Assembly: GCF_016907655.1 (NCBI RefSeq)
Contig: NZ_JAFBCL010000001.1
Coordinates: 1,364,001-1,428,000, forward strand
Source of the DNA: Saccharothrix algeriensis
GTDB lineage: Bacteria; Actinomycetota; Actinomycetes; Mycobacteriales; Pseudonocardiaceae
Length of the DNA stretch: 64,000 nucleotides
Reading direction: 5' to 3'
The notes under the pieces are model-generated. The model saw only the letters and a program-made list of their open reading frames with translations. It ran no database searches and had not been told where the DNA came from. The position numbers and the translations under genes are program-made. Below are positions 1 to 64,000 of this stretch, one piece after another (within the stretch, counting starts at the first letter, position 1; each line of letters opens with the position of its first letter).

Positions 1-3000
1 CGCGCCGGCGTTCAGCGAGCGCCGGATGTCGACCGCCTCGGACAGCGCCGGCAGCGACTCCTCGGTCCGGCCGAGGCCGTCGAGCAGGTCGGCGTGCTGC
101 ACCAGCGCCGCGGCCAGGTCCGACCGGCGCTGGGGCAGGCCGTCCGCGGCGAGCGCGCGCCGCAGGTCGACCGCCTCCTGGGCCGCGGCGCCCGCCCGCT
201 CGCCCAGGCCGGCGCGGACCAGGAAGCCCGCCAGGTGCAGCAGCGCGCCGGAGAGCTTCTCGCCGCCGTCGTGGGCGGCCAGTCCGCGGTGGACGGTGAC
301 GCACTCCTCCATCGAGGCCAGCGCCTCCTCCCCGCGGCGCAGCGAGTCCAGCCACTCCGCCCGCAGCTGGAGGGAGCGGGCCAGCGCCAGGGCGTGCGGC
401 TCGCCCAGCTCCCGGTGCAGGGCCGCCGCGTCGGCGGCGAAGTCCCCCGCCTCGTCGACCGCGCCGTGCGCCACCAGGCACTGGGCCGCCGTCATGAGCG
501 CGGTCGCGAGGCCGGCGCGGTGCTGCTCCGGGCGCGCCCGCACCAGGGCGCGGAAGACCCGCACGAGCTCGCGGCCGGCCGCCGCGGCGGGCCCGGTGCG
601 CCCCAGCTCGGACAGCCGCCGGGTGAGGTTGCCCAGCGCCATCGCCAGGTCCTGGTCGTGCGCCTCGGGGTTGGCCTCGGCCAGCCGCCGCAGGATCGCC
701 ACCGCCTCCTCGCTCGCCCGCAGCCCCTTCTCGGTGTCCTCCCGCCGCCGGTACTGGTTGGACAGGTTGTTCAGCGACGAGGCCAGCTGCACGCCGTAGG
801 CGTCCGGTTCGGCCTTGGCCAGCTCGCGGCGGATGCCCAGCGCCTCCTCGATCGCAGCCAGCGCCTCGCCCCGGCGGCCGTCCAGGCCCCGCTGGACGCC
901 CAGGATGTTCAGCGACGTGGCCAGGCCGGGCCGCTGGGCCTCGCCGCCGGGCGCCCGCACCAGCTCGCGGTTGATGTCGACGGCCTGCTGGGCGACCCTC
1001 GCGGCCTCGCGGTGCCGCCCGGCGAGCCCCAGCCGGGTGGCGAAGCCGTTCAGCGCGCCGGCCAGGTGCGCCTGCGCGGCGGGGTCGGCGGTCGCGGCGC
1101 GGCGGGCGATGGCGACCGACCGCTTGCTGACCGCCAGCGACTCGGGCAGCCGGTGCAGCCGGCTGAGCTGGTCGGCGAGCCCGTCCAGCGCGTTGCCCAG
1201 GTCGACCAGGTGGGTGCTGTCCGCCGGGTCGACCAGCCGGTCGAACAGCTCGATGGCCTGCTCGTTGACCCGGACCGCGTCCTCGAACCTCCCGCGGTTG
1301 CGCAGCCGCCTGGCCAGCTGCGCCAGCGCGCGCGGGCGCGCCAGGGCGTCCGCGTCCGGGGCGGCCTCGTAGGCGGCGGCGAGGCGTTCGAGCACCTTGA
1401 TCGCGATGTCGTTGAGGACCTGCGTGCGCACCGGGATGGCGGCGGCGAGCGCGGCCAGCAGCCCGGTGTCGGCGGAGGCCACGACCTGCTCCAGGCTCGC
1501 CAGCAGCGGCGCCGGGTTCTCCGACCGCACGGCGACCGACAGGGCGGCGGGCCCGGTGACGCGCGGCGCGGCGGCGACCACCGCCCCGATCACGGGGTCC
1601 AGGTGCCGCGCGTCGACGGCGGCGCGGGTCAGCACGGTGAGCGCGTGCTCCACCTGGGCGGGGGACGCGACCCGCACCAGCGCCGTGGCCAGCTCGGGCC
1701 GCACGTGCAGCACGCGCGCGACGTGGTGCTCGCCGAGCCGGTCGGGCTGGAGCGCCCCCCAGTGGCCGCCGGAGCCCGGCAGGGCGTCCGCCAGCCAGCG
1801 GACGGCGGTGTGGCGGCGGTCCTCGGGCAGGCCGGGCAGCGCCGCGACCAGCGCCAGCGCGTCGTGCTCGGTCGCCGCGCCGAACAGGGTCGCCATGGCC
1901 ACGGCGGACGCCAGGGTGTGCTTCTCGGCCGTGAACTGCCGGGCGCCGGCCAGCCACTTCCAGTACCGCTCCTCGTGGCGGAGCAGGGTGTCCACCGGCG
2001 AGCTGCCGGTCTTGTCCGGCTCGGTGGCGGCCAGCAGCGCCGCCAGGGCGTCGATGTGGATGCCGAGGATCGGCCCGCCGTCGCCCTGCTCCTCGGTGAG
2101 CGAGCGCGGCGGCGCGGCGGCGACGGCGTCGGCGTGGGCGCCCGCGCCCTCGTAGCCGCGGAACCGGGACAGCGCCCGCGCGAGCGAGGACACGGCTTCG
2201 CGCCACGCGTCCAGCCGGCCGTGGGTCGTGCGCTCCAGGGCTTCCAGCTGCAGCACCGGCGCGTGCACGAGGTACTCCAGGTAGTGCTCGACGGCGCTGT
2301 CGTCGCGCCACTCGCCGGCCGACCTGGCCAGCAGCAGCAGGCGCACGGCGGTCTCGGTCCGCCGGGTGGCCTCGGTGAGCGCGCGGATGGTGCCCGCGCT
2401 GGTCTCGGCGTAGTCGACCACCAGCAGCGCGGGCCGGCGCAGGGCGGCCAAGCCCGCCGCCGCCTCCCGGTCCAGGTCGCCGGTGACGAAGCCCGCGACC
2501 CACCCGGCCGCGGCCAGCTCGTCGGCCAGCCGGGCGGCGAGGCGGGTCTTGCCCTGCCCGCCGGGCCCGGTGACGATGTGCGCGGAGAACCCCTCGTCGC
2601 GGGCGCACCACTCGCGCAGCCGCGCCAGTTCGGCGTCCCGGCCGCGGAAGCCCACCGTGTGCGACCGCGCGACCAGCAGCGTGGCCGGCGAGGACAGCGG
2701 CTGCACCTCGGTGAACAGCGTGTCGAGGTCCACCGGCCGCAGCACCGGTTCCCCGTCGCAGACCTCGGCGACCAGCCGGCGGAACTCCGGGTCGGCGGCG
2801 CACCGCTCGACGGGCACGGCGGCCAGCCGCCTGCTCGCGAAGTGCGCCGCGTCGTGCCGCACCACGCCGACCACGGCGCCGCCGCAGACCACCGCGGCGC
2901 CGGACATGCCCTCCCACAGCGACCGGTCGCCGGTCAGCTCGACCGGCGCGCTGTCGACGTCGACCGACAGCCGCTCCGCGTCCACCCCGGTCAGCGGGTT

Positions 3001-3405
3001 GATCCGCCCGGTGACCTGGGACGCGACCAGCTCGTGCGCGGGGCCCCGCCCCTCGTAGGCCGGGAAGCCGACCGCGTGGCAGGGCTGACCGGGCGCGGAG
3101 GTCGCGAAGCGGCCCCACCGCACCGGCTGCCGCCGGACCGGCAGCTCCGCCCCCGGCGCGACGACCCGCAGCAGCGCCGCGTCGACCTCGTCGGCCCCGC
3201 ACCAGACCACCTCGCAGCCGAGCAGCGCCGCCGCGCCCCGGAGGTGGATCAGCACGTTCTCCCGGGGCGAGCCGTCCTTCGCCCGCACGACGTGGCGGGA
3301 GGTGAGGACGAGCGACCCGCCGAGGTGGTACCCCGAACCGGTGGACCAGGCCCCGCCCGCGGCCGGGCGGGCGTAGACCGCGACGTGCCGGTCAGCCTGC
3401 GACAT
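1..3405 (-). CDS. Trypsin-like protease / P-loop ATPase / TPR protein (C-terminus outside window)
   Basis: The reading frame is open from GTC-free ATG at 3405 to the left edge, giving 1135 residues with no stop. Residues about 1-190 form a trypsin-like serine protease with a visible triad: His38 in TSRHVV, Asp75 in DEVDAALLRV and Ser168 in EGMSGAAV. A P-loop GPGGQGKTR follows near residues 276-285, then a hydrophobic LLVVDYAE Walker B-like strand, then a helical region. From about residue 650 onward come tandem TPR-like repeats with A-x-R-x-ALxxLG spacing. The ATG overlaps the end of the upstream Trypco2 gene by 14 bp, so the two are co-translated. This is the architecture of the STAND-type conflict systems with trypsin domains known from multicellular actinobacteria. 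Proteolysis triggered by sensing through the TPRs is inference. Long plus-strand open frames here are GC-rich shadows. Confidence 0.85.
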   Translation of the reverse strand, partial: MSQADRHVAVYARPAAGGAWSTGSGYHLGGSLVLTSRHVVRAKDGSPRENVLIHLRGAAALLGCEVVWCGADEVDAALLRVVAPGAELPVRRQPVRWGRFATSAPGQPCHAVGFPAYEGRGPAHELVASQVTGRINPLTGVDAERLSVDVDSAPVELTGDRSLWEGMSGAAVVCGGAVVGVVRHDAAHFASRRLAAVPVERCAADPEFRRLVAEVCDGEPVLRPVDLDTLFTEVQPLSSPATLLVARSHTVGFRGRDAELARLREWCARDEGFSAHIVTGPGGQGKTRLAARLADELAAAGWVAGFVTGDLDREAAAGLAALRRPALLVVDYAETSAGTIRALTEATRRTETAVRLLLLARSAGEWRDDSAVEHYLEYLVHAPVLQLEALERTTHGRLDAWREAVSSLARALSRFRGYEGAGAHADAVAAAPPRSLTEEQGDGGPILGIHIDALAALLAATEPDKTGSSPVDTLLRHEERYWKWLAGARQFTAEKHTLASAVAMATLFGAATEHDALALVAALPGLPEDRRHTAVRWLADALPGSGGHWGALQPDRLGEHHVARVLHVRPELATALVRVASPAQVEHALTVLTRAAVDARHLDPVIGAVVAAAPRVTGPAALSVAVRSENPAPLLASLEQVVASADTGLLAALAAAIPVRTQVLNDIAIKVLERLAAAYEAAPDADALARPRALAQLARRLRNRGRFEDAVRVNEQAIELFDRLVDPADSTHLVDLGNALDGLADQLSRLHRLPESLAVSKRSVAIARRAATADPAAQAHLAGALNGFATRLGLAGRHREAARVAQQAVDINRELVRAPGGEAQRPGLATSLNILGVQRGLDGRRGEALAAIEEALGIRRELAKAEPDAYGVQLASSLNNLSNQYRRREDTEKGLRASEEAVAILRRLAEANPEAHDQDLAMALGNLTRRLSELGRTGPAAAAGRELVRVFRALVRARPEQHRAGLATALMTAAQCLVAHGAVDEAGDFAADAAALHRELGEPHALALARSLQLRAEWLDSLRRGEEALASMEECVTVHRGLAAHDGGEKLSGALLHLAGFLVRAGLGERAGAAAQEAVDLRRALAADGLPQRRSDLAAALVQHADLLDGLGRTEESLPALSEAVDIRRSLNAGA

Positions 3406-3709
3406 TCGGCAGGCGCGTGGTCGTGCCCTCGACCTCGATGGGCTTCTCACCCGCGCTGGGCAGCAGCTCCAGCCGCAGCTTGTGCGTCGTGGCGGACGAC
3501 CGCGACCCCTTGCCCTCGGCCGAGACGATGCCGAACTTGAAGCCCGCCTTGCCCTCCGCGGTCGCCCGCACCTCCAGCGCCAGCTCGATCTCCGCCTTGC
3601 CCACGGTGAACAGGATCTCCTCGCCCGCGGCGAGGTCGCGGGCCTCGGCCAACTGCTGCCGCAACTGCCCGATCGCCGAAGCCAGCTCCACCCAGTCACC
3701 ATCGGTCAC
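3392..3709 (-). CDS. Trypco2 (trypsin-co-occurring domain 2) protein
   Basis: A 105-residue protein starting MTDGDWVELASAIGQL with an N-terminal helix, then a beta-rich part containing AEIELALEVRATAEGKAGFKF. This matches the trypsin-co-occurring domain 2 pattern: helix, then strands with alternating E/L, then the G-rich KFG hinge and a KLRLEL strand. The family is found next to, or fused to, trypsin-like proteases in STAND/conflict loci. Its molecular role is unknown; a regulatory or protease-anchoring partner is the usual guess. It lies directly upstream of the trypsin-STAND-TPR gene with a 14-bp overlap, which strongly supports function as a pair. Confidence 0.85.
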   Translation of the reverse strand: MTDGDWVELASAIGQLRQQLAEARDLAAGEEILFTVGKAEIELALEVRATAEGKAGFKFGIVSAEGKGSRSSATTHKLRLELLPSAGEKPIEVEGTTTRLPNVAG

Positions 3710-4107
3710 GAGAGCACCCCTTCGCCGCAGTCACGATGTCGAGGAAGTCGACAGCACCGCACAGCGCGTTACGGTCCTCTGATCATTGTGCCCTGCCCGC
3801 CCGCTCGGGCGGGGAACGGGGCGACCGGCGCGACGCCGGTCGCAGGGCGTCACCGCCAGATTCACCCGAAGGTGCTACAGCCCTGTTCTGCCGGTCGCAC
3901 AAGGGAAATAGCCCTGGTCCGCGCCCCGCGGCCGGGTGGCCGCTGTGGGGACCGCACAAGTGCGGACGGGCTCCTGGCGTTGCGCGGACGCACGTCTGCG
4001 CTGCTCGCACCGCGTTCGCGAGGCCGGGACCGCGCCAATGAGTTGATCTTGTGAGCCGGGTCGTCGGAATTTGCCCGGAAAGGCGTCGCTGAGCCAGAGT
4101 CCTTGCC
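3710..4107. other. Divergent intergenic region between trypco2 and the Fic-like gene
   Basis: About 400 bp with no supported gene. It must hold the promoters for the leftward trypco2/protease operon and the rightward Fic-like gene. I see no convincing -10/-35 pair or strong inverted repeat. Short frames on both strands use codons poorly and look like chance. Confidence 0.5.
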
Positions 4108-5361
4108 ATGCCGAAGGTGTCCGCTTCCTCAGGCGTGGCCGGGGAGCACGGGCCGCCGGGGGACGTCCCGTCGTACGTGCCCGTGCTGCCGCCCGGGGAA
4201 CCGCACCTCCCACCGCGGGTGCAGGGCGCGTTGTGCCTGGCGGAGAACGCGGCCGGCGAGCTGAACCAGGCGCTGCGACGGGTTCCCGACCCCGAGGCGT
4301 TCGTGGCGAGCCTGCGGCTGCGCGAGGCGCTGCGGTCCGCGCGGCTGACCGACCTCACCGCCATGCCCACGGAGGTGTGGGTGGTGGCGCTGCGGCTGCC
4401 CACCCTCGACGACGCGGGTGACGCGGGCGACCCGGCCGCGGACGGCGGGTCGCCCGCGCTCCGCCACCCCGTCGGCCGGTTCGTCCACGGCTCCGCCCTG
4501 CTCGACCGGGAGGTCGCGCGCGGCGCGCACAACGGCGTCGAACTGCTCGGCGCGGTCAGCGCGGTGCTCACCGGCCGCCCGGCGAGCCCGGCGGCGCGGG
4601 GCCTGCGGCAGGCCGAGGGGTTCCTCACCGCCGGCGACCGGCGCACCCCCTACGTGCGGACCGCGCCGCCCGGCGAGCCGCTGGCGCGCGCGGTGCGCGC
4701 GTGGGACCGGTGGGTCGCGCAGCCCTACGAGGGGCCGCGGCTGGCGAAGATCGCCACGGCGCACCTGCTGCTGGAGCTGCTGCAGCCCTACCCGTGGGCC
4801 AACGGCCACCTCGCGCGGCAGTTCACGCGCGGGGAGGTGGTGCGCCGCGGCGTGGTCGACCGACCGGTGCTGTCGCTGTCGCCCTGGCTGGACGACCACG
4901 CCGACGAGTACCGCAGCCGCATCCGGGCCGTGGTCGCGGGCGGCCCGCCGTGGGAGTGGGTGGAGTTCTTCGCCCTCGCCGTGCGGGAGCAGGCCCTGCG
5001 CAACGTGGCGCTGATCGACCGGTTGGCCGACGTGCGCGCCGAGCTGGTCGACCGGGCGTGGGCCTCGCGCCCGGCGCGCCGGGTCCTCGCCGCGCTGCCC
5101 ACCTCGCCGGTGACCGACGTGCCGACCCTGGCCGCGCAGCACGGTCTCCCGCCCCGGGGCGCCGCCGCAATCCTCCGCCGCCTGGAGGCCGAGGGCGTGC
5201 TGCGCAAGCCGCCCGGCCACCCCGTCAAGGTGTTCGTGTGCGACGCCGCGCTGGACGCGCTGGTCTTCGACGACCTCCCGCCCCCGACCGACCGGCAGGT
5301 GCTGGAACCCGCGCCCGGGGCGGGCGCCGATGAGAACCACACCCGAGAAGAGCAGAAGTGA
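4108..5361 (+). CDS. Fic/DOC-fold protein with degenerate active site
   Basis: 417 residues. The architecture is an N-terminal Fic_N-like helix (LNQALRRV...LREAL, about residues 50-82), a Fic core, a post-Fic LSLSPWLDDHADEY segment (about 255-270) and a C-terminal winged helix (about 330-390). The catalytic loop normally reads H-P-F-x-x-G-N-G-R-x-x-R. Here it is Q226-P-Y-P-W-A-N-G-H-L-A-R237: the catalytic His is Gln, one Gly is Ala and the first Arg is His. The N-terminal inhibitory motif [S/T]xxxE[G/N] reads S77-A-R-L-T-D82, so the inhibitory Glu is also gone. AMP transfer is therefore unlikely; a DNA-binding or scaffold role is inference. The start has only a weak ribosome-binding site. 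The stop overlaps the next small frame (GTGA). Confidence 0.8.
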   Translation: MPKVSASSGVAGEHGPPGDVPSYVPVLPPGEPHLPPRVQGALCLAENAAGELNQALRRVPDPEAFVASLRLREALRSARLTDLTAMPTEVWVVALRLPTLDDAGDAGDPAADGGSPALRHPVGRFVHGSALLDREVARGAHNGVELLGAVSAVLTGRPASPAARGLRQAEGFLTAGDRRTPYVRTAPPGEPLARAVRAWDRWVAQPYEGPRLAKIATAHLLLELLQPYPWANGHLARQFTRGEVVRRGVVDRPVLSLSPWLDDHADEYRSRIRAVVAGGPPWEWVEFFALAVREQALRNVALIDRLADVRAELVDRAWASRPARRVLAALPTSPVTDVPTLAAQHGLPPRGAAAILRRLEAEGVLRKPPGHPVKVFVCDAALDALVFDDLPPPTDRQVLEPAPGAGADENHTREEQK

Positions 5362-5582
5362 CCCGTTACCGGAGCCCCCGCCCCCTTCGACCCTCCTGCC
5401 TGCCGGCGCCCCGCCGGCACGGCCCGCCCCGACGCCGGGCCGCCGCGCCCGCGCCGCCCCGGACCCGGCGGTCCCGGCTGCGCGCGGTGGGCTCCGCCCT
5501 GGTGAAGGGCGCGTCCCTGGTGGTCGGGATCTCGAACTTAGTGCTCGACCACGTCATCCCGTGGTTCTCACGCCGCGGGTGA
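5358..5582 (+). CDS. Small basic hypothetical protein coupled to the Fic-like gene
   Basis: 74 residues starting at a GTG that shares GTGA with the stop of the Fic-like gene. The first 45 residues are Arg/Pro/Ala-rich. The last 28 (SALVKGASLVVGISNLVL... to WFSRRG) form one hydrophobic or amphipathic helix. I recognise no family. The stop overlaps the convergent TPR gene by about 15 bp. Coupling supports translation, but the Arg/Pro composition is also what GC-rich non-coding frames give. Confidence 0.4.
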   Translation: MTRYRSPRPLRPSCLPAPRRHGPPRRRAAAPAPPRTRRSRLRAVGSALVKGASLVVGISNLVLDHVIPWFSRRG

Positions 5583-6785
5583 GGGCTCCGGGGGCGGGTA
5601 GCGGTCGGGCGCGGCGGGCGGCAGCGGGCGGTCCTGGTCGTGGGCCAGCAGCAGGCGGACGCGGTCGGCCCCCTCGTCGTCGACGTCGACCAGCAGCGCC
5701 AGGGCCTCGCTGAACCTCCGCCGGGCCGGGCCGGTCGCGCCGGTCGCCCACAGGGCGCGCCCGGACCACTCCAGGACCAGCGCCTGCTCCACCGGGGGGA
5801 AGTCGGGCAGCGCGCGCACCACGCCCTCCGCGCGGCGCGCCCAGTCCGCCGCCGCGTCCGCCCGGTCGTAGGACAGCAGCGCCGCCGCCGTCGCCGCCCG
5901 GACCCGCGCCAGGGCGGCGCGGTCGCCGGTCTCGTCGCACAGCGACTCCAGCCGCTCGAAGCAGCGCAGCTCCAGGTCGCCGCGACCACGCAGGCGGAAC
6001 ATCCCGGCCCGCCACCACAGCAGCCGGGCGGCCTCGGCCGGCCGGCCCGCCCGCCGCCACAGGTCCCACTCCCGCACCGCGTACCGCTCCGCCGCCGCGG
6101 GGTCGCCGCGCCGCGCGAACCACACCCACGCCGAGCGCAGCAGGTCGGCCATGGTCCCCGCGGCGCGCTCGGCCACCGCCGCCCGCGTGCCCACGTCGGT
6201 CAGCGCCGTGACGAACCCCGCGTCGGAACCCGCGTCGGACCCGGCGTCGGGCGGGCTGTCGGCCGGGGCCGCGCCCCCGACCCCCCACAGCAGCACCGCC
6301 AGGGACAGCGCGGTCGAGGTCAGCCCCGCCTCGTTCGCCGCCCCCGCCACGCCCAGCAGGCACTCCCGGTGCTCGCGGACCCAGCGCCCGGCCGAGCCCG
6401 GCGACGGCTCGCCGCGCGACCGCGCCGCGGCGGCCCCCAGCCGGTCCAGCGCTTCCGCGGCGACCCGCCCGACGACCTCGCGCCGCCGCCCGGCGTCGAC
6501 CGGCCGGCGGGTGGGCGCCAAGACGACCCAGCCGTCCGGTCTCCGGCCGGCCGGGAGCAGCCCGGCGGGCAGCCCGTCCACGGCCGCCACGTCGACCCCG
6601 GCCGCCCGCGCCACCAGCCAGGCCGGCGCGGCGCCCGCCCCGAGGGCACCGGACAGCACCGGTAACACGTCGACCACGGCGGACCCGTCCCGCGCCTGTC
6701 CCACCGGCAACAACTCCTCGGCCGCTCCTGCAACTGCCCGCCCGCGGCCGTCCCGACCGCCCCGCGACGCGACGCGCGCAACCAC
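5568..6785 (-). CDS. TPR/helical-repeat protein resembling the C-terminal half of a STAND protein
   Basis: 405 residues from a GTG at 6785. Residues about 20-115 resemble the winged-helix segment that follows an NB-ARC ATPase (VVDVLPVLSGALGAG..., then APTRRPVDAGRRREVV). The rest is TPR-like helical repeat (GDLELRCFERLESLCDETGDR, then ARRRFSEALALL). There is no P-loop, so it may be a stand-alone sensor or a remnant of a larger STAND gene. A GSDAGSDAG low-complexity linker sits near the middle. It is convergent with the Fic-like pair. The exact start is uncertain. The first 15 residues are Arg/Gly-rich and the true start may lie a little downstream. Confidence 0.65.
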   Translation of the reverse strand: MVARVASRGGRDGRGRAVAGAAEELLPVGQARDGSAVVDVLPVLSGALGAGAAPAWLVARAAGVDVAAVDGLPAGLLPAGRRPDGWVVLAPTRRPVDAGRRREVVGRVAAEALDRLGAAAARSRGEPSPGSAGRWVREHRECLLGVAGAANEAGLTSTALSLAVLLWGVGGAAPADSPPDAGSDAGSDAGFVTALTDVGTRAAVAERAAGTMADLLRSAWVWFARRGDPAAAERYAVREWDLWRRAGRPAEAARLLWWRAGMFRLRGRGDLELRCFERLESLCDETGDRAALARVRAATAAALLSYDRADAAADWARRAEGVVRALPDFPPVEQALVLEWSGRALWATGATGPARRRFSEALALLVDVDDEGADRVRLLLAHDQDRPLPPAAPDRYPPPEPSPAA

Positions 6786-7298
6786 TGATCATCCCAAAAA
6801 CGGGGACCGGGCCAAGTCCCCTCCACCGTTGCGCGCAGCCCCGCCGGGTAACCCGAACAGCCCAGCGCCCGCCGGCGGCCAGCGGGAACCACCCCAGTCA
6901 TCCCACGAAATGATCATCAAAGTCAACCGTTGGGGTGAACGCCCCGCAGGGTGCGGACGGGATCGCCGGGCCCCGCCGGAACGGCGCCGTGCCCGGCCGG
7001 CCGGTCGCAGCCGGGACCGGAGCAGGGCAGGCCCGGCCCCCCGAAGCCGCGCCACCGTCCACTCAGGACCGACGAGCCCCGGGACCCCGGTGGCGCGCGG
7101 GCGATGCCGGCCTCCCGCGGAGGGGTGAACCAAGTCGGCGGGCGGATTCCGATGATTCCTCATCACCGGTGGGCAGGAATTACCGGAATTCGCCCGGCCC
7201 GCGTCGCGCGCGAATCCGCGGCGGAACGCGGGTGGCCGGGACAACCCGGACCTGCGGCGCGCTTTCCCGGTCGGAATCCGACCCCCCGGCCGCGGGAA
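6786..7298. other. Intergenic region without a gene
   Basis: About 510 bp between the TPR gene promoter side and the MFS terminator. It contains an AT-richer patch near 6905-6935 (ATGATCATCAAAGTCAACC) that could be part of the TPR-gene promoter region. No open frame with believable codon use was found on either strand. Confidence 0.45.
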
Positions 7299-7338
7299 CG
7301 CCGGAGGCCGGGACGCCACCGCGTCCCGGCCTCCGGCG
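7299..7338 (-). terminator. Factor-independent terminator of the MFS gene
   Basis: A perfect 17-bp inverted repeat (CGCCGGAGGCCGGGACG at 7299-7315, complement at 7322-7338) around a six-base loop. It starts 17 bp beyond the MFS stop codon. There is no T-run, as is common in actinobacteria. Confidence 0.8.
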
Positions 7339-7354
7339 CGCCCGGCTCGCGCCG

Positions 7355-8800
7355 CTACGCCGGGCTCTCGTGCTTGCCGCCGCGGACGGCGAAGGAACCG
7401 GCCACCGCGACCACCGAGAGGACCGCCGCCAGCAGGAACGCCGTGTGCAGGCCGCCCATCTCGGCGGCGACCTTCGCCTGGCCGGAGTCGAGCAGGCCGG
7501 CGGCGCGCGCGCTCATCACGCTCACCAGCAGCGCCACCCCGGCCGCGGCGGCGAGCTGCTGGGTCGTGCTGAAGATCGCGCTGCCGTGGGAGTACAGCCG
7601 GGCGGGCAGCGCGCCCAGGCCGGAGGAGAACAGCGGCGTGAACGAGAACGCCAGCCCCAGGCTCAGCACCAGGTGGAACACCAGCACCAGCGCCGCCGGC
7701 GTCGAGCCGTCGAACCCGCTGGCGAACCACAGGGACGCGCTGGTCGCGACCGTCCCGACGACCAGCAGGACGCGCGGGCCCACCCGGTCGTAGAGCCGGC
7801 CGACCACCGGCGAGAGCAGGCCCATCAGCAGGCCGCCGGGCAGCAGCAGCAAGCCGGTGGCCAGCGGTTCGAGCCCCAGGACGGTCTGCAGGTAGATCGG
7901 CAGGATCGTCGCGACGCCCAGCAGCAGGCCCATCATCACCATCATCAGGCCGCTGGTGACGGTGAACGTGCGGAAGGCGAAGGTCCGCAGGTCCAGCAGG
8001 GCGCGCTCGTGGCGCTGGAGCGCCACCTGGCGCAGCACGAACGCCGCGATGCCCAGCACGCCCACCGCCAGCGACACCCACAGGGTCGCGGCCGAGCCGC
8101 CGCCGGAGTGCCCGATGCTGGACAGGCCGTAGACCAGGCCGCCGAAGCCGAACACCGACAGCACGACCGACAGCAGGTCGATCGGCGTGCTGCTGGTCTC
8201 GCCGATGCTCGTCACCCGGCGCAGGCCCAGCGCCAGCGCCGCCAGCGAGATCGGCAGCACCACCCAGAACATCGCGCGCCAGCCGAACAGGTCCAGCACC
8301 ACGCCCGACACCGTCGGGCCGATGGCCGGCGCGACGGAGATGACGATGGAGATGTTGCCCATCAGGGCGCCCCGGCGGGCCGGCGGCACCAGCGTCATCA
8401 CCGTCGTCATCAGCAGCGGCAGCATGATCGCGGTGCCGCACGCCTGCACGACGCGGGCCGCCATCAGCACCGGGAAGCCCGGCGCCAGCGCGGCCAGCAG
8501 CGTGCCCGCGCTGAACAGGCTCATCGCCACCCCGAACAGCACTCGGGTCGGCACCCGCTGGATGAGGTAGCCGGTGACCGGGATGACCACCGACATGGTC
8601 AGCAGGAAGCCCGCGGTGAGCCACTGCCCCACCGACGCCGTCACGTGCAGCTCCTCGAGCAGCACCGGGAGCGCCACGCCCATGATGGTTTCGTTGAGGA
8701 TGACCACGAACGTGGCCACGAGCAGCACGCCGATCACGGTGCGATCACCGCGGCTGAGCGCGGGCGGCGACACGGCGTCGGCCACACCTGCGGAAGTCAT
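7355..8800 (-). CDS. MFS drug:H+ antiporter, DHA2 (EmrB/QacA-like) family
   Basis: 481 residues, the normal length for a 14-helix DHA2 exporter. A cytoplasmic N-terminus is followed by helix 1 (VIGVLLVATFVVILNETIM), where the N-E-T/D motif is typical. QWLTAGFLLTMSVVIPVTGYL is in helix 2, and motif C lies in helix 5 (SVAPAIGPTVSGVVLD). Arg in RVVQACGTA and the loop with RVGPR match motif A-like positions. It is predicted to export small hydrophobic compounds or antibiotics across the cytoplasmic membrane. It stands alone, with a terminator behind it and no adjacent regulator. The ATG start lies just downstream of TCTCTGGGGGATTT-type sequence on the coding strand, giving a usable ribosome-binding site. 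Confidence 0.92.
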   Translation of the reverse strand: MTSAGVADAVSPPALSRGDRTVIGVLLVATFVVILNETIMGVALPVLLEELHVTASVGQWLTAGFLLTMSVVIPVTGYLIQRVPTRVLFGVAMSLFSAGTLLAALAPGFPVLMAARVVQACGTAIMLPLLMTTVMTLVPPARRGALMGNISIVISVAPAIGPTVSGVVLDLFGWRAMFWVVLPISLAALALGLRRVTSIGETSSTPIDLLSVVLSVFGFGGLVYGLSSIGHSGGGSAATLWVSLAVGVLGIAAFVLRQVALQRHERALLDLRTFAFRTFTVTSGLMMVMMGLLLGVATILPIYLQTVLGLEPLATGLLLLPGGLLMGLLSPVVGRLYDRVGPRVLLVVGTVATSASLWFASGFDGSTPAALVLVFHLVLSLGLAFSFTPLFSSGLGALPARLYSHGSAIFSTTQQLAAAAGVALLVSVMSARAAGLLDSGQAKVAAEMGGLHTAFLLAAVLSVVAVAGSFAVRGGKHESPA

Positions 8801-9426
8801 GCGAAATCCCCCAGAGAAGAACGGGCGCGGGAAAGGGCTGCGGCGCCGGCGAACACGCCAACCCTACCCGTGCCGGTCCACCGGCGGGCCCCCATTTCCG
8901 CCGGCGGTGAACGTTGTCACGGCGCGGCGGGCGGCCCTGCGGGGTCCGGCGGCGCCGCGCGCCGCCGCCACCCCGGCCACTGTGGAGGAACGCGGCGCAA
9001 ACGTTGCCGTTGCGGGTATTCCGGTCGACCGCACGGTGAACCTCCCGGGCCGGCGCGGGTCGCGGGTCGCGCCGCGCCCGGTCCGCGCCCCGACCCGGCC
9101 CACCAGGTGGGAACGTGTCCCATCACACCCCGCGGCACGGGCCGCGGCGCCGGTTCCGCGCCGGGCGGGACGCCGGTCGGCCCCTTTCGGCAGCCGCACC
9201 GCGCCACCCCCCGCTCGCGGCGGCTGCCCGGCGGCGGAAATCGGCGATCCCTCCGCGAACGGGACAGCCGAATTCCCTCCCCCGTCGTGGCGACAATGCC
9301 GATCGGCGGCGTCCCGAACCGCGGGAATTCTTTTTCACGGCCCCGGTCGACCGCCGCATTCCCGAATCGGGACGGCCGTCGATTCCGCGCAGCCCCCGCC
9401 CACCGCTCGGACGCGGTCCCGCGCCG
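8801..9426. other. Intergenic region without a gene
   Basis: About 625 bp between the MFS gene start and the RidA stop. I see no open frame with real codon bias, no tRNA-like fold and no long inverted repeat. AT-richer patches occur near 9325-9365 (GGAATTCTTTTTCACGG), possibly the end of an older gene or a transcription-stop region. Confidence 0.45.
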
Positions 9427-9852
9427 TCAGCCGGCGATCCCCGGGTCGTCGCGCACGGCCGCGACCGCCTCCACCTCCACGAGCTGGTCGTCGTAGCCGA
9501 GGACCGTGACGCCCAGCAGCGTGCTCGGCACGTCGTGGTCGCCGAACGCGGCGCGCACCACGCGCCACGCCGTCACCAGGTCGGCCTGGCGGGTGGTGGC
9601 GACCAGCACGCGCGTGCTGATGACGTCCTCGACGCCCGCGCCGGCCGCGGCCAGCGCGGTGCGCATGTTCTCCACCGCCTTGGCCGCCTGCGCGGCGTAG
9701 TCCCCCACCCCGACGGTCCTGCCGTCGGCGTCCAGCGGGCACGCGCCGGCCAGGAACACCAGGCGGGCGTCGGCGGGCGCGGTCGCGGCGTACGCGTACT
9801 CCGCGACGTCGGACAGCTCGGACGAACGGATCAGCGTAACGGACTTGGCCAT
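9427..9852 (-). CDS. RidA/YjgF/UK114-family deaminase-like protein
   Basis: 141 residues from ATG 9852, chosen because AGGGGGAG lies six bases upstream; an in-frame extension to 9921 lacks a site. The fold markers are VFLAGACPLDADG, the AAQAAKAVENMRTALAAAGAGVEDVISTRV core and the C-terminal GYDDQLVEVEAVA strand. RidA proteins hydrolyse reactive enamine/imine intermediates from PLP enzymes. The usual Arg of the active site falls in ISTRVLVA, and the C-terminal Glu is present in VEVEAVA. It is a single gene, divergent from the F420-type oxidoreductase. Confidence 0.85.
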   Translation of the reverse strand: MAKSVTLIRSSELSDVAEYAYAATAPADARLVFLAGACPLDADGRTVGVGDYAAQAAKAVENMRTALAAAGAGVEDVISTRVLVATTRQADLVTAWRVVRAAFGDHDVPSTLLGVTVLGYDDQLVEVEAVAAVRDDPGIAG

Positions 9853-10106
9853 CGACTCCCCCTGGCGCGGATCGGTGCTCGGACCGCCGATCATGGCACG
9901 AGCCGGGACGACCGCCGGCACGCGTTTCCCACCGGGGGTCGCCGATCCCGCCCGGCCGCTGCCCGCACCGGCGCGTCCGCCGATCGTGCGACCCGGTCAC
10001 ACGTCCGATGCCGTTCACCCGCAAGCCGTTTGCCGACCCGCGGCGGAGGTGTTCCAATCCACAGTGGACTCCGGCACCGGGCGTCGCGGCACGGGAAGGG
10101 CACGAC

Positions 10107-11084
10107 ATGCGCATCGGGTACAAACTGGCTTCGGAGGCGTACGGCCCGCAGGAGCTGGTCCGCCAGGCCGTGCGCGCCGAGGAAGCGGGCTTCGACTTCG
10201 TCGAGATCAGCGACCACTTCCACCCGTGGCTGGACAACCAGGGGCACTCGCCGTTCACCTGGACCGTGCTGGGCGCCATCGCGGCGCGGACCGAGCGGGT
10301 CGGACTGGTCACCGGGGTCACCTGCCCGACCGTGCGGTACCACCCGGCGATCATCGCCCAGGCGGCGGCCACGCTGGCGCTGGTGTCCGACGGCCGGTTC
10401 GCGCTCGGGGTCGGCTCGGGCGAGCGGTTGAACGAGCACGTGGTCGGCCGCGGTTTCCCCGCCGTGCGGGTCCGGCAGAAGATGCTGCGCGAGGCGCTGG
10501 AGATCATCCGCCTGCTGTGGCGGGGCGGTTACCGGTCCTACGACGGGGAGTACCTGCAGCTGGAGGACGCCCGCGTGTTCGACCTGCCGGACACCCCGCC
10601 GGTGATCGCCGTGGCGGCCGGCGGCGGGGACGCGGCGACGATCGCGGCGGAGCTGGGCGACGGGCTGTTCGCCACCGAGCCGCGCGCCGACCTGGTCGAG
10701 CGGTACCGCGCGGCCGGCGGCGCGGGCCCCCGCTACGCCGAGGCCCCGCTCGCCTGGGCGCCCGACGAGCAGACCGCGGTCCGGGCCGCGCTCGACACCT
10801 CGCGGTGGGCGGTGACCGGGTGGAAGGTGATGAGCGAGCTGCCCAACCCCGCCAACTTCGCCGCCGCCACCACGACGGTCACCGAGGCCGACGTGCGCGC
10901 GCAGTTCGCCTGCGGCCCCGACCCGCGCCGGCACCTCGAAGTGGTGCGGCCGTTCGTCGAGGCCGGGTTCGACCACGTCGTGCTGCAGAACGCGGGCCCC
11001 GACCCCGACGGCTTCATCGACTTCTTCCGCGCCGAGCTGGCGCAGGAGCTGCGCGCCCTCTCGCCCCAGCCGATCGGGCTGTGA
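10107..11084 (+). CDS. F420-dependent LLM-class oxidoreductase (G6PDH-like subfamily)
   Basis: 325 residues from ATG 10107 (GGAAGGG lies upstream; the longer frame from 10008 has no site). The opening MRIGYKLASEAYGPQELV, EISDHFHPWLDNQGHSPF, the GLVTGVTCPTVRYHPAI segment and the FALGVGSGERLNEHVVG stretch are hallmarks of the F420-dependent TIM-barrel group that includes glucose-6-phosphate dehydrogenase homologues. The cofactor would be F420 rather than FMN. The substrate cannot be read from the sequence. Glucose-6-phosphate is not guaranteed, because the phosphate-binding residues were not checked. It is monocistronic. Confidence 0.88.
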   Translation: MRIGYKLASEAYGPQELVRQAVRAEEAGFDFVEISDHFHPWLDNQGHSPFTWTVLGAIAARTERVGLVTGVTCPTVRYHPAIIAQAAATLALVSDGRFALGVGSGERLNEHVVGRGFPAVRVRQKMLREALEIIRLLWRGGYRSYDGEYLQLEDARVFDLPDTPPVIAVAAGGGDAATIAAELGDGLFATEPRADLVERYRAAGGAGPRYAEAPLAWAPDEQTAVRAALDTSRWAVTGWKVMSELPNPANFAAATTTVTEADVRAQFACGPDPRRHLEVVRPFVEAGFDHVVLQNAGPDPDGFIDFFRAELAQELRALSPQPIGL

Positions 11085-11165
11085 CCCCGGCCGCCGGGCC
11101 GGGGTGGCCGCCCGGGGTCCGGCTGCGCGCCCCCGCCGCGGGCGGCGGGGGCGGCGCCGCGGTGA

Positions 11166-12383
11166 TCAGGTGTACCAGGTGGGCTCCGGGATCTCGCCGA
11201 GCAGCGCGTACCGGCCGACCTCGGCCCGCTTGTGCGCGATCGGGTCGTGCAGGCTGTGGGTGCGGATGTTGCGCCAGAAGATGTCCAGCCCGACCGAGTT
11301 GGCCGTCGCCCGCGCGCCGGTGACCTCGAAGACGCGGTTGCCGATCTCCAGCCCGGTGTCGATCGCGCGCTGCTTGGCCGCCGCGATGACGACCGCGGCC
11401 TCGCCGCGCTCCCGCTCGGTGACCTCGTCGGCGTGGGCGTTGATCGCCTCGATGAGCCCGGCCGCGCGATCGGCCAGGGCCTCGGCCGCCCACAGCTTGG
11501 CCTGGAGGTCGCCGTAGGTCTCCAGGACGTGGAACTCCTCGACCGCGGAAGACTTGACGTCCAGCGCGTAGGGCCACGGCCGGGTCTTGTCCTTGGTGTA
11601 GGCCGCAGCCGTGGTGAGCGCGCCCTTGGCGATGCCGAGGTAGAAGTTGGTGAACACCAACTGGATCAGGGGCACGTTGAGCGTGTTGTACGTCCTGGGG
11701 CGGAATTCCCCGTCGACGTACCCGGCGGCCTGGGACCAGGGCACGCGCACGCCCTCCACCCGCACGCCGCCGCTCTCGGTGAGCCGCTGGCCGAGGTTGT
11801 CCCAGTCGTCCTCGAACACGATGCCGTCCTGGTGGGACGGGACGATCGCGAAGACGTGCCGGTCGGTGCCCGCCAGCACGCCCTCCAGCACCGTCACGTC
11901 GGAGACCTTGCCGCCGGTGGAGAAGGACTTGCGGCCGGTGAACACCAGCTCGTCGCCCTCCTCGGTGATGACCAGGTCGTCGTCGCGCGGGTTCACCGCG
12001 CCGCCGAAGAACCACCGCTCGCGGGTCGCCCGCTCCTCCACCGCGGCCACCTGCTCCGGGGTGGCGACCAGCCGGGCGGCCCAGGACCACAGGTAGTGGT
12101 AGCCGATCAGCTGGCCGATCGAGCCGTCGCCCGCGGCGACCTCGCGGGTCACCCGGTAGGCCGTGGTCCAGTCCTGCCCGCCGCCGCCGTGCTCGGCCGG
12201 GCCGAGCAGGGTGACCAGCCCGGCGTCCTTGAGCAGCCGGACCTCGGCGTGCGGGGTGGCGCCCGCGCGGTCGCGGGCCACCGCGTCGGTGGCCAGCAGC
12301 GTGGCGACCTGCTGCGCGCGGGCGACCCACTCCTCGGGACCGGTGGGCGTGGTGTGCCAGGTGTGCTGTGCGGAGAGGGTCAC
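11166..12383 (-). CDS. sfnB: SfnB-family acyl-CoA dehydrogenase-like flavoenzyme
   Basis: 405 residues from GTG 12383, overlapping the sfnG stop as GTGA. It has an acyl-CoA dehydrogenase fold: N-terminal helical domain (RLLKDAGLVTLLGPAEHGGGGQDW), middle beta domain (VFTGRKSFSTGGKVSDV, AIVPSHQDGIVF) and C-terminal type 2 helical domain (RVFEVTGARATANSVGLDIFWRNIRTHSLHDP). The C-terminal FWRNIRTHSLHDP matches the SfnB / desulfurisation DszC-like group of flavin monooxygenase-type members. Its role in sulfur scavenging is inferred from homology and coupling to sfnG. Larger frames that fuse it to upstream sequence are shadows. Confidence 0.85.
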   Translation of the reverse strand: MTLSAQHTWHTTPTGPEEWVARAQQVATLLATDAVARDRAGATPHAEVRLLKDAGLVTLLGPAEHGGGGQDWTTAYRVTREVAAGDGSIGQLIGYHYLWSWAARLVATPEQVAAVEERATRERWFFGGAVNPRDDDLVITEEGDELVFTGRKSFSTGGKVSDVTVLEGVLAGTDRHVFAIVPSHQDGIVFEDDWDNLGQRLTESGGVRVEGVRVPWSQAAGYVDGEFRPRTYNTLNVPLIQLVFTNFYLGIAKGALTTAAAYTKDKTRPWPYALDVKSSAVEEFHVLETYGDLQAKLWAAEALADRAAGLIEAINAHADEVTERERGEAAVVIAAAKQRAIDTGLEIGNRVFEVTGARATANSVGLDIFWRNIRTHSLHDPIAHKRAEVGRYALLGEIPEPTWYT

Positions 12384-13744
12384 GGTCGGGCTCCGATCGG
12401 TTCCGGGTCGGTCTTCGGCTCGGGGTCGGCTGCCGGCTGGGCGGCGGACGGTTCGGCGGCGGTGGTGGGTCCCGCGGCGGTGGTGGGTCCCGCGGCTGTG
12501 GTGGGTTCCGCGGCGGACGGTTCGGCGGCGGCGATCGGCTCGACGGTAACGGGCTCGGTGGCGGCGGGCTCGGTGATGGGTCCGGCGGCCTGAGCCACGG
12601 CGGCGGCCCGGGCCACGGCGGCGGTCGGCTCCGCGACGGCGGCCGAGGCGTCGAGGGACGCTTCGAGCTCGCGCACGATCGGCAGCACGGTGCGGCCGAA
12701 GTGGGCGACTTCCTCGTGGTAGTGCAGGAAGCCGAGCAGCAGCAGGTCGACGCCGCGCCGCCGGTACTCCACGATCCGGTGAGCGACCTGCTCGGGCGTG
12801 CCGATCAGGCGGGAGCGGAAGCCGTCGTTGTACTGCACCAGGTCGTCGAACGTCGAGTCGGCCCACATGCCCTTCCTGTCGCCCGTGGCGGCGCCCGCCT
12901 GCCGGACGGCGTCGCGGAACCCCCGCACCGCCTCGACGTCGGCCTTGGCGACGATCTCCCGCAGCGTCTCGCGCGCCTCGGCCTCGGTGTCGCGGGCGAT
13001 GAGGAAGCCGTTGAGCCCGAAGCGCACCCGGCGCCCGTGCGCCCGTGCCGCGGCCCCCACCTCCTCGACCTGCTCGGTGACGCCCTCGAAGTCCTTGCCG
13101 TTGCTGAAGTACCAGTCCGACACGCGCCCGGCCATGGCCCGCGCGGCCGTCGAGTTGCCGCCCTGGAACACCTCCGGGTGCGCGCGGCCGGGGACGGCCG
13201 GGGGCTTGGGCCTGAGGTCGTAGCCGCGCAGCCGGTAGAAGTCGCCCGCGAACTCGGCGGGCTCCTCGGTCCAGCTCGCCCGCAGCACGCGGATGAACTC
13301 CTCGGCGCGCCGGTAGCGCTCGTCGTGCTCCAGCCACGGTTCGCCCAGGGCGGTGAACTCGCCCTTGAACCACCCGCTGACGACGTTGACCGCCGCGCGC
13401 CCGCCGGAGAGGTGGTCGGCGGTGGCGACGAGCTTGGCCAGCACGGCGGGGTGCCACAGGCCGGGGTGCACGGCGGCGATCACCTTCAGCCGCCGCGTGG
13501 CCAGCAGCAGCGCGAGGCTGAAGGCGGTGGACTCTTGCTGGTAGGCGGCGCCGTACCCGGCCAGGTAACGCACCTGGGTGAGCGCGTAGTCGAACCCGTT
13601 GCGCTCCGCGAGCACGGCCAGCTCGCGGTTGTAGTCGTAGGACCAGTCGGTCCGCTGCTCGATGTTGCTGACGACGAGACCACCGCTGACGTTGGGCACC
13701 CAGTAGGCGAACTTCAACGGCTCCCGCTCCCGGTTCTCGGGCAC
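12380..13744 (-). CDS. sfnG: Dimethylsulfone monooxygenase SfnG-like, with an unusual low-complexity tail
   Basis: 454 residues. Residues 1 to about 365 match FMNH2-dependent SfnG: FAYWVPNVSGGLVVSNIEQ, TQVRYLAGYGAAYQQES, AAVHPGLWHPAVLAKL, AAVNVVSGWFKGEFTALGEPW and PEVFQGGNSTAARAM. SfnG oxidises dimethylsulfone to methanesulfinate with reduced FMN supplied by a reductase. No reductase gene is next to it. Residues about 370-454 are an Ala/Pro/Thr/Glu-rich tail built from TTAAGP-type repeats. The family usually ends near 360, so this tail is extra. It overlaps sfnB by four bases. Confidence 0.88.
   Translation of the reverse strand: MPENREREPLKFAYWVPNVSGGLVVSNIEQRTDWSYDYNRELAVLAERNGFDYALTQVRYLAGYGAAYQQESTAFSLALLLATRRLKVIAAVHPGLWHPAVLAKLVATADHLSGGRAAVNVVSGWFKGEFTALGEPWLEHDERYRRAEEFIRVLRASWTEEPAEFAGDFYRLRGYDLRPKPPAVPGRAHPEVFQGGNSTAARAMAGRVSDWYFSNGKDFEGVTEQVEEVGAAARAHGRRVRFGLNGFLIARDTEAEARETLREIVAKADVEAVRGFRDAVRQAGAATGDRKGMWADSTFDDLVQYNDGFRSRLIGTPEQVAHRIVEYRRRGVDLLLLGFLHYHEEVAHFGRTVLPIVRELEASLDASAAVAEPTAAVARAAAVAQAAGPITEPAATEPVTVEPIAAAEPSAAEPTTAAGPTTAAGPTTAAEPSAAQPAADPEPKTDPEPIGARP
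12461..12514. repeat. 18-bp tandem repeat inside the sfnG tail
   Basis: Three units of GGTGGTGGGTCCCGCGGC: 12461-12478 and 12479-12496 identical, 12497-12514 with two changes. Each encodes a six-residue TTAAGP-type unit on the minus strand. Frame is preserved, so unit-number changes would only lengthen the tail. Confidence 0.85.
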
Positions 13745-14103
13745 GGCAGGACTCCGGATCGTGGTGTCGGGCGAGCACTGTCCTCAGTGGACAGCTGTGG
13801 GCGGTTGCGGCCTAGCGGGGGCAACAGCGCTGGCCGGCGACGCGGACGAAGTCCACGTGCCGGCGCCTGGTCAACACGGTCGGTCGCGGCACGGCCCCAC
13901 TCCAACAGCACCGCACCGCCCGGTCAACGCGGAGCAGCGCGGTCCCACAGAGTGAACGCGGGCCGCAATCGGACGGTCACCGGCCCGATCGGCGAGCCGG
14001 GTGACGACACCTCCCGTCCGGGTGAACCGGTGCACTCGGCGGTTCCGGGGCGGCGCGACCGGGCGTGCCAGTGCCCGACGGCCCGGGGCGTTAGTTTGGA
14101 AGC
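13745..14103. promoter_or_regulatory. Divergent promoter region sfnG / histidine kinase, with inverted repeat at 13778-13794
   Basis: About 360 bp with no gene. CTGTCC-TCAGT-GGACAG at 13778-13794 is a perfect 6-bp inverted repeat 34 bp upstream of the sfnG start and is a candidate operator. No clear -10/-35 pair was found. Confidence 0.35.
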
Positions 14104-15348
14104 GTGGCGGAGGTAGGGGGCACCCGGTCGTCGGCGCGGCTCCGGAGGGCGGTGCTCGACGCCCTGCGGGTGCTGGTGTTCGTCGTGGTGAAGGGGACGG
14201 GCCCGGCCCCGGGCAGCAGCCCGCGGGTCCGGTCGACGGTCGTCCTCGGGGCCGCCCTGGCGGTGTTCTTCGCGATCGTGCCGGTCACCCCGGTCCCGTC
14301 CGCCACCGGGGGCCTCGTCGTGGTGGTCGGCGGGCTGCTGGCCGCCCTGCCGGCGCTGGCGGTGCTGTGGCGCCCGCTGGTGGCGTGGCGGTTGGCCGTG
14401 CTGCAGCTGCTGGTCGCGCCGCTGGTCTACGCCCCGCACGTGGACCTCTCCCGGATGTGGGGCTGGCCGTGGACGATGGGGCTGTCCCTCACCGCGGCGT
14501 CCGTGCTCTACCTGGTCGCCGAGACCAACGAGAAGCCGGTCCTGCTCCAGGTGTGGGCGCTGACCACCGCCGCGGTGGCGCCGCACCTGCCCGACTGGCG
14601 CAACCTGCTGCTCGTGGCCGCGCTCGCGGCGGGCGTGGTGCTGCTCGGCAACGCGGTGCGGCTGCGCCGGCAGGCCGACCACCGGCGGCTGGTCGAGCAG
14701 TCCAAGGCGCACGCGCTGGAGGAGCGCGCCCGCATCGCCCGCGAGCTGCACGACGTCGTCAGCCACCACATGTCCGCGCTCGTGCTGCGCGCCGACGCGG
14801 CGGCGTACCGGCTGCCCGACCTGACCCCCGAGGTGCGCGCCGAGTTCGACGTGGTGCAGCGGATGGCCCGCGACGGGCTCGCCGAGATGCGCCGGATGCT
14901 CGGCGTGCTGCGGTCGCCCGACGACGCGCCGGGCGCCGCGCCGCAGCCCGGCCCGGAGGACGTGGCCGGGATGGTGGCGCGGTTCCGGGCGACGGGCGCC
15001 GAGGTCGCCCTGCGGGTGGACGGCGACCTGGGCCGGCTGCCCGCGGGCGTCGGGCTCTCGGCCTACCGGATCGTCCAGGAAGCGCTGAGCAACAGCGGGC
15101 GGCACGCGCCGGGCGCCGCCGTCTCGGTCGAGCTGGCCGTCGTCGGCGGGCGGCTGCGGGTCACCGCGCGGAACGCGGCGGGGCTGCGGCCGGCGCTCGA
15201 CGTGGACCCGGCCCGGCCCCGGCACGGCCTGGTGGGCATGGGCGAGCGGGTCCGGGCGCTGGGCGGCGGGTTCTCCGCGGGCCCCACCCCGGACGGGGGC
15301 TTCGCGGTGGTCGCGGACCTGCCGCTGGACGAGGGGGGCGACGGGTGA
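14104..15348 (+). CDS. Sensor histidine kinase, NarL/DesK type
   Basis: 414 residues. Residues about 20-190 form five or six membrane helices (VVLGAALAVFFAIV, VVVVGGLLAALPALAV, LLVAALAAGVVLLGNAV) with no large outer domain. The HisKA_3 dimerisation box ERARIARELHDVVSHHMSAL has His216 as phosphoacceptor. The HATPase_c domain shows the N-box AYRIVQEALSNSGRHA and a G-box at GLVGMGERV. The tail of the ATPase lacks a strong GxGxG. It is translationally coupled to the response regulator by GTGA. The signal is unknown. Confidence 0.9.
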   Translation: MAEVGGTRSSARLRRAVLDALRVLVFVVVKGTGPAPGSSPRVRSTVVLGAALAVFFAIVPVTPVPSATGGLVVVVGGLLAALPALAVLWRPLVAWRLAVLQLLVAPLVYAPHVDLSRMWGWPWTMGLSLTAASVLYLVAETNEKPVLLQVWALTTAAVAPHLPDWRNLLLVAALAAGVVLLGNAVRLRRQADHRRLVEQSKAHALEERARIARELHDVVSHHMSALVLRADAAAYRLPDLTPEVRAEFDVVQRMARDGLAEMRRMLGVLRSPDDAPGAAPQPGPEDVAGMVARFRATGAEVALRVDGDLGRLPAGVGLSAYRIVQEALSNSGRHAPGAAVSVELAVVGGRLRVTARNAAGLRPALDVDPARPRHGLVGMGERVRALGGGFSAGPTPDGGFAVVADLPLDEGGDG

Positions 15349-16016
15349 CGACGACGGTGCTGATCGCGGACGACCAGGCGATGATCCGGGAGAGCTTCCG
15401 GGTCGCCCTGGACAGCCGGCCGGACCTGGCGGTGGTCGGCGAGGCCGCGACCGGCTCCGAGGCGGTGGCCCTGGCCCGCGCCCTCGCGCCGGACGTCGTG
15501 CTGATGGACGTCCGGATGCCGCTGATGGACGGCCTGGAGGCCACCCGGCGCATCCTGGCCGACGGCGCCGGGCGATCGCGGGTGCTGGTGCTCACGACGT
15601 TCGACCTCGACGAGCACGTCTACGGGGCGCTGCGCGCCGGTGCGAGCGGGTTCATGCTGAAGGACTCGCCGCTGGCGGACCTGATGAACGCGGTCCGGGT
15701 GGTGGCGGCGGGCCACACGCTGTTCGCGCCCTCGGTCACCCGCCGCCTGGTCGCCGCGTTCGCCGAGCGCGCCGCCGGCCGGCCCGACCCCGCGGCCCTG
15801 GCCGGGCTGACCCCCCGCGAGGTGGAGGTGCTGCGCCTGGTCGCGCGCGGCCTGTCGAACGCCGAGATCGCCGGCGCGCTCACGATCGCCGAGCAGACGG
15901 CCAAGAGTCACGTCAGCCGGGTGCTGACCAAGCTCGGGCTGCGCGACCGCGCCCAGGCCGTCGTGCTGGCCTACGAATCGGGCCTGGTGACGCCGAACGA
16001 GGGCCCCAGGGAGTAG
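15345..16016 (+). CDS. NarL/FixJ-family response regulator
   Basis: 223 residues from GTG 15345, sharing GTGA with the kinase stop. The receiver domain is at residues 1-125: acidic pair D9-D10, phospho-acceptor Asp55 in VVLMDVRMP, and Lys in GFMLKDSPL. The LuxR-type HTH (LTPREVEVLRLVARGLSNAEIA, then TAKSHVSRVLTKLGLRDRAQAV) is at about 150-210. It is the partner of the kinase just upstream. A 15-bp tandem repeat starts two bases after its TAG stop. Confidence 0.92.
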   Translation: MTTTVLIADDQAMIRESFRVALDSRPDLAVVGEAATGSEAVALARALAPDVVLMDVRMPLMDGLEATRRILADGAGRSRVLVLTTFDLDEHVYGALRAGASGFMLKDSPLADLMNAVRVVAAGHTLFAPSVTRRLVAAFAERAAGRPDPAALAGLTPREVEVLRLVARGLSNAEIAGALTIAEQTAKSHVSRVLTKLGLRDRAQAVVLAYESGLVTPNEGPRE

Positions 16017-16018
16017 GA

Positions 16019-16108
16019 CCCGGCCGACCGCACCCCGGCCGACCGCACCCCGGCCGACCGCACCCCGGCCGACTGCACCCCGGCCGGCAGCGCCCCGGCC
16101 GGCAGCGC
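16019..16108. repeat. Six-unit 15-bp minisatellite
   Basis: Units of CCCGGCCGACCGCAC: 16019, 16034 and 16049 identical; 16064 with one change; 16079 and 16094 are the variant CCCGGCCGGCAGCGC. It begins immediately after the response-regulator stop and lies in the space before the mannosyltransferase. No gene is inside it. Confidence 0.9.
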
Positions 16109-16250
16109 CCTGCGGACCGCGACCCGGTCGACCGCTACCCGAGGGGTGGTACCCCGGTACTGCCCCCGGCCGACCCGGTACCGGCGGGCGAGGGCAGGAC
16201 ACCACCGCGGCGGGACGACCTGCGCGCCGCCCGTGCCTACCGTCCGGTGG

Positions 16251-17609
16251 GTGATCGACACCGCGCCGCCCCGCTCCCCGCTCCTGTCGCGCCCGGCCCA
16301 CCGGACCCTGGTCGCCGGCGGTCTGGCCGGGGTCGCGGTCGTCGCGGTCGCGCTGCTGTGGTGGCGGTGGGGGTGGCCCCTGGGGATCGACAGCGCGGTG
16401 TACCGCTCCGGGGCGTTGGCCGTGGTCGACGGCCAGGACCTCTACGGGCGGCTGGCCGCGACCCCGGAGTGGTCGCCGGACCTCCCGTTCGCCTACCCGC
16501 CGACCGCGGCGCTGCTGTTCCTCCCGCTGGCCGTGCTGCCAGCGCAGCTCGCCTGGGGCGCCATGGCGCTGTCGACCGTCGCGGGCCTGGTCGTAGTGGT
16601 GCGCCTGGTGCACGCGCACTCGCCGTCCGCCGCGCGGTCCGCGCCTCCCCTGCTGCTCCTGCTCGCGCTGGAACCGGTGTGGCGCACGCTCGGGCTCGGG
16701 CAGGTCAACGTCGTGCTCATGGCGCTGGTCTTCGTGGACGTGCTGGTGCTGCGCGGTTCCCGCTGCGGCGGGGTGCTCGTCGGCCTCGCCGCGGCGATCA
16801 AGCTGACGCCGTTGATCTTCGTGCTGCACCTGCTGGTCACGCGTCGGCGCGCCGACGCGCTGCGGGCGCTCGGCGCGTTCGCCGGGCTCGGCGGCGTGGC
16901 GTTCGCGGTGCTGCCCGGTGACACGGCGCGGTACTGGGGCACGGCCGTCCTGGGCGCCAACGGCGCGATGTCCAACGCCTGGTGGGGCAACCAGTCGCTC
17001 AACGGCCTGGTCCAGCGACCGGCGGGCGATCGGCTCGTGGCGACACCGGTCCTGGTGCTGCTGGTCGCCGCCTGCGCCACGGCCGCGGCGCTGCTCGCGC
17101 GGGCCGCCGAACAGCGCGGCGACCGGGTGGAGGCCCTGCTGGTCACGGGTTTCTGCGGGGTGCTCGTCAGCCCGGTCTCGTGGACCCACCACTGGGTGTG
17201 GGTGGCGCCGCTGTGCGTGCTGGTCGCGGCGCGGGGCCGGCGGGCGGTGCCGGTCGTCGCCCTGGTCGTGGCGTGGTCCAGCGGTTGGGCGTTCGGGCTC
17301 GTGCCGCGCGGCGACGGCCGGGAGCAGGCGTGGACGCCGCTGGAGTCGTTGGCGGGCAACGCCTACGTCCTCGGCGCGCTGGTGGCGGGCGCGGCCCTCG
17401 CCGCCCGCTCGGCCAAGCGCCGGTCCGGGACCGGGCCGAGCGCCGGCCGGAGCGGTGGAGGCCCCGCGGACCGCGGTGGCGGCGGCTCGTGCTCGTCGGC
17501 GGACGAGGCGCCCGGGACAGCGCCGGGCGCCCGTTCGACCTGGTCCGACAGGGGCGCGGCGACCTCCGGCACCGAGGGGGAGGCCGGGTCCGGGGTGGCG
17601 CGTTCGTGA
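16251..17609 (+). CDS. GT87-family (DUF2029) polyprenol-phosphate mannosyltransferase
   Basis: 452 residues from GTG 16251; the frame is open to 16146 but that part has no start site or plausible composition. About ten membrane helices are visible. The first outer loop has GIDSAVYRSGALAVVDGQDLY, where the Asp matches the catalytic Asp of the alpha-1,2-mannosyltransferases (PimE-type) that use polyprenyl-phosphate-mannose. PFAYPPTAALLFLP and GQVNVVLMALVFVDV are also family signatures, as is SWTHHWVW late in the protein. It probably adds mannose to a lipid or glycan on the outer face of the membrane. The last 70 residues are Gly/Ser-rich and cytoplasmic. No partner glycan genes are nearby. Confidence 0.85.
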   Translation: MIDTAPPRSPLLSRPAHRTLVAGGLAGVAVVAVALLWWRWGWPLGIDSAVYRSGALAVVDGQDLYGRLAATPEWSPDLPFAYPPTAALLFLPLAVLPAQLAWGAMALSTVAGLVVVVRLVHAHSPSAARSAPPLLLLLALEPVWRTLGLGQVNVVLMALVFVDVLVLRGSRCGGVLVGLAAAIKLTPLIFVLHLLVTRRRADALRALGAFAGLGGVAFAVLPGDTARYWGTAVLGANGAMSNAWWGNQSLNGLVQRPAGDRLVATPVLVLLVAACATAAALLARAAEQRGDRVEALLVTGFCGVLVSPVSWTHHWVWVAPLCVLVAARGRRAVPVVALVVAWSSGWAFGLVPRGDGREQAWTPLESLAGNAYVLGALVAGAALAARSAKRRSGTGPSAGRSGGGPADRGGGGSCSSADEAPGTAPGARSTWSDRGAATSGTEGEAGSGVARS

Positions 17610-17619
17610 ACGGCTGTAG

Positions 17620-17683
17620 TTAGGACTCCTGAAGGTTGAGCTGTCGCCGATCCCGTGCCAGGAGGTATGGTTAGGAGTCCTCA
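17620..17683. promoter_or_regulatory. Paired operators for the MarR-type regulator
   Basis: TTAGGACTCCTGA (17620-17632) and TTAGGAGTCCTCA (17671-17683) are two near-palindromic copies with centres 51 bp apart, about five helical turns on the same DNA face. The second overlaps the edge of a -10-like TATGGT (17666-17671), 27 bp before the regulator GTG. Autorepression with looping or cooperative binding is inference. Confidence 0.65.
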
Positions 17684-17709
17684 GCAACACGATCGGGGGT
17701 GGACCGGGA

Positions 17710-18402
17710 GTGCGAGACCAGGGCGGCGACAGCACGCAGGGCGACGACGCCGACGAGAACGGCACCGACGGCGCCCTGCCCGCCGAGACCACGGCGGTGG
17801 CCAAGGCCGACACCGAGCTCGACCGGCGGCTGGTCGCGGCGCTGGAGCGGATCGGCCACGTCACCCGCACCCTGCTGTGGCGTGACGCCTACAGCACCGG
17901 GATGAGCCCCATGCAGGCCCAACTGCTGCTGCACCTGGACACCAGGCGGCAGGCGCACCGGGTGGGCGACCTCGCCGCCGAGTTCGACGTCTCGCCCCCG
18001 ACGATCAGCGACGCCCTCGCCGCCCTGCGCCGCAAGGGGCTCGTCGCCCGCGAGCAGGACCCGAACGACCGCCGCAGCTTCAGCTTCACCCCGACCCCGG
18101 AGGGCGCCCGCGTCGCGGCGGACCTCACGTCGTGGGCCGACCCGATCACCGCGCAGCTGCCGGTGGTCACCGCGGAGCAGAAGGCCGCGACGCTCCGGCT
18201 GCTGCTGACGATGATCGCCGGGCTGCACCGGCAGGGCGTGCTCGCCGTCGCCCGGACGTGCCTGACCTGCCGGTTCTTCGTGCGCGACGCGCACCCGGAC
18301 ACCGACCTGGTCCACCACTGCCGCCTGCTGGACACCGCGTTCTCCGACGCCGCGCTGCGCGTGGACTGCGCCGAGCACCAAGCGGCCGACCCCACCGGCT
18401 GA
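17710..18402 (+). CDS. MarR-family regulator with a C-terminal four-cysteine cluster
   Basis: 230 residues. An acidic 30-residue lead is followed by a winged helix (about 65-140: MSPMQAQLLLHL, AAEFDVSPPTISDALAALRRKGLV with wing REQDPNDRRSFSF). The C-terminus holds Cys184-x2-Cys187, Cys204 and Cys220 in ARTCLTCRFF, HHCRLLD and VDCAEH. This arrangement could bind Zn or an Fe-S cluster and make the repressor redox or metal sensitive; this is inference. The start is GTG 17710, with a weak purine stretch before it. It is preceded by two matching palindromic sites, consistent with autoregulation. Confidence 0.85.
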   Translation: MRDQGGDSTQGDDADENGTDGALPAETTAVAKADTELDRRLVAALERIGHVTRTLLWRDAYSTGMSPMQAQLLLHLDTRRQAHRVGDLAAEFDVSPPTISDALAALRRKGLVAREQDPNDRRSFSFTPTPEGARVAADLTSWADPITAQLPVVTAEQKAATLRLLLTMIAGLHRQGVLAVARTCLTCRFFVRDAHPDTDLVHHCRLLDTAFSDAALRVDCAEHQAADPTG

Positions 18403-18526
18403 GGGCCGCCCGGCCGGGGTGGAGCACCCGCCGAGCGCACCCGCCGGCCCGTTCAGCCGATGGTGGCCCCGCCAAGCCGCACTTGTGGGGAGAACCCCCG
18501 CCCCGGCTCGACCACGATGCGCTCCC

Positions 18527-19045
18527 ATGAGCGATGACGACCTGGTGCCCGACGAACTCCGGCTCATCCCGGTGAGCAACACCGCGGACGGCGCCTTCAC
18601 CGGCGTCCAGGCGGGCGTGATCCACGGCGGGGTGCGGCTGGGCGTCGACCGGACGCCCCGGCTCGTCGCGCTGCGGGCCACCCACGCCGAGCTGGACGAC
18701 GTGCGGCGGTACTTCGAGCGGCCCGGCGGCTACACCACCGCGCGGCGGCTGCTGGTCGACGTCGGCGCGGAGGAGGTCGTCGAGGCCAACCGCGAACGGC
18801 CGCTGGGCGCGTTCGACGACCTCGCCGCCGGAAGTACGGCGGTGGCTGCCGCACCCCACCGTGGCGGGCTGAAGGCGTTGTTGCCATGGGTGGCGCGAGT
18901 CCTTCGGCTCCACGGCGTGTCGGCGCGCGACCCGCTGGTGCGTGACCTCGACTTGGCCGAGGTCGAAGTGCCGCTCACCGACGAGCACGACCCCGGCCGG
19001 TGGTGCCGTCCGCGCCATCAGCGTGCTCATCGAACGCGGCGATAA
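18527..19045 (+). CDS. Hypothetical protein, possible truncated conflict-system sensor
   Basis: 172 residues from ATG 18527; the frame is open further up without a start site. Residues about 15-40 (PVSNTADGAFTGVQAGVIHGGVRLG) resemble the short beta-hairpin VQAGxIHGGV motif found near the N-terminus of many actinobacterial STAND/TPR proteins. RRYFERPGGYTTARRLLVD resembles the segment that precedes a P-loop in those proteins, but no P-loop follows and the C-terminus turns Arg-rich. It may be the 5' remnant of a larger gene. Function unknown. Confidence 0.5.
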   Translation: MSDDDLVPDELRLIPVSNTADGAFTGVQAGVIHGGVRLGVDRTPRLVALRATHAELDDVRRYFERPGGYTTARRLLVDVGAEEVVEANRERPLGAFDDLAAGSTAVAAAPHRGGLKALLPWVARVLRLHGVSARDPLVRDLDLAEVEVPLTDEHDPGRWCRPRHQRAHRTRR

Positions 19046-19769
19046 CCCCAGGGGTCGGCACCGGCTATGGATCCCGGCCGTGTGTCAGCCGGTCGCGCCT
19101 GGGGCCGGGCATCGCCCGAGAGCGACCGCCATGTGAGGTCCAGGGCTGAACCGGACGTCGACGCCGACGCGACCACTACTAACCGTTATCCGTTGAGTCC
19201 GCCACCCGTTCCAGTGGATGACAGGACGCGTCGAACCGCGATATGCCTTCCCAGTGGATAATGGTGCCACCGTACCGAGTAAGCCATGGTCATGAGCCTG
19301 CGGCACGGCAGCGGGCCATCACTTCGACCCACCGCCCCGCCGACAGCGGAACTAGCGGGGCGCCACCCCGCCCGATTCCCAGCGGATATCGCGCCGGTTT
19401 CACCTGCCGGCAGCAACCCGATGGGTAGATACCTTGCCGAGCAAGTTTCTTTCCTAAATTTTCCTCAAGTCTCCTCGCAGAGAGGCGACCGTGACTACGA
19501 CCGCCATTCGGGTGATCTTCGGGGCTGTCGACCCTCACTGCGCGTGAAGCCTTTCCCCACTTCGGCGACCCCGGTGATGGACATGCGTATCCAGTGTCGC
19601 TAGACAAACGTCCGGAACGACGGCCGGGTTCCGGATGGTCGATCCGACAGCGTGGTCGGCTTCGGGTTCACCTCGACCCGTCCCGCAGTGGGATCCGATG
19701 CAATACCCGGTCCACGGCACTCGCTCCAGGAAAACCGATATCCGACCGAAAACCCTTGGGGGGTTCCGG
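19046..19769. other. Gene-poor, lower-GC intergenic stretch
   Basis: About 720 bp with no supported gene. It is clearly AT-richer than its surroundings near 19435-19480 (GTTTCTTTCCTAAATTTTCC), probably promoter sequence for the secreted-protein gene. A 19-codon frame from GTG 19491 to 19547, with AGAGGCGACC before it, could be a leader peptide, but the support is thin. Confidence 0.4.
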
Positions 19770-20777
19770 ATGAGTGTGAAGACGAGGACACGCGCATTGT
19801 GTGTCGCCGTGGCGGCGACAGCGGCGGCGATGGTGTTGGGACAGGTGGGGCAAGCCGCGGCGGTGACCGCCGAGCAGGATCACGCCGAGGCGGTGCGCAC
19901 GACGGCGGAAGCCGCCGGTGCGCTGATCGAGCGGGTCTCCCCGGCCGCAGCGCAGGCCGCAGACCTGGAGCCGGGCGTGCGGGCGGACTCCGCACGCGGC
20001 CCGGTGGGGGTGACGCTGCCCAAAGCGGGCGCGGACGCCCTGTTGTTGGAGGCGGGAGGCGTGAGTGTCGGCCTGGGCCTTCCCGAGCAGGCCAGAGGCC
20101 GTGACGCGCGCACGCTGGCGGACGGCAAGGTCGTGCTGACCGATCCCGCCAGTCCCGTGCAGGTGGTGACCGAGCGGGTCGACGACCTGTCGGCCCGGAC
20201 GCTGGTCGTGCTCAACGACGCCTCGGCGCCCGCCGAGTACCGGTTCGACCTGCGCGCACCGCAGGGAAGCACGCTGGCGGCGCAGGCCGACGGCGGCGTG
20301 CACGTCCTGGACGCCAAGGGCGAGGTGCTGGCTCAGGTGGCCGCCCCATGGGCCAAGGACGCCGCGGGCAAGGACGTCGCCACCTCGTACCGCATCGACG
20401 GCGATGCGCTGGTGCAGTCGGTGCGGACGAACTCGACCACGCAGTTCCCGGTGGTCGCCGACCCCAAGCTCACCTACGGGTTCGGCGTCTACCTGAACCT
20501 GTGGGGCTTCGAGGCCCGCGCCTACGGCGCCGCGATCGCACTGGTCGTCGCCGGCGGCGCGATCGCCGTGTGCACCTCGGCCAACATCCCTGCGGCCATC
20601 GCCTACCTGGTCAAGCTCGTCTGTTCGGCCGGGATCGGCACCGCTGCCTGGGACCTGCTGAAGAACATGGACAGCTGGATCAAGTCCGGCGGCATCAACA
20701 ACAACACCTGCTACCAGAAGAAGATCATCCCCAACACCGGTGGCTGGGTCGGCGTGGACGGCAGCAACTGCCAGTAA
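19770..20777 (+). CDS. Secreted hypothetical protein with hydrophobic C-terminal region
   Basis: 335 residues from ATG 19770 (GGGGGG lies eight bases upstream). It has a clear signal peptide (MSVKTRTRALCVAVAATAAAMVLGQVGQAAA), then a beta-rich region of about 200 residues. The motif TSYRIDGDALVQSVRTN...FPVVADPK is a recurring element of actinobacterial secreted proteins. Residues about 255-310 are strongly hydrophobic (two stretches including AAIALVVAGGAIAVC and AAIAYLVKLVC), followed by an Asn/Cys-containing tail with CYQKKIIPNTGG. No enzyme signature is recognised. A small membrane protein follows after 39 bp. A membrane-active toxin-like role is conceivable but only a guess. Confidence 0.7.
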   Translation: MSVKTRTRALCVAVAATAAAMVLGQVGQAAAVTAEQDHAEAVRTTAEAAGALIERVSPAAAQAADLEPGVRADSARGPVGVTLPKAGADALLLEAGGVSVGLGLPEQARGRDARTLADGKVVLTDPASPVQVVTERVDDLSARTLVVLNDASAPAEYRFDLRAPQGSTLAAQADGGVHVLDAKGEVLAQVAAPWAKDAAGKDVATSYRIDGDALVQSVRTNSTTQFPVVADPKLTYGFGVYLNLWGFEARAYGAAIALVVAGGAIAVCTSANIPAAIAYLVKLVCSAGIGTAAWDLLKNMDSWIKSGGINNNTCYQKKIIPNTGGWVGVDGSNCQ

Positions 20778-20816
20778 ACCGCCCGCGGACAACCCCAAGC
20801 CGAGTAGGATGTCGAT

Positions 20817-21011
20817 ATGAGCAAATTTCTGGGTGCACTCGAAGGGGCTCTCTACCTGGCTCTGGGCATCACCTTGGCAGCCTTCGACATCCCGCTGTGG
20901 GCACGAGTCCTCATCGTGGTTTTGGCGCTCGGAATCGCGATAGTCTCCAACACCAGGGTTCGCCTCGGCCGGCGTGACGGCGGCACGAGGGCGGAACAGA
21001 ACCGGGCATGA
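20817..21011 (+). CDS. Small two-helix membrane protein
   Basis: 64 residues: MSKFLGALEGALYLALGITLAA, then IPLWARVLIVVLALGIAIVS, two membrane helices with a short loop and a basic tail RVRLGRRDGG. The start ATG has TAGGATG upstream. It lies 39 bp downstream of the secreted protein and is probably co-transcribed. It resembles the size of immunity or holin-like proteins, but no family is recognised. Confidence 0.6.
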   Translation: MSKFLGALEGALYLALGITLAAFDIPLWARVLIVVLALGIAIVSNTRVRLGRRDGGTRAEQNRA

Positions 21012-21134
21012 CGGTGTTGATCTCCGATCTTTCTTCCGACTGAGTGGTCCGACCGCTTCGACCTCAGCTCGTCGACCGGCCGGTGACACACCGGACGACC
21101 GTTACGCCGACCGGCGGCGGCGCCACTCCCCTAA

Positions 21135-21176
21135 TCGATGTCCTCCCCATCGGTGCACCGATGGGGAGGACATCGA
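21135..21176. repeat. 42-bp perfect palindrome
   Basis: TCGATGTCCTCCCCATCGGTG followed at once by its exact complement (21+21 bases, no loop). It lies 123 bp after the small membrane gene and 93 bp before the recombinase remnant. It could be a terminator, a cruciform or a recombination site. Flanking bases do not extend the symmetry. Confidence 0.9.
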
Positions 21177-21269
21177 CTTTGTGGCCGGTCGGCGGACTCG
21201 CGCTCTCTCGACGGAAATCGCACTCGGCCGCCCAAAACGAATTCCGACCATTTGTGAAACGACGAGAAG

Positions 21270-22109
21270 ATGAGCCGCACAAGGACCGCCCCGCAGACTT
21301 CCGACAGTCTCCGACCGGCGCGGGGGGCTCCGGGGAGCCAGGTCGAGGTCATCCAGGAGGCACGGCGGGTGCTTGCCGAGCTGAACGTGCACCTGGACCG
21401 CTGCGGGCTCGCGCCGAACACGATCAAGGCGTACCGCCGGCAGGCCGCTACTTATCTGCACTGGCTGACCGAACACGCCGACGACCACCCTGACGCGCTG
21501 TCCGACCCCAGGGCCGCGACGGCCGCGGTCACGGCCTGGCAACAGCACCTGACCCACACTCGCCGCCTCGGGCCGTCGACCGTCAACCAGGCTTCGGTCG
21601 CGGTCACGCTGTTCTACGAACACTGCGCACGCTTACCCATCCAGGTCCGTCGGGTTCGCATCCAGCATCCGGGACGCCCTACAGCCCTCACCATGCGACA
21701 GCAGACCGAGGTCGAACGAGCCTCCATCCGACGCGGCGAACGGGACGCGGCGATCATCGCCGTACTGCTGTACACGGGCCTGCAAGTCGCAGACTGCGCC
21801 CGCCTGAACAGCACGGACGTCTTCATCACCGGCCATACCGGACATCTGCGTCAGCGCAGCCCCAACGGCAAAACCAGCATCGTGCAGCTCCCCGAACCCG
21901 CCCTCGACCGGGTCGTGGCCTGGGGGCGGGTGCGTAAGAGCGGCCCAGGTCCCCTCTGGCTCGGCCAACGCGGACGGCTGACCGTCTCCGGCATCACCCA
22001 GGTAGTGCTCGCCGTGGGCAATGCCGCCGGCATCGACGGACTGCGGCCGCAATGGCTGCGCCACACCTACACCGCGCGGTTCCACCGCAACACCGCGTCG
22101 GGACGATGA
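21270..22109 (+). pseudogene. Tyrosine recombinase/integrase remnant, catalytically dead
   Basis: 279 residues with a SAM-like core-binding domain (LAPNTIKAYRRQAATYLHWL, about 48-65) and part of the catalytic domain. Family members usually read TGLRxxE; here it is TGLQ172VADCARL, so the first catalytic Arg is lost. The HxxR box is Q261-W-L-R264, so the His is lost as well. The protein stops at ARFHRNTASGR, before the second His/Trp and the nucleophilic Tyr. It is therefore inactive and probably the scar of an integrated element. GC is lower than in flanking genes. Confidence 0.8.
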
Positions 22110-23124
22110 CCTCGGAGGCGGACGTGCGGCCGGCACGGCCGAGGACCGGCTCGGGTCCGAGATGACCGAACAAGATCCGGTTTTGACGCGGTTTCGTGTC
22201 TGGAACCGTTGAAGGCCGCCGTGTAGCCCCGGTGGCGACATGGTCCCCGTAGAGCATGGTAGTGGCCGTGGTCGGTGACGCAGTCGACGCATCCGAGGTT
22301 CGTCTTCGGCACAGTCGCGTGTCCACCGCGGTGGTACAGAACTCCGACCAGGGGCTTCTCGCTATCTTGCACTTCATCGGATGCAGGAGCCCGGCTCGGC
22401 AGACCATTCCACTCCGCCATCGTTGCCGTATGCCTGGCCACATCGATGCCGATGGATCATGGCTCCGCCGACCGGGTCAACGCGGCCGCGCAACGCGATC
22501 CCGGGCCGCCCACCGCGCAGAGCGGCTTCGGCCACGCCGCAGAAGTCGTAGGGTCGGCTCGGCCGCACGCCGCGCGAGCATGCCGTCGTGCTTGCCACGC
22601 GGTGCATGCCCAAGACAGCCAGGCAGCCGCTCAGCCGCTACCGACTGCTCAAGATGTGTGGCAGTGGAAACAGATCAGCTGAGACGCGGAAGACTTCAGC
22701 ACGCGTTCAGTCCATTGCGGACACTGAAACCGGCGGAAGGCGGTGCTGGAGCTGTGCGCGGCGGCCCCGGACGGCCGCGGCACGCTGTACCGGGCGTTCC
22801 GCGTGGCGGCCCGGGTGCGGGAAGCGGCCTGAGCCCGGTGGGGCGCCGCGCCGCCGTCGGGGGCCGGCGGTCCGCGCGTGCGCGGCTGTCGCATTCGGTC
22901 GCACGACTGTGACGAAGCCGTGGACGGACCCGCACGGTCCGCGCCGACCATGGGGCATGGGCACGGACCGCGTCATCACCGGGCGGCCCCCGCCCTGGAC
23001 CGCCCGGCCCGCTCGCGCCGGCCGGTCCGGCGCGGGGGTCGGCGCGGCGTGCGTGGACCGTTCGGCGTAACCGCTGGTATACCGTTGCCCCGCAGAAACC
23101 CGCTACCGGCGAGGAGCCCCACCA
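22110..23124. other. Decayed 1-kb region after the recombinase remnant
   Basis: No convincing gene in about 1 kb. Minus-strand frames around 22067-22460 show a fragment starting SIGIDVARHTATMAEW that is faintly like the N-terminus of IS110 transposases, but it does not continue. The last 100 bp must hold the promoter of the OmpR-type regulator; GAGGAG lies eight bases before its GTG. Confidence 0.4.
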
Positions 23125-23814
23125 GTGTCGCGGTTGTTGCTCGTGGAGGACGATGCGGCGCTGGCCGAGGCGCTGTCGCGCGCGCTGCGCGGGCTCGGGC
23201 ACGAGGTCACCGTGGCGGCGACCGGCGAGCAGGCCCTGGAGTCCGTGCTCGACCGGCGCGCGCCGACCGACCTGGTGCTGCTGGACGTGATGCTGCCCGG
23301 TGTCGACGGGTTCGAGGTGTGCCGCCGCATCCGCGCGAGCGAGGCGGTCCCGGTGATCCTGCTGACCGCGCGCGGCGACGCGGTGGACGTCGTGGTGGGC
23401 CTGGAGTGCGGCGCCGACGACTACGTGGTGAAACCGGTCGAGCCGCGGGTGCTCGACGCGCGGGTCAAGGCGATCCTGCGCCGGGCGGCGCCCGCGCGGC
23501 CGACCAGGCGGCACGTGCACACCGTCGGCGACCTGGAGCTGGACACCGTCGCCATGGTGGTGACCCGGGGCGGGGTCGAGGTGAACCTCACCGCCACCGA
23601 GATCCGGCTGCTGATCGAGTTCGTCGAGCACGCCGGTCAGGTCCTGAGCAGGCAGGCGCTGCTCAAGCGGGTGTGGGACTACGGCTTCGCCGGCGACTCG
23701 CGCCTGGTCGACGCGGCGGTGGCCCGGCTGCGGGCCAAGATCGAGCCGGAACCGGCCAACCCCGTGCTGCTGCGCACCGTCCGGGGGTTCGGCTACCGCC
23801 TGGTCCGCCCGTGA
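23125..23814 (+). CDS. OmpR/PhoB-family response regulator (VanR-like context)
   Basis: 229 residues. The receiver domain is 1-120: acidic E8/D9/D10, phospho-acceptor Asp54 in VLLDVMLPGVDGFEV, Thr in ILLTARGD and Lys in DDYVVKPVEPR. The winged-helix DNA-binding domain is about 135-228 (LTATEIRLLIEFVEHAGQVLSRQALLKRVW, ending GFGYRLV). Start GTG 23125 has GAGGAG upstream. The stop is shared with the kinase start (GTGA). Alr and Ddl genes downstream suggest regulation of cell-wall precursor supply. Confidence 0.92.
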   Translation: MSRLLLVEDDAALAEALSRALRGLGHEVTVAATGEQALESVLDRRAPTDLVLLDVMLPGVDGFEVCRRIRASEAVPVILLTARGDAVDVVVGLECGADDYVVKPVEPRVLDARVKAILRRAAPARPTRRHVHTVGDLELDTVAMVVTRGGVEVNLTATEIRLLIEFVEHAGQVLSRQALLKRVWDYGFAGDSRLVDAAVARLRAKIEPEPANPVLLRTVRGFGYRLVRP

Positions 23815-25232
23815 CCTGGCGGCCCGGCCTGCGGGCCGGCATCGTGCTGACCGTCGTGCTGGTCACCCTCGTCACCACCGTCGCCATGGCGCTGACGACC
23901 TACGGCCTGCAGGCCGGGGCCGCCCGGGAGCGGTTCGCCGCCTCCGCCCGGGCCGGGTTCGACTCCGACGCCCAGCAGGCGCACCAGTTCCTGGTCCACA
24001 GCGCCGCCTTCGAGTCCCCGGTCGCCGGCGTGGCCGAGTACATGCGCGCCCGGCTCGGCCTCACCTGGGCGCTGGTGAACTTCACCGGGACCTCCGGCCC
24101 GCTCTCCTCCGCCGAGGGCGGGCACTACGTCCCGGTCGCGGGGTCCGCGGGCTCGTCGCCCGACCGGCTCCCGGTGGCGGAGGTCGACCGCGCGCGGCAG
24201 CGGCGGACGCCGCTGAGCTACCCCGTGGACACCCCGGACGGGCCGCAGCTGGCGATCGTCGGCGAGGTCGAGCCGGGCCTGCTGCTGGCCGAGTTCTACA
24301 ACATGCGCGGCCTCGACGACGAGCTGGCCACCCTGCGCCGCCGGCTCGCCGCGGTGGCGGCGGTCATCGCCCTGCTCGGCGGCGGGCTGGGCGTGCTCGT
24401 CGCGCGCCGCGTCCAGCGGCCGGTGCGCACGGCCGCCGCCGCGGCCCGCGAGTTCGGGGCGGGCGCGCTGGGCACCAGGCTGCCGGTGCGGGGGCGCGAC
24501 GAGCTGGCCGACCTCGCCGGGTCGTTCAACGCGATGGCGCAGCGGCTGGGCGAGTCCATCGAGCAGCTGCGGGCGAAGGACCGGCAGCAGCGCCGGTTCG
24601 TCGCCGACGTGGCGCACGACCTGCGCACCCCGGTGGCGTCGGTGATCGCGGCGGCGGACGGCCTGCGCAGCCCGGACGAGGCGGACCGGGAGCGGTCGGC
24701 GGAGCTGCTCGGCGCCCAGGCGCGGCGGCTGGGCGCCCTGGTCGAGGACCTGCTGGAGATGTCGCGGTTCGACGCGGGCGCCGCCGAGTACCGGCCCGAG
24801 GTCGTCGACCTGCGCGCGCTGGTGGACGACGCCGTCGAGCTGAGCGCGCCGGGGGTCGACGTCGCCGTGCGGTGCGCCGGGGACGTCACCGTCGTCGGCG
24901 ATCCCCGCCGCCTGCACACGATCGTGCGCAACCTGGTGTCCAACGCCGTGCGGCACGGCGCGCCGCCGGTCGCGGTGACCATCGACGGGACGGACCCCGA
25001 CCTGGCGCGGGTGGTCGTCGCCGACTCCGGGCCCGGCCTGCCCGCCGAGCTGGCGCCGGTCGCCTTCGACCGCTTCGTGCGCGGCGACCGGGCCCGCGGG
25101 CGCACCGGGGGCAGCGGCCTGGGCCTGGCCATTGCGCGGGAGAACGCCCGGCTGCACGGCGGCCGGCTGGAGGTCGGCCACGACGGCGGCGCGGTGTTCA
25201 CCCTGACCGTGCCGCGGGGCCGCGTGGGGTGA
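23811..25232 (+). CDS. Sensor histidine kinase with HAMP domain
   Basis: 473 residues from GTG 23811. Helix 1 is residues about 8-30 (AGIVLTVVLVTLVTTVAMAL), followed by an outer sensor domain of about 145 residues, helix 2 (LAAVAAVIALLGGGLGVLV), a HAMP domain, then HisKA FVADVAHDLRTPVASV with His269. HATPase_c has the N-box HTIVRNLVSNAVRHG, DSGPGLP and GGSGLGLAI. It is a classical membrane sensor partnered with the upstream regulator. The outer domain has no recognised fold. Confidence 0.92.
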   Translation: MTWRPGLRAGIVLTVVLVTLVTTVAMALTTYGLQAGAARERFAASARAGFDSDAQQAHQFLVHSAAFESPVAGVAEYMRARLGLTWALVNFTGTSGPLSSAEGGHYVPVAGSAGSSPDRLPVAEVDRARQRRTPLSYPVDTPDGPQLAIVGEVEPGLLLAEFYNMRGLDDELATLRRRLAAVAAVIALLGGGLGVLVARRVQRPVRTAAAAAREFGAGALGTRLPVRGRDELADLAGSFNAMAQRLGESIEQLRAKDRQQRRFVADVAHDLRTPVASVIAAADGLRSPDEADRERSAELLGAQARRLGALVEDLLEMSRFDAGAAEYRPEVVDLRALVDDAVELSAPGVDVAVRCAGDVTVVGDPRRLHTIVRNLVSNAVRHGAPPVAVTIDGTDPDLARVVVADSGPGLPAELAPVAFDRFVRGDRARGRTGGSGLGLAIARENARLHGGRLEVGHDGGAVFTLTVPRGRVG

Positions 25233-25349
25233 CCCGGGCGGCCGGTCCCGTCACACGACCGTCACGGTCCGCGGACCGGGCGCGCACACGGCGGCGGCAG
25301 GCTCGGTGGGGCGGCCGGTCCCGGCCGCCGGCCCACCGGGGAGGACGAC

Positions 25350-26561
25350 TTGTCAGCAGTGGAACACCGGCCGGTCGCCGCCGGGCTCGACGCGCGCGGG
25401 GCGGTGCGGGCGCCCCGCGACCGGGTCCCCGCCGCCCCGGTGGCGGAGGCGCGGGTCGACCTGGGCGCCGTCGCGGACAACGTCGGGCTGGTCGCGAGGA
25501 GCACCGACGCCGGCGTGATGGCCGTGGTCAAGGCCGACGGCTTCGGCCACGGCGGCGTGCGGACCGCCCGGGCCGCCGTGGCCGGCGGGGCGGGCTGGCT
25601 GGGCGTGACCTCCGGCGCGGAGGCGCTGGAGCTGCGCGCCGCCGGGGTGACCGCGCCGATCCTGTGCTGGCTGACCGCGCCGGCCCAGGACTTCCGCGCG
25701 GTGATCGCGGCCGACGTGGACGTCGCGGTGTCCACCGTGCCGCACCTGCGCTCGGTCGCCGAGGACGCGGCCCGGCTCTCGACGCGCGCGGTGGTCCAGC
25801 TGGAGGCCGACACCGGCCTGTCCCGCAACGGGGCCCGCCCCGGCGACTGGTGCGAACTGGTCGCGGCGGCGCGCCGCCTGGAGCGCCGGGGCCTGGTGCG
25901 GGTCCGGGGGATCTGGTCGCACCTCGCCCACGCCGACCGCCCGTGGCACCCCGGTGTCGACGAGCAGCGGCGGCTGTTCGACGAGCTGGTCGGGCAGGCC
26001 CGCGCCGGCGGGCTGGACCCGGAGCTGCTGCACCTGGCGAACTCGGCGGCGGCGCTCGGCCACCCCGGCACGCACTACGACCTGGTGCGCGCGGGGTTGG
26101 CGGTCTACGGCGTGGAGCCGGTCGCGGGCCGGGTCTTCGGGCTGCGGCCGGCGATGACGCTGTGCGCCCGCCTGATCAACGCCAAGCGGGTGCCCGCGGG
26201 CACCGGGGTGTCCTACGGCCACCGGTACACCACGGCCGCGGCGGGCGCGCTCGGCCTGGTGCCGCTGGGCTACGCCGACGGCGTGCCCAGGGCCGCGAGC
26301 GGCAGCGCCGAGGTGTGGGTCGGCGGCGCCCGGCGCCCGGTGGCCGGGCTGGTCTGCATGGACCAGTTCGTGGTGGACCTGGGCGGCGGCGGGGCGGCGA
26401 CCGGCGACGAGGTGGTGCTGTTCGGGCCGGGTGACCGCGGCGAGCCCACGGTCCTGGACTGGGCCCGGTGGGCGCGGACGAACCCGCACGAGGTCCTGAC
26501 CGGGATCGGCGGTCGCGTCCCGCGCCGCTACCCCCGGGCGGCGGGTGCGCCCCGTGGCTGA
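25350..26561 (+). CDS. alr: Alanine racemase
   Basis: 403 residues from TTG 25350, supported by GGGGAGGA seven bases upstream. It is a PLP fold-type III racemase. The PLP-lysine is Lys61 in VMAVVKADGFGHG and the second catalytic base is Tyr289 in GTGVSYGHRY. HLANSAAAL and GLVPLGYADGVPR are the usual barrel signatures, and VCMDQFVVDLG sits in the C-terminal beta domain. About 33 extra residues precede the barrel. It supplies D-Ala (L/D-Ala interconversion). It lies 117 bp after the kinase and overlaps ddl, so it is likely a second, regulated copy rather than the housekeeping one (inference). Confidence 0.92.
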   Translation: MSAVEHRPVAAGLDARGAVRAPRDRVPAAPVAEARVDLGAVADNVGLVARSTDAGVMAVVKADGFGHGGVRTARAAVAGGAGWLGVTSGAEALELRAAGVTAPILCWLTAPAQDFRAVIAADVDVAVSTVPHLRSVAEDAARLSTRAVVQLEADTGLSRNGARPGDWCELVAAARRLERRGLVRVRGIWSHLAHADRPWHPGVDEQRRLFDELVGQARAGGLDPELLHLANSAAALGHPGTHYDLVRAGLAVYGVEPVAGRVFGLRPAMTLCARLINAKRVPAGTGVSYGHRYTTAAAGALGLVPLGYADGVPRAASGSAEVWVGGARRPVAGLVCMDQFVVDLGGGGAATGDEVVLFGPGDRGEPTVLDWARWARTNPHEVLTGIGGRVPRRYPRAAGAPRG

Positions 26562-27534
26562 GTCGCGCGTGCGGATCGCGGTGCTGTTCGGTGGCCGCAA
26601 CGGCGAGCACGAGGTCTCCTGCCGGTCCGCGGAGGGCGTGCTGGCCGCCCTGGACCCCGCGCGGTACGACGTCCTGCCCGTCCGGATCACCAGGGCGGGC
26701 CGCTGGGAGGTCGGTGGGGCCGCCGGCGTCGGCGTCTTCGCCGCGGTGCGGGCGCTGCGCGCCGTGGACGTCGCCTTCCCGCTGCTGCACGGGCCGTTCG
26801 GCGAGGACGGGACCGTGCAGGCCGCCCTGCGGCACGCGGGGATCCGGCACGTCGGCAGCGACGCCCCGGCCTGCGCCATCGGCATGGACAAGGAGTGCAC
26901 GAAGAAGTTGTTGGCCGACAACGGGATCGCGGTGGCGGAGTCGGTCGTGCTGCGTTCGGCGGCGTGCTCGCTGTCCCACCGCGAGCGCGAAGCCCTGGGG
27001 CTGCCGGTGTTCGTCAAGCCCGCCCGCGCCGGGTCGAGCGTCGGTGTGTCCAGGGTGGACGGTTGGGACCGGTTGGGCGCAGCGGTGGCGGCGGCGCGGG
27101 CGGTGGACCCGAAGGTGCTGGTGGAGCGGGCGGTGCCGGGCCGGGAGGTCGACGTCGGCGTGCTGGAGCTCCCGGACGGCGGCCTCGCGGTGAGCCCGCC
27201 GCTGGAGATCGGTGTCGCGGGCGGGCGCGACTTCTTCGACTTCGAGGCGAAGTACCGCGCCGGCGGCGCGGTCTTCACGGTCCCGGCGGCGCTGGGCGAA
27301 CCGCTCGGGGCGCGGCTGCGCGCCCTGGCCGTGCGCGCCTTCCGCGCGCTGGGCTGCCGGGGCCTGCTGCGCGTCGACTTCCTGCTCGGTGACGGCGACG
27401 AGCCGGTGGTCAACGAGGTGAACACGATGCCGGGCTTCACCCACGCCTCGCAGTTCCCGAGGATGTGGCAGGCGGCGGGGATCGGCTACGGGCGGTTGCT
27501 CGACACCCTCGTGGAGACCGCGCTGAGCCGCTGA
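26545..27534 (+). CDS. ddl: D-alanine--D-alanine ligase (Ddl/Van family)
   Basis: 329 residues from GTG 26545; GTG 26554 is an alternative start. ATP-grasp ligase: VLFGGRNGEHEVSCRSA, LHGPFGEDGTVQ, GMDKECTKKLL, VFVKPARAGSSVGVSRV and NEVNTMPGFT. The omega loop is F-E234-A-K-Y237; the EAKY form is typical of true D-Ala-D-Ala ligases rather than VanA. After the NxNTxPGFT motif the second-subsite segment reads ASQ303FPRMW. E. coli DdlA has Met at this place and VanA/VanC have Arg, so Gln is unusual. The start overlaps alr. It makes the D-Ala-D-Ala terminus of peptidoglycan precursors, the target of vancomycin, and Ddl is the target of cycloserine. Confidence 0.9.
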   Translation: MRPVAESRVRIAVLFGGRNGEHEVSCRSAEGVLAALDPARYDVLPVRITRAGRWEVGGAAGVGVFAAVRALRAVDVAFPLLHGPFGEDGTVQAALRHAGIRHVGSDAPACAIGMDKECTKKLLADNGIAVAESVVLRSAACSLSHREREALGLPVFVKPARAGSSVGVSRVDGWDRLGAAVAAARAVDPKVLVERAVPGREVDVGVLELPDGGLAVSPPLEIGVAGGRDFFDFEAKYRAGGAVFTVPAALGEPLGARLRALAVRAFRALGCRGLLRVDFLLGDGDEPVVNEVNTMPGFTHASQFPRMWQAAGIGYGRLLDTLVETALSR

Positions 27535-27614
27535 GCCCACCGGTCGGCGGCGGGCGCGCCGGGAACGGGCGCCCCGGTCGGGCGCTCGCCGACCCGGGAC
27601 CGGCGCCGGGCGGA

Positions 27615-27848
27615 CTACCGCCGCGGGCGGCGGGCGCCGCCGTGCCGGCGGGGCGGCGGCTCGTCGGCGGGCTCGTCATGGTGCGGGCCGCCCGGCGGCT
27701 CCTGGAACACCGCGACCGGGAACCGGCCGGCGTCGGCGGGCGCGAGGGGCTTCGTCGGGCGCGGGGCGTCCGGGTGGCTGAACAGCGCGTCCGTGTGGCG
27801 GGTCGACACCGGACGCGTTCCGGCGGGGGAGGCGTGCTGGGATGACAT
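27615..27848 (-). CDS. Small hypothetical protein
   Basis: 77 residues from ATG 27848 (MSSQHASPAGTRPVSTRH...), preceded on its strand by GGAGAAAGACGGAAAAAC, an unusually A-rich leader for this genome with a usable ribosome-binding site. The middle LFSHPDAPRPTKPLAPADAG and GRFPVAVFQEPPGG are followed by a basic tail. There is no membrane helix and no cysteine. No family is recognised. A peptide precursor is possible, but no maturation enzyme is next to it. Confidence 0.45.
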   Translation of the reverse strand: MSSQHASPAGTRPVSTRHTDALFSHPDAPRPTKPLAPADAGRFPVAVFQEPPGGPHHDEPADEPPPRRHGGARRPRR

Positions 27849-28102
27849 GTTTTTCCGTCTTTCTCCGCGTCCCGTGGGCACTCGCTGCGAGCGATGTGGC
27901 AGCCGCCTCACGACGCGGGGGATTCGGGTGGACTCCGCGTGAACCCGCCCGATGGCACCGACGCTACACCCCGCGACGCCTCCGCGTGCGGTCGGTGCGC
28001 TCCGGCCCACGGGTGGGCCGCGCCCCGGTGCGCGGGGCGCGCAGGTCACGGGCTCGCGCATCGGTCGATCGGTGGACTTCGCGGAGCCGGGGTGGAGGTC
28101 GG

Positions 28103-28124
28103 GGATCGGTTGATCCACCGATCC
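28103..28124. promoter_or_regulatory. Candidate operator upstream of the DUF418-kinase-regulator operon
   Basis: GGATCGGT-TGATCC-ACCGATCC is a perfect 8-bp inverted repeat 31 bp before the DUF418 ATG. A related GATCGGTGGA lies near 28067. Likely a site for a regulator of the operon, possibly the NarL-type regulator encoded in it. Confidence 0.5.
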
Positions 28125-28155
28125 GCCGCGCCGCGCGGCCGAGCACGCTGGGGCC

Positions 28156-29343
28156 ATGTCGTTCAACGGAGCAAGCACGGGAGTGGGACCGGTCACCGCC
28201 CGGGAGCGGATGCTCGCCCCGGACCTCGCGCGGGGGCTGATGCTGGCGCTGATCGCGTTGGCCAACTCGGTGGTGTACCTCTACGGCCGCCCCTACGGCG
28301 TGCGGCAGCACATCGTGGAGCACGGCGTGGTCGACCGCGTCGTCAGCGTGCTCGACGTGACCCTGGTCGACGCGCGCGCGTACCCGATGTTCGCCGCGCT
28401 GTTCGCCTACGGCGTCGTGCAGGTGCTGCAACGGCAACGGGCGGCCGGCGTCCCGGAGGGCGAGGCCAAGCGGCTGCTGCGGCGGCGGAGCCGTTGGCTG
28501 ATCGCGTTCGGGTTCGTGCACGCGGTGCTGCTGTTCCCCGGTGACGTGCTGGGCCTGTACGGGGTCCTGGGCTTCGCGCTCGTCGCGCTGACGCGGGTGT
28601 CGGACCGCGCGCTGCTCATCGCCGCCGTCGCCTGGCTGGTGGTCGTGGCGGTGGTCCAGGGGGCCGCCTACGCGGTGCCCGCGGACGGCGGGCGCTCCTT
28701 CTTCTGGTCGTTCGAGACGGCGGACCCGGTCGAGGCGATGTCCCTGCGCCCGATGGAGTGGCTGATGACCCCGTTCGGGTTGGTGGGCGTGGGCAGCGCC
28801 GCCCTGGTGGGCACGTGGGCGGCCCGGCGCGGGGTGCTCGCCGACCCGGCCGCGCACCGCGTCCTGCTGGCGCGCACGGCGGTCGGCGGGCTGGTGGCGG
28901 CCGTCGCGGGCGGGTTGCCGGCGGGGCTGGCGGTGGGCGGCTACTGGGAGCCGGCCTCGTCGCTGGCGCTGTGGGGCTCCTCGGCGCTGCACGCGGTGAC
29001 CGGGATCGCCGGCGGCCTGGGGTACGCGGCGCTGATCGGGTTGCTCGCGCTCCGCGTCGGCGACCGGCGCGGCCCGGTGGTGCGGGCGGTCGCGGCGTGC
29101 GGGCAGCGCTCGCTGAGCTGCTACCTGTTCCAGTCGGTGGTGTTCGTGGCGCTGCTGGCGCCCTCCGCCCTCGGGCTGGGCGGGACGCTCGGGACGGCGC
29201 AGACCGCGCTGGTCGCCCTGGGGACGTGGCTGGTCTCGGTGCTGCTGGCCGACCTGCTGCGGCGCGCGGGGCGCCGGGGCCCGGCGGAGGCGCTGCTGCG
29301 CCGGCTGACCTACCGGGCCCCGGCGGGGAAGATGGCGCGGTGA
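28156..29343 (+). CDS. DUF418-family membrane protein
   Basis: 395 residues with about nine or ten membrane helices. DUF418 signatures are RMLAPDLARGLMLALIALANSVVYLYG at the N-terminus, LVDARAYPMFAALFAYGV, and C-terminal CGQRSLSCYLFQSVVF. The family is related to acyltransferase/heparan-acetyltransferase-like membrane proteins; substrate unknown. The stop overlaps the kinase GTG (GTGA), so it forms an operon with the two-component pair and may be its sensor partner or target. Confidence 0.88.
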   Translation: MSFNGASTGVGPVTARERMLAPDLARGLMLALIALANSVVYLYGRPYGVRQHIVEHGVVDRVVSVLDVTLVDARAYPMFAALFAYGVVQVLQRQRAAGVPEGEAKRLLRRRSRWLIAFGFVHAVLLFPGDVLGLYGVLGFALVALTRVSDRALLIAAVAWLVVVAVVQGAAYAVPADGGRSFFWSFETADPVEAMSLRPMEWLMTPFGLVGVGSAALVGTWAARRGVLADPAAHRVLLARTAVGGLVAAVAGGLPAGLAVGGYWEPASSLALWGSSALHAVTGIAGGLGYAALIGLLALRVGDRRGPVVRAVAACGQRSLSCYLFQSVVFVALLAPSALGLGGTLGTAQTALVALGTWLVSVLLADLLRRAGRRGPAEALLRRLTYRAPAGKMAR

Positions 29344-30542
29344 CTTCGGTGGAGCAACGGCTGGGCCTGGTGCGGGAGCAGCGGTGGAACCTGACGTGGG
29401 CGCTCGCCCCGTACGGCCTGCTGGTCCTGGCCTGCGCGATGTCGCTGGCGCAGCCGGGCGCCGCGGGGTGGCGGCACGACCTGGTCACGCTGGGCGTCGC
29501 CGCCGGGCTCGGGCTGTGGCACTGGTGGTTCGTCGTGGCGCACCCGCAGTGGTGCGAGCGCCTGACGTGGTTCATGGCGGTGTACTTCGTCGGCCTGCTC
29601 GGCTTCACCACGGTCCTGGTGCAGCGCAGCGACGCCTTCCAGCTGTTCGTCCCGGCGTGCTACGTGCTGGCGTTCGTCACGATGCCGGGGTGGCCCGCGT
29701 ACCCGGGCGTGGTGGCGGCGGGCGTCCCGTGGCTGCTGGCGCCGGGGACCGACCTCCGGATGACGCTGTTCGACATCGCGATGGCCACGCCGCTGGCCGC
29801 GCTGGTCGGCGGGGTGATCCGGGCCATGGAGCGGGAGGCGATCCGGCGGCGGGAGGTCAACGGCGAGCTGGTCGCCATGGCCGCGGAGAACGCCCGGCTG
29901 CACGAGCTGCTGGTGACCCGGGCCAGGGAGGCGGGGATCGCGGAGGAGCGCGCGCGGATGGCCCGCGAGATCCACGACACCGTGGCGCAGGGGCTGACCG
30001 GGATCGTCACGCAGCTGGAGGCGGCCGGGGAGCTGCCGGCCCCCGACCCGGTGCGCGGCCGGATCGACACCGCCCGGAACCTGGCGCGCACCAGCCTGGT
30101 GGAGGTCCGCCGGTCGATCGAGGCGCTGCGCCCCGGCCCGCTGCAGGGCGCGCGGCTCGGCGAGGCCGTGCGGCAGGCGGTGGCGACCTGGCGGGAGCAG
30201 TACGACGTCCCGGTGACCTTCACCGTGACCGGGGAGCCGCAGCCGGCGCACTCGGAGGTCGAGGTGACCGTCCTGCGCGCGGCGCAGGAGGCCCTGTCCA
30301 ACGCCGGTCGGCACGCGCGGGCGCGCCGGGTGGACGTCACGCTGTCCTACATGGAGGACGTCATCGTCCTGGACGTGCGCGACGACGGGGTGGGCTTCGA
30401 GCCGGCGGCGGTCGGGGGGTTCGGCCTGACCGCCCTCCGGCAGCGGGTGCGGTCGCTGTCGGGGTTCGTGGACGTCGAGTCCGCGCCGGGGGCGGGGACG
30501 GCGGTCAGCGTGTGCGTCCCGGTGATCGAGGTGGAGCGGTGA
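29340..30542 (+). CDS. Sensor histidine kinase, NarL type
   Basis: 400 residues from GTG 29340. Five or six membrane helices occupy about 20-160, followed by a coiled linker (REVNGELVAMAAENARLHELL). HisKA_3 has His212 in RARMAREIHDTVAQGLTGIV. HATPase_c shows VLRAAQEALSNAGRHA, DVRDDGVGFEP and GFGLTALRQRV. It is coupled to DUF418 upstream and the regulator downstream by GTGA overlaps. Confidence 0.92.
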   Translation: MTSVEQRLGLVREQRWNLTWALAPYGLLVLACAMSLAQPGAAGWRHDLVTLGVAAGLGLWHWWFVVAHPQWCERLTWFMAVYFVGLLGFTTVLVQRSDAFQLFVPACYVLAFVTMPGWPAYPGVVAAGVPWLLAPGTDLRMTLFDIAMATPLAALVGGVIRAMEREAIRRREVNGELVAMAAENARLHELLVTRAREAGIAEERARMAREIHDTVAQGLTGIVTQLEAAGELPAPDPVRGRIDTARNLARTSLVEVRRSIEALRPGPLQGARLGEAVRQAVATWREQYDVPVTFTVTGEPQPAHSEVEVTVLRAAQEALSNAGRHARARRVDVTLSYMEDVIVLDVRDDGVGFEPAAVGGFGLTALRQRVRSLSGFVDVESAPGAGTAVSVCVPVIEVER

Positions 30543-31174
30543 CGCCCCTGCGGCTGGTGGTCGTGGACGACCACCCGGTGGTGCGCGACGGGTTGCGCGG
30601 GATGCTCGGCTCCCAGCCGGACTTCGAGATCGTCGGCGAGGCCGCGAGCGGCGCCGAGGCGCTGACCGTGGTGGCCGCCGCGCGGCCGGACGTGGTGCTG
30701 ACCGACCTGCGGATGCCCGAGCCCAGCGGCGGCGCGCTGATCCGGCTGCTGCGCGAACGCGTCCCCACCGCCCGGGTCCTGGTGCTCACCACCCACGACA
30801 CGGACTCCGACGTGCTGCCCGCGGTGGAGGCGGGCGCGATCGGGTACCTGCTCAAGGACGCGCCCCGCGAGGAGCTGTTCCGCGCGGTGCGCGCCGCCGC
30901 GCGCGGCGAGTCCGTGCTCTCGCCGTCGGTCGCCGCCCTGCTGCTCGACCGGGTCCGCCCGCGCCGCCCCCTGCCGCGGGCCCGGTTGAGCGCGCGGGAG
31001 CGGGAGGTCCTCGCGCTGATCGCCCGGGGCCGGACCAACCGGGAGGCCGCGGCGGCGCTGCACATCAGCGAGGCCACGGTCAAGACCCACCTCCTGCACA
31101 TCTACGCCAAGCTGGAGGTGCCCGACCGCGCCTCCGCCGTGGCCGCCGCCTTCCAGCGGGGCATCCTGAGCTGA
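30539..31174 (+). CDS. NarL/FixJ-family response regulator
   Basis: 211 residues from GTG 30539. Receiver: acidic D10-D11, Asp56 in VVLTDLRMPEPSGG, Lys in GYLLKDAPREEL. LuxR-type HTH: LSAREREVLALIARGRTNREAAAALHISEATVKTHLLHIYAKLEV. Last gene of the DUF418-kinase-regulator operon. Confidence 0.93.
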   Translation: MTPLRLVVVDDHPVVRDGLRGMLGSQPDFEIVGEAASGAEALTVVAAARPDVVLTDLRMPEPSGGALIRLLRERVPTARVLVLTTHDTDSDVLPAVEAGAIGYLLKDAPREELFRAVRAAARGESVLSPSVAALLLDRVRPRRPLPRARLSAREREVLALIARGRTNREAAAALHISEATVKTHLLHIYAKLEVPDRASAVAAAFQRGILS

Positions 31175-31196
31175 CCGCGGTGCCGGGATCGGGCGG

Positions 31197-31365
31197 GACT
31201 ACCCGAGCCGGTGGCGGGCGGCGGCGTTCGAGGTCGGCGGCCACCGGTTCGCCACGGCCGAGCACTGCGTGATGCGGCCGGACCATGAAGCGGCGGTGCC
31301 TGCTGAACACCTCACGAGCCGTCCCGAGGCACTGCCGATCAACGCTTGGCGTCACCTGACAGCTG
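31197..31365 (+). pseudogene. Remnant of a NADAR (DUF1768/YbiA-like) gene
   Basis: Translation from 31197 gives DYPSRWRAAAFEVGGHRFATAEHCVM, matching the conserved (F/W)xxxPFxVDGxxYxTAEHxMM part of NADAR proteins, which act on ADP-ribosyl/nicotinamide-riboside type compounds. No start is visible. Similarity ends at about 31275 and the repeat element begins about 140 bp further on. It looks like a broken gene next to the insertion point of that element. Confidence 0.4.
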
Positions 31366-31410
31366 CACTACCCCGCAGGAGCACGCAAAGTATTTTCCAC
31401 GCAGGAGTGG

Positions 31411-31932
31411 CGCACCTCGTGCGCATACCGGTCGCTTCGTGTTCTCCTCCCCGTACGGCCTGGGCGCAGCCCAATCATGCCGAGCAGGGGGTGTCAAGCA
31501 CGCTTCACCGCTTGACACCCCCTGCTCGGCATGATTGCCTCCGGCAGGCCGTACGGGGAGGAGAACACGACCGCTCTTTCTTTTCCTCCTCCTTGGGGGC
31601 CTCTCGGCCGCTCTTCTTACTTGTGTCCCGCACCGATCCGGGTAAGAATTGGTGCTGTACCGCCCGAGGCTGGAAAGAAAAAGAGTCCTCGCCGGACAGG
31701 CAGGCCGCCAAGGAGAATGAAAAGAAACTGCGGTCGTGTTCCCCCCGCATGACCTGTCAAAGACGACCATGCTTTTCCTGGGGGTGCAAGCGAAAAGCGT
31801 GCTTGCACCCCCAGGAAAAGCATGGTAGCCCTCCGGGCAGGCCATACGGGGAGAACACGAAGGCACCGGTCTGCACGGGGCGTGTTGAGAGCCAAAAGGC
31901 AAAAGCGGCGAGTCGGGCTGCGCGGGGTGTGC
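31411..31932. repeat. Paired-hairpin palindromic element, copy A
   Basis: About 520 bp, present again in reverse orientation at 49774-51457. The left and right halves are themselves imperfect inverted repeats about a centre near 31652. Hairpin 1 (31438-31569) has a perfect 25-bp outer stem (31438-31462 with 31545-31569) and a 28-bp inner stem (31472-31499 with 31510-31537), loop 10. Hairpin 2 (31735-31859) has an imperfect outer stem (31735-31756 with 31838-31859) and a perfect 26-bp inner stem (31766-31791 with 31801-31826), loop 9. No believable gene is inside. It lies between the NarL regulator and the phosphate operon. It resembles a MITE-like non-autonomous element or a family of structured RNAs. 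Confidence 0.9.
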
Positions 31933-32200
31933 CGAGAGCCGAAGGTTTCGGGCGGCGGGGTCTGTGCGGGCGGATCGGTGCTGCTCGCGCTTTCGGGGGC
32001 TTGGCGAGTCGACGGACTTCGACGGGGTACCCGCACCGGGTGACCGAACACCGCGCCCGAGAACACGACACCCGAGGACACCGCGTTCGAGGACACCGCG
32101 TCCGGGAACGCCGCGCCGGAGAACGCCGCGCCGAAGGGCACGCCCCCGGCAGCGGTCGCCGGCGTGCGAGCGGACCCCGCACCGAGGGCGTCTGATCGCC
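31933..32200. repeat. Upstream region of the phosphate operon with degenerate 15-bp tandem repeats (32046-32150)
   Basis: Six to seven units of the type GAACACCGCGCCCGA run from 32046 to 32150 (units start at 32046, 32061, 32076, 32091, 32106, 32121 and a poor one at 32136). The rest of the 270 bp shows no gene. The promoter of the DUF47-PiT operon should lie here, possibly within the repeats. Confidence 0.75.
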
Positions 32201-32821
32201 ATGCGCATCACCCGCAAGCCCACGGGCCAGAAGTTCTTCGACCTGTTCACCGAGGTCGGCTCCAACATCGGCGCCAGCGTCGAGGTGTTGCGCGACTTCG
32301 TGCGCGCCCCAGTCGACCGGCGCGCCGACCTGGCCGAGCGGATGCACGCGCTGGAGAACGTCGGCGACGACGCCACCCACGCCATCATCGAGCACCTGGA
32401 CCGGTCGTTCGTCACGCCGTTCGACCGGGACGACATCTACCGTCTGGCGGTCCGGCTCGACGACGTGGTCGACCACATGGACGCCGCCGTCGACCTGGCG
32501 ACCCTCTACCGGGTGAGCGAGCTGCCCGAGGGCGTGGAGGCGCAGGTGGACCTGCTGTGCCGGGCGGCCCGGCTGACCGCCGAGGCGATGCCGCGCCTGG
32601 CCGCGCCGCAGGAGCTGACCGCCTACTGGGTGGAGGTCAACGGGCTGGAGAACGAGGCCGACCGGGTCTACCGGCGGCTGCTGTCGGCGCTGTTCGACGG
32701 GCGGCGGGACGCGCTGGAGGTCATGAAGCTCAAGGACGTCGTGGAGGAGCTGGAGCAGGCCGCCGACGCGTTCGAGCACGTCGCCGACGTCGTGCACTCG
32801 ATCGCGGTCAAGGAGTCCTGA
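32201..32821 (+). CDS. DUF47/PhoU-like phosphate transport accessory protein
   Basis: 206 residues, nearly all helical. Signatures are FFDLFTEVGSNIGASVEVL, the MHALENVGDDATHAII metal-binding-type helix (E..D) with the matching second repeat VNGLENEADRVYRRLL, and VVEELEQAADAFEHVADVVHSI. The DUF47 family is related to PhoU and is encoded beside PiT transporters, where it modulates them. The stop overlaps the PiT start (TGATG), a firm sign of coupling. Confidence 0.92.
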   Translation: MRITRKPTGQKFFDLFTEVGSNIGASVEVLRDFVRAPVDRRADLAERMHALENVGDDATHAIIEHLDRSFVTPFDRDDIYRLAVRLDDVVDHMDAAVDLATLYRVSELPEGVEAQVDLLCRAARLTAEAMPRLAAPQELTAYWVEVNGLENEADRVYRRLLSALFDGRRDALEVMKLKDVVEELEQAADAFEHVADVVHSIAVKES

Positions 32822-33807
32822 TGCTCACGGCCGGGCTGGTGCTCGTGGTGGTGCTCGCCCTGGCGTTCGACTTCACCAACGGCTTCCACGACGCGGCCAA
32901 CGCCATCGCGAGCGCCGTGTCCACCCGCGCGCTGACCCTTCGGGCCGCGCTGGCGCTGGCCGCGGTGATGAACCTGGTCGGCGCGCTGCTGGGCACCGGT
33001 GTCGCGGTCACCATCGCCTCGGGGGTCATCGACACGCCGGTCGGCGCGGACGCCCTGCACGTGGTGACCGCCGCACTGGTCGGGGCGATCGCCTGGAACC
33101 TCGTCACGTGGTACTTCGGCCTGCCCTCCTCCTCGTCGCACGCCCTGGTCGGCGGGCTGGTCGGCGCCGCGCTGGCGTCGGCGACCTCGGTGCGCTGGGC
33201 GGGCGTGCTGGAGAAGGTGGTGGTCCCGATGGTGGTCTCCCCCGTCATCGGCCTGGTGCTCGGCTACCTGGTGATGACCGCGATCCAGTGGGCGTTCCGC
33301 AACGCCAACGCCCACCGCGCCGGCCGCCTGATGCGCCGGGCGCAGGTGGTCTCGGCCGCGAGCCTCGCCCTGGGCCACGGCCTGCAGGACGCGCAGAAGA
33401 GCATGGGCGTCATCGTGCTGGCCCTGGTGGTGACCGGGCGCCAGGGCGACTACTCGGTGCCGCTGTGGGTGGTCGTGGCGTGCGCGCTGGCGCTGTCGGC
33501 GGGCACCTGGTCCGGCGGCCTGCGGATCATGCGCACGCTGGGCAGGCGCATCTTCCACCTGACCCCGCCGCACGGCTTCGCCGCCGAGCTGTCGGCGTCG
33601 TCGGTGCTGTACCTGACGGCGTTCGCGTTCGCCGCGCCGGTCTCCACCACGCACGTGATCACCTCGGCGGTGATGGGGGTGGGCGCGACCACCCGGCGCT
33701 CGGCCGTGCGGTGGTCGGTGGCGGCCGACATCGCCAAGGGCTGGGTGCTGACCCTGCCGGCGTCGGCCGCCGCCGCCGCCGCTTACGGCGTCACGGCGCT
33801 CCTGTGA
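32821..33807 (+). CDS. pit: Inorganic phosphate transporter, PiT family
   Basis: 328 residues. The duplicated PiT signature is visible: FTNGFHDAANAIASAVSTRAL near the N-terminus and SLALGHGLQDAQKSMGVIVLA in the second half, plus LPSSSSHALVGGLVG and APVSTTHVITSAVMG. About ten membrane helices. It carries metal-phosphate with protons across the cytoplasmic membrane. Coupled to the DUF47 gene. Confidence 0.95.
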   Translation: MLTAGLVLVVVLALAFDFTNGFHDAANAIASAVSTRALTLRAALALAAVMNLVGALLGTGVAVTIASGVIDTPVGADALHVVTAALVGAIAWNLVTWYFGLPSSSSHALVGGLVGAALASATSVRWAGVLEKVVVPMVVSPVIGLVLGYLVMTAIQWAFRNANAHRAGRLMRRAQVVSAASLALGHGLQDAQKSMGVIVLALVVTGRQGDYSVPLWVVVACALALSAGTWSGGLRIMRTLGRRIFHLTPPHGFAAELSASSVLYLTAFAFAAPVSTTHVITSAVMGVGATTRRSAVRWSVAADIAKGWVLTLPASAAAAAAYGVTALL

Positions 33808-33823
33808 GGACTCCCCGGACCGC

Positions 33824-34513
33824 TCACGGCGCGGTCGCGGCGGCGCGGCGGACCAGGTCCGCGTACACCCCGGGGTCGTCGTGCTCGACCACCGGGAACC
33901 CGGTGTCCGGCTCGCCCACCCACTTGAGCCCGACACCGGGGTTGAGCACGTCGTGCCCGTCGGCGAAGAACAGGTGCGGGCAGCCCCGCACCGCGTCCCG
34001 GTTGGCCCGGTAGTCGCGCATCATCGGCCCGCGCGCCCGCCCGTCGTCCAACGCCTCGCCCAGCGCGTCGGCGTCCACGTTCGGGCACTTGCGGGCGATG
34101 TCGACGATCTCGTGCCGCAGCGACACGCACCGGCTGTCGCGGAACAGCGCCGTCCGCAGCGCCAGGTCCAGCTCCTCCGCGGCGCGCGGCGACTGCTCCT
34201 TGGCCGCGTGCACGGCCTCGCTCGCCGGCGCGGTGGTCACCGGCCACGTGGCCGGGTCCGCCTGCCAGAGCTTCCAGCCCAGGTCGGGCTCCAGCGCGCC
34301 GACCGCCGGGATCTCCGACTCCACGAGCCTCTTGGGCGTCGGGACGCCGTTGACGTCCTCCAGCAGGAAGGTCCGGTGGTCCAGGCTCACCCGGTCGACC
34401 AGCCCCGCCTCCTCCCGCGCGCGCAGCAGCCGCACGACCGCCACCGTCGACCACGGGCACCCGATGTCGGTGTAGATCACGATCGTCCCGGGCCGGACCT
34501 CTGGGCGTGGCAC
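33824..34513 (-). CDS. DsbA-family (FrnE-like) thioredoxin-fold protein
   Basis: 229 residues with IVIYTDIGCPWSTVAVVRLL; the CxxC position is C-P-W-S, so only the first Cys remains. Helical insert and C-terminal GCPHLFFADGHDVLNPG (cis-Pro-like loop region) follow. No signal peptide, so cytoplasmic. FrnE-like members act as isomerases or glutathione/mycothiol-linked enzymes; substrate unknown. Convergent with PiT, 16 bp apart. Confidence 0.85.
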   Translation of the reverse strand: MPRPEVRPGTIVIYTDIGCPWSTVAVVRLLRAREEAGLVDRVSLDHRTFLLEDVNGVPTPKRLVESEIPAVGALEPDLGWKLWQADPATWPVTTAPASEAVHAAKEQSPRAAEELDLALRTALFRDSRCVSLRHEIVDIARKCPNVDADALGEALDDGRARGPMMRDYRANRDAVRGCPHLFFADGHDVLNPGVGLKWVGEPDTGFPVVEHDDPGVYADLVRRAAATAP

Positions 34514-34614
34514 GTCTCCACCTCGTATTCAACGTCGACGGCGAACTCGGGACAACCAAGTACCGCAGGAGGCGCGACGGGCGCAACGCGACACCCGGCC
34601 GGGCGGTGGCCGCG

Positions 34615-34790
34615 CCCGGCCGAGCGCGGCCCACCCCGCGTCCCGGCCGGGCGCGGCCCACCCACGACCGGGCTGCCGGCGGCTCACCCAGACCCGGCCG
34701 AGCGCGGGCTCGCCCCACGTCCCGGCCGGGAGCGGGCTCGCCCCCGCGACCCGGCCGGGCGCGGCTCAGCCCACGTCCCGGCCGAGCGCG
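34615..34790. repeat. Imperfect 25-29-bp tandem repeats
   Basis: Six units of the type CGGCCGGGCGCGGCCCACCC-ACGTCC run from about 34615 into the last codons of the FAD dehydrogenase gene, with unit lengths 25-29. They fill the 250-bp gap between that gene and the DsbA-like gene; nothing else is visible there. Confidence 0.7.
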
Positions 34791-36427
34791 CGGCCGGCCG
34801 CCCGCCCGGAGAAGACGCAGCCGCCCAGGAAGCCGCCTTCCAGCGCGTTGTAGCCGTGCACCCCTCCCCCGCCGAACCCGGCCGTCTCGCCGGCCGCGTA
34901 CAGGCCGTCGACGACCGTCCCGTCCGGCCGCACCACCTGGGAGTCGAGGGTGGTCTGCACCCCGCCCAGCGTCTTGCGGGTGAACACGTTGAGGCGGACC
35001 GCCACCAGCGGCCCGTGGGAGGGGTCGAGCAGGCGGTGCGGCCGGGCGGTGCGGGTGAACCGCTCGGGCAGGTACGAGCGCACGTTGCGCAGGGACATCA
35101 GCTGCATGTCCTTGACGTAGTCGTTGCGCAGCTGGCGGTCGCGTGCCGCGGCCTCCCGCTCCACCTGCTCCGGCTCCAGCGGCGCCTGGGGGGTCAGCCC
35201 GTTCATCGCCTCCACCAGCGCGGGCAGCGTCCGGCGGATGACGACGTCCTCGCCGCGTTCGAGGAAGGCGCGCACCCTGCCCATCAGGCTCTTCTTCAGC
35301 CGCAGCGGCAGCAGCGCCCAGTTCTTGCCGGTCAGGTCGGGGTTCTGCTCCGAACCGGACAGGCCGAACTCCTTGTCCACCATCGAGTGCGTCATGATCA
35401 GCCAGGAGTGGGAGTGACCGCTCCGCACCACGTGCTCCAGCGCCCGCAGCTCGGTGTGGCCGGGGAACACCGGCGTGGGCAGGCGCCGGCCGGTCGCGTC
35501 CAGCCACAGCGGCGACGGGCCGGGCAGGAGGTGCACCGCGTGCTGCGGCCAGACCGGGCTGTGGTTGCGCAGGCCGTCGGGGTAGTGCCACATGCGGTCC
35601 AGGTTGACCAGCGCGCCGCCGGCGCGTTCGGTGATGCCGAGCATCCGCCCGTCGACGTGCACCGGCACCCCCCTGAGCAGCGTCGCGGGCGCCGGGCCGA
35701 GGCGGTCGGTCGGCCAGTGCTCGCGCACCAGGTCGAAGTTGCCGCCCAGGCCGCCCGCGGCGACCACCACCGCCTGGGCCCGCAGTTCGAACTCCCCGAC
35801 CACCTCCCGCGAGGAGGGCACGCCGCGCGGCTCGGCCGAGGGGACCAGCAGCGAGCCGCGCACGCCGACCGCGGCGCCGCCCTCGACGATGATCTCGTCG
35901 ACCCGGTGCCGGTGCTCGAAGGTCACCTGCCCGCGCGCGGCGGCGGCGAGCACCGGCTCGCGGAAGACCCGCACGAGGTCGGGTCCGGTGCCCCAGGTGT
36001 AGTGGAACCGGGGCACGGAGTTGCCGGTGCCGGTCGCGAGGCCGTCGCCCCGCTCGGGCCAGCCCACCAGCGGGAGCAGGCGCAGCCCGCGCCCGTACAG
36101 GTAGCTGCGCTTGTCGCCGGCGGCGAAGTCCACGTACGCCTCGGCCCACGCGCGGGCCCAGCGGTCCTCGCGGGCGCGGTCGAAGCGGGCCGAGCCCAGC
36201 CAGTCCGACAGCGCCAGCTCGGCCGAGTCCCGGATGCCCAGCCGGCGCTGCTCGGGGCTGCCGACCAGGAACAGGCCGCCCTGGGACCAGTGCGCCTGGC
36301 CGCCGAGGTTGGCCTCGTTCTCCTGGTCCACGACGACCACCCGCCGGCCGGCCCGGGTCAGCTCGTAGGTGGCGACCAGGCCGGCCAGCCCGGCGCCCAC
36401 GACGATGACGTCCGCGGCGTCGCTCAT
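34766..36427 (-). CDS. FAD-binding dehydrogenase (fumarate reductase/KSTD-like flavoprotein)
   Basis: 553 residues. N-terminal dinucleotide fold VIVVGAGLAGLVATYELTRAGRRVVVVDQE. GGQAHWSQGGLFLVGSPEQRRLGI is typical of the FAD-binding dehydrogenase group annotated in actinobacteria. AVVVAAGGLGGNFDLV and the C-terminal FAD loop GLYAAGETAGFGGGGVHGYNALEGGFLGGCVFSGRAAG complete the fold. Related to 3-ketosteroid dehydrogenases; substrate unknown. Start ATG 36427 shares ATGA with the hydrolase stop, so the pair is one operon. Confidence 0.9.
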   Translation of the reverse strand: MSDAADVIVVGAGLAGLVATYELTRAGRRVVVVDQENEANLGGQAHWSQGGLFLVGSPEQRRLGIRDSAELALSDWLGSARFDRAREDRWARAWAEAYVDFAAGDKRSYLYGRGLRLLPLVGWPERGDGLATGTGNSVPRFHYTWGTGPDLVRVFREPVLAAAARGQVTFEHRHRVDEIIVEGGAAVGVRGSLLVPSAEPRGVPSSREVVGEFELRAQAVVVAAGGLGGNFDLVREHWPTDRLGPAPATLLRGVPVHVDGRMLGITERAGGALVNLDRMWHYPDGLRNHSPVWPQHAVHLLPGPSPLWLDATGRRLPTPVFPGHTELRALEHVVRSGHSHSWLIMTHSMVDKEFGLSGSEQNPDLTGKNWALLPLRLKKSLMGRVRAFLERGEDVVIRRTLPALVEAMNGLTPQAPLEPEQVEREAAARDRQLRNDYVKDMQLMSLRNVRSYLPERFTRTARPHRLLDPSHGPLVAVRLNVFTRKTLGGVQTTLDSQVVRPDGTVVDGLYAAGETAGFGGGGVHGYNALEGGFLGGCVFSGRAAGRALGRDVG

Positions 36428-37368
36428 GACCGGCCTCCCCCGACCAGCGGACCGGTGTCGTCCCCACCGGCGGCCACGTCGACGGCGGTGCCCGGGGTGG
36501 CGGCTCCGGCCAGGAAGGGCAGGACGGCTCCCAGCAGGGCTTCGGGGGCTTCCACCGGCAGCAGGTGGCCGGCGCCGGGGAACAGCCGCAACCGCCCGCG
36601 GCGCAGCCTGCGCCGGGCGGCGATCCCCTGCCAGAAGGGCACCATGAGGTCGCCCAGCCCCCAGGCGACCAGGGTGGGCATCGACAGCTCCGGCAACCGG
36701 CCGAGGGCCAGGTTGCGCTGCCCCAGTGGGCCCACCGAGGCGCGCATGGAGTTCAGGCTGGTGGTCAGCGAGCCCGGCGTGGCGACGGCCTGGACCTGGC
36801 TGGACCACCACAGCGCGGACATCCGCCACGGCCGGCGGGCCCCGATCAGCGCCGTCCCGCCGACGAGCGCCTTCGGGCCGAAGGGCAGCACGGGGATCAG
36901 CCGCACGGTCAGGTCCCCGAGCGGGGTGACCGACTGCACCACCATGGCCGGGTTGATGGCGCGGCCCATGCCGGAGGGGCTGACCAGCACCAGCGCCGAG
37001 AGCCGGTCGGGCCGCTGCAGGGCCGCGGTGACGGCCACGCCGCCGCCCAGCGAGTGCCCGACGAGGGCGTGGCGCTCCAGGCGGAGCGTCCGGGTGAAGG
37101 CGTGGACGAACGCGGCGAGCGCCGCCGGGGAGCTGTCGGGGATCGGCTTGGTGTAGCCGTAACCCGGCAGGTCCACGGCGACGGCCCGGTGGTGGCCGGC
37201 GGCGAGGCCCTGCAGGACGTCGTGCCACTGCTCGGCGACACCGCCCTCGCCGTGGAGCAGCACGACAGGGCTTCCCCTGCCCGCTTCCAGGTAGCGGGTC
37301 TCCGTGCCGTCCACGACCGTCCAGTGCTCTTCCACTGCGTGCGCCCGCCCTGTGGTGGACGTGGTCAT
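36424..37368 (-). CDS. Alpha/beta-fold hydrolase
   Basis: 314 residues. Oxyanion HGEGG, AVDLPGYGYTKP, nucleophile elbow LVGHSLGGGVA, the acid region LVAWGLGDLMVPF and the final His in GAGHLLPVEAPEALL are all in order. Possibly an esterase or C-C hydrolase. Coupling to the FAD dehydrogenase suggests oxidation followed by hydrolysis of a ketone or steroid-like substrate (inference). Confidence 0.88.
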   Translation of the reverse strand: MTTSTTGRAHAVEEHWTVVDGTETRYLEAGRGSPVVLLHGEGGVAEQWHDVLQGLAAGHHRAVAVDLPGYGYTKPIPDSSPAALAAFVHAFTRTLRLERHALVGHSLGGGVAVTAALQRPDRLSALVLVSPSGMGRAINPAMVVQSVTPLGDLTVRLIPVLPFGPKALVGGTALIGARRPWRMSALWWSSQVQAVATPGSLTTSLNSMRASVGPLGQRNLALGRLPELSMPTLVAWGLGDLMVPFWQGIAARRRLRRGRLRLFPGAGHLLPVEAPEALLGAVLPFLAGAATPGTAVDVAAGGDDTGPLVGGGRS

Positions 37369-38662
37369 CGCGATCTCCTGTTCCCGTCATCCGGCTGCGC
37401 GGAAGCCGCGGGCGGTGCGCGCGGGCGCCGGGGCGCCGGCTGCGGCACCGTCTCGCCGCGACGAGTGAAATCCGTCAGCCGGAAGGTATTCGCGCGCCGT
37501 GCGCCGCCGGCAGGCGTGCGCGACGCCATCGGGAGCGCGCCCGCGGGGTGGTGCGCGCGCTCGCTCGCGCGGCGGCGCCCGCGGGGCGCGCGGTGCGAAC
37601 GGGGGGCGCGCGCCCTCGCCGCCGGACCCCCTCCGCCCGCGCGGTGGTGGCGCGGCCCGGGTTCGCACCGATCCGGGGCCGCACCGGTCCGGGGCCGCAC
37701 CGGTCCGGGGCCGCACCGGTCGTCCGGTGAACGGCCGCGCGCCGCGCGGCGGGGCGGGCCCGCGACCGGGCTGGGCCACCGGCCTGGAATTCCCCGCGAA
37801 TGGGTGCCGCGCGCCACCCGCCGCAGCGTTCGGCCGGTCCGGTCATCCCGTCGGCCTAGCCCGCTTGTCGACACCGGGGCCCGAACGGGTTACTTTTTAC
37901 CGGAGAACGCGCGAAACGCCCATGTTCACCCCATCGGCTTATATCCAAACCCCGCGCCGCTTCGCCTAGCATAACTTTAACCCTGAACGAAATGACGCTC
38001 TCGCCAATGGGGTGAGCAATGGGAGAAGCAGAGTCGGGCACACCACGGGAACGGGAGCCGGCATCGGGTCAAATGTGAACCGGGCGGCCACCGCGCCGCC
38101 CCGGCTCCGGGCGACCGCCCGGGCGGGGCGTGCCCGCGGGCGGTGACGCGCTCGCCCACCCGGCGCTCCCGGGCGGGGCCGACCACCGGCCGTGACCACC
38201 AGGTCGCAGCCACCGGTCGCAGCCACCGGTCACGACCTGCGGTCGACCGGTGCGACGCCGCTCCCACCGCGCGGCACCCGCCGACCGGCGCCGCGCAGCG
38301 CGCCGCGACCCGCTCCCGGGACCGGCGGGCGCCGATCCCGCCGGCGCCCGCCGAACGGCGCCCGGACCACCGCTTCGCCTCGGCCGGGCATTCCCCTCCC
38401 CGGCCCGCCGGCCGGAATCCGGTGGCCGATCGAAACCGGGGAGGGAGTCCGCGCAGCGCTGCCGGGCGAACGACCGACCCGCATTCGCGAACACGGCCGC
38501 CGCAGCGACCGGAAGCGCTGGACCACGCCCTTAGAAGGCACGTGGCCCCGCATTTTCCGGCCGGTCGCCGACCGGTGCTCCGGGTAACCGCCGAACCGGT
38601 TGCGGAACAAATCCGTCCGCCCCGGGTCCGCCCAGGGGAAATGCGAAGGAGACACGAGAGCT
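37369..38662. other. Long intergenic region with a 16-bp tandem repeat
   Basis: About 1.3 kb without a supported gene. It holds three and a half 16-bp units GCACCGGTCCGGGGCC at 37665-37728 and a 13-bp direct repeat near 38202-38227. An AT-richer block at 37930-38010 (CTAGCATAACTTTAACCC) is the best promoter candidate. A 15-codon frame (37921-37968) has no ribosome-binding site at a useful distance. Confidence 0.55.
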
Positions 38663-40033
38663 ATGGGCGTACGACCGCCCGCTGGCCGGAAGTCGAACGA
38701 GCGGCTGCGCGCCGTGATGGAGGAGGCCGGGTGCTCCAACACCGGGCTGGCCCGCCGGGTCAACGTCTGCGGCGCCGAGCACGGGGTGGACCTGAGGTAC
38801 GACAAGACGTCGGTCGCCCGGTGGCTGCGCGGCCAGCAGCCGCGGGGCCGCGCGCCCGTGATCATCGCCCAGGCGCTCGGGCACAAGCTGGGCCGCGTGG
38901 TGACCGTCGAGGAGATCGGCATGGCGCAGCCCCACGGCGCGGCGCCCGCCGCGGGGCTGCGGTTCGAGCCGGTCCTCGCCGGCGCCCTCCGCCAGGCGCG
39001 CGCCCTGTGGCACAGCGACGCCGACCGCGCCGGCCACCCCGCCGGCGAGCGGCTGTCGCCCTCCGTGCTCGTCCAGCCCAGCCGCGACTGGCTGATCACC
39101 GCACCGGACGCCGCCGTCGCCGGTCGCGGGCCGGCCGCGGTCGGCGCGGCGGACGTCGCGGCGGTGCGGGCGACGACCGCCGCGTTCGCCGACCTCGACC
39201 ACCGCTTCGGCAGCGCCCTCATCCGCCCGGTCGTCGTCCACTACCTCGACAGCGTCGTCTCCCGGCTGCTGGGTGACTCCTACGGCGAGTCCACGGGCCG
39301 GCAGCTGTTCACCGCCGCGGCCCGGCTCACCGAGCTGGCCGGCTACCTGGCGGTCGACACCGGGCGACCCGGTCTCGCGCAGCGCTACTACATCCAGGCC
39401 CTGCGCCTGTCGCAGGCGGCGGACGACCGCGGGATGGGCGGCTACGTGCTGGCCGCCGGCATGAGCCGGGTGGCCCTGGCGCTGGGCAGCCCCCACGAGG
39501 CCGTCCAGCTCGCCCGCGTGGCGCTGGAGGGCTCACGCGGGCGCAGCACCCCGGCGGTGCGGGCGGTCTGCCACGCGGCCGAGGCCCGCGGCCACGCCCT
39601 GCTGGGCGACGCGCGGGCCTGCGAGCGGGCCACCGGGCGGGCGGTCGAGGAGCTGGCGCAGGGCGACCCGGCCGAGGAGCCGGAGTGGGCCGCCCACGTC
39701 GACCGGGCGCACCTGGCCGAGGAGCTGGCCCGCTGCGCCGCGGACCTCGACCGGCCCGCGACCGCCGTGCGGTGGGCCCGGGAAGCCCTCCAGGGCTGCC
39801 CGCCCGGCCGGTGGCGGCGGCGGGCGCTCCGGCTGCTGCTCCTGGCCTCGGCGCAGGTGCGCGCGGGCGACGTCGACCAGGGCCACCGCACCGCGACGCA
39901 GGCCGTGGAGGTGCTGCGGGGGCTGTGCTCCGCGCAGTGCGCCGACGAGCTGGAGGACTTCCGCGGCCGGCTGGAGGCGTCGGGGTGGCGCGCGGAGGCC
40001 CGCGAGCTGGTCGCCGGGGTAGACCGCGGCTGA
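38663..40033 (+). CDS. HTH-TPR transcriptional regulator (actinobacterial XRE-like family)
   Basis: 456 residues from ATG 38663, with AGGAGA upstream. The N-terminal helix-turn-helix-like region is about 8-75 (NERLRAVMEEAGCSNTGLARRVN, then YDKTSVARWLRGQQPRGRAPVIIAQALG). The helical TPR-like C-terminal two-thirds include LTELAGYLAVDTGRPGLAQRYYIQALRLSQAADDRGMGGYVLAAGMSR, a pattern common in Streptomyces/Pseudonocardiales development regulators. Target genes are unknown; the decarboxylase lies convergent on the other side. Confidence 0.85.
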   Translation: MGVRPPAGRKSNERLRAVMEEAGCSNTGLARRVNVCGAEHGVDLRYDKTSVARWLRGQQPRGRAPVIIAQALGHKLGRVVTVEEIGMAQPHGAAPAAGLRFEPVLAGALRQARALWHSDADRAGHPAGERLSPSVLVQPSRDWLITAPDAAVAGRGPAAVGAADVAAVRATTAAFADLDHRFGSALIRPVVVHYLDSVVSRLLGDSYGESTGRQLFTAAARLTELAGYLAVDTGRPGLAQRYYIQALRLSQAADDRGMGGYVLAAGMSRVALALGSPHEAVQLARVALEGSRGRSTPAVRAVCHAAEARGHALLGDARACERATGRAVEELAQGDPAEEPEWAAHVDRAHLAEELARCAADLDRPATAVRWAREALQGCPPGRWRRRALRLLLLASAQVRAGDVDQGHRTATQAVEVLRGLCSAQCADELEDFRGRLEASGWRAEARELVAGVDRG

Positions 40034-40089
40034 GCGCGCGGCCCGGGGGCCCGGCCGCGCGGGCCGGGCCCCCGGGAGCCTCCCCTCGC

Positions 40090-41856
40090 TCAGGGCACCC
40101 ACCTGGCCCGGTCCGGCCTGTTGACGACCATGCGCTTGAGCGCCGCCGGCACGTCGTCCTTGCCGACGAACACCTCGACGAGGACCATCCGGTCGGTGGT
40201 GCCGACCGCGCGGGCGAGCGCGCGGTCCAGCGCGGCGGGCGTGCGGGCGGTCAGCACCAGCGGGTTGCGCACCCCCAGGGCGGCCGGGACGTCGGCCCAG
40301 CGCCAGCGCGGGATGTCGTTGTAGACGGCGCGCAGGCCGTGGGTGATCCGCTCGACGGTGTAGCCGTCGTTGTTCACCAGCACCACGATCGGCTTGACCC
40401 GGTGGTGGTCGAGGACGCCCAGCTCCGACGCGGTGAGCTGCGCCGCGCCGTCGCCGATGAGCAGCAGCCCGCGCCGGGCGGGTTCGGCGAGCTGGGCGCC
40501 GAGGAGCGCGGGGATGCAGTAGCCGATGGAGGCCCACAGCGGCTGGGCGACGAACCGCGCGCCGCGGGGGAAGCGGCGGTCCGCGATGCCCAGCATGGCG
40601 GTGCCGTTGTCGGCGCACACGACGTGTTCGGGCCGCACGGCGTCGCCCACGGCCTTCCACAGGTAGGACTGGGTCAGCGGGAGCACCGACCCGCACACCT
40701 TGCGCCCCACCGCGAGGGCGGACTCCTTGATCGCGGCCGGCAGGTCCGCGGCCGGCAGGTTCCCAGCCGGCGGGTCCGCGGCCGACGGGTCCGCGGCCGG
40801 CCGCTCGGGTCCGACCGCGGCCGGGCGCCGTTCGCCGACCAGCTCCGCCAGCACCGCCAGCGCCGCCGCCAGCGGCACGCCGGGGAAGGCGACGCCGTCC
40901 ACCGCGGCGGCCGTCGGCCCGAGGTCGATGCCCTCGCCGGGGTCGAACTCGTGGGTGAACTTGCCGGTGGTCGTGTCGGCGAGCAGCACGCCCGCGCGGA
41001 TCAGCAGGTCGGCCCGGTCGATGGTGGCGCGGACCGCCGCCCCGCTCATGGCGCCCGAGTACAGCCCGAGGAACCCCGGCGCGCTCTCGTCCACGACGGT
41101 CTTGCCCGTCGCCAGCACCGCGTGCGGGAAGGAGCCCGCCGCCAGCAGGGCGGCCAGTTCCGCGCGGGCGTGGAACCGGTCGACCAGGAAGTCGGCCAGG
41201 ACCGCGACGCGGCGGGCCGCGGCGAGCCGCCGCGCGGCCGCCGCGCGGAACGCCGCCAGGTCGGCCGCGTCGGCCGCCTTCGGGTCGGGCGCGTCGAACG
41301 GCGCCGCCGCCCCGGCCGGCGCCAGGGCGACGTCGCGCGGCACCCGCAGGTACCCGGGGCGGCTCTCGCGCAGGCAGGTCGCCAGCACGCGGTCGACCTC
41401 CGCGAGCGCGTCACCGGGCCGCAGCACGGCGTCCGCGCACACCACCTGGCGGTGCGCGCGGGCGAACCGGTCGAAGTCCCCGTCCCCCATCGTGTGGTGG
41501 ACCACGCTGCCGGCCTCTTCGGTGGCCGTCGTGGGCCCGAGGACGACGTGGAGCAGCGGGACGCGTTCGGCGTACGCGCCGGCCACGCCGTTGATCGCGT
41601 TCAGCTCGCCCACCCCGAAGGTGGTCAGGAGCGCGCCGAAGCCGTTGGCGCGGCCGTAGCCGTCGGCGGCGTACGCGGCGCTCAGCTCGTTCGCCGTGCC
41701 GACCCAGTCCACCCTCGGGTGGGCGACCACGCGGTCGAGCACCCGGAGGTTGTAGTCGCCGGGCATCCCGAACAGGTGCCGCACCCCCAAGGCGCTCAAG
41801 CGGTCCAGGATGTGGTCCATCACCGTGGCGGGCGTTTCCGGAGTGCTGGTCGTCAT
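40090..41856 (-). CDS. Thiamine-diphosphate 2-keto-acid decarboxylase (pyruvate/indolepyruvate type)
   Basis: 588 residues from ATG 41856, with AAGGAG seven bases upstream. PYR-domain Glu is in TANELSAAYAADGYGRA. The catalytic His pair is VVHHTMGDGDF. The ThDP/Mg motif is GDGAAQLTASELGVLDHHRVKPIVVLVNNDGY. The paired His-His and overall length match PDC/IPDC/KdcA enzymes that release CO2 from 2-keto acids to give aldehydes. Between the middle and PP domains lies a Pro/Ala/Asp-rich linker (PAADPSAADPPAGNLPAADL) encoded by 15-bp repeats, absent from usual members. Neighbouring ligase suggests acid/CoA formation, but that gene is separately transcribed. Confidence 0.9.
   Translation of the reverse strand: MTTSTPETPATVMDHILDRLSALGVRHLFGMPGDYNLRVLDRVVAHPRVDWVGTANELSAAYAADGYGRANGFGALLTTFGVGELNAINGVAGAYAERVPLLHVVLGPTTATEEAGSVVHHTMGDGDFDRFARAHRQVVCADAVLRPGDALAEVDRVLATCLRESRPGYLRVPRDVALAPAGAAAPFDAPDPKAADAADLAAFRAAAARRLAAARRVAVLADFLVDRFHARAELAALLAAGSFPHAVLATGKTVVDESAPGFLGLYSGAMSGAAVRATIDRADLLIRAGVLLADTTTGKFTHEFDPGEGIDLGPTAAAVDGVAFPGVPLAAALAVLAELVGERRPAAVGPERPAADPSAADPPAGNLPAADLPAAIKESALAVGRKVCGSVLPLTQSYLWKAVGDAVRPEHVVCADNGTAMLGIADRRFPRGARFVAQPLWASIGYCIPALLGAQLAEPARRGLLLIGDGAAQLTASELGVLDHHRVKPIVVLVNNDGYTVERITHGLRAVYNDIPRWRWADVPAALGVRNPLVLTARTPAALDRALARAVGTTDRMVLVEVFVGKDDVPAALKRMVVNRPDRARWVP
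40736..40810. repeat. 15-bp tandem repeat inside the decarboxylase gene
   Basis: Five in-frame units of GCCGGCGGGTCCGCG type at 40736, 40751, 40766, 40781 and 40796 (the last degenerate). They encode the five-residue AADPx linker repeats on the minus strand. Confidence 0.85.
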
Positions 41857-42045
41857 GTCTGGTCTCCTTCCTGGTCGCCGCCGGCGGGCGCGAGGCGGCA
41901 TCGGGTGTGTCCGGGGCTCAGGGGTGGCGCGCGGGTCCGGGGCGCGCGTCCGGGGGCGCGGGGGTGGCGCGGGGCCTGCCCGGTGGCCGGCGAACGACCC
42001 CGGACCGCCTTGTCGGGAACGCGGCGGGTGCCATGCTTCGGCGCT

Positions 42046-42408
42046 GTGGAAGGAAATCTGCCCGGACGACTGGTTCCCGATCCACTGTGGACGGTCGTCG
42101 CACCGCTGCTGCCGGGGTTCCGCCCCCGTCCGCAGGGCGGCGGGACCGTCCCGCGCGCCGGTCGCGAGGTCTTCACCGCGGTGGTGTTCGTCCTGACGAG
42201 CGGGTGCGCCTGGCGCGACCTGCCGCCGTCCTTCGGCGTCCCGCCGGCGACGGCGCACCGCCGCTTCACCGCGTGGGCGGAGGCGGGGCTGTGGGAACGG
42301 CTGCGGCGGGCGCTGGCCCGGGAGCCGGGCCTCGGCGCCGACCGGGAGTGGGCGGCGGCGATCGTCGACGCCGCGCTGTCCCGGCGCGGGCGCGTCACAT
42401 CCCGATGA
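42046..42408 (+). pseudogene. IS5-family transposase fragment (N-terminal DUF4096 part)
   Basis: 120 residues from GTG 42046: LVPDPLWTVVAPLLPGFRPRPQGGG, VFTAVVFVLTSGCAWRDLPPSFGVPPATAHRRFTAWAEAGLW is the standard N-terminal domain of IS5-group transposases. It stops at WAAAIVDAALSRRGRVTSR, just where the first catalytic Asp (ID(S/A)) and the DDE domain should continue. The DDE domain is missing. Its end overlaps the 3' end of the convergent ligase gene by 14 bp, so the IS has been cut off there. Confidence 0.85.
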
Positions 42409-44119
42409 GCCCCGCCCGGCCGGTGGCGCCGGACCCGCCGGGCCGCCTGCCCAGGTGCACGACGTCGAGCCGGCCCTGCGCGTACTGGTCCTGGAGGCGC
42501 CGCTTGTCGTACTTGCCCACCGAGGTCTTGGGCACCGGGTCCACGACCACCCACCGCTCGGGCACCATCCACGAGTCGACGCGCCGGCTGACGAAGTCGC
42601 GCAGGTCCTCCAGCCCGACGCCGGCCGCGCGCCACGACACCGCCGCCAGGGGCCGCTCGCCCCAGTGGTCGTCGGGCACGGCGACCACGACCGCCTCGGC
42701 CACCGCCGGGTGCTCCGCCAGGACGTTCTCCAGCTCCACGCTGGAGATGAACTCGCCGCCGGACTTGATGACGTCCTTCGCGCGGTCGGTGAGCGTCAGG
42801 AAGCCCTCCGGGGACACCTTCCCGACGTCGCCGGTCCGCAGCCAGCCGTCGGGGGTGAAGCTCTCCGCCGGCCGCTGCGGCGGCGCGCCGACGCCGCCGT
42901 GGTAGGCGCCGGTCACGCAGGGCCCGCTGACCTGCAGCTCACCGGTGGTCGCGCCGTCGGCGGGCAGGACCGCGCCGTCCGGGCCCACGACGCGGAACCG
43001 GACCGACACCGGGAACTGGCCCTGGCTGACGCGGTAGGCCCAGTCCCGCTCGGCGTCCGCGCCCCGCGGCGGCAGCGCGGTGGTCGCCAGCGACGACGTC
43101 TCGGCCATCCCCCAGGCGTGCAGGAGTTCGACCCGGTGGCGGTCCCGGTAGGCGGCCATCAGCGCGGGCGGGCAGGCCGAGCCGCCCACGAGGCCCCGGC
43201 GCAGGCTCGACGTGTCGCGAGGGCGGGCGTCCAGCTCCGCCAGCAGGGACGTCCAGACCGTCGGCACCGCGGACGCGAAGTCCGGCCGCCCGGCCTCGAC
43301 GATGCGGGCCAGGGACGCGGGGGTCGTGTGCCGGTCGGCCAGCAGGAGGTCCGCGCCGGTGGAGAACGCGGCGTGCGGCACGGTCCAGGCGTTGACGTGG
43401 AACATGGGCGCGATCGGGAAGGCGGTCCGGCGGTGGGTGAGGTCGTAGCGGTTCGGCGCGGCGACCTGGAGGCAGTGCAGGTAGATCGACCGGTGGCTGT
43501 AGACGACGCCCTTGGGGTCCCCGGTGGTCCCGGAGGTGTAGCACATCGTCGCGGCGGCGCGCTCGTCCAGCCCCTCGTCCCAGGGGTAGTCGTTCGGCAG
43601 GCCGTCGATCAGCTCCTCGTAGTCGTGCACCTCGCCGGCGAACCCCTCCAGCGCCGCGGGGTCGACGGGGCCGGTGACGACGATGTGCCGCACGGTGGCC
43701 GACAGCCGGGGCAGCACGGGGGCGAGGGCGTCGACCAGGCCCGCGTCCACGACGATCACCTCGTCGCCGGCGTGCCGGGCGGTGTAGGCCAGCTGCGCGG
43801 CCGGCATCCGCACGTTGAGGGTGTGCAGGACCGCGCCCATGGCGGGGACCGCCAGGAACAGCTCCAGGTGGCGGGAGTTGTTCCACATGAAGGTGCCCAC
43901 GACGCCCTGCTCGTCCTCCGGCCGGGCGCCGACGCCCACCCCGAGCCGGGTGCGCAGCGCGTGCGCCAGGCGGGCGGCCCGCTCGCCCACCTCCGCGTAC
44001 GTCCTGCGGTCGAAGCCGTCGCCGTTCCAGGTGGCCGCGGTGGAGGCGCCCTGGACCGTCGAGCCGTGCCGCAGGATGCGGGCGATGGTCAGCGGGGTGT
44101 CCGACATGGTGCTGTGCAT
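42395..44119 (-). CDS. Fatty-acid--CoA ligase (AMP-binding)
   Basis: 574 residues from ATG 44119 (GGAGG eight bases upstream). Adenylate motif YTSGTTGDPKGVVYSH; PIAPMFHVNAWTVPH; LLHAWGMAETSSLATTALPP; GWLRTGDVGKVSPEGFLTLTDRAKDVIKSGGEFISSVELE; C-terminal catalytic Lys in KTSVGKYDKRRLQ. This set is typical of long/medium-chain acyl-CoA synthetases. Makes acyl-CoA via acyl-AMP. The last residues (RRPGGSGATGRAGLIGM) overlap the IS5 fragment, so the C-terminus may have been altered by that insertion. Confidence 0.93.
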   Translation of the reverse strand: MHSTMSDTPLTIARILRHGSTVQGASTAATWNGDGFDRRTYAEVGERAARLAHALRTRLGVGVGARPEDEQGVVGTFMWNNSRHLELFLAVPAMGAVLHTLNVRMPAAQLAYTARHAGDEVIVVDAGLVDALAPVLPRLSATVRHIVVTGPVDPAALEGFAGEVHDYEELIDGLPNDYPWDEGLDERAAATMCYTSGTTGDPKGVVYSHRSIYLHCLQVAAPNRYDLTHRRTAFPIAPMFHVNAWTVPHAAFSTGADLLLADRHTTPASLARIVEAGRPDFASAVPTVWTSLLAELDARPRDTSSLRRGLVGGSACPPALMAAYRDRHRVELLHAWGMAETSSLATTALPPRGADAERDWAYRVSQGQFPVSVRFRVVGPDGAVLPADGATTGELQVSGPCVTGAYHGGVGAPPQRPAESFTPDGWLRTGDVGKVSPEGFLTLTDRAKDVIKSGGEFISSVELENVLAEHPAVAEAVVVAVPDDHWGERPLAAVSWRAAGVGLEDLRDFVSRRVDSWMVPERWVVVDPVPKTSVGKYDKRRLQDQYAQGRLDVVHLGRRPGGSGATGRAGLIGM

Positions 44120-44667
44120 GGATTTCCTCCGGATCGGATGTCGCTGCCGGGTTGGTCCGGACCGCCGGGCGCCCGCAAGTCCTCGCCGCCGAACGTAGGC
44201 CGCGCCCGCACCGCCTGTCGCCCTCGCCGGAGGTCTCGCGTGGCGGCCCGCGCGACGCGCTCGTCGCCGTGCGCCTGTGCCGCGGGAAGAAAGGCCGGAT
44301 CAGCGTTTTGCCGTGGTGCGGCGCATTCCGCCCCGTTTCGCGGGCCGTGCCCGGGAAAGCGCCGAGCGGCTTCGGGCGATCCGGGTCGTGCCACGTCACC
44401 GGGCGTCCCACGTGGGACGCGTCCCCGTTGTCGCATTCGGTTGCGCGGCCGGGGGATCGCGCGCTCCCCCGCACCCCTGCCGCGCGCCCTGCGCCCTCCC
44501 GGGCGACGGGGCGCGCCACGGACCCCCAACGCGCCTGCCGCCGCGCTGCGCCCGGTTCTACGTTTCTGCCACAGGACGTGGATGCCACCGGACTTCCGCC
44601 CGCTCCGCGCGGGGTGCATCCGACACCACGACGTGAAGGCCGACCGGCCTGGCGAGGAGCGCGACCG
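44120..44667. promoter_or_regulatory. Divergent promoter region ligase / PHA synthase with 18-bp palindrome at 44403-44420
   Basis: About 550 bp without a gene. GCGTCCCACGTGGGACGC at 44403-44420 is a perfect 18-bp palindrome with a CACGTG core and could be an operator controlling both sides. CATTCGGTTGCGC shortly after resembles a sequence at 22893 upstream of the OmpR regulator. Confidence 0.5.
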
Positions 44668-46092
44668 GTGAACCCGTGCAGCAGCAACGCCCCGACGACC
44701 GAGGGATCGACGCGGCACGGGGAGCGGCGCGCCAGGGCGCCGCTCCTGTCGGCACGGCGCCGGGCGCAGGCGCGGTTGTTCGCCCGGCTCCTCGCCGATG
44801 CCCTGGACCCGGCGAACTTCCTGCTGGGCAACCCCGCCGCGCTGCGCCGGGCGGTGGCCACCCGCGGCACGAGCCTGGCCCGGGGCGCGGGCAACTTCCT
44901 GGACGACCTGGTGCGCCGGCGGGGCCGCCCCGCCAAGGTGCCGCCCGGCTCCTACCGCCTGGGCCGGGACCTGGCGGCCACCCCCGGCCGGGTCGTGCAC
45001 CGCGACGACCTGGTGGAGGTGATCCAGTACGAACCGCGGACCGGCGAGGTGCACCGCACGCCGCTGCTGCTGATCCCCGCGTGGGTCAACAAGTTCTACA
45101 TCTACGACCTCGCGCCGGGCCGCAGCCTGGTGGAGTGGGCGGTCCGCGAGGGCTTCACGGTGTTCGCGATCAGCCAGCGCACCCCCCTGCCCCGGCACGC
45201 CGACGTGGGCCTGGACGAGTACTTCCGACGGGTCCCGCTGCGCGCCTGGGACGTCGTGCGGGAGATCACCGGCTCACCGCGGGTCCACCTGGTCGGAGTG
45301 TGCGCCGGCGGGGTGCTCGCCGCGTCCCTGGCCGCCTGGCTCGCGGCGGGCGACGAGGAGGGCGCGGCGACCCTGACGCTGCTGATGTCCGCTCTCGACC
45401 ACACCCCGCCGGACGGCCGCGACGACCCCTGGTCGACGGCCGAGACCGAGGCGCTGACCCGGCTCCTGACCAACCGGGAGGGGCTCGTCGACGGCGGGAG
45501 GGTCGGGCTGCTGTTCGACCTGCTGCGCTCGCGGGACACCGTGTGGCGGCCCATGGTCTCCGGCTGGCTGCTGGGCGAGCGGCCGAAGCCGTTCGACATC
45601 TGGGCGTGGAGCGAGGACGCCGTCGACGTCCCGCCGGTCCTCTTCGGACAGACCATGCGCATCGCGGCGGACAACGTGCTGGCGCGCGGCCGGTTGCGGC
45701 TGGCGGGGCGGCCGGTGGACCTCTCCGCCGTGACGCAGGACGCCTTCGTCGTGGCCGGTTCCCGCGACCACATCGTGCCCTGGGAGGCGGTCTACCGCAG
45801 CGCGCGGCTGCTCGGCGGCGACGTCGCCTTCCACCTGGTGCCCTCCGGGCACGTGGGCGGCATCGTCAACCCGCCGCGCCCCGCGGCGCGGTACCGGACC
45901 GGCTCGGGCCCGCTGCCCGAGGACGCCGCGGTGTGGGCCGCGCGGTCGGCGGCGCGGCAGGAGTCCTGGTGGTCGGCCTGGTCGCGGTGGCTCGCCACCC
46001 GCTCGGGCCCGCGCGTGCCCGCCCGGCCCGCGGGCAGCGCGCGACACCCCGCCGGCGCCCCCGCGCCCGGGCGCCACGTGCGGGCGCGGTGA
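44668..46092 (+). CDS. phaC: Polyhydroxyalkanoate synthase-like protein (PhaC)
   Basis: 474 residues from GTG 44668 (GAGGAG upstream). Signatures are the [23 protein letters not shown] segment, lipase-like box GVCAGG with catalytic Cys212, Asp in [11 protein letters not shown] and His in [12 protein letters not shown]. It polymerises hydroxyacyl-CoA at granule surfaces. It is shorter than class I enzymes (about 560-590) at both ends, and the Arg-rich N-terminus has no clear phasin-binding helix. An amino-acid dehydrogenase and an SDR follow. The SDR could supply (R)-hydroxyacyl-CoA (inference). Confidence 0.88.
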
Positions 46093-46151
46093 GACCGCGC
46101 CGCCGGGTGGGCGGGGCACGGCATCGAAGTCGCTTTCCGAGGAGGAGCACC

Positions 46152-47288
46152 ATGAACACGTTCACCAGCAGCGCGCCGGCCGCGGCGCTCGGCCCGGTCC
46201 CCTTCGACCACGAGCAGGTCGTGCTGTGCCAGGACGCGGCCTCGGGGTTGAAGGCGGTCATCGCCCTGCACTCCACCGCCCTGGGCCCGGCCCTGGGCGG
46301 CGTCCGGTTCCGCGCCTACGCCGACGACGAGGAGGCGGTCGTGGACGCGCTGCACCTCGCGCGCGGCATGTCCTACAAGAACGCGGTGGCCGGGCTCGAC
46401 TTCGGCGGCGGCAAGGCCGTCATCATCGGGGACCCGGCGCGGGACAAGACCGCGGAGCGGCTGTCGGCGTTCGGCCGGTTCGCCGCCTCCCTGGGCGGCC
46501 GGTACGTGGCCGGGTGCGACCTGGGCACCGACGCGGCGGACCTGGACGTCATCGCGCGCACGTGCCGGTGGACCGTGGGCGGTTCGCGGGTGGGAGCCGG
46601 CGCGGCCGACGGGTCGATCTTCACCGCCCGCGGCGTGGTCCAGGCCATGCGGGCGGCGGCGCACCACCGCTGGGGCACGGCATCGCTGCGGGGCCGCTCG
46701 GTCGGCGTGGCGGGGCTGGGCAAGGTCGGGTACCTGCTGGTCGGGCTGCTGGTGGCCGAAGGCGCGGACGTGGTGGTCACCGACGTGCTCGACGGGGCGG
46801 TCCGCCGCGTCGTGGACAGGTTCGGCCAGGTCGTCGTGGTGGACGACACCGAGGCGCTGCTCCGGTTCGAGGGCCTGGACGTCTACGCGCCGTGCGCGGT
46901 GGGCGGCGCGCTGGACCCCGAGGTCGTGCCGGTGATCACCGCCGAGGTCGTGTGCGGCGCGGCGAACAACCAGCTGGCCGAGCCCGACGTGGAGCGGCGG
47001 CTCGCGGACCGCGGGGTGCTCTACGTCCCGGACTACGTCGTCAACGCCGGCGGCGCGATCCACGCCGCCGGCGACCTGCTCGGGCACTCGCCCCAGCAGG
47101 TCGCCGACGGCGTCGAGCGGATCTTCGGCACCACGCTGGCCGTGCTGGAGCACGCCGAGTCCGAGGGCCTCCTGCCCGGCGCCGCCGCCGACCGGATCGC
47201 CGAGCGGCGCATGGCCGAGGCGCGGGCGCGGGGCGCCCACCGGGGCGCCACCACCGCCCACGGAGGGCCCGCGGGGGGCCGGGCGTGA
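46152..47288 (+). CDS. vdh: Leucine/valine/phenylalanine dehydrogenase
   Basis: 378 residues from ATG 46152 (GAGGAGGAG upstream). Catalytic region [31 protein letters not shown] with the two active-site lysines, [14 protein letters not shown], Rossmann [16 protein letters not shown], and [20 protein letters not shown]. Oxidative deamination of branched or aromatic amino acids with NAD. Valine dehydrogenase in streptomycetes feeds branched precursors to polyketides. Stop shared with the SDR start (GTGA). Confidence 0.92.
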
Positions 47289-48073
47289 TCCTCGACCTCT
47301 TCCGGCTGGACGGCCGGGTCGCGGTCGTGACCGGGGCCGGCCGGGGCATCGGCGCGGCCAGCGCCGTGGCGCTGGCCGAGGCGGGGGCCGACGTGGTGCT
47401 GGCCGCGCGCGCGGAGCCCGACCTGCTCGCCGTGGCCGAGCGGGTGCGGCGCGCCGGGCGCCGGGCGCACGTCGTGCCGGGCGACCTGGCGGACCCGGAG
47501 GCCGCCGCGGCGCTGGCCACCCGCGCCGACGCCGAGTTCGGGCGGATCGACGTGGTGGTCAACAACGTCGGCGGCGGGCTGCCCAGGGCGTTGGCGCGGA
47601 CCACGCCGGAGTCGCTCGTCAAGGCGTTCCGCTTCAACGTCTCCACCGCGCACGCCCTGACCCGGGCCGCGGCCGGGGTGATGCTGCGCGGCGGCGGCGG
47701 CGCGGTGGTCAACGTCTCCTCGGTGGTGGGCCGCGTCGCCGGCCGGGGCTTCCTCGCCTACGGCACGGCCAAGGCGGCGGTGGCCCACTACACCCGGCTC
47801 GCGGCGGCGGACCTGTCGCCCCGGATCCGGGTCAACGCCGTGGCGCCGGGCACCGTGCGCACGTCGGCGCTGGACGCGGTGGTCGGCGAGGACGCGCTGC
47901 GCACCCGGGTCGAGCAGGCGACGCCGCTGCGGCGGATCGGCACGCCGCTGGACGTCGCCGCCGCGGTCCTGTACCTCGCCTCGGACGCCGGCGCGTACCT
48001 GACCGGGAAGGTGATCGAGGTGGACGGCGGGTTGCAGGCCCTCAACATCGACCTCGGCCTGCCCGACCCATGA
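47285..48073 (+). CDS. Short-chain dehydrogenase/reductase
   Basis: 262 residues from GTG 47285. Cofactor motif [13 protein letters not shown]; catalytic Ser in VNVSSVVG, Tyr-x3-Lys in YGTAKAAV; C-terminal [12 protein letters not shown]. Typical FabG/7-alpha-HSDH-like SDR. Coupled to the amino-acid dehydrogenase. A 3-ketoacyl-CoA reductase for the PHA synthase upstream is plausible. Confidence 0.9.
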
Positions 48074-48266
48074 CACCGGGCCGCCCGGGAGGCCCGGCGT
48101 CCGGTGGCCGTCCGGGTCCGGCGCGGGCGGCGTTCGCGGCGCGCTCCCCCCGGCCCGCGGACGCAGCCCGCGCCGCTGCACGGGTCGGACCCGCGACGCC
48201 GACAATGCGTGACGACACCGACACCGACACCGCGCGGCGCCGCCGCGCACCGACCGGGGGACACCG

Positions 48267-48821
48267 ATGCCGATGATCCGCTTCGCCAGCACCAACGCCA
48301 TCAAGCTGGAGGAGGCCCGTGCGCTCCTCGGCGAGATCGAGCCGATCGCGCTGGACCTGCCCGAGATCCAGTCGGTCGACCCCTCGGTCGTCGTCCGCCA
48401 CAAGCTGGCCGGCATCGCGGACCTCGGGCTGGACGGGCCGGTCCTGGTCGAGGACACCGCGCTGGTGGTCGACGCGTGGGACGGCCTGCCCGGCGCGCTG
48501 GTGAAGTGGTTCGTGGAGACCTGGGGGCCGGCGGGCCTGGCCCGCCGCACCCTGGCCGCCGGCGGCGCCGGCGGCGCGCTGGCGGTCAGCGCGGTGGGCG
48601 TACTCGACCGGGGCCGCACCGGGCTGTGGACGGGCGCGCTGCGCGGGCGCATCGTCGCCCCGCGGGGCGAGCTGGGCGGCTGGACGTCGATCTTCGAGGT
48701 CGACGGCCACGGCAGGACGCTGGCGGAGCTGGCGTTCGACGAGCGCCTGGCCGTGACCATGCGCCGCGCCCCGCTGCTCGAAGCGCGCGCCTGGCTGCTC
48801 GACCGCGCCCGGTCCGCGTGA
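48267..48821 (+). CDS. Ham1/RdgB-like non-canonical purine NTP pyrophosphatase
   Basis: 184 residues. FASTNAIKLEEARALLGEIEPIALDLPEIQS (S/T-x-N-x-x-K-x-x-E motif), then LVEDTALVVDAWDGLPGALVKWFVETWG. Removes ITP/XTP/dITP from the nucleotide pool. The opening FASTNAIKLEE is a close match to the Ham1 phosphate-binding loop. Separate from the SDR by about 190 bp. Confidence 0.88.
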   Translation: MPMIRFASTNAIKLEEARALLGEIEPIALDLPEIQSVDPSVVVRHKLAGIADLGLDGPVLVEDTALVVDAWDGLPGALVKWFVETWGPAGLARRTLAAGGAGGALAVSAVGVLDRGRTGLWTGALRGRIVAPRGELGGWTSIFEVDGHGRTLAELAFDERLAVTMRRAPLLEARAWLLDRARSA

Positions 48822-48858
48822 CCACCGCACCGATGCCGGGGCCTACCGCGGCGGACGG

Positions 48859-49653
48859 CTACCGCTCGGCGTCCCGGGGCAGCAGCGGCCACGAGCGACC
48901 GCGGTCGCGGACGTCCGCGGCCCGTGCCCGCAGCCGGTCGGCCCCGGCGGTGTCGCCGTTGGACGACCGGGCCGCCGCGTAGCCCTCCAGCTTGTCCGCG
49001 TAGGCGATCTCGCCGACCCGGAACCAGTCGGCCTGGTGGTCGTGCAGGACCTGCGGGGCCACCAGCCCCACCGCGTCCGGGTACACCCTGGCCAGCCGCC
49101 ACGCCAGCCGGGCCGCCGCGATCGCGTCGCCCGCGCTGGTGTGGGCGCCCTCCAGGCGGACCCGGTAGTGCTCGCACACCGCGGTCAGCGTCCGCTTGCC
49201 CGCGCGGTGCGGGTCGACGTGCCGGTCGATGCACCACGGGTCGACCACCGGGCCGCCGAGCTCCAGGCCCTGGCCGTGGTGCCGCCGGAGTTCGGCGTCG
49301 AGCATCGTCAGGTCGAACGCGGCGTTGAAGGCGCACAGCGGCGTCGTCGGCGTCCACACCTCGGCCAGCACTCCGGCCACCTCGCCGACCACCTCCGCCG
49401 CGGGACGGCCCTCCCGGCGCGCCTGCTCCGTGCTGATGCCGTGGATGGCCGTGGCCTCGGCCGGGATCTCGACCCCCGGATCGGCCAGCCAGGTGCGGGT
49501 GACGACCTCCGGGCGCGCCCCGGGGCTCCCCGGCGTGACGATCACGACGGCGGCGGTCACCACCCGGTCCCGACGCGGGTCGACGTCGGTGGTCTCCAGG
49601 TCCAGGGCGAGGATGCGCCCGTCGGCCCAGGACACCGACAGCAGTTCGGTCAT
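48859..49653 (-). CDS. DnaQ-like 3'-5' exonuclease (DEDDh)
   Basis: 264 residues from ATG 49653. Exo I ALDLETTDVDP; Exo II CAFNAAFDLTMLD; Exo III HTSAGDAIAAARLAW with the DEDDh His. Same layout as actinobacterial DNA polymerase III epsilon-like stand-alone exonucleases. The C-terminal 100 residues are helical and not assigned. Convergent with the Ham1 gene; the repeat element copy B begins about 120 bp before its start. Confidence 0.9.
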   Translation of the reverse strand: MTELLSVSWADGRILALDLETTDVDPRRDRVVTAAVVIVTPGSPGARPEVVTRTWLADPGVEIPAEATAIHGISTEQARREGRPAAEVVGEVAGVLAEVWTPTTPLCAFNAAFDLTMLDAELRRHHGQGLELGGPVVDPWCIDRHVDPHRAGKRTLTAVCEHYRVRLEGAHTSAGDAIAAARLAWRLARVYPDAVGLVAPQVLHDHQADWFRVGEIAYADKLEGYAAARSSNGDTAGADRLRARAADVRDRGRSWPLLPRDAER

Positions 49654-49773
49654 GCGCCGCAGCGTAGTGTCGCCGCCCACGACCCCGGCCGCCCAGCGGG
49701 GACGTGTCGGCACGCCCCTTCGGTGTCGCGCCCCCTCCAACGACTCCCGGCTTTCGTCTCCCGACTTCGAGCA

Positions 49774-50034
49774 CACCCCGCGCAGTTCAGCTTTCAGGTT
49801 TTCGGCACGCCCCGTGCAGACCGGTGCCTTCGTGTTCTCCCCGTATGGCCTGCCCGGAGGGCTACCATGCTTTTCCTGGGGGTGCAAGCACGCTTTTCGC
49901 TTGCACCCCCAGGAAAAGCATGGTCGTCTTTGACAGGCCATGCGGGGAGAACACGACCGCTCTTGCTCTTCCTCCTCCTTGGCGGCCTGCCCGTCCGGCG
50001 AGGACTCTTTTAATCTTTTCAGCTTCGAGCGCTA
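49774..50034. repeat. Paired-hairpin palindromic element, copy B, left part
   Basis: Reverse-oriented second copy of the 31.4-kb element, interrupted at 50034 by an IS630 insertion and continuing at 51211. This part carries the hairpin-2 equivalent: outer arms 49831-49852 and 49934-49955, inner perfect 26-bp stem 49864-49889 with 49899-49924, loop 9. The inner stem is identical to that of copy A. Confidence 0.9.
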
Positions 50035-51210
50035 CTGATCTTCAATTGTTGGGGTCAGGTTGGTTCGGGGGTGAGGGTCAGGCCGGTGTGGGCGAGGAAT
50101 CCGTCGAGCAGGTCGGGCCGGTTCCGGATGAGGCGGAGTCGGCGGCGCACGATCGGGACCAGGTCGTTCAGACCGACGGGGGCGAGGTTGGCCAGACCGC
50201 GTTTGAGGTGTGACCACACCCCTTCCACCGGGTTGAGTTCCGGGGCGTAGGCGGGTAGTCGGATCACGTGCAGCCAGTCCCGGGCGGCGAGGGCGGGCCG
50301 TATCCGGGCGCTGATGTGCCGGTCGAGGTTGTCCCAGATCAGCACGATCGGGCCGCCCAGGCGACGGTGGGCGTCGTCCAGCAGCGCGAGGTAGTGCCGC
50401 TCGAGGAAGCTGCGCGGGGCCGGCGGGCTGCGGCGGCGGTGGTGCACGAGCACCCGGTGCAGCAGCCGGGTGCGTTCGCCGGGTTTGACGCAGAGCAGGC
50501 CGGCCACCGAGATCCGACCCTGGGAACCGGCCCAGTAGGGCAGGACCGGGGTGTGGCCGCGCCTTGCCCAGGTGCGGGCCTTGTGCGGGCGGGTGTTGCA
50601 GCCGGTCTCGTCCTCGAAGCACAACCAGGCGCCCAGGTCCGCGGCTAGGGTTTTCCCCGCGCCCACGACTCCCGCCGCCAGGCGGTGACCGCGGCCTCGT
50701 CACGGCGGTCGGCCCGCCGGGCCGGCACCTGGGGGCTGTAACCGATGCGGTGCAGCACCAGCGACATCCCGGCCGGGGTGTAGCGCACCGCGAACAACCG
50801 CGCGACCAGCTCCGCGACCCTGGCCAGGGTCCAGCGTCGATCCTCGGTGTACCCGTGGGCGGCCGGCCCCTGCTCCAGGGCCTGGACCAGCCGGTCGAGC
50901 CGGGCCCGGTCCAGACGGCAGTCCGGCCCGCCCGGCCCCCTGGAGCGCAGGGCCTGCCGGCCCCCGGCACGCCACAAACGCCGCCAGGCATAGGCGGACT
51001 TGGTCGACACCCGCAGACCACGAGCGACCTCGCAGGCGCCCACACCACGCTCGAACCAGTCGGCGGCCTGCATCCGCACCGCCTCACGTCGGGCCCGTTC
51101 CCGTCCGGTCAGGCCACCACCATCGGGATAGCGCATACCCCACGGGTACCCCCGGGACAGCCCCACCCACCGACACAAGCCACCACAGACCCCAACAATT
51201 GAAGATCAGT
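50035..51210. mobile_element. IS630-family insertion sequence with TA target duplication
   Basis: 1176 bp bounded by perfect 22-bp terminal inverted repeats (50035-50056 and 51189-51210, beginning CTGATCTTCAATTGTTG). It is flanked by TA at 50033-50034 and 51211-51212. Removal of the element and one TA restores the paired-hairpin repeat found at 31.4 kb, which proves the ends. Confidence 0.95.
50055..51136 (-). CDS. IS630-family transposase made by -1 frameshift
   Basis: Two overlapping frames. The first (51136-50645; a longer frame opens at 51178) has the N-terminal HTH: MRYPDGGGLTGRERARREAV, GVGACEVARGLRVSTKSAYAWRRLW. The second (50666-50055) has the DDE domain: first Asp in CFEDETGCNTRPHKARTWARRG, second Asp in PIVLIWDNLDRHIS and Glu in PAYAPELNPVEGVWSHLKR. 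In the overlap, the zero frame reads CGG-GGA-AAA-CCC-TAG. G-GGA-AAA (plus-strand 50651-50657) is a textbook X-XXY-YYZ slippery heptamer, and a -1 slip enters the second frame directly. All catalytic residues are present, so the element may be active. Confidence 0.9.
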
Positions 51211-51457
51211 ACGGCACCAATTATTACCTGGATCCGTGCGCGACCCAAGTATGAAGAGCGGCCGAGAGGCCCCCAAGGAGGAGGAAAAGAAAGGGCGGTC
51301 GTGTTCTCCTCCCCGCACGGCCTGCCGAAGGCAATCGCATTTGTCGGGGGGTGTCAAGCGAAGAGCGTGCTTGACACCCCCCGACAAATGCGATCGGGCT
51401 GCGCCCAGGCCGTACGGGGAGGAGAACACGAAGCGACCGGTATGGCACGAGGTGCGG
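51211..51457. repeat. Paired-hairpin palindromic element, copy B, right part
   Basis: Continues copy B after the IS630. Carries the hairpin-1 equivalent: perfect 25-bp outer arms except one base (51301-51325 and 51407-51431) and perfect 26-bp inner stem 51335-51360 with 51370-51395, loop GAAGAGCGT. Part of the inner stem (about 11 bp) is different from copy A in both arms. Confidence 0.9.
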
Positions 51458-51595
51458 CGCTGCCGGTGCAGGCGCGCCGGGTGAGCGGCTCGTGCGTGGA
51501 CTGGGCGGGGTCGCTCGACCCGGCGGCGGGTGGCGGGGTTGACCGGACCTCGGGGCGGGTACCTCGAACGGGCGTTCGAGTGAGAGGAGACGGCC

Positions 51596-51784
51596 GTGAA
51601 CCGCACACCGGAGAAGGACCCGGAGGACTGGACGACCGGCGACGAGCCGATGACCGGACCGCAGGAGTCCTACCTGCACACGCTGGCGCAGGAGGCGGGC
51701 GAGGAGGTGCCCGCCGACCTGACCAAGGTCCAGGCGTCGCAGATGATCGACCGCCTCCAGGAGGAGACCGGCCGCGGCAGGTGA
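51596..51784 (+). CDS. DUF3072 protein
   Basis: 62 residues from GTG 51596 (GAGAGGAGA upstream). DPEDWTTGDEPMTGPQESYLHTLAQEAGEEVPADLTKVQASQMIDRLQ is the whole DUF3072 domain, a small acidic cytoplasmic protein widespread in actinobacteria with unknown function. Monocistronic, convergent with the acyl-CoA dehydrogenase. Confidence 0.9.
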   Translation: MNRTPEKDPEDWTTGDEPMTGPQESYLHTLAQEAGEEVPADLTKVQASQMIDRLQEETGRGR

Positions 51785-51851
51785 CCGCGACCGACCGGAC
51801 CGCGGCCGGCCGGGCTCTGCGCCGGCCCGGCCGGCGTCATCCCGGCCCGGG

Positions 51852-53618
51852 TCAGAAGGCGTCCTCGGGCACCGACGCGAGCAGGCCGTCGGTGGCCTTG
51901 GCGGCGGACAGGTGGGCGGTGACCTGGGGCAGGACGGTGCGGGCGAACCAGCGGGCGGTGGCGACCTTGCCCTCGTAGAACGCCTTGTCCACCGCCGTCG
52001 GCAGGGCGGCGGCGGCCACCTCCGCCTGGGTCAGCAGCAGCCAGGCGACCACCACGTCGCCGAGGGCGTGCAGGAACCTGGTCGTGTTCTCCCCCACCAG
52101 GTGCATCCGCGGCGGCTCGGCCGTCAGGTGCCCGATCATCACGCCCAGCAGCGACTGGACCTCCTCCAGCGCGGTCTTGAGCAGGTCGGCGTCGGGCCCG
52201 CAGTAGCCGGAGATCCGGTTCGACAGGGCGCCGAAGGACGCGCCGCGGTCGCGGACGACCTTGCGGAAGAACAGGTCCATCGACTGGATCGCCGTGGTGC
52301 CCTCGTAGAGGCTGTCGATCCGCGCGTCGCGGACGTACTGCTCCAGCGGGTAGTCCTGGAGGTAGCCCGACCCGCCCAGGACCTGCAGCGCGTGCATCAG
52401 CTGCTCCGAGGAGCGCTCCGCGCCGTAGCCCTTGACCAGCGGCAGCAGCAGGTCGTTGAGGCCGGCCGCCGCCGGGTCGCCCAGCGCGGCGGCCTCCTGG
52501 CAGCCCGCGGTGAACGCCACCAGGGCGCGCAGGCCCTCGGCGTAGGCTTTCTGGGTCAGCAGGCTGCGGCGGACCTCGGGGTGGTTGACGATCGTCACGC
52601 GCGGGGCGGTCTTGTCCGCCATCCGGCTGATGTCCGGGCCCTGCACGCGGGTGCGCGCGTACTCCAGGGCGGTGAGGTAGCCGGTGGACAGCGTGGCGAT
52701 CGCCTTGGTGCCCACCGTCATCCGGGCGTTCTCGATGATCAGGAACATCTGGGCGATGCCGTCGTGCACCTCGCCCAGCAGCCAGCCCTTCGCGGGCCGC
52801 TCGCCGCCGAAGACCAGCTCGCACGTGGTGGACGCCTTCAGGCCCATCTTGTGCTCGACGTTCGTGGCGTGCACGCCGTTGCGCTCGCCCAGCTCGCCGG
52901 TGTCCCAGTCGAAGTCGTACTTCGGGACCAGGAACAGCGACAGGCCCTTGGTGCCGGGGCCGGCGCCCTCCGGGCGGGCCAGGACGAAGTGCACGATGTT
53001 CTCGGCCAGGTCGTGCTCGCCGCTGGTGATGAAGCGCTTGACGCCCTCGACGTGCCAGCTGCCGTCGTCCTGCCGGACGGCCTTGGCGCGGCCCGCGCCC
53101 ACGTCGGAGCCGGCGTCCGGCTCGGTGAGCACCATGGTCGCGCCCCACGCCCGCTCCACCAGCAGGCGGGCGACCTTCTGCTGCTCGGCGGTGCCCTTGT
53201 CGTGGATCAGGCGCGCGAAGTTCACCGCCGCCGCGTACAGGAACACCGCCGGGTTCGCGCCCAGCACCAGCTCCGCGAGGGCCCACAGCAGGCGCGGCGG
53301 CGCGGGCGTGCCGCCCAGCTCCGGCGGCAGGCCGAGCCGCCAGTACCCGGCGTCGCGCCAGGCGCGGAACGACTCGGCGAACGCCTCCGGGACGGCCACC
53401 TCCCGGGTCAGCGGGTCGTAGACCGGCGGCTGCCGGTCGGTGGCGGCGAACGACGCGGCCACCTTGCCGGTCGCCAGCCGGGCCGCCTCCGCCAGGACCT
53501 GCCGGGCGGTGTCGACGTCGACCTCCGCGTAGGGCCCCTGCCCGTACGCGGAGGTCGCGCCGGGCATCTCGAAGAGGACGAATTCGAGGTCGCGGAGGTT
53601 CGGCCGGTAGTGGCTCAT
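51852..53618 (-). CDS. Acyl-CoA dehydrogenase (FadE/DmdC-like, long form)
   Basis: 588 residues from ATG 53618; the start follows the MSHYRPNLRDLEFVLFE N-terminal extension typical of the long actinobacterial group. FAD/acyl motifs are WGATMVLTEPDAGSDVG and VEGVKRFITSGEHD. Catalytic-base region DARIDSLYEGTTAIQSMDLFFRKV contains the Glu of this subfamily. It has an extra C-terminal helical domain of about 120 residues. Oxidises acyl-CoA to 2-enoyl-CoA, passing electrons to ETF. Separate promoter from the large pathway run that starts downstream of it on the same strand. Confidence 0.92.
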   Translation of the reverse strand: MSHYRPNLRDLEFVLFEMPGATSAYGQGPYAEVDVDTARQVLAEAARLATGKVAASFAATDRQPPVYDPLTREVAVPEAFAESFRAWRDAGYWRLGLPPELGGTPAPPRLLWALAELVLGANPAVFLYAAAVNFARLIHDKGTAEQQKVARLLVERAWGATMVLTEPDAGSDVGAGRAKAVRQDDGSWHVEGVKRFITSGEHDLAENIVHFVLARPEGAGPGTKGLSLFLVPKYDFDWDTGELGERNGVHATNVEHKMGLKASTTCELVFGGERPAKGWLLGEVHDGIAQMFLIIENARMTVGTKAIATLSTGYLTALEYARTRVQGPDISRMADKTAPRVTIVNHPEVRRSLLTQKAYAEGLRALVAFTAGCQEAAALGDPAAAGLNDLLLPLVKGYGAERSSEQLMHALQVLGGSGYLQDYPLEQYVRDARIDSLYEGTTAIQSMDLFFRKVVRDRGASFGALSNRISGYCGPDADLLKTALEEVQSLLGVMIGHLTAEPPRMHLVGENTTRFLHALGDVVVAWLLLTQAEVAAAALPTAVDKAFYEGKVATARWFARTVLPQVTAHLSAAKATDGLLASVPEDAF

Positions 53619-53667
53619 GGACCGCGAGTCTAGGGACCCGGCCGCGGCCGGCTGGCCGTTTTGTCCA

Positions 53668-54213
53668 CTAGTTGACACGCGGTCGCGCGGAGCCCTCCGC
53701 CAGGTCCCGGAAGGTCAGCAACTGCTTGCGCATCATCATCAGGTCGCCCCACGCGATCGCCCGCCTGCGCGCCTCGTGCAGCCCGCCCGCCGGTCCGCCG
53801 ACCAGCAGCTTGGCCACCAGGCGGCTGCGGCCCGGCGCGGTCTCGCGCACGTCGTAGGTGAGGGCGAAGTCGCCGAACAGGCGCAGGCCGGTGCTGGAGC
53901 GCATCCGGATGGTCAGGTGCTCGTCCGGGGCGAAGGAGACCAGCTCGAAGATGTACATGATGCGCTGGCCCACCGCCAGCTCCTCCGCGCCCGGGGTGAG
54001 GGTGCGGGGGCTGCGGCGGCCCAGGTTGTCCAGCAGGTCGTAGCTGTAGGGGGCGACCCGCAGCTGGCACAGCCAGCGGTAGACCACGGGCGCGGGCGCG
54101 GCGACGTCGACACCGCGGTACCAGGTGGCCCTGGGCCGCGGCATCAGGTCGTCGCACGGGTAGTGGCGGGTGGTCTCGGCTGGGGTGACGCCCCAGTGCT
54201 CGGGCAGTCGCAT
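53668..54213 (-). CDS. SRPBCC-fold protein (polyketide cyclase/dehydrase-like)
   Basis: 181 residues. The START/SRPBCC pattern is TRHYPCDDLMPRPRATWYRGVDVAAPAPVVYRWLCQLRVAPYSYDLLDN, later SFAPDEHLTIRMR and the C-terminal helix RRRAIAWGDLMMMRKQLLTFRDLAE. The fold binds hydrophobic ligands and includes aromatic polyketide cyclases. ATG overlaps the stop of the hydrolase (TGATG). Last gene of the minus-strand pathway run. Confidence 0.85.
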   Translation of the reverse strand: MRLPEHWGVTPAETTRHYPCDDLMPRPRATWYRGVDVAAPAPVVYRWLCQLRVAPYSYDLLDNLGRRSPRTLTPGAEELAVGQRIMYIFELVSFAPDEHLTIRMRSSTGLRLFGDFALTYDVRETAPGRSRLVAKLLVGGPAGGLHEARRRAIAWGDLMMMRKQLLTFRDLAEGSARPRVN

Positions 54214-55124
54214 CAGCCGAGGTTCCGCTCTAGGAAGGACAACACCGTCTCCTGGTAGAGGTCTGGGTCTGCTTTGACGCCTTGGAGGTGCTCGGCGCCG
54301 GGGATCACGCGGTGCTCCGCGTGCGGGTAGCGGGCGGCGACGGCCCCGACCGCGGAGGCCGGGACGATCGCGTCCCGCTCGCCCGCCAGGAACAGCAGCC
54401 CGATGCCGTCGTACCGCTCGGCGGGCGGCGGCCACCGCGCGCGCACCATCGCGGCGCTGAGGCCGGCGAACACCGGCTCCACCAGCCACCGCGCCGGACC
54501 GACCAGGAACGGCGCGGGGATCGGCAGCGCGCCGGTGTCCAGGAAGTTGCGGAACAGCGGCCCGGTGTCCACCGCCGGCCCGCTGTCGCAGATGATCGCC
54601 GCGACCGGGGTCCGCCCGCGCATCGGGACGTACAGGATGGGGAAGGTCGAGAACGAGAAGCCCCACACGGCGAACCGGGCGCCCGCGTGCGCCGCCCGCC
54701 CCCGGAAGTGGTCGACCACCGCGGCCACGTCCGAGGTGAAGCGGGCGCTGAGCCCGAACGCGGAGGCGTCCTGGCTGCTGCGGCCGTGGTTGCGGTGGTC
54801 GAACAGCACGACGGTGTAGCCCGCCTCGTGCAGGAACTTCGCGTGCGGCAGGCTCGCGGACTTGCTCAGGCCGATGCCGTGGCCGACCACCACCACCCGG
54901 TCCGGGTCGCCCTCGCACACCCACAGGTGCAGCGAGCCCTTCCGGTCGGGCAGGGGCAGCACCAGCTCGGTGGCGGGCAGGTCGTAGTCGGCCGGCGAGC
55001 GGTGGTGCCGGCGCCGCGGCGGGTGGTAGATCCGGTACGCCAGGAAGGCCCCGAACAGCGGGGCCAGCGGTGTGAGCAGGACCGACGCCGCTCTCGTCGC
55101 CGGCCCGCGCCGCTTCGCCCCCAT
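54213..55124 (-). CDS. Membrane-anchored alpha/beta hydrolase
   Basis: 303 residues from ATG 55124 (GGGGAGGG upstream). A hydrophobic N-terminal anchor (ASVLLTPLAPLFGAFLAYRIY) is followed by an alpha/beta hydrolase: VVVGHGIGLSKSA, LFDHRNHGRSS, nucleophile region AVWGFSFSTFP, LFLAGERDAIVPAS and GAEHLQGVKAD with the final His. It is a paralogue of the partial gene at the right edge (AAIxCDSGP, VPAS, YPxAxxxV are shared). May release or transfer the finished chain. Confidence 0.88.
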   Translation of the reverse strand: MGAKRRGPATRAASVLLTPLAPLFGAFLAYRIYHPPRRRHHRSPADYDLPATELVLPLPDRKGSLHLWVCEGDPDRVVVVGHGIGLSKSASLPHAKFLHEAGYTVVLFDHRNHGRSSQDASAFGLSARFTSDVAAVVDHFRGRAAHAGARFAVWGFSFSTFPILYVPMRGRTPVAAIICDSGPAVDTGPLFRNFLDTGALPIPAPFLVGPARWLVEPVFAGLSAAMVRARWPPPAERYDGIGLLFLAGERDAIVPASAVGAVAARYPHAEHRVIPGAEHLQGVKADPDLYQETVLSFLERNLG

Positions 55125-55181
55125 GGACCCTCCCCGGTTCCGCACCCGGCCCAGCACCGGATCACCCGCAGCCTAACGGCG

Positions 55182-55874
55182 TCAGCCGCATCCTCCAGCG
55201 TGACCGAAGTCGCTGTCCGCGGTGTTGAGCGCCACCTCGGGCAGCGCCGGGGCTGCCGCCCCGTCCGCCGGCCGCGACCCGCGCACCGCCGCGGCGAACG
55301 CGGGCAGCCGGTCCAGGCCCCAGTACTTGTCGCGGCCGTGGACGAAGAACGGCACGCCGAACACGTCGTCGCGGTAGACGTCCATCAGGGCGGCCGTGGC
55401 CCGCTCCCGCAGCGCGCCCGAGGTGGTGTCCGGCGCCTCGAAGCCGAGGTCGCGGCAGATGCCCCCGATCACGTCGGGGTCGCAGATGTCGCGGCCCTCC
55501 CGCCACCGGGCGCTCTGCACGGCCTCGACGTAGCGCTGCCCCACGCCCGCGTCGGACGCGGCGAACCACGGCAGGTGCGGCACCTCCCAGTCCGGGTCGC
55601 GGTCCACCGGCCACGTCACCGACAGCCCGCGCGCGGCGGCCAGCCGCCGCACGTCCTGGAGGATGTAGAGGTGCTTCTCCTTGGACATCGGGGTGTAGAC
55701 GAAGCGCCCGCCGGCCGCGGCCAGCTCGGCGCCGCCGCGCTGCCCCGGCTCCCAGAACGGCCGCCACTCCAGCGCCTCGGCCACGTCCGGGTAGCGGCCG
55801 GCCAGGTCGTGCTGGGCCAGCCACGCGTACGGGCTGCGCAGCGAGAAGTAGTACAGCGTCTTCTTCGGCTTCAC
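55182..55874 (-). CDS. DsbA-fold HCCA-isomerase/kappa-GST-like protein
   Basis: 230 residues from GTG 55874, sharing GTGA with fabG. YYFSLRSPYAWLAQHDLA has Ser where thiol oxidoreductases have CxxC, as in 2-hydroxychromene-2-carboxylate isomerases and kappa-class GSTs. FGVPFFVHGRDKYWGLDRLP is the C-terminal cis-Pro loop and glutathione-type binding segment. It probably catalyses a double-bond isomerisation using a thiol cofactor (mycothiol in actinobacteria); this is inference. Rare in fatty acid clusters, more often in polyene pathways as an isomerase. Confidence 0.85.
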   Translation of the reverse strand: MKPKKTLYYFSLRSPYAWLAQHDLAGRYPDVAEALEWRPFWEPGQRGGAELAAAGGRFVYTPMSKEKHLYILQDVRRLAAARGLSVTWPVDRDPDWEVPHLPWFAASDAGVGQRYVEAVQSARWREGRDICDPDVIGGICRDLGFEAPDTTSGALRERATAALMDVYRDDVFGVPFFVHGRDKYWGLDRLPAFAAAVRGSRPADGAAAPALPEVALNTADSDFGHAGGCG

Positions 55875-56608
55875 AGCACGATACCGCCGTCGATCTGCAT
55901 GACGGTGCCGGTGATGTAGGCCGCGCGGTCCGAGGCCAGGTAGGACACCAGGTCGGCGACCTCCTCCGGCTGCCCCAGGCGGCCGAGCGGGATGCTCTTG
56001 AGCGCCGTCTGCTTGACCTTGTCCGACAGCGCGCCGGTCATGTCGGTCTCGATGAACCCGGGCGCGACCACGTTGACCCGGATCCCGTAGCGGCCGACCT
56101 CCTTGGCCAGGGCCTGGCTGAAGCCGATGATGCCGGCCTTGGACGCGGAGTAGTTGGTCTGCGTCGGGTTGCCGTAGACGCCCGCGACCGACGAGATGTT
56201 GACGATGCTGCCGGAGCGGCGCTTCATCATCTCGAACACCACCGCGCGGCACGCGTTGAACGTGCCGTCGAGGTTGGTGTCGAGCACCTCGTGCCACTGC
56301 TGCTCGGTCATCATCATCAGCGGGTTGTCCCGCACGATGCCCGCCGACGTGACGAGCACGTCGACGTCGCCGAGGCGCTCGGCGACGGTCGACACCAACT
56401 CGCGCACCGCGGCGTGGTCGGCCACGTCGCACTGCCAGGCCAGCGCGCGCACGCCCAGCTCGCCGACCTCCTTCTCCAGCTCGCGCGCCGCGTCGGGGTT
56501 GGAGCGGTAGCAGAAGGCGACGTCGAAGCCGTCGCGGGCCAGCCGCAGGACGCTCGCGCGGCCGATACCCCGCGAGCCGCCGGTGACCAGGGCGATCCGG
56601 TTGGACAC
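55871..56608 (-). CDS. fabG: 3-oxoacyl-ACP reductase FabG
   Basis: 245 residues from GTG 56608 (GAGGAG upstream). TGGSRGIG cofactor loop, Ser-Tyr-Lys in NISSVAGVYGNPTQTNYSASKAG, and NVVAPGFIETDMT, YITGTVMQIDGG. Closely FabG-like, reduces 3-ketoacyl-ACP with NADPH. Lies between a dehydratase gene and the isomerase-like gene within the run. Confidence 0.93.
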   Translation of the reverse strand: MSNRIALVTGGSRGIGRASVLRLARDGFDVAFCYRSNPDAARELEKEVGELGVRALAWQCDVADHAAVRELVSTVAERLGDVDVLVTSAGIVRDNPLMMMTEQQWHEVLDTNLDGTFNACRAVVFEMMKRRSGSIVNISSVAGVYGNPTQTNYSASKAGIIGFSQALAKEVGRYGIRVNVVAPGFIETDMTGALSDKVKQTALKSIPLGRLGQPEEVADLVSYLASDRAAYITGTVMQIDGGIVL

Positions 56609-56634
56609 GATGTTCTCCTCGTTGCGGGGGTCGT

Positions 56635-57129
56635 TCAGGGGGACAGTTCCCCGGCGGGCCGCATCGCCATCACGACGCGGCCGACGCGCAGCACGGTCTC
56701 GCCGTCGACCAGGGCCTCGCCCTCGAAGATGACGGTGTCGCTGAGCGCGCGGACCAGGCGGACGCGGTGCTCCAGGACGGAGCCGGGCAGCACCGGCGCC
56801 AGGAACTCGATGTCGGCCATGCTGCCGAACAGCATCACCTGGCCGCTGAGCACGTCCGGGTTCGGCTCGGCCCAGGCCACCAGCACGCCCGCGGACTGGC
56901 ACCAGGACTCGACCAGCAGCACCTTCGGGTAGGCCGGGTCCGCGCCCTCGGGCAGGGCCGGGTACCACGGCTCGTTGGCGGTGACCGCCTTGTAGGCGGT
57001 CAGGCCGACGCCGGGGACCAGGTCGACGACCCGGTCGACCAGCAGCATCGGGTAGCGGTGCGGGAGCACGCGCCGGATGTCGGCCAGGCCCAGGTCGGCC
57101 ACCGCCGCCCCGTTGACGACCGCGGTCAT
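56635..57129 (-). CDS. FabZ-like hotdog protein lacking the catalytic His
   Basis: 164 residues. ADIRRVLPHRYPMLLVDRVVDL is the FabZ opening. The active-site strand TANEPWYPALPEGADPAYPKVLLVESWCQ keeps Glu74, but where FabZ has GHFPG it reads P57-A-L-P60, so the catalytic His is missing. FabA/FabZ need both. Its stop precedes fabG by 26 bp. It lies next to another hotdog gene with an intact His, so a heterodimer is likely. Confidence 0.85.
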   Translation of the reverse strand: MTAVVNGAAVADLGLADIRRVLPHRYPMLLVDRVVDLVPGVGLTAYKAVTANEPWYPALPEGADPAYPKVLLVESWCQSAGVLVAWAEPNPDVLSGQVMLFGSMADIEFLAPVLPGSVLEHRVRLVRALSDTVIFEGEALVDGETVLRVGRVVMAMRPAGELSP

Positions 57130-57130
57130 C

Positions 57131-57520
57131 TCATTCCCCCTCGACGACGTAGCGGAGCCGGACCTGCGCGACCCGGCCGCGGGCGTTGTGCACCTGCGCC
57201 TTGCACAGCCAGGCGTCCCCGGCGGCCACCCAGTCCACTTCGGACCGGAGGGTGTCGCCGGGGAACACCGGGCCCTGGAAGCGGGTGGACTGCACGCCCG
57301 CCAGGGTCAGCCGGGCGCCCGGCACCGGCGGCGCGGCCTGGGCGCCCAGGTTCACGCACTCGACCACGCAGACGCCCGGGAAGATGGGGAACCCCGGGTA
57401 GTGCCCAGGGAACACCGGCTGCTCCGGGTCGATGACGACCTCGGTGACGGCGCGGCCGTCGGCGTGCTCCAGCACCGTCACCGGGGCGGTGACGGGGCTG
57501 GCGGCGGCGGGCGCGGTCAT
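57131..57520 (-). CDS. FabZ-like 3-hydroxyacyl-ACP dehydratase, with His and Glu
   Basis: 129 residues. VFPGH40YPGFPIFPGVCVVE54CVNLGAQ carries the FabZ-like His and Glu. SRFQGPVFPGDTLRSEVDW and VHNARGRVAQVRLRY finish the hotdog. The Thr/Pro/Ala first 15 residues are a flexible lead. ATG 57520 is one base into the ACP stop (TGATG) and it ends one base before the next hotdog gene starts; tight coupling argues for a shared complex. Confidence 0.85.
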   Translation of the reverse strand: MTAPAAASPVTAPVTVLEHADGRAVTEVVIDPEQPVFPGHYPGFPIFPGVCVVECVNLGAQAAPPVPGARLTLAGVQSTRFQGPVFPGDTLRSEVDWVAAGDAWLCKAQVHNARGRVAQVRLRYVVEGE

Positions 57521-57771
57521 CAGGCGGCCTTCAGCTTCTCGGTGAGCAGGTCGTACGCCTTCTTCAGGTTGGTGACCTCGCGCAGCTCGGACTCGGCGAT
57601 CTTCACACCGTACTTCTTCTCCAGCACGACCATGACCTCCAGGGCCATCAGCGAGTCGACGCCGAGGTCCTCGATGAAGTCGACGTCGTCGGTGACCTCC
57701 TCGACGTCCACGTCGAGCACGTCGGCGACGGTGGCGCGCAGGTCCTCGCGCTCCAGGGCGACAGCGGACAT
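57520..57771 (-). CDS. Acyl carrier protein
   Basis: 83 residues from ATG 57771 (AGGAGG upstream). Phosphopantetheine site Ser in EDLGVDSLMALEVMVVLE. A long acidic helix DVDVEEVTDDVDF. Carries the growing chain as a thioester. It is coupled to the dehydratase and sits next to accC, so the cluster has its own ACP. Confidence 0.95.
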   Translation of the reverse strand: MSAVALEREDLRATVADVLDVDVEEVTDDVDFIEDLGVDSLMALEVMVVLEKKYGVKIAESELREVTNLKKAYDLLTEKLKAA

Positions 57772-57809
57772 TGTGGTTCCTCCTGTTGGTGTGTCTTGTG
57801 TTCGGTGTG

Positions 57810-59156
57810 TCAGGTGAGCGCTTCGACGATGTCGAGGCGGTAGTCGCCGGTGCGGAACCTCTCGTCGCGCACCAGCCTGCGGTGGAAGTCCGCGTTGGTC
57901 GTGATGCCCGAGCAGGAGAACTCGCCGAGCGCGCGGTCGAGCCGGCGCAGGGCCTCCTCGCGGGTGGGCGCGGTCACGATCAGCTTGGCCAGCAGGGAGT
58001 CGTAGTAGGGCGGCACGACGTAACCGCTGTGCGCGTGGGTGTCCACGCGCACGCCGGACCCGCCGGGCAGCACGATGCGCTCGATGGCGCCCGCGGAGCC
58101 CGCCCAGTCCCGGTCCGGGTCCTCGGCGTTGATCCGGGCCTCGATGGAGAAGCCGGTGGGCCGGACGTCGTCCTGGGTCATGCCCAGCCGCTCGCCCGCG
58201 GCCACCCGGATCATCCACTGGACGATGTCGACCCCGGTGCGCTCCTCGGTGACCGGGTGCTCGACCTGCAGGCGGGTGTTCATCTCGATGAAGTACGGCG
58301 TGCCCGCCTCGTCCACCAGGAACTCGAACGTGCCGGCGCTGGCGTAGCCGATGGCCCGCGCGCCGGCCACCGCCGCGGCGCACAGGTCGGCGCGCTGCCG
58401 CTCGTCCAGGAACGGCGACGGCGACTCCTCCACCAGCTTCTGCTGCTTGCGCTGCACCGAGCAGTCGCGCTCGCCGAGGTGCACCACGTTGCCGTGCTCG
58501 TCGGCGAGCACCTGGACCTCGACGTGCCGGGCGGCGCCGACGAACTTCTCCAGGTAGACGCGCTCGTCGTGGAACAGCGTGCGCGCGGTCGCGGTGGTGG
58601 CGCGGTAGGCGTCGGCCAGGTCCGCCGGGTCGCGCACGATGGCGATGCCCCGCCCGCCGCCGCCCGCCGCGGCCTTGATCACCACCGGGTAGCCGATCTC
58701 GTCGGCGACGGCGGTGACCTCGCCCAGCGACGTGACCGGGCCGTCGGAGCCGGGCAGCACCGGCACGCCCGCCGCGCGCATGGCGGCGCGGGCGGCGATC
58801 TTGTCGCCCATCAGCGAGATCAGCTCGGCCGGCGGGCCGATGAACTTGATCCCGACCTCGGCGCAGGCCCGGGCGAACACCGCGTTCTCGGACAGGAAGC
58901 CGTAGCCGGGGTGCACGGCGTCCGCGCCGGTGCGGGCGCAGGCGTAGAGGATGGCCGGCATGTTCAGGTAGCTGCGCGCCGAGGGGCCGGGGCCGATGCA
59001 CACCGCCTCGTCGGCGACGCGCACCGCCATGCTGTCGCGGTCGGCGGTGGAGTGCGCCACCACGGCGCGCAGGCCGAGGTCCTTGCACGCCCGCACGATC
59101 CGCACCGCGATCTCGCCCCGGTTGCACACCAGGACGGTCCGGATCTCCTCGCCCAC
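57810..59156 (-). CDS. accC: Acetyl-CoA carboxylase biotin carboxylase subunit
   Basis: 448 residues. VLVCNRGEIAVRIVRACKDLG; HPGYGFLSENAVFA; AAGGGGRGI ATP-grasp loop; LGERDCSVQRKQQKLVEESPSP; EMNTRLQVEHPVTE; length normal for a free-standing AccC. Carboxylates the biotin on AccB. Start GTG 59156, one base after the AccB stop. Confidence 0.95.
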   Translation of the reverse strand: MGEEIRTVLVCNRGEIAVRIVRACKDLGLRAVVAHSTADRDSMAVRVADEAVCIGPGPSARSYLNMPAILYACARTGADAVHPGYGFLSENAVFARACAEVGIKFIGPPAELISLMGDKIAARAAMRAAGVPVLPGSDGPVTSLGEVTAVADEIGYPVVIKAAAGGGGRGIAIVRDPADLADAYRATTATARTLFHDERVYLEKFVGAARHVEVQVLADEHGNVVHLGERDCSVQRKQQKLVEESPSPFLDERQRADLCAAAVAGARAIGYASAGTFEFLVDEAGTPYFIEMNTRLQVEHPVTEERTGVDIVQWMIRVAAGERLGMTQDDVRPTGFSIEARINAEDPDRDWAGSAGAIERIVLPGGSGVRVDTHAHSGYVVPPYYDSLLAKLIVTAPTREEALRRLDRALGEFSCSGITTNADFHRRLVRDERFRTGDYRLDIVEALT

Positions 59157-59157
59157 C

Positions 59158-59637
59158 TCAGCTCGCCCCGATCACGAACAGCGGCTGGTCGAACTCCACG
59201 ACCTCGCCGTCCCGGGCGGGCACGGCGGCGACGACGCCCGCGCGGTCGGCGGTGACCGGGTTCATCGTCTTCATCGCCTCCACGATGCCCAGCTGCTGCC
59301 CGGCCTCGACCCGGTCGCCGACCTCGACGAACGGCGGCTCGCCGGGCGCGGGGCACCGGTAGAAGACGCCGACCAGCAGCGCCCGGACCTCGGCGCCGGC
59401 CGGCGGCTCGGCGGGGGCCGCGACGGCGGCGGTGGTGGTGACGGCGGTGGTCGTGACCGCCGCGGCCGGGGGGCCGGCGGCGACGGCGGGCGCTGCGGCG
59501 ACGGCGGGTGGCTCGGCCTCGATCTCCACCCGGAAGGCGTCGGACTCGATGCGGATGCGGCTGACGGAGGTGGTGTGCACCAGCTCGACCAGTTCGCGCA
59601 CCTGCTCGACGAGGGTGGCCGGGGTCTGCTCAGGCAT
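59158..59637 (-). CDS. accB: Acetyl-CoA carboxylase biotin carboxyl carrier protein
   Basis: 159 residues. An N-terminal helix LVEQVRELVELVHTTSVSRIRIE, an Ala/Pro/Thr-rich swinging linker (about 50-80), then the biotinyl domain with VEAMKTMNPV, Lys being the biotin site. C-terminal VEFDQPLFVI. The start (ATGCCTGA) overlaps the accDA stop by eight bases, so coupled. Confidence 0.95.
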   Translation of the reverse strand: MPEQTPATLVEQVRELVELVHTTSVSRIRIESDAFRVEIEAEPPAVAAAPAVAAGPPAAAVTTTAVTTTAAVAAPAEPPAGAEVRALLVGVFYRCPAPGEPPFVEVGDRVEAGQQLGIVEAMKTMNPVTADRAGVVAAVPARDGEVVEFDQPLFVIGAS

Positions 59638-61396
59638 GGGCGCTCTCCACGATCGGGGACCGCTCCGCGGCGGTCGGGGGCTCACCGGTCCGCCGGGCGG
59701 CGTCCGGGCCGGGCAGGGTGGCCGACCCGTAGGCGCGCAGCCGGCGGTAGCGGGCGGCCACCAGCTCGTCGGGGTCGGTGCGGACCAGCTCGCCCAGCGC
59801 GCGGCGCAGGGCGTCGGCGACGGCGTCGGCCGCGGCGGCGGGGTCGGTGTGCGCGCCGCCCGCGGGCTCGGGGACCAGCTCGTCGGCCACGCCGAGGCGG
59901 TAGACCTCCGGCGCGCTCAGCCGCAGCGCGCGGGCGGCCTCGGGGGCCTTGCCCGCGTCGCCGAACAGGATGGTGGCGCAGCCCTCCGGGCTGATCACCG
60001 AGTACACCGCGTTCTCCTGCATCAGCAGCCGGTCGCCGGTGGCCAGGGCCAGCGCGCCGCCGCTGCCGCCCTCGCCGGTGACCACGGTGACGATCGGCAC
60101 GCGCAGCCCGGCGGAGAGCACCAGCGCCTCGGCGATCGCGCCGCTCTGGTTGTCCTCCTCGGCCTTCCGGCCCGGGTACGCGCCGGGGGTGTCCACCAGG
60201 GTCACCACGGGCACGCCGAACCGCTCGGCGAGGGTCATCAGGCGCATGGCCTTGCGGTAGCCGTGCGGGTGGGGCATCCCGAAGTTGCGGCGGACGTTCT
60301 CCGGGGTGTCGCGGCCCTTGCAGTGGCCGATGACCACCACCGGCGCGTCGTCCAGCCACGCCAGCCCGCCGATCACGGCCTCGTCGTCGCCGGACCAGCG
60401 GTCGCCGTGCAGCGGGGTGAACCGGTTGAACACCCGCTCGACGTAGCCCAGGGCGTTGGGGCGGCCGGTGTGGCGGGCCAGCCGGACGGCCTCCCACGGG
60501 TCGGTCGCGCGCGCGGCGATCCGGGTGGCCGGGAACGGCTCGGCCGGTCCGGGCCGGGTGCCGGCCGCGGCGTGGAAGGCGACGATGTCGCGCAGCACCA
60601 GCTGCAGCTCGCCCCGGTTGAGCACCAGGTCGAGGTGGCCGTGCTCGTGCAGGAACTCGGCCGTCTGGAAGCGCTTGGGCAGCGCCTCGCGGAGGGTCTG
60701 CTCGATCACCTGGCGCCCGGCGAAGCCCGCGCGGGTGCCCGTCTCGGCCAGGACCACGTCGCCGAGGGCGGCGAAGCTGGCCGACACCCCGCCGTAGACG
60801 GGGTCGGCCAGGACGCTGATGAACGGCACGCCCGCGGCGCGCAGCCGGCCGATGGCCGCGGCGGTCTTGGCCATCTGCAGCAGCGAGAGGATGCCCTCCT
60901 GCATCCGGGCGCCGCCGGAGGAGGACACCGCGATCAGCGGCACGCGCCGCGTGGCGGCCAGCTCGGCGGCGTAGGCGATCTTCTCCCCCACCACCGAGCC
61001 CATGCTGCCGCCGAGGAAGGCGAAGTCGAGCACGGCCAGCACCGCGGGCCTGCCGCCCAGCTCGGCGATGCCGACCACGGCGGCCTCGGTCAGGCCGGTG
61101 TCCTTGCGGGCGCGGGCCACCCGCTCGGGGTAGGCCAGCCGGTCGGTGAACTCCAGCGGGTCCCCGGCGGCGGTGTCGGCGTGGTGCTCGGTGAACGTGC
61201 CGGGGTCGGCGAGCTGGGCGATGCGCTCGCGCGCGCCCAGCCGGCCGTGGTGCCCGCACTCGGGGCACACGCCCGCCGTGCGGCGCAGCCTGGAGCCGTG
61301 CAGCACGGCCCGGCAGCCGCGGCACGAGGTCCACGCGTCCTCGGGCAGGGCCGCGAGTCGCGCCAGGGTCTCCCGGCCTCGCTGGGGGACGACCAT
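59630..61396 (-). CDS. accDA: Fused carboxyltransferase AccD-AccA (beta-alpha)
   Basis: 588 residues from ATG 61396 (AAGGAGG upstream). N-terminal half is AccD-like: Zn ribbon CRGCRAVL...CPECGHH (about residues 25-50), GGSMGSVVGEKI, SSSGGARMQEG. C-terminal half is AccA-like: RNFGMPHPHGYRKAMRLM, DTPGAYPGRKAEEDNQSGAIAE, EGGSGGALALA. Fusion of the two halves is typical of some polyketide-associated carboxylases. Makes malonyl-CoA for the cluster. Directly followed by accB and accC, so the whole enzyme is dedicated. Confidence 0.95.
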   Translation of the reverse strand: MVVPQRGRETLARLAALPEDAWTSCRGCRAVLHGSRLRRTAGVCPECGHHGRLGARERIAQLADPGTFTEHHADTAAGDPLEFTDRLAYPERVARARKDTGLTEAAVVGIAELGGRPAVLAVLDFAFLGGSMGSVVGEKIAYAAELAATRRVPLIAVSSSGGARMQEGILSLLQMAKTAAAIGRLRAAGVPFISVLADPVYGGVSASFAALGDVVLAETGTRAGFAGRQVIEQTLREALPKRFQTAEFLHEHGHLDLVLNRGELQLVLRDIVAFHAAAGTRPGPAEPFPATRIAARATDPWEAVRLARHTGRPNALGYVERVFNRFTPLHGDRWSGDDEAVIGGLAWLDDAPVVVIGHCKGRDTPENVRRNFGMPHPHGYRKAMRLMTLAERFGVPVVTLVDTPGAYPGRKAEEDNQSGAIAEALVLSAGLRVPIVTVVTGEGGSGGALALATGDRLLMQENAVYSVISPEGCATILFGDAGKAPEAARALRLSAPEVYRLGVADELVPEPAGGAHTDPAAAADAVADALRRALGELVRTDPDELVAARYRRLRAYGSATLPGPDAARRTGEPPTAAERSPIVESAHA

Positions 61397-61434
61397 GGGA
61401 CCCCCTCCTTTCGGTGCGGTAGGGACGTGGGCGG

Positions 61435-62463
61435 TCAGCGCAGGCGGAGCACGGCCGCCGCGACGACGCCGTCGTGGTCGACCGAGGTGATCACCGCCGC
61501 CCGGCCGGCCAGCTCGGGCCGGTCCTCGGCGGTGGCCAGCACCGCGGTGGTCTGGAAGGCCGCGGACGCGGCGGAGGTGTCGCCGATGACCTCAGCGCAG
61601 CGCACCGGCTCGGCCCCGGGCAGCGCGTCGCGCACGCCGTCGGCCTCGCCCTCGAAGCCGGACTCGGCGACCAGGGCCACGTCGGCGACGTCGACGTCGG
61701 CGCGCCGCAGGGCGCGCAGCACCAGGTCCCCGACCACCGACCGGACCTCGGCGTGGTCGTTGTACAGGGCGGTCTCCAGGCCGCGGACCTCGGCCAGGCC
61801 CTCGCCGCCGGGCTCGACGCGCAGCACCGCGCAGCCCTCGCCGAGCAGGGCGACGTGGCCGCGGGCACGCTGCTCCAGCCAGGCGCGGGCGTGCGAGAAC
61901 TCCTCCACCGCGCCGACCAGCACGGCGTCGGCGTGCCGGTTGCGCTGCAGCCGCAGGGCGTAGCGCAGGGCCAGCAGCCCGGAGGCGCGGCCGGCGGCGA
62001 TGGTGGTGTTGGGGCCCTGGAGCTTGTGCCAGATGGCGCACTGGCCCGCCGCGCAGTTCATCACCGTGTTGGGGAAGCGGGCCGGGTCGACCAGGTGCGG
62101 GCGCGCGCCGGTGAGCGAGTCGCGGGTGAAGTCCATGATGGACTGCGCGCTGCCGGTGCTGGTGCCCAGCACCAGGGCGGTGCGCTCGTCGCCCTGCGCG
62201 CCGTCGAGCAGCCGGCCGACGGCGGTGACGGCCAGGCCGGTGGCCCGGTCCATCGAGCGGGTGCCCTTGCGGCCCAGGATCGCCTTGATGTCGAAGTCGG
62301 GCACCAGGCACGCCTGCTCCACCGGGGCGTCCCAGGTCGGGTCGACCTCGGCCACGGCGGTGCGGCCGGCGCGCAGGCCGTCGCTGAACGCCGCGCGCCC
62401 CAGGCCCAGCGGGGAGACGGCGGACCAGGCCGCGATGACGGGGTAGCTGGTGGTGGTGGTCAC
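61435..62463 (-). CDS. Ketosynthase-fold protein lacking the catalytic Cys
   Basis: 342 residues from GTG 62463 (AAGGAG five bases upstream). Thiolase-fold signatures: PVIAAWSAVSPLGLG, LVLGTSTGSAQSIMDF, LQGPNTTIAAGRASGLLALRYA, LVGAVEEFSHARAWLEQ, VIGDTSAASAAFQTTAVL. In this family the nucleophile sits in GPxxTxxxxC-x-SG; here the place is Arg159. Chain-length factors have Gln there. The two His of a KS are also absent: the usual EAHGTGT segment reads VAESGFEGEADG. It is about 70 residues shorter than FabF. Could be a chain-length or docking partner for a KS outside the window; not a condensing enzyme by itself. Confidence 0.85.
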   Translation of the reverse strand: MTTTTSYPVIAAWSAVSPLGLGRAAFSDGLRAGRTAVAEVDPTWDAPVEQACLVPDFDIKAILGRKGTRSMDRATGLAVTAVGRLLDGAQGDERTALVLGTSTGSAQSIMDFTRDSLTGARPHLVDPARFPNTVMNCAAGQCAIWHKLQGPNTTIAAGRASGLLALRYALRLQRNRHADAVLVGAVEEFSHARAWLEQRARGHVALLGEGCAVLRVEPGGEGLAEVRGLETALYNDHAEVRSVVGDLVLRALRRADVDVADVALVAESGFEGEADGVRDALPGAEPVRCAEVIGDTSAASAAFQTTAVLATAEDRPELAGRAAVITSVDHDGVVAAAVLRLR

Positions 62464-62473
62464 GGATTCTCCT

Positions 62474-62830
62474 TCAGAGGAACCAGACGGCTCGGTAGTC
62501 GGACCAGCGGGCCGCACCGCGCACCACGCCGGGTAGCAGGGGGACGTCGCCCGGCAGGCCCGCGGCCGCCAGGTCGGCGTCGGCGACCGTGACGGCGACG
62601 CCCTCGTCGAGCAGGGTGCGCAGCGACGCGCGCGGGTCGGGCAGCGCGTCCACGCCCACCGCGGGCGCGACCGGGGCCGCCGCCACGGCGTAGGTGACCG
62701 CCAGGCCGCGCAGGCTCAGGTCCAGCCCGCCGAACTGCCGGTTCAGCTCGCGCACGAGGTAGAGCACGTCGGCGAACTGGGTCTCCACCGAGCCGCGGTA
62801 ACCGCGCTCGACCACCGCCAGGTAGCGCAC
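62474..62830 (-). CDS. Small DsrE/DsrH-like protein
   Basis: 118 residues from GTG 62830. MRYLAVVERGYRGSVETQFADVLYLVRELNRQFGGLDLSLRGLAVTYA resembles the first strand-helix of DsrE/TusB-like folds; the second part LPDPRASLRTLLDEGVAVTVADADLAAAGL fits the last strand-helix. No Cys. Co-encoded with two more DsrE-like genes and the KS-fold gene. Function unknown. Confidence 0.6.
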   Translation of the reverse strand: MRYLAVVERGYRGSVETQFADVLYLVRELNRQFGGLDLSLRGLAVTYAVAAAPVAPAVGVDALPDPRASLRTLLDEGVAVTVADADLAAAGLPGDVPLLPGVVRGAARWSDYRAVWFL

Positions 62831-62831
62831 C

Positions 62832-63236
62832 TCAGATCACCCCCGTGAACAGCGTCTTGCGGGCGGCGGCCACGTGCTCGCCGAACTTGAACGGCGGCCG
62901 GACCCGCACCTCGGGGATGTGGGCGGTGACGCCGCGCTCCTCGCCGCAGAAGCGGCACGAGTACCAGGACAGGGCGCCTGCGGAGGCGGCGATCAGGTCG
63001 CGGACGACCGCCGCGGTGGACGGGTAGTCGCGCGACCAGTCGACCACGTTGCGGGGCTTGGCCGCGCCCAGCGAGGCTTGGGTGAGCATCGTGGCGTAGC
63101 CGCAGGTCCACACCTGGACCCGGCCGCCCTGCCCGACCACGGCCTCGGCGATCCGCAGCACGGAGGTCGCCAGGTCCGACGCGTGCGGCGCGCCCATGAC
63201 GGCGAGCAGCAGGTCGGCTTCGGGGATGCGCGCCAT
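62832..63236 (-). CDS. DsrE-like protein with CxxC
   Basis: 134 residues from ATG 63236. LLLAVMGAPHASDLATSVLRIAEAVVGQGGRVQVWTCGYATML is a DsrE-type strand-helix-strand with Cys, and SWYSCRFCGEERGVTAHIPEVRV carries a CxxC. Sulfur-carrier DsrE/TusD proteins use a Cys for persulfide transfer; whether this does is inference. Overlaps the next gene start by TGATG. Confidence 0.7.
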   Translation of the reverse strand: MARIPEADLLLAVMGAPHASDLATSVLRIAEAVVGQGGRVQVWTCGYATMLTQASLGAAKPRNVVDWSRDYPSTAAVVRDLIAASAGALSWYSCRFCGEERGVTAHIPEVRVRPPFKFGEHVAAARKTLFTGVI

Positions 63237-63562
63237 CAGTGCCACACCGCCCGCACGTCGGGGTCGAGCAGCGCGCTCGCCACCCGGTCCACGTCGACCA
63301 GCTCGACGCCCGCCGGCCGGGCTGCGGCGGTCAGCGCCCGCTGGTCCACCGAGAACCGGTCGACCCACACGGTGGCGCCCGCCGCCAGCAGTCCGTCCAC
63401 TTCGGACAGCGTCGTGCCGACGGCCGCGGTGACCCCGTCCTGGAGCAGGAACAGGCACACCCGGTCGCCCGCCGCCAGCAGGTCGGCGGCGTCGGCCAGG
63501 AAGCGGGCGCAGCCGGGACCCGCCCACGGGCCCTGGGTCTCGATCATCAGGTAGGTGCTCAC
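63236..63562 (-). CDS. Small DsrE-like protein
   Basis: 108 residues from GTG 63562. TYLMIETQGPWAGPGCARFLADAADLLAAGDRVCLFLLQDGVTAAV and TLSEVDGLLAAGATVWVDRFSVDQRAL follow the DsrE/DsrF layout (strand, long helix, VCLFLLQDGV strand). Two Cys (GPGC, DRVC). Coupled to both neighbours by overlaps (GTGA upstream, TGATG downstream). Confidence 0.65.
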   Translation of the reverse strand: MSTYLMIETQGPWAGPGCARFLADAADLLAAGDRVCLFLLQDGVTAAVGTTLSEVDGLLAAGATVWVDRFSVDQRALTAAARPAGVELVDVDRVASALLDPDVRAVWH

Positions 63563-64000
63563 GCCGCACCGCCGAACGCCTCGGCCAGGAACGCGGTGAC
63601 GCGCTCCCGGTACTCGTCGCGGTCCAGGCGGACGGCGTTGATGTGCTGGGCCTGCGGGGCCACCCACCGCCGGGCCGCCGGGTACTCCGCCGCCACCCGC
63701 ATCACCTGGGACGCGGGCACCACCGGGTCGTTGGCCCCGCCGATGAACAGCATCCGCGTGGCCACCGAGGGCAGCGGCGGCGGCCAGCCCCGCACGGCCA
63801 GCATCCGCGTGCCGCACAGGGTGAACGCCTTGCGGTACAGGGCGAACGCGCCGGGCCGCCGCAGCGGCTCGGGCAGCGAGGCCCGGCGCAGCGAGGTGAA
63901 GTGCCGGAACCCGCCGGGGATGTCGTGCATCGGGCCGCTGTCGCAGACGATCGCCGCGACCGGCGGCCCGCCGCCCTGCAGCGCGTACACCGCGGGCCAG
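63559..64000 (-). CDS. Alpha/beta hydrolase, paralogue of the 54.2-kb gene (N-terminus outside window)
   Basis: The stop is at 63559-63561 and the frame runs to the right edge (about 146 residues seen). Shared blocks with the 54.2-kb hydrolase are VAAIVCDSGPMHD versus VAAIICDSGPAVD, MLFIGGANDPVVPASQVMRVAAEYPAARRWVAPQAQHINAVRLD versus LLFLAGERDAIVPAS..., so both come from one ancestor. The final His is in QAQHINAV. Stop overlaps the DsrE-like gene (GTGA), so it belongs to the same run. Confidence 0.8.
   Translation of the reverse strand, partial: WPAVYALQGGGPPVAAIVCDSGPMHDIPGGFRHFTSLRRASLPEPLRRPGAFALYRKAFTLCGTRMLAVRGWPPPLPSVATRMLFIGGANDPVVPASQVMRVAAEYPAARRWVAPQAQHINAVRLDRDEYRERVTAFLAEAFGGAA

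Follow-up and report, generated by a model that had tools for sequence, protein, structure and literature searches.

A high-copy paired-hairpin repeat of Saccharothrix algeriensis and its possible kinship to DUF222-HNH elements with palindromic ends

The chromosome of Saccharothrix algeriensis carries a real, high-copy and lineage-specific repeat, built from palindromic hairpin cassettes, which comes and goes between congeners as a mobile or fast-turnover sequence. Judged by sequence comparison, its most likely relatives are elements in which a DUF222-HNH gene is flanked by palindromic ends. We give about an even chance to the reading that the repeat is a non-autonomous, MITE-like relative of such an element, with stems that are kept perfect by template switching. 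Among the matches listed, the family comprises about 180 hairpin cassettes at about 104 places of the 6.88-Mb single-contig chromosome (G000), of which 76 hold a pair and 28 a single cassette, some of the singles possibly because the number of matches listed was limited; the total merges several searches and includes 30 cassettes known from the outer-stem arm pattern alone. A preliminary description of the window (the whole stretch of 64,000 nucleotides that was analysed) had presented a two-copy element, a view that has to be given up since the pair represents 2 of these places. The size of the family was apparent in every search of the chromosome: the DNA search returned at least 40 strong places (40 of 150 candidates scored), the outer-stem arm pattern occurred 38 times per strand against 0 for the reversed control, and a covariance model gave at least 150 matches, all to E 5e-21, among the best 150 of 8503 candidates. 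The loop motif CGAAAAGCGTG was present at 124 sites, compared with 2 for its reversed control, and at no more than 8 sites in any of 295 other genomes sampled across the phylum, all from outside the host family.

The two copies of about 520 bp in opposite orientations and their nested stems are present as previously reported, the second copy being inverted and split by an insertion sequence. Copy 1 (31411..31932, + strand, subfamily A) has the order hairpin 1 cassette (inverted), M′, linker, M, hairpin 2 cassette, where M is a motif that adjoins the cassettes. Its hairpin 1 cassette (31437..31570, − strand, loop ACGCTTCACC) consists of a 26-bp outer stem (arms 31437-31462 and 31545-31570) and a 28-bp inner stem (31472-31499 and 31510-31537), both 100% paired. 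Two candidate triloop mini-hairpins lie at its junctions on the + strand, GGGC-GCA-GCCC at 31462..31472 and GCC-TCC-GGC at 31537..31545; they correspond to helices 4 and 2 of a 19-cassette alignment, in which 95.9% and 93.0% of their cells, respectively, are paired. The earlier account of the element did not include the possible triloop hairpins at each junction. Motif M (CTCGCCG..GGCAGGCCGCCAAGG) adjoins hairpin 2 at 31683..31715 on the + strand and bears a likeness, by eye, to the one that DUF222-HNH elements have next to their cassettes. The hairpin 2 cassette (31734..31860, + strand, loop GAAAAGCGT) has a 23-bp outer stem with 3 mismatches (arms 31734-31756 and 31838-31860) and a 26-bp inner stem that is 100% paired (31766-31791 and 31801-31826).

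Copy 2 lies on the − strand. Its hairpin 2 part, up to the insertion, occupies 49774..50034 (inner arms 49864-49889 and 49899-49924, outer arms 49830-49852 and 49934-49956), with motif M, read from the sequence, at 49975..50007 on the same strand, and its hairpin 1 part occupies 51210..51457 (− strand; outer arms 51299-51324 and 51406-51431, inner arms 51332-51359 and 51369-51396, stem allele GCATTTGTCGG). The insertion (about 50035..51209, − strand, end CTGATCTTCAATTGTTGGGGTC) is bordered by TA at 50033-50034 and 51210-51211; its ORF at 50645-51178 has the Pfam domain HTH_33 and the second ORF tested gave no Pfam match. From the TA target and HTH_33 we take it to be IS630-like. The inner stem of hairpin 2 is identical in sequence in both copies, and the hairpin 1 blocks are unrelated between the copies yet perfectly paired in each, exactly as first described. 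When folded as single-stranded DNA, hairpin 1 gave z values of -18.0 on one strand and -17.9 on the other, and hairpin 2 (minus 5 left-arm bases) values of -10.3 and -11.5; since 0 of 200 shuffles folded as well on each of the four strands, the hairpins are not a product of chance. The single-sequence DNA fold predicted the junction mini-hairpins in hairpin 2; in hairpin 1 it preferred an extended stem.

Each cassette measures about 133 nt. Its outer stem has 22-26 bp (core CCCCGTACGGCCTG), the junction may form two triloop mini-hairpins, and the inner stem of 26-28 bp is closed by a conserved loop, such as that of hairpin 2 in copy 1. The two cassettes of a pair in this genome stand back to back with motif M inward of each, in the order cassette-M′-M-cassette. 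A structural alignment of 19 cassettes from 7 genomes supported a four-helix structure, in which 96.4% of 1040 cells were paired and which 0 of 500 shuffles equalled. Compensation was extensive in the same alignment: 35 of 55 pairs had changed on both sides, and the tally of cells amounted to 189 double changes, 3 one-sided changes and 4 G-U pairs in total. Three column pairs were unpaired in 7 of the 19 sequences each, two of which would be wobble on the opposite strand. These mismatches, conserved across species, count against full arm-to-arm correction because such correction would erase them. Among 25 loci folded by script, those from other genera retain the nesting of hairpins, several of them also retain the loop, and their stems are quite different.

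The DNA search matched 15 of 25 genomes of the genus, the own one included, and only 7 have at least 31 matches. The model search, with at most the best 16 candidates per genome, matched 45 of 200 genomes and 16 of 46 genera of the family, where weak matches of about 75 bits, seen in several genera, fell in many cases on both strands and are possibly unrelated palindromes. Sequence subfamilies are species-specific. A term search of the Saccharothrix espanaensis genome paper returned nothing on repeats, palindromes, stem-loops, hairpins or insertion sequences, and plasmid and phage collections gave no match in a distant search mode that may leave out near relatives.

The behaviour of the stems was followed in an alignment of 40 copies, namely copy 1 and 39 further copies fetched with their flanks, which fall into two flank subfamilies, A (25/40) and B (15/40). 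The hairpin 1 inner stem occurs as 20 haplotypes. The argument from covariation would fall with variable arms that do not pair, and those of hairpin 1 pair perfectly over 26 bp in 39 of the 40 aligned copies, the lone imperfect stem having one T.G mismatch (L039). Hairpin 2 has 7 inner-stem haplotypes and is perfect in 35 of 40 copies. Eight pairs of hairpin 1 haplotypes differ at a single position that is mirrored on both arms, and four of these differences are transversions. Because transversions cannot use a G-U intermediate, and almost no G-U pairs are found in the inner stems, the mirrored changes support the arm-to-arm copying that had been proposed. The exchange of variable blocks, proposed alongside it, was borne out as well: 1 of the 20 hairpin 1 haplotypes and 3 of the 7 hairpin 2 haplotypes are shared by the two flank subfamilies, each subfamily is seen with each of the two main hairpin 2 alleles, which makes four combinations, and hairpin 2 of one copy (L037) has its left arm from one allele and its right arm from another. 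The preliminary description had also held that random mutation cannot produce such stems. This is right, but a published process can, namely template switching at hairpins during replication, as described in PMC8794818.

The outer stems behave differently. Their arms lie about 82 nt apart and are often mismatched: the hairpin 1 outer stem is perfect in 10 of 40 copies, with 15 of the 30 imperfect ones being subfamily B copies that have an alignment gap, and the hairpin 2 outer stem is perfect in 2 of 37 (three copies split by an insertion sequence were dropped). Perfect pairing of near arms and imperfect pairing of far ones is what arm-to-arm template switching predicts. The stems as a whole are best explained by hairpin template switching together with gene conversion. 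The widely shared outer-stem mismatches (hairpin 1 position 18; hairpin 2 positions 9, 15 and 19; the subfamily B gap set aside) are all of the wobble type when orientation is read from the neighbouring gene. As about four positions are involved, the bias is graded as a hint that selection acts on one strand, whether of RNA or of DNA, and it tells against a purely DNA-level view.

This wobble bias in one orientation is one of the observations that speak for a different reading, in which the repeat is a spreading 3′-end regulatory element whose hairpins act at the RNA level as bidirectional terminators or 3′-UTR stabilisers and whose stems are kept paired by selection. A second one is gene context. 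Among 39 copies, the neighbouring genes called by a crude GC3 method were convergent in 15, co-directional in 18, divergent in 3 and undetermined in 3, so that convergent gaps hold more copies than divergent ones, and the right-hand gene ends toward the element in 26 of the 36 copies with both neighbours called. These counts are rough, because the right-hand calls at L017 and L034 are genes of inserted insertion sequences and because, next to copy 1, the caller's result conflicts with Pfam evidence for a gene that ends at 31174 on the + strand. A T-rich tract also follows each hairpin in subfamily A; in subfamily B, however, the hairpin 1 tract is shortened and lacks the T run. A simple scan for terminators performed at chance level (1 found against 0.8 expected), and mismatches present in one or two copies showed no strand bias when tallied. 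Further, inner stems nearly devoid of G-U pairs and mirrored transversions are unlike slow RNA covariation. Taken as the main explanation, this regulatory reading is unlikely. A role at transcript ends, in termination or mRNA protection, is possible either as a rival or as a secondary function, and it is compatible with the mobile-element reading.

The connection with DUF222-HNH genes came from Actinocrispum wychmicini DSM 45934 (G150). At two places there, model R1 identified cassettes paired in inverted orientation and separated by 1.4-1.5 kb, with E values of 2.6e-19 at the first (L107) and of 8.6e-18 and 1.8e-15 at the second (L108). Between the cassettes lies an ORF of 410 aa with DUF222 (E 5e-39 and 1e-40) and HNH domains, the HNH score of the second ORF being slightly under the family cut-off. 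The cassettes together with the adjacent motif form inverted repeats of about 300 bp that flank the gene: at L107 they extend over 323 bp with 100% identity, and at L108 they consist of four pieces of 51-106 bp with 82-96% identity. Of the 10 A. wychmicini loci, 2 had too short a flank and were dropped; 7 of the remaining 8 have long hairpins on both sides, and the eighth, which lies at a contig start, has them on one side.

A survey of 80 DUF222 loci, 71 of them with enough flank, gave an inverted-repeat score of at least 40 in 14 of 71 loci, and of at least 30 in 16 of 71 against 3 of 71 shuffled pairs, some of which came from the same species. The 14 high-scoring loci comprise all 8 from Actinocrispum, 5 from Allokutzneria and 1 from Lentzea, whereas the loci of Kutzneria, Arthrobacter and, with one exception, Lentzea scored below 40. 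In two genomes (G208 and G165) some DUF222 genes have inverted repeats with simpler hairpins; many other DUF222 loci of the same comparison showed none. Since 14 of 71 loci have such ends, 8 of them from one species, the DUF222 gene may ride on the cassettes and not move them. Counted from the cassettes, and among the matches listed, 6 of 10 places in A. wychmicini and 3 of 8 in another genome (G087) lie no more than 1.2 kb from a DUF222 gene, compared with 0 of 7, 0 of 8 and 0 of 13 in three genomes (G050, G134 and G208) that all carry DUF222 genes. One lineage thus shows a strong link and a second one also has it, but it was not seen in the others. No DUF222 gene was detected in 9 of the 10 same-genus genomes searched, the own genome included, by family search and, in the own genome, also with a protein query. 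For one DUF222 element, a search for the empty site in six genomes of its genus mapped the left and right flanks to different places.

Motif M adjoins the cassettes in both systems, lying outside the pair in Actinocrispum (M-cassette-gene-cassette-M′) and between the cassettes in the element of the window (cassette-M′-M-cassette). The latter order would be that of the ends of a DUF222 element joined to each other. Under the favoured reading, the two palindromic cassettes are relatives of the long inverted repeats at the ends of elements bearing DUF222-HNH, and the folded cassette would be acted upon by the HNH enzyme, or by a relative of it that may be lost from or unrecognised in this genome. 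The substrate could be an extruded cruciform or a single strand with the conserved loop, from which copying into new sites would start. Template switching between the arms during replication would then restore perfect stems, and the position at gene 3′ ends might stem from a preferred target or from selection against insertion into promoters. Going further, the elements may constitute a mobile-element class of their own among prokaryotes. The DUF222-HNH endonuclease would identify its own nested-palindrome ends by their shape as a folded junction and, by break-and-copy, would move both these ends and cassette pairs without the gene to the 3′ ends of genes; the hairpin arms would be continually rewritten from one another, so that the stems vary in sequence and still pair perfectly. 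This wider proposal is tentative and we regard it as somewhat improbable.

MITEs are non-autonomous derivatives of IS elements. The repeat is likewise gene-free, non-coding and dispersed, has inverted ends and is related to the ends of a larger, gene-bearing element. It differs from MITEs in having no recognised DDE transposase or readable target duplication and in its ends, which are nested palindromes in reversed order, and the related ends that were found belong to DUF222 elements of another genus, with no DUF222 gene detected in the same genome. The actinobacterial REP13E12/DUF222-HNH family, named as repetitive in PMC10589994, consists of a multi-copy DUF222-HNH gene, with cassette ends in Actinocrispum, whereas the window elements lack the DUF222 and HNH domains that their Actinocrispum relatives have. 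Regarding hairpin maintenance, mirrored changes likewise keep stems perfect in PMC8794818; here the family is a high-copy DNA repeat whose alleles are then exchanged among copies.

The absence of DUF222 genes that could account for the copies in the host genus leaves room for another transposase, of the tyrosine (Y1/HUH) or another type, encoded elsewhere in the genome and unrelated to DUF222, for which the hairpins would be single-strand substrates in the manner of RAYT and REP. High-copy palindromes, mostly intergenic and arranged in inverted pairs as in BIMEs, fit this reading, and PMC2817692 and PMC3733652, on REP/BIME and RAYT, describe high-copy extragenic palindromes in inverted pairs with possible roles in termination or on mRNA. 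However, REPs are short palindromes of 20-40 bp according to PMC3733652. The present cassettes are several-fold larger, at about 133 nt, and have nested stems as well as a conserved loop; we judge a RAYT-like origin quite unlikely.

The comparison of empty sites, suggested at the outset, could be carried out for other elements of the genome. Two 20-kb blocks are syntenic with two congeners (G021 and G002; main matches 82-92% identical) and contain four elements, all of which (4/4) have a cassette-free orthologous place in both relatives. The gaps at these sites measure 621-951 bp in S. algeriensis. In G021 they are about 515, 112, 1620 and 123 bp long, and the corresponding values for G002 are about 880, 108, 1795 and 940 bp, so that site b in both relatives and site d in G021 are only about 110-125 bp long. 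The three short places were aligned and the other five of the eight were scanned for nested palindromes, which detected one different hairpin (G002, site c). Conversely, one element of G021 is absent from the other two genomes. The junctions were unreadable to the base for target-site duplications, the intergenic flanks being too diverged. Copy 1 itself lies beyond its syntenic block, and synteny stops at 48074, before copy 2. Presence and absence could also reflect the loss by deletion of old, immobile intergenic repeats reshuffled by gene conversion, to which the mosaic alleles across copies point, and a comparison between species cannot by itself separate gain from loss. Such a history would nevertheless need repeated loss at the four sites empty in both relatives and at that of the G021 element, and it sits poorly with the species-specific subfamilies; we consider it improbable. 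A guide-like or target-capture RNA, the remaining suggestion of the preliminary description, was rejected, given stem alleles shared between unrelated loci, inner stems nearly devoid of G-U pairs and no Rfam match at gathering score within 28000-54000.

The repeat provides a bacterial case, with tens of alleles within a single genome, for weighing template switching, gene conversion and structural selection against one another. For the DUF222-HNH genes, which are multi-copy in several actinomycetes, no account of mobility was found in the literature listings surveyed, nor did the titles and abstract openings there mention palindromic ends, and the cassette ends offer a testable substrate. The predicted fold of the DUF222-HNH protein had a pLDDT of 77.7 and a pTM of 0.44. 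A Foldseek search with this model gave nothing at E 0.001 (best 0.019), and the HNH-type entries among the best 50 matches listed were IscB, McrA and Cas9. Profile comparison showed that the HNH part alone resembles solved structures (IscB, Cas8f-HNH and McrA). When 29 proteins were aligned, the HNH part showed invariant Cys, His and Asn residues, which we take to be those expected of such a domain.

Insertions of the IS630-like type were found at a TA dinucleotide in 4 of the 41 element copies examined, namely the second copy of the window, where the insertion occupies positions 50035-51209, and three further copies from the same genome (loci L017, L034 and L037). A 22-bp end is common to the insertions of all four interrupted copies, and in three of the four cases the insertion site was one identical TA within the outer stem of hairpin 2. 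The second copy of the window is also overlapped by the 5′ part of an ORF with an RNase_T exonuclease domain, as listed (48859-49941); the true start of this ORF is probably located further in.

Hairpin 1 is adjoined on its left flank, upstream, by short G+C-rich palindromic repeats (e.g. loci L012 and L030-L049), the type of which differs between flank subfamilies A and B. Most cassette pairs are spaced by 283-326 bp, whereas the cassettes of one pair (L161:1186-2339) lie 1020 bp apart and enclose about 700 bp of additional sequence that, by eye, looks partly coding.

A second hairpin family, represented by L157:9156-9277, combines an unchanged loop (GAAAAGCGT) with a different stem and has dozens of matches in the congener G002. 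In G002, the hairpins at L184:1970-2151 are repeated and have a similar loop (ACGCCTTTG), and their site matches a place where the genome of the window carries the element.
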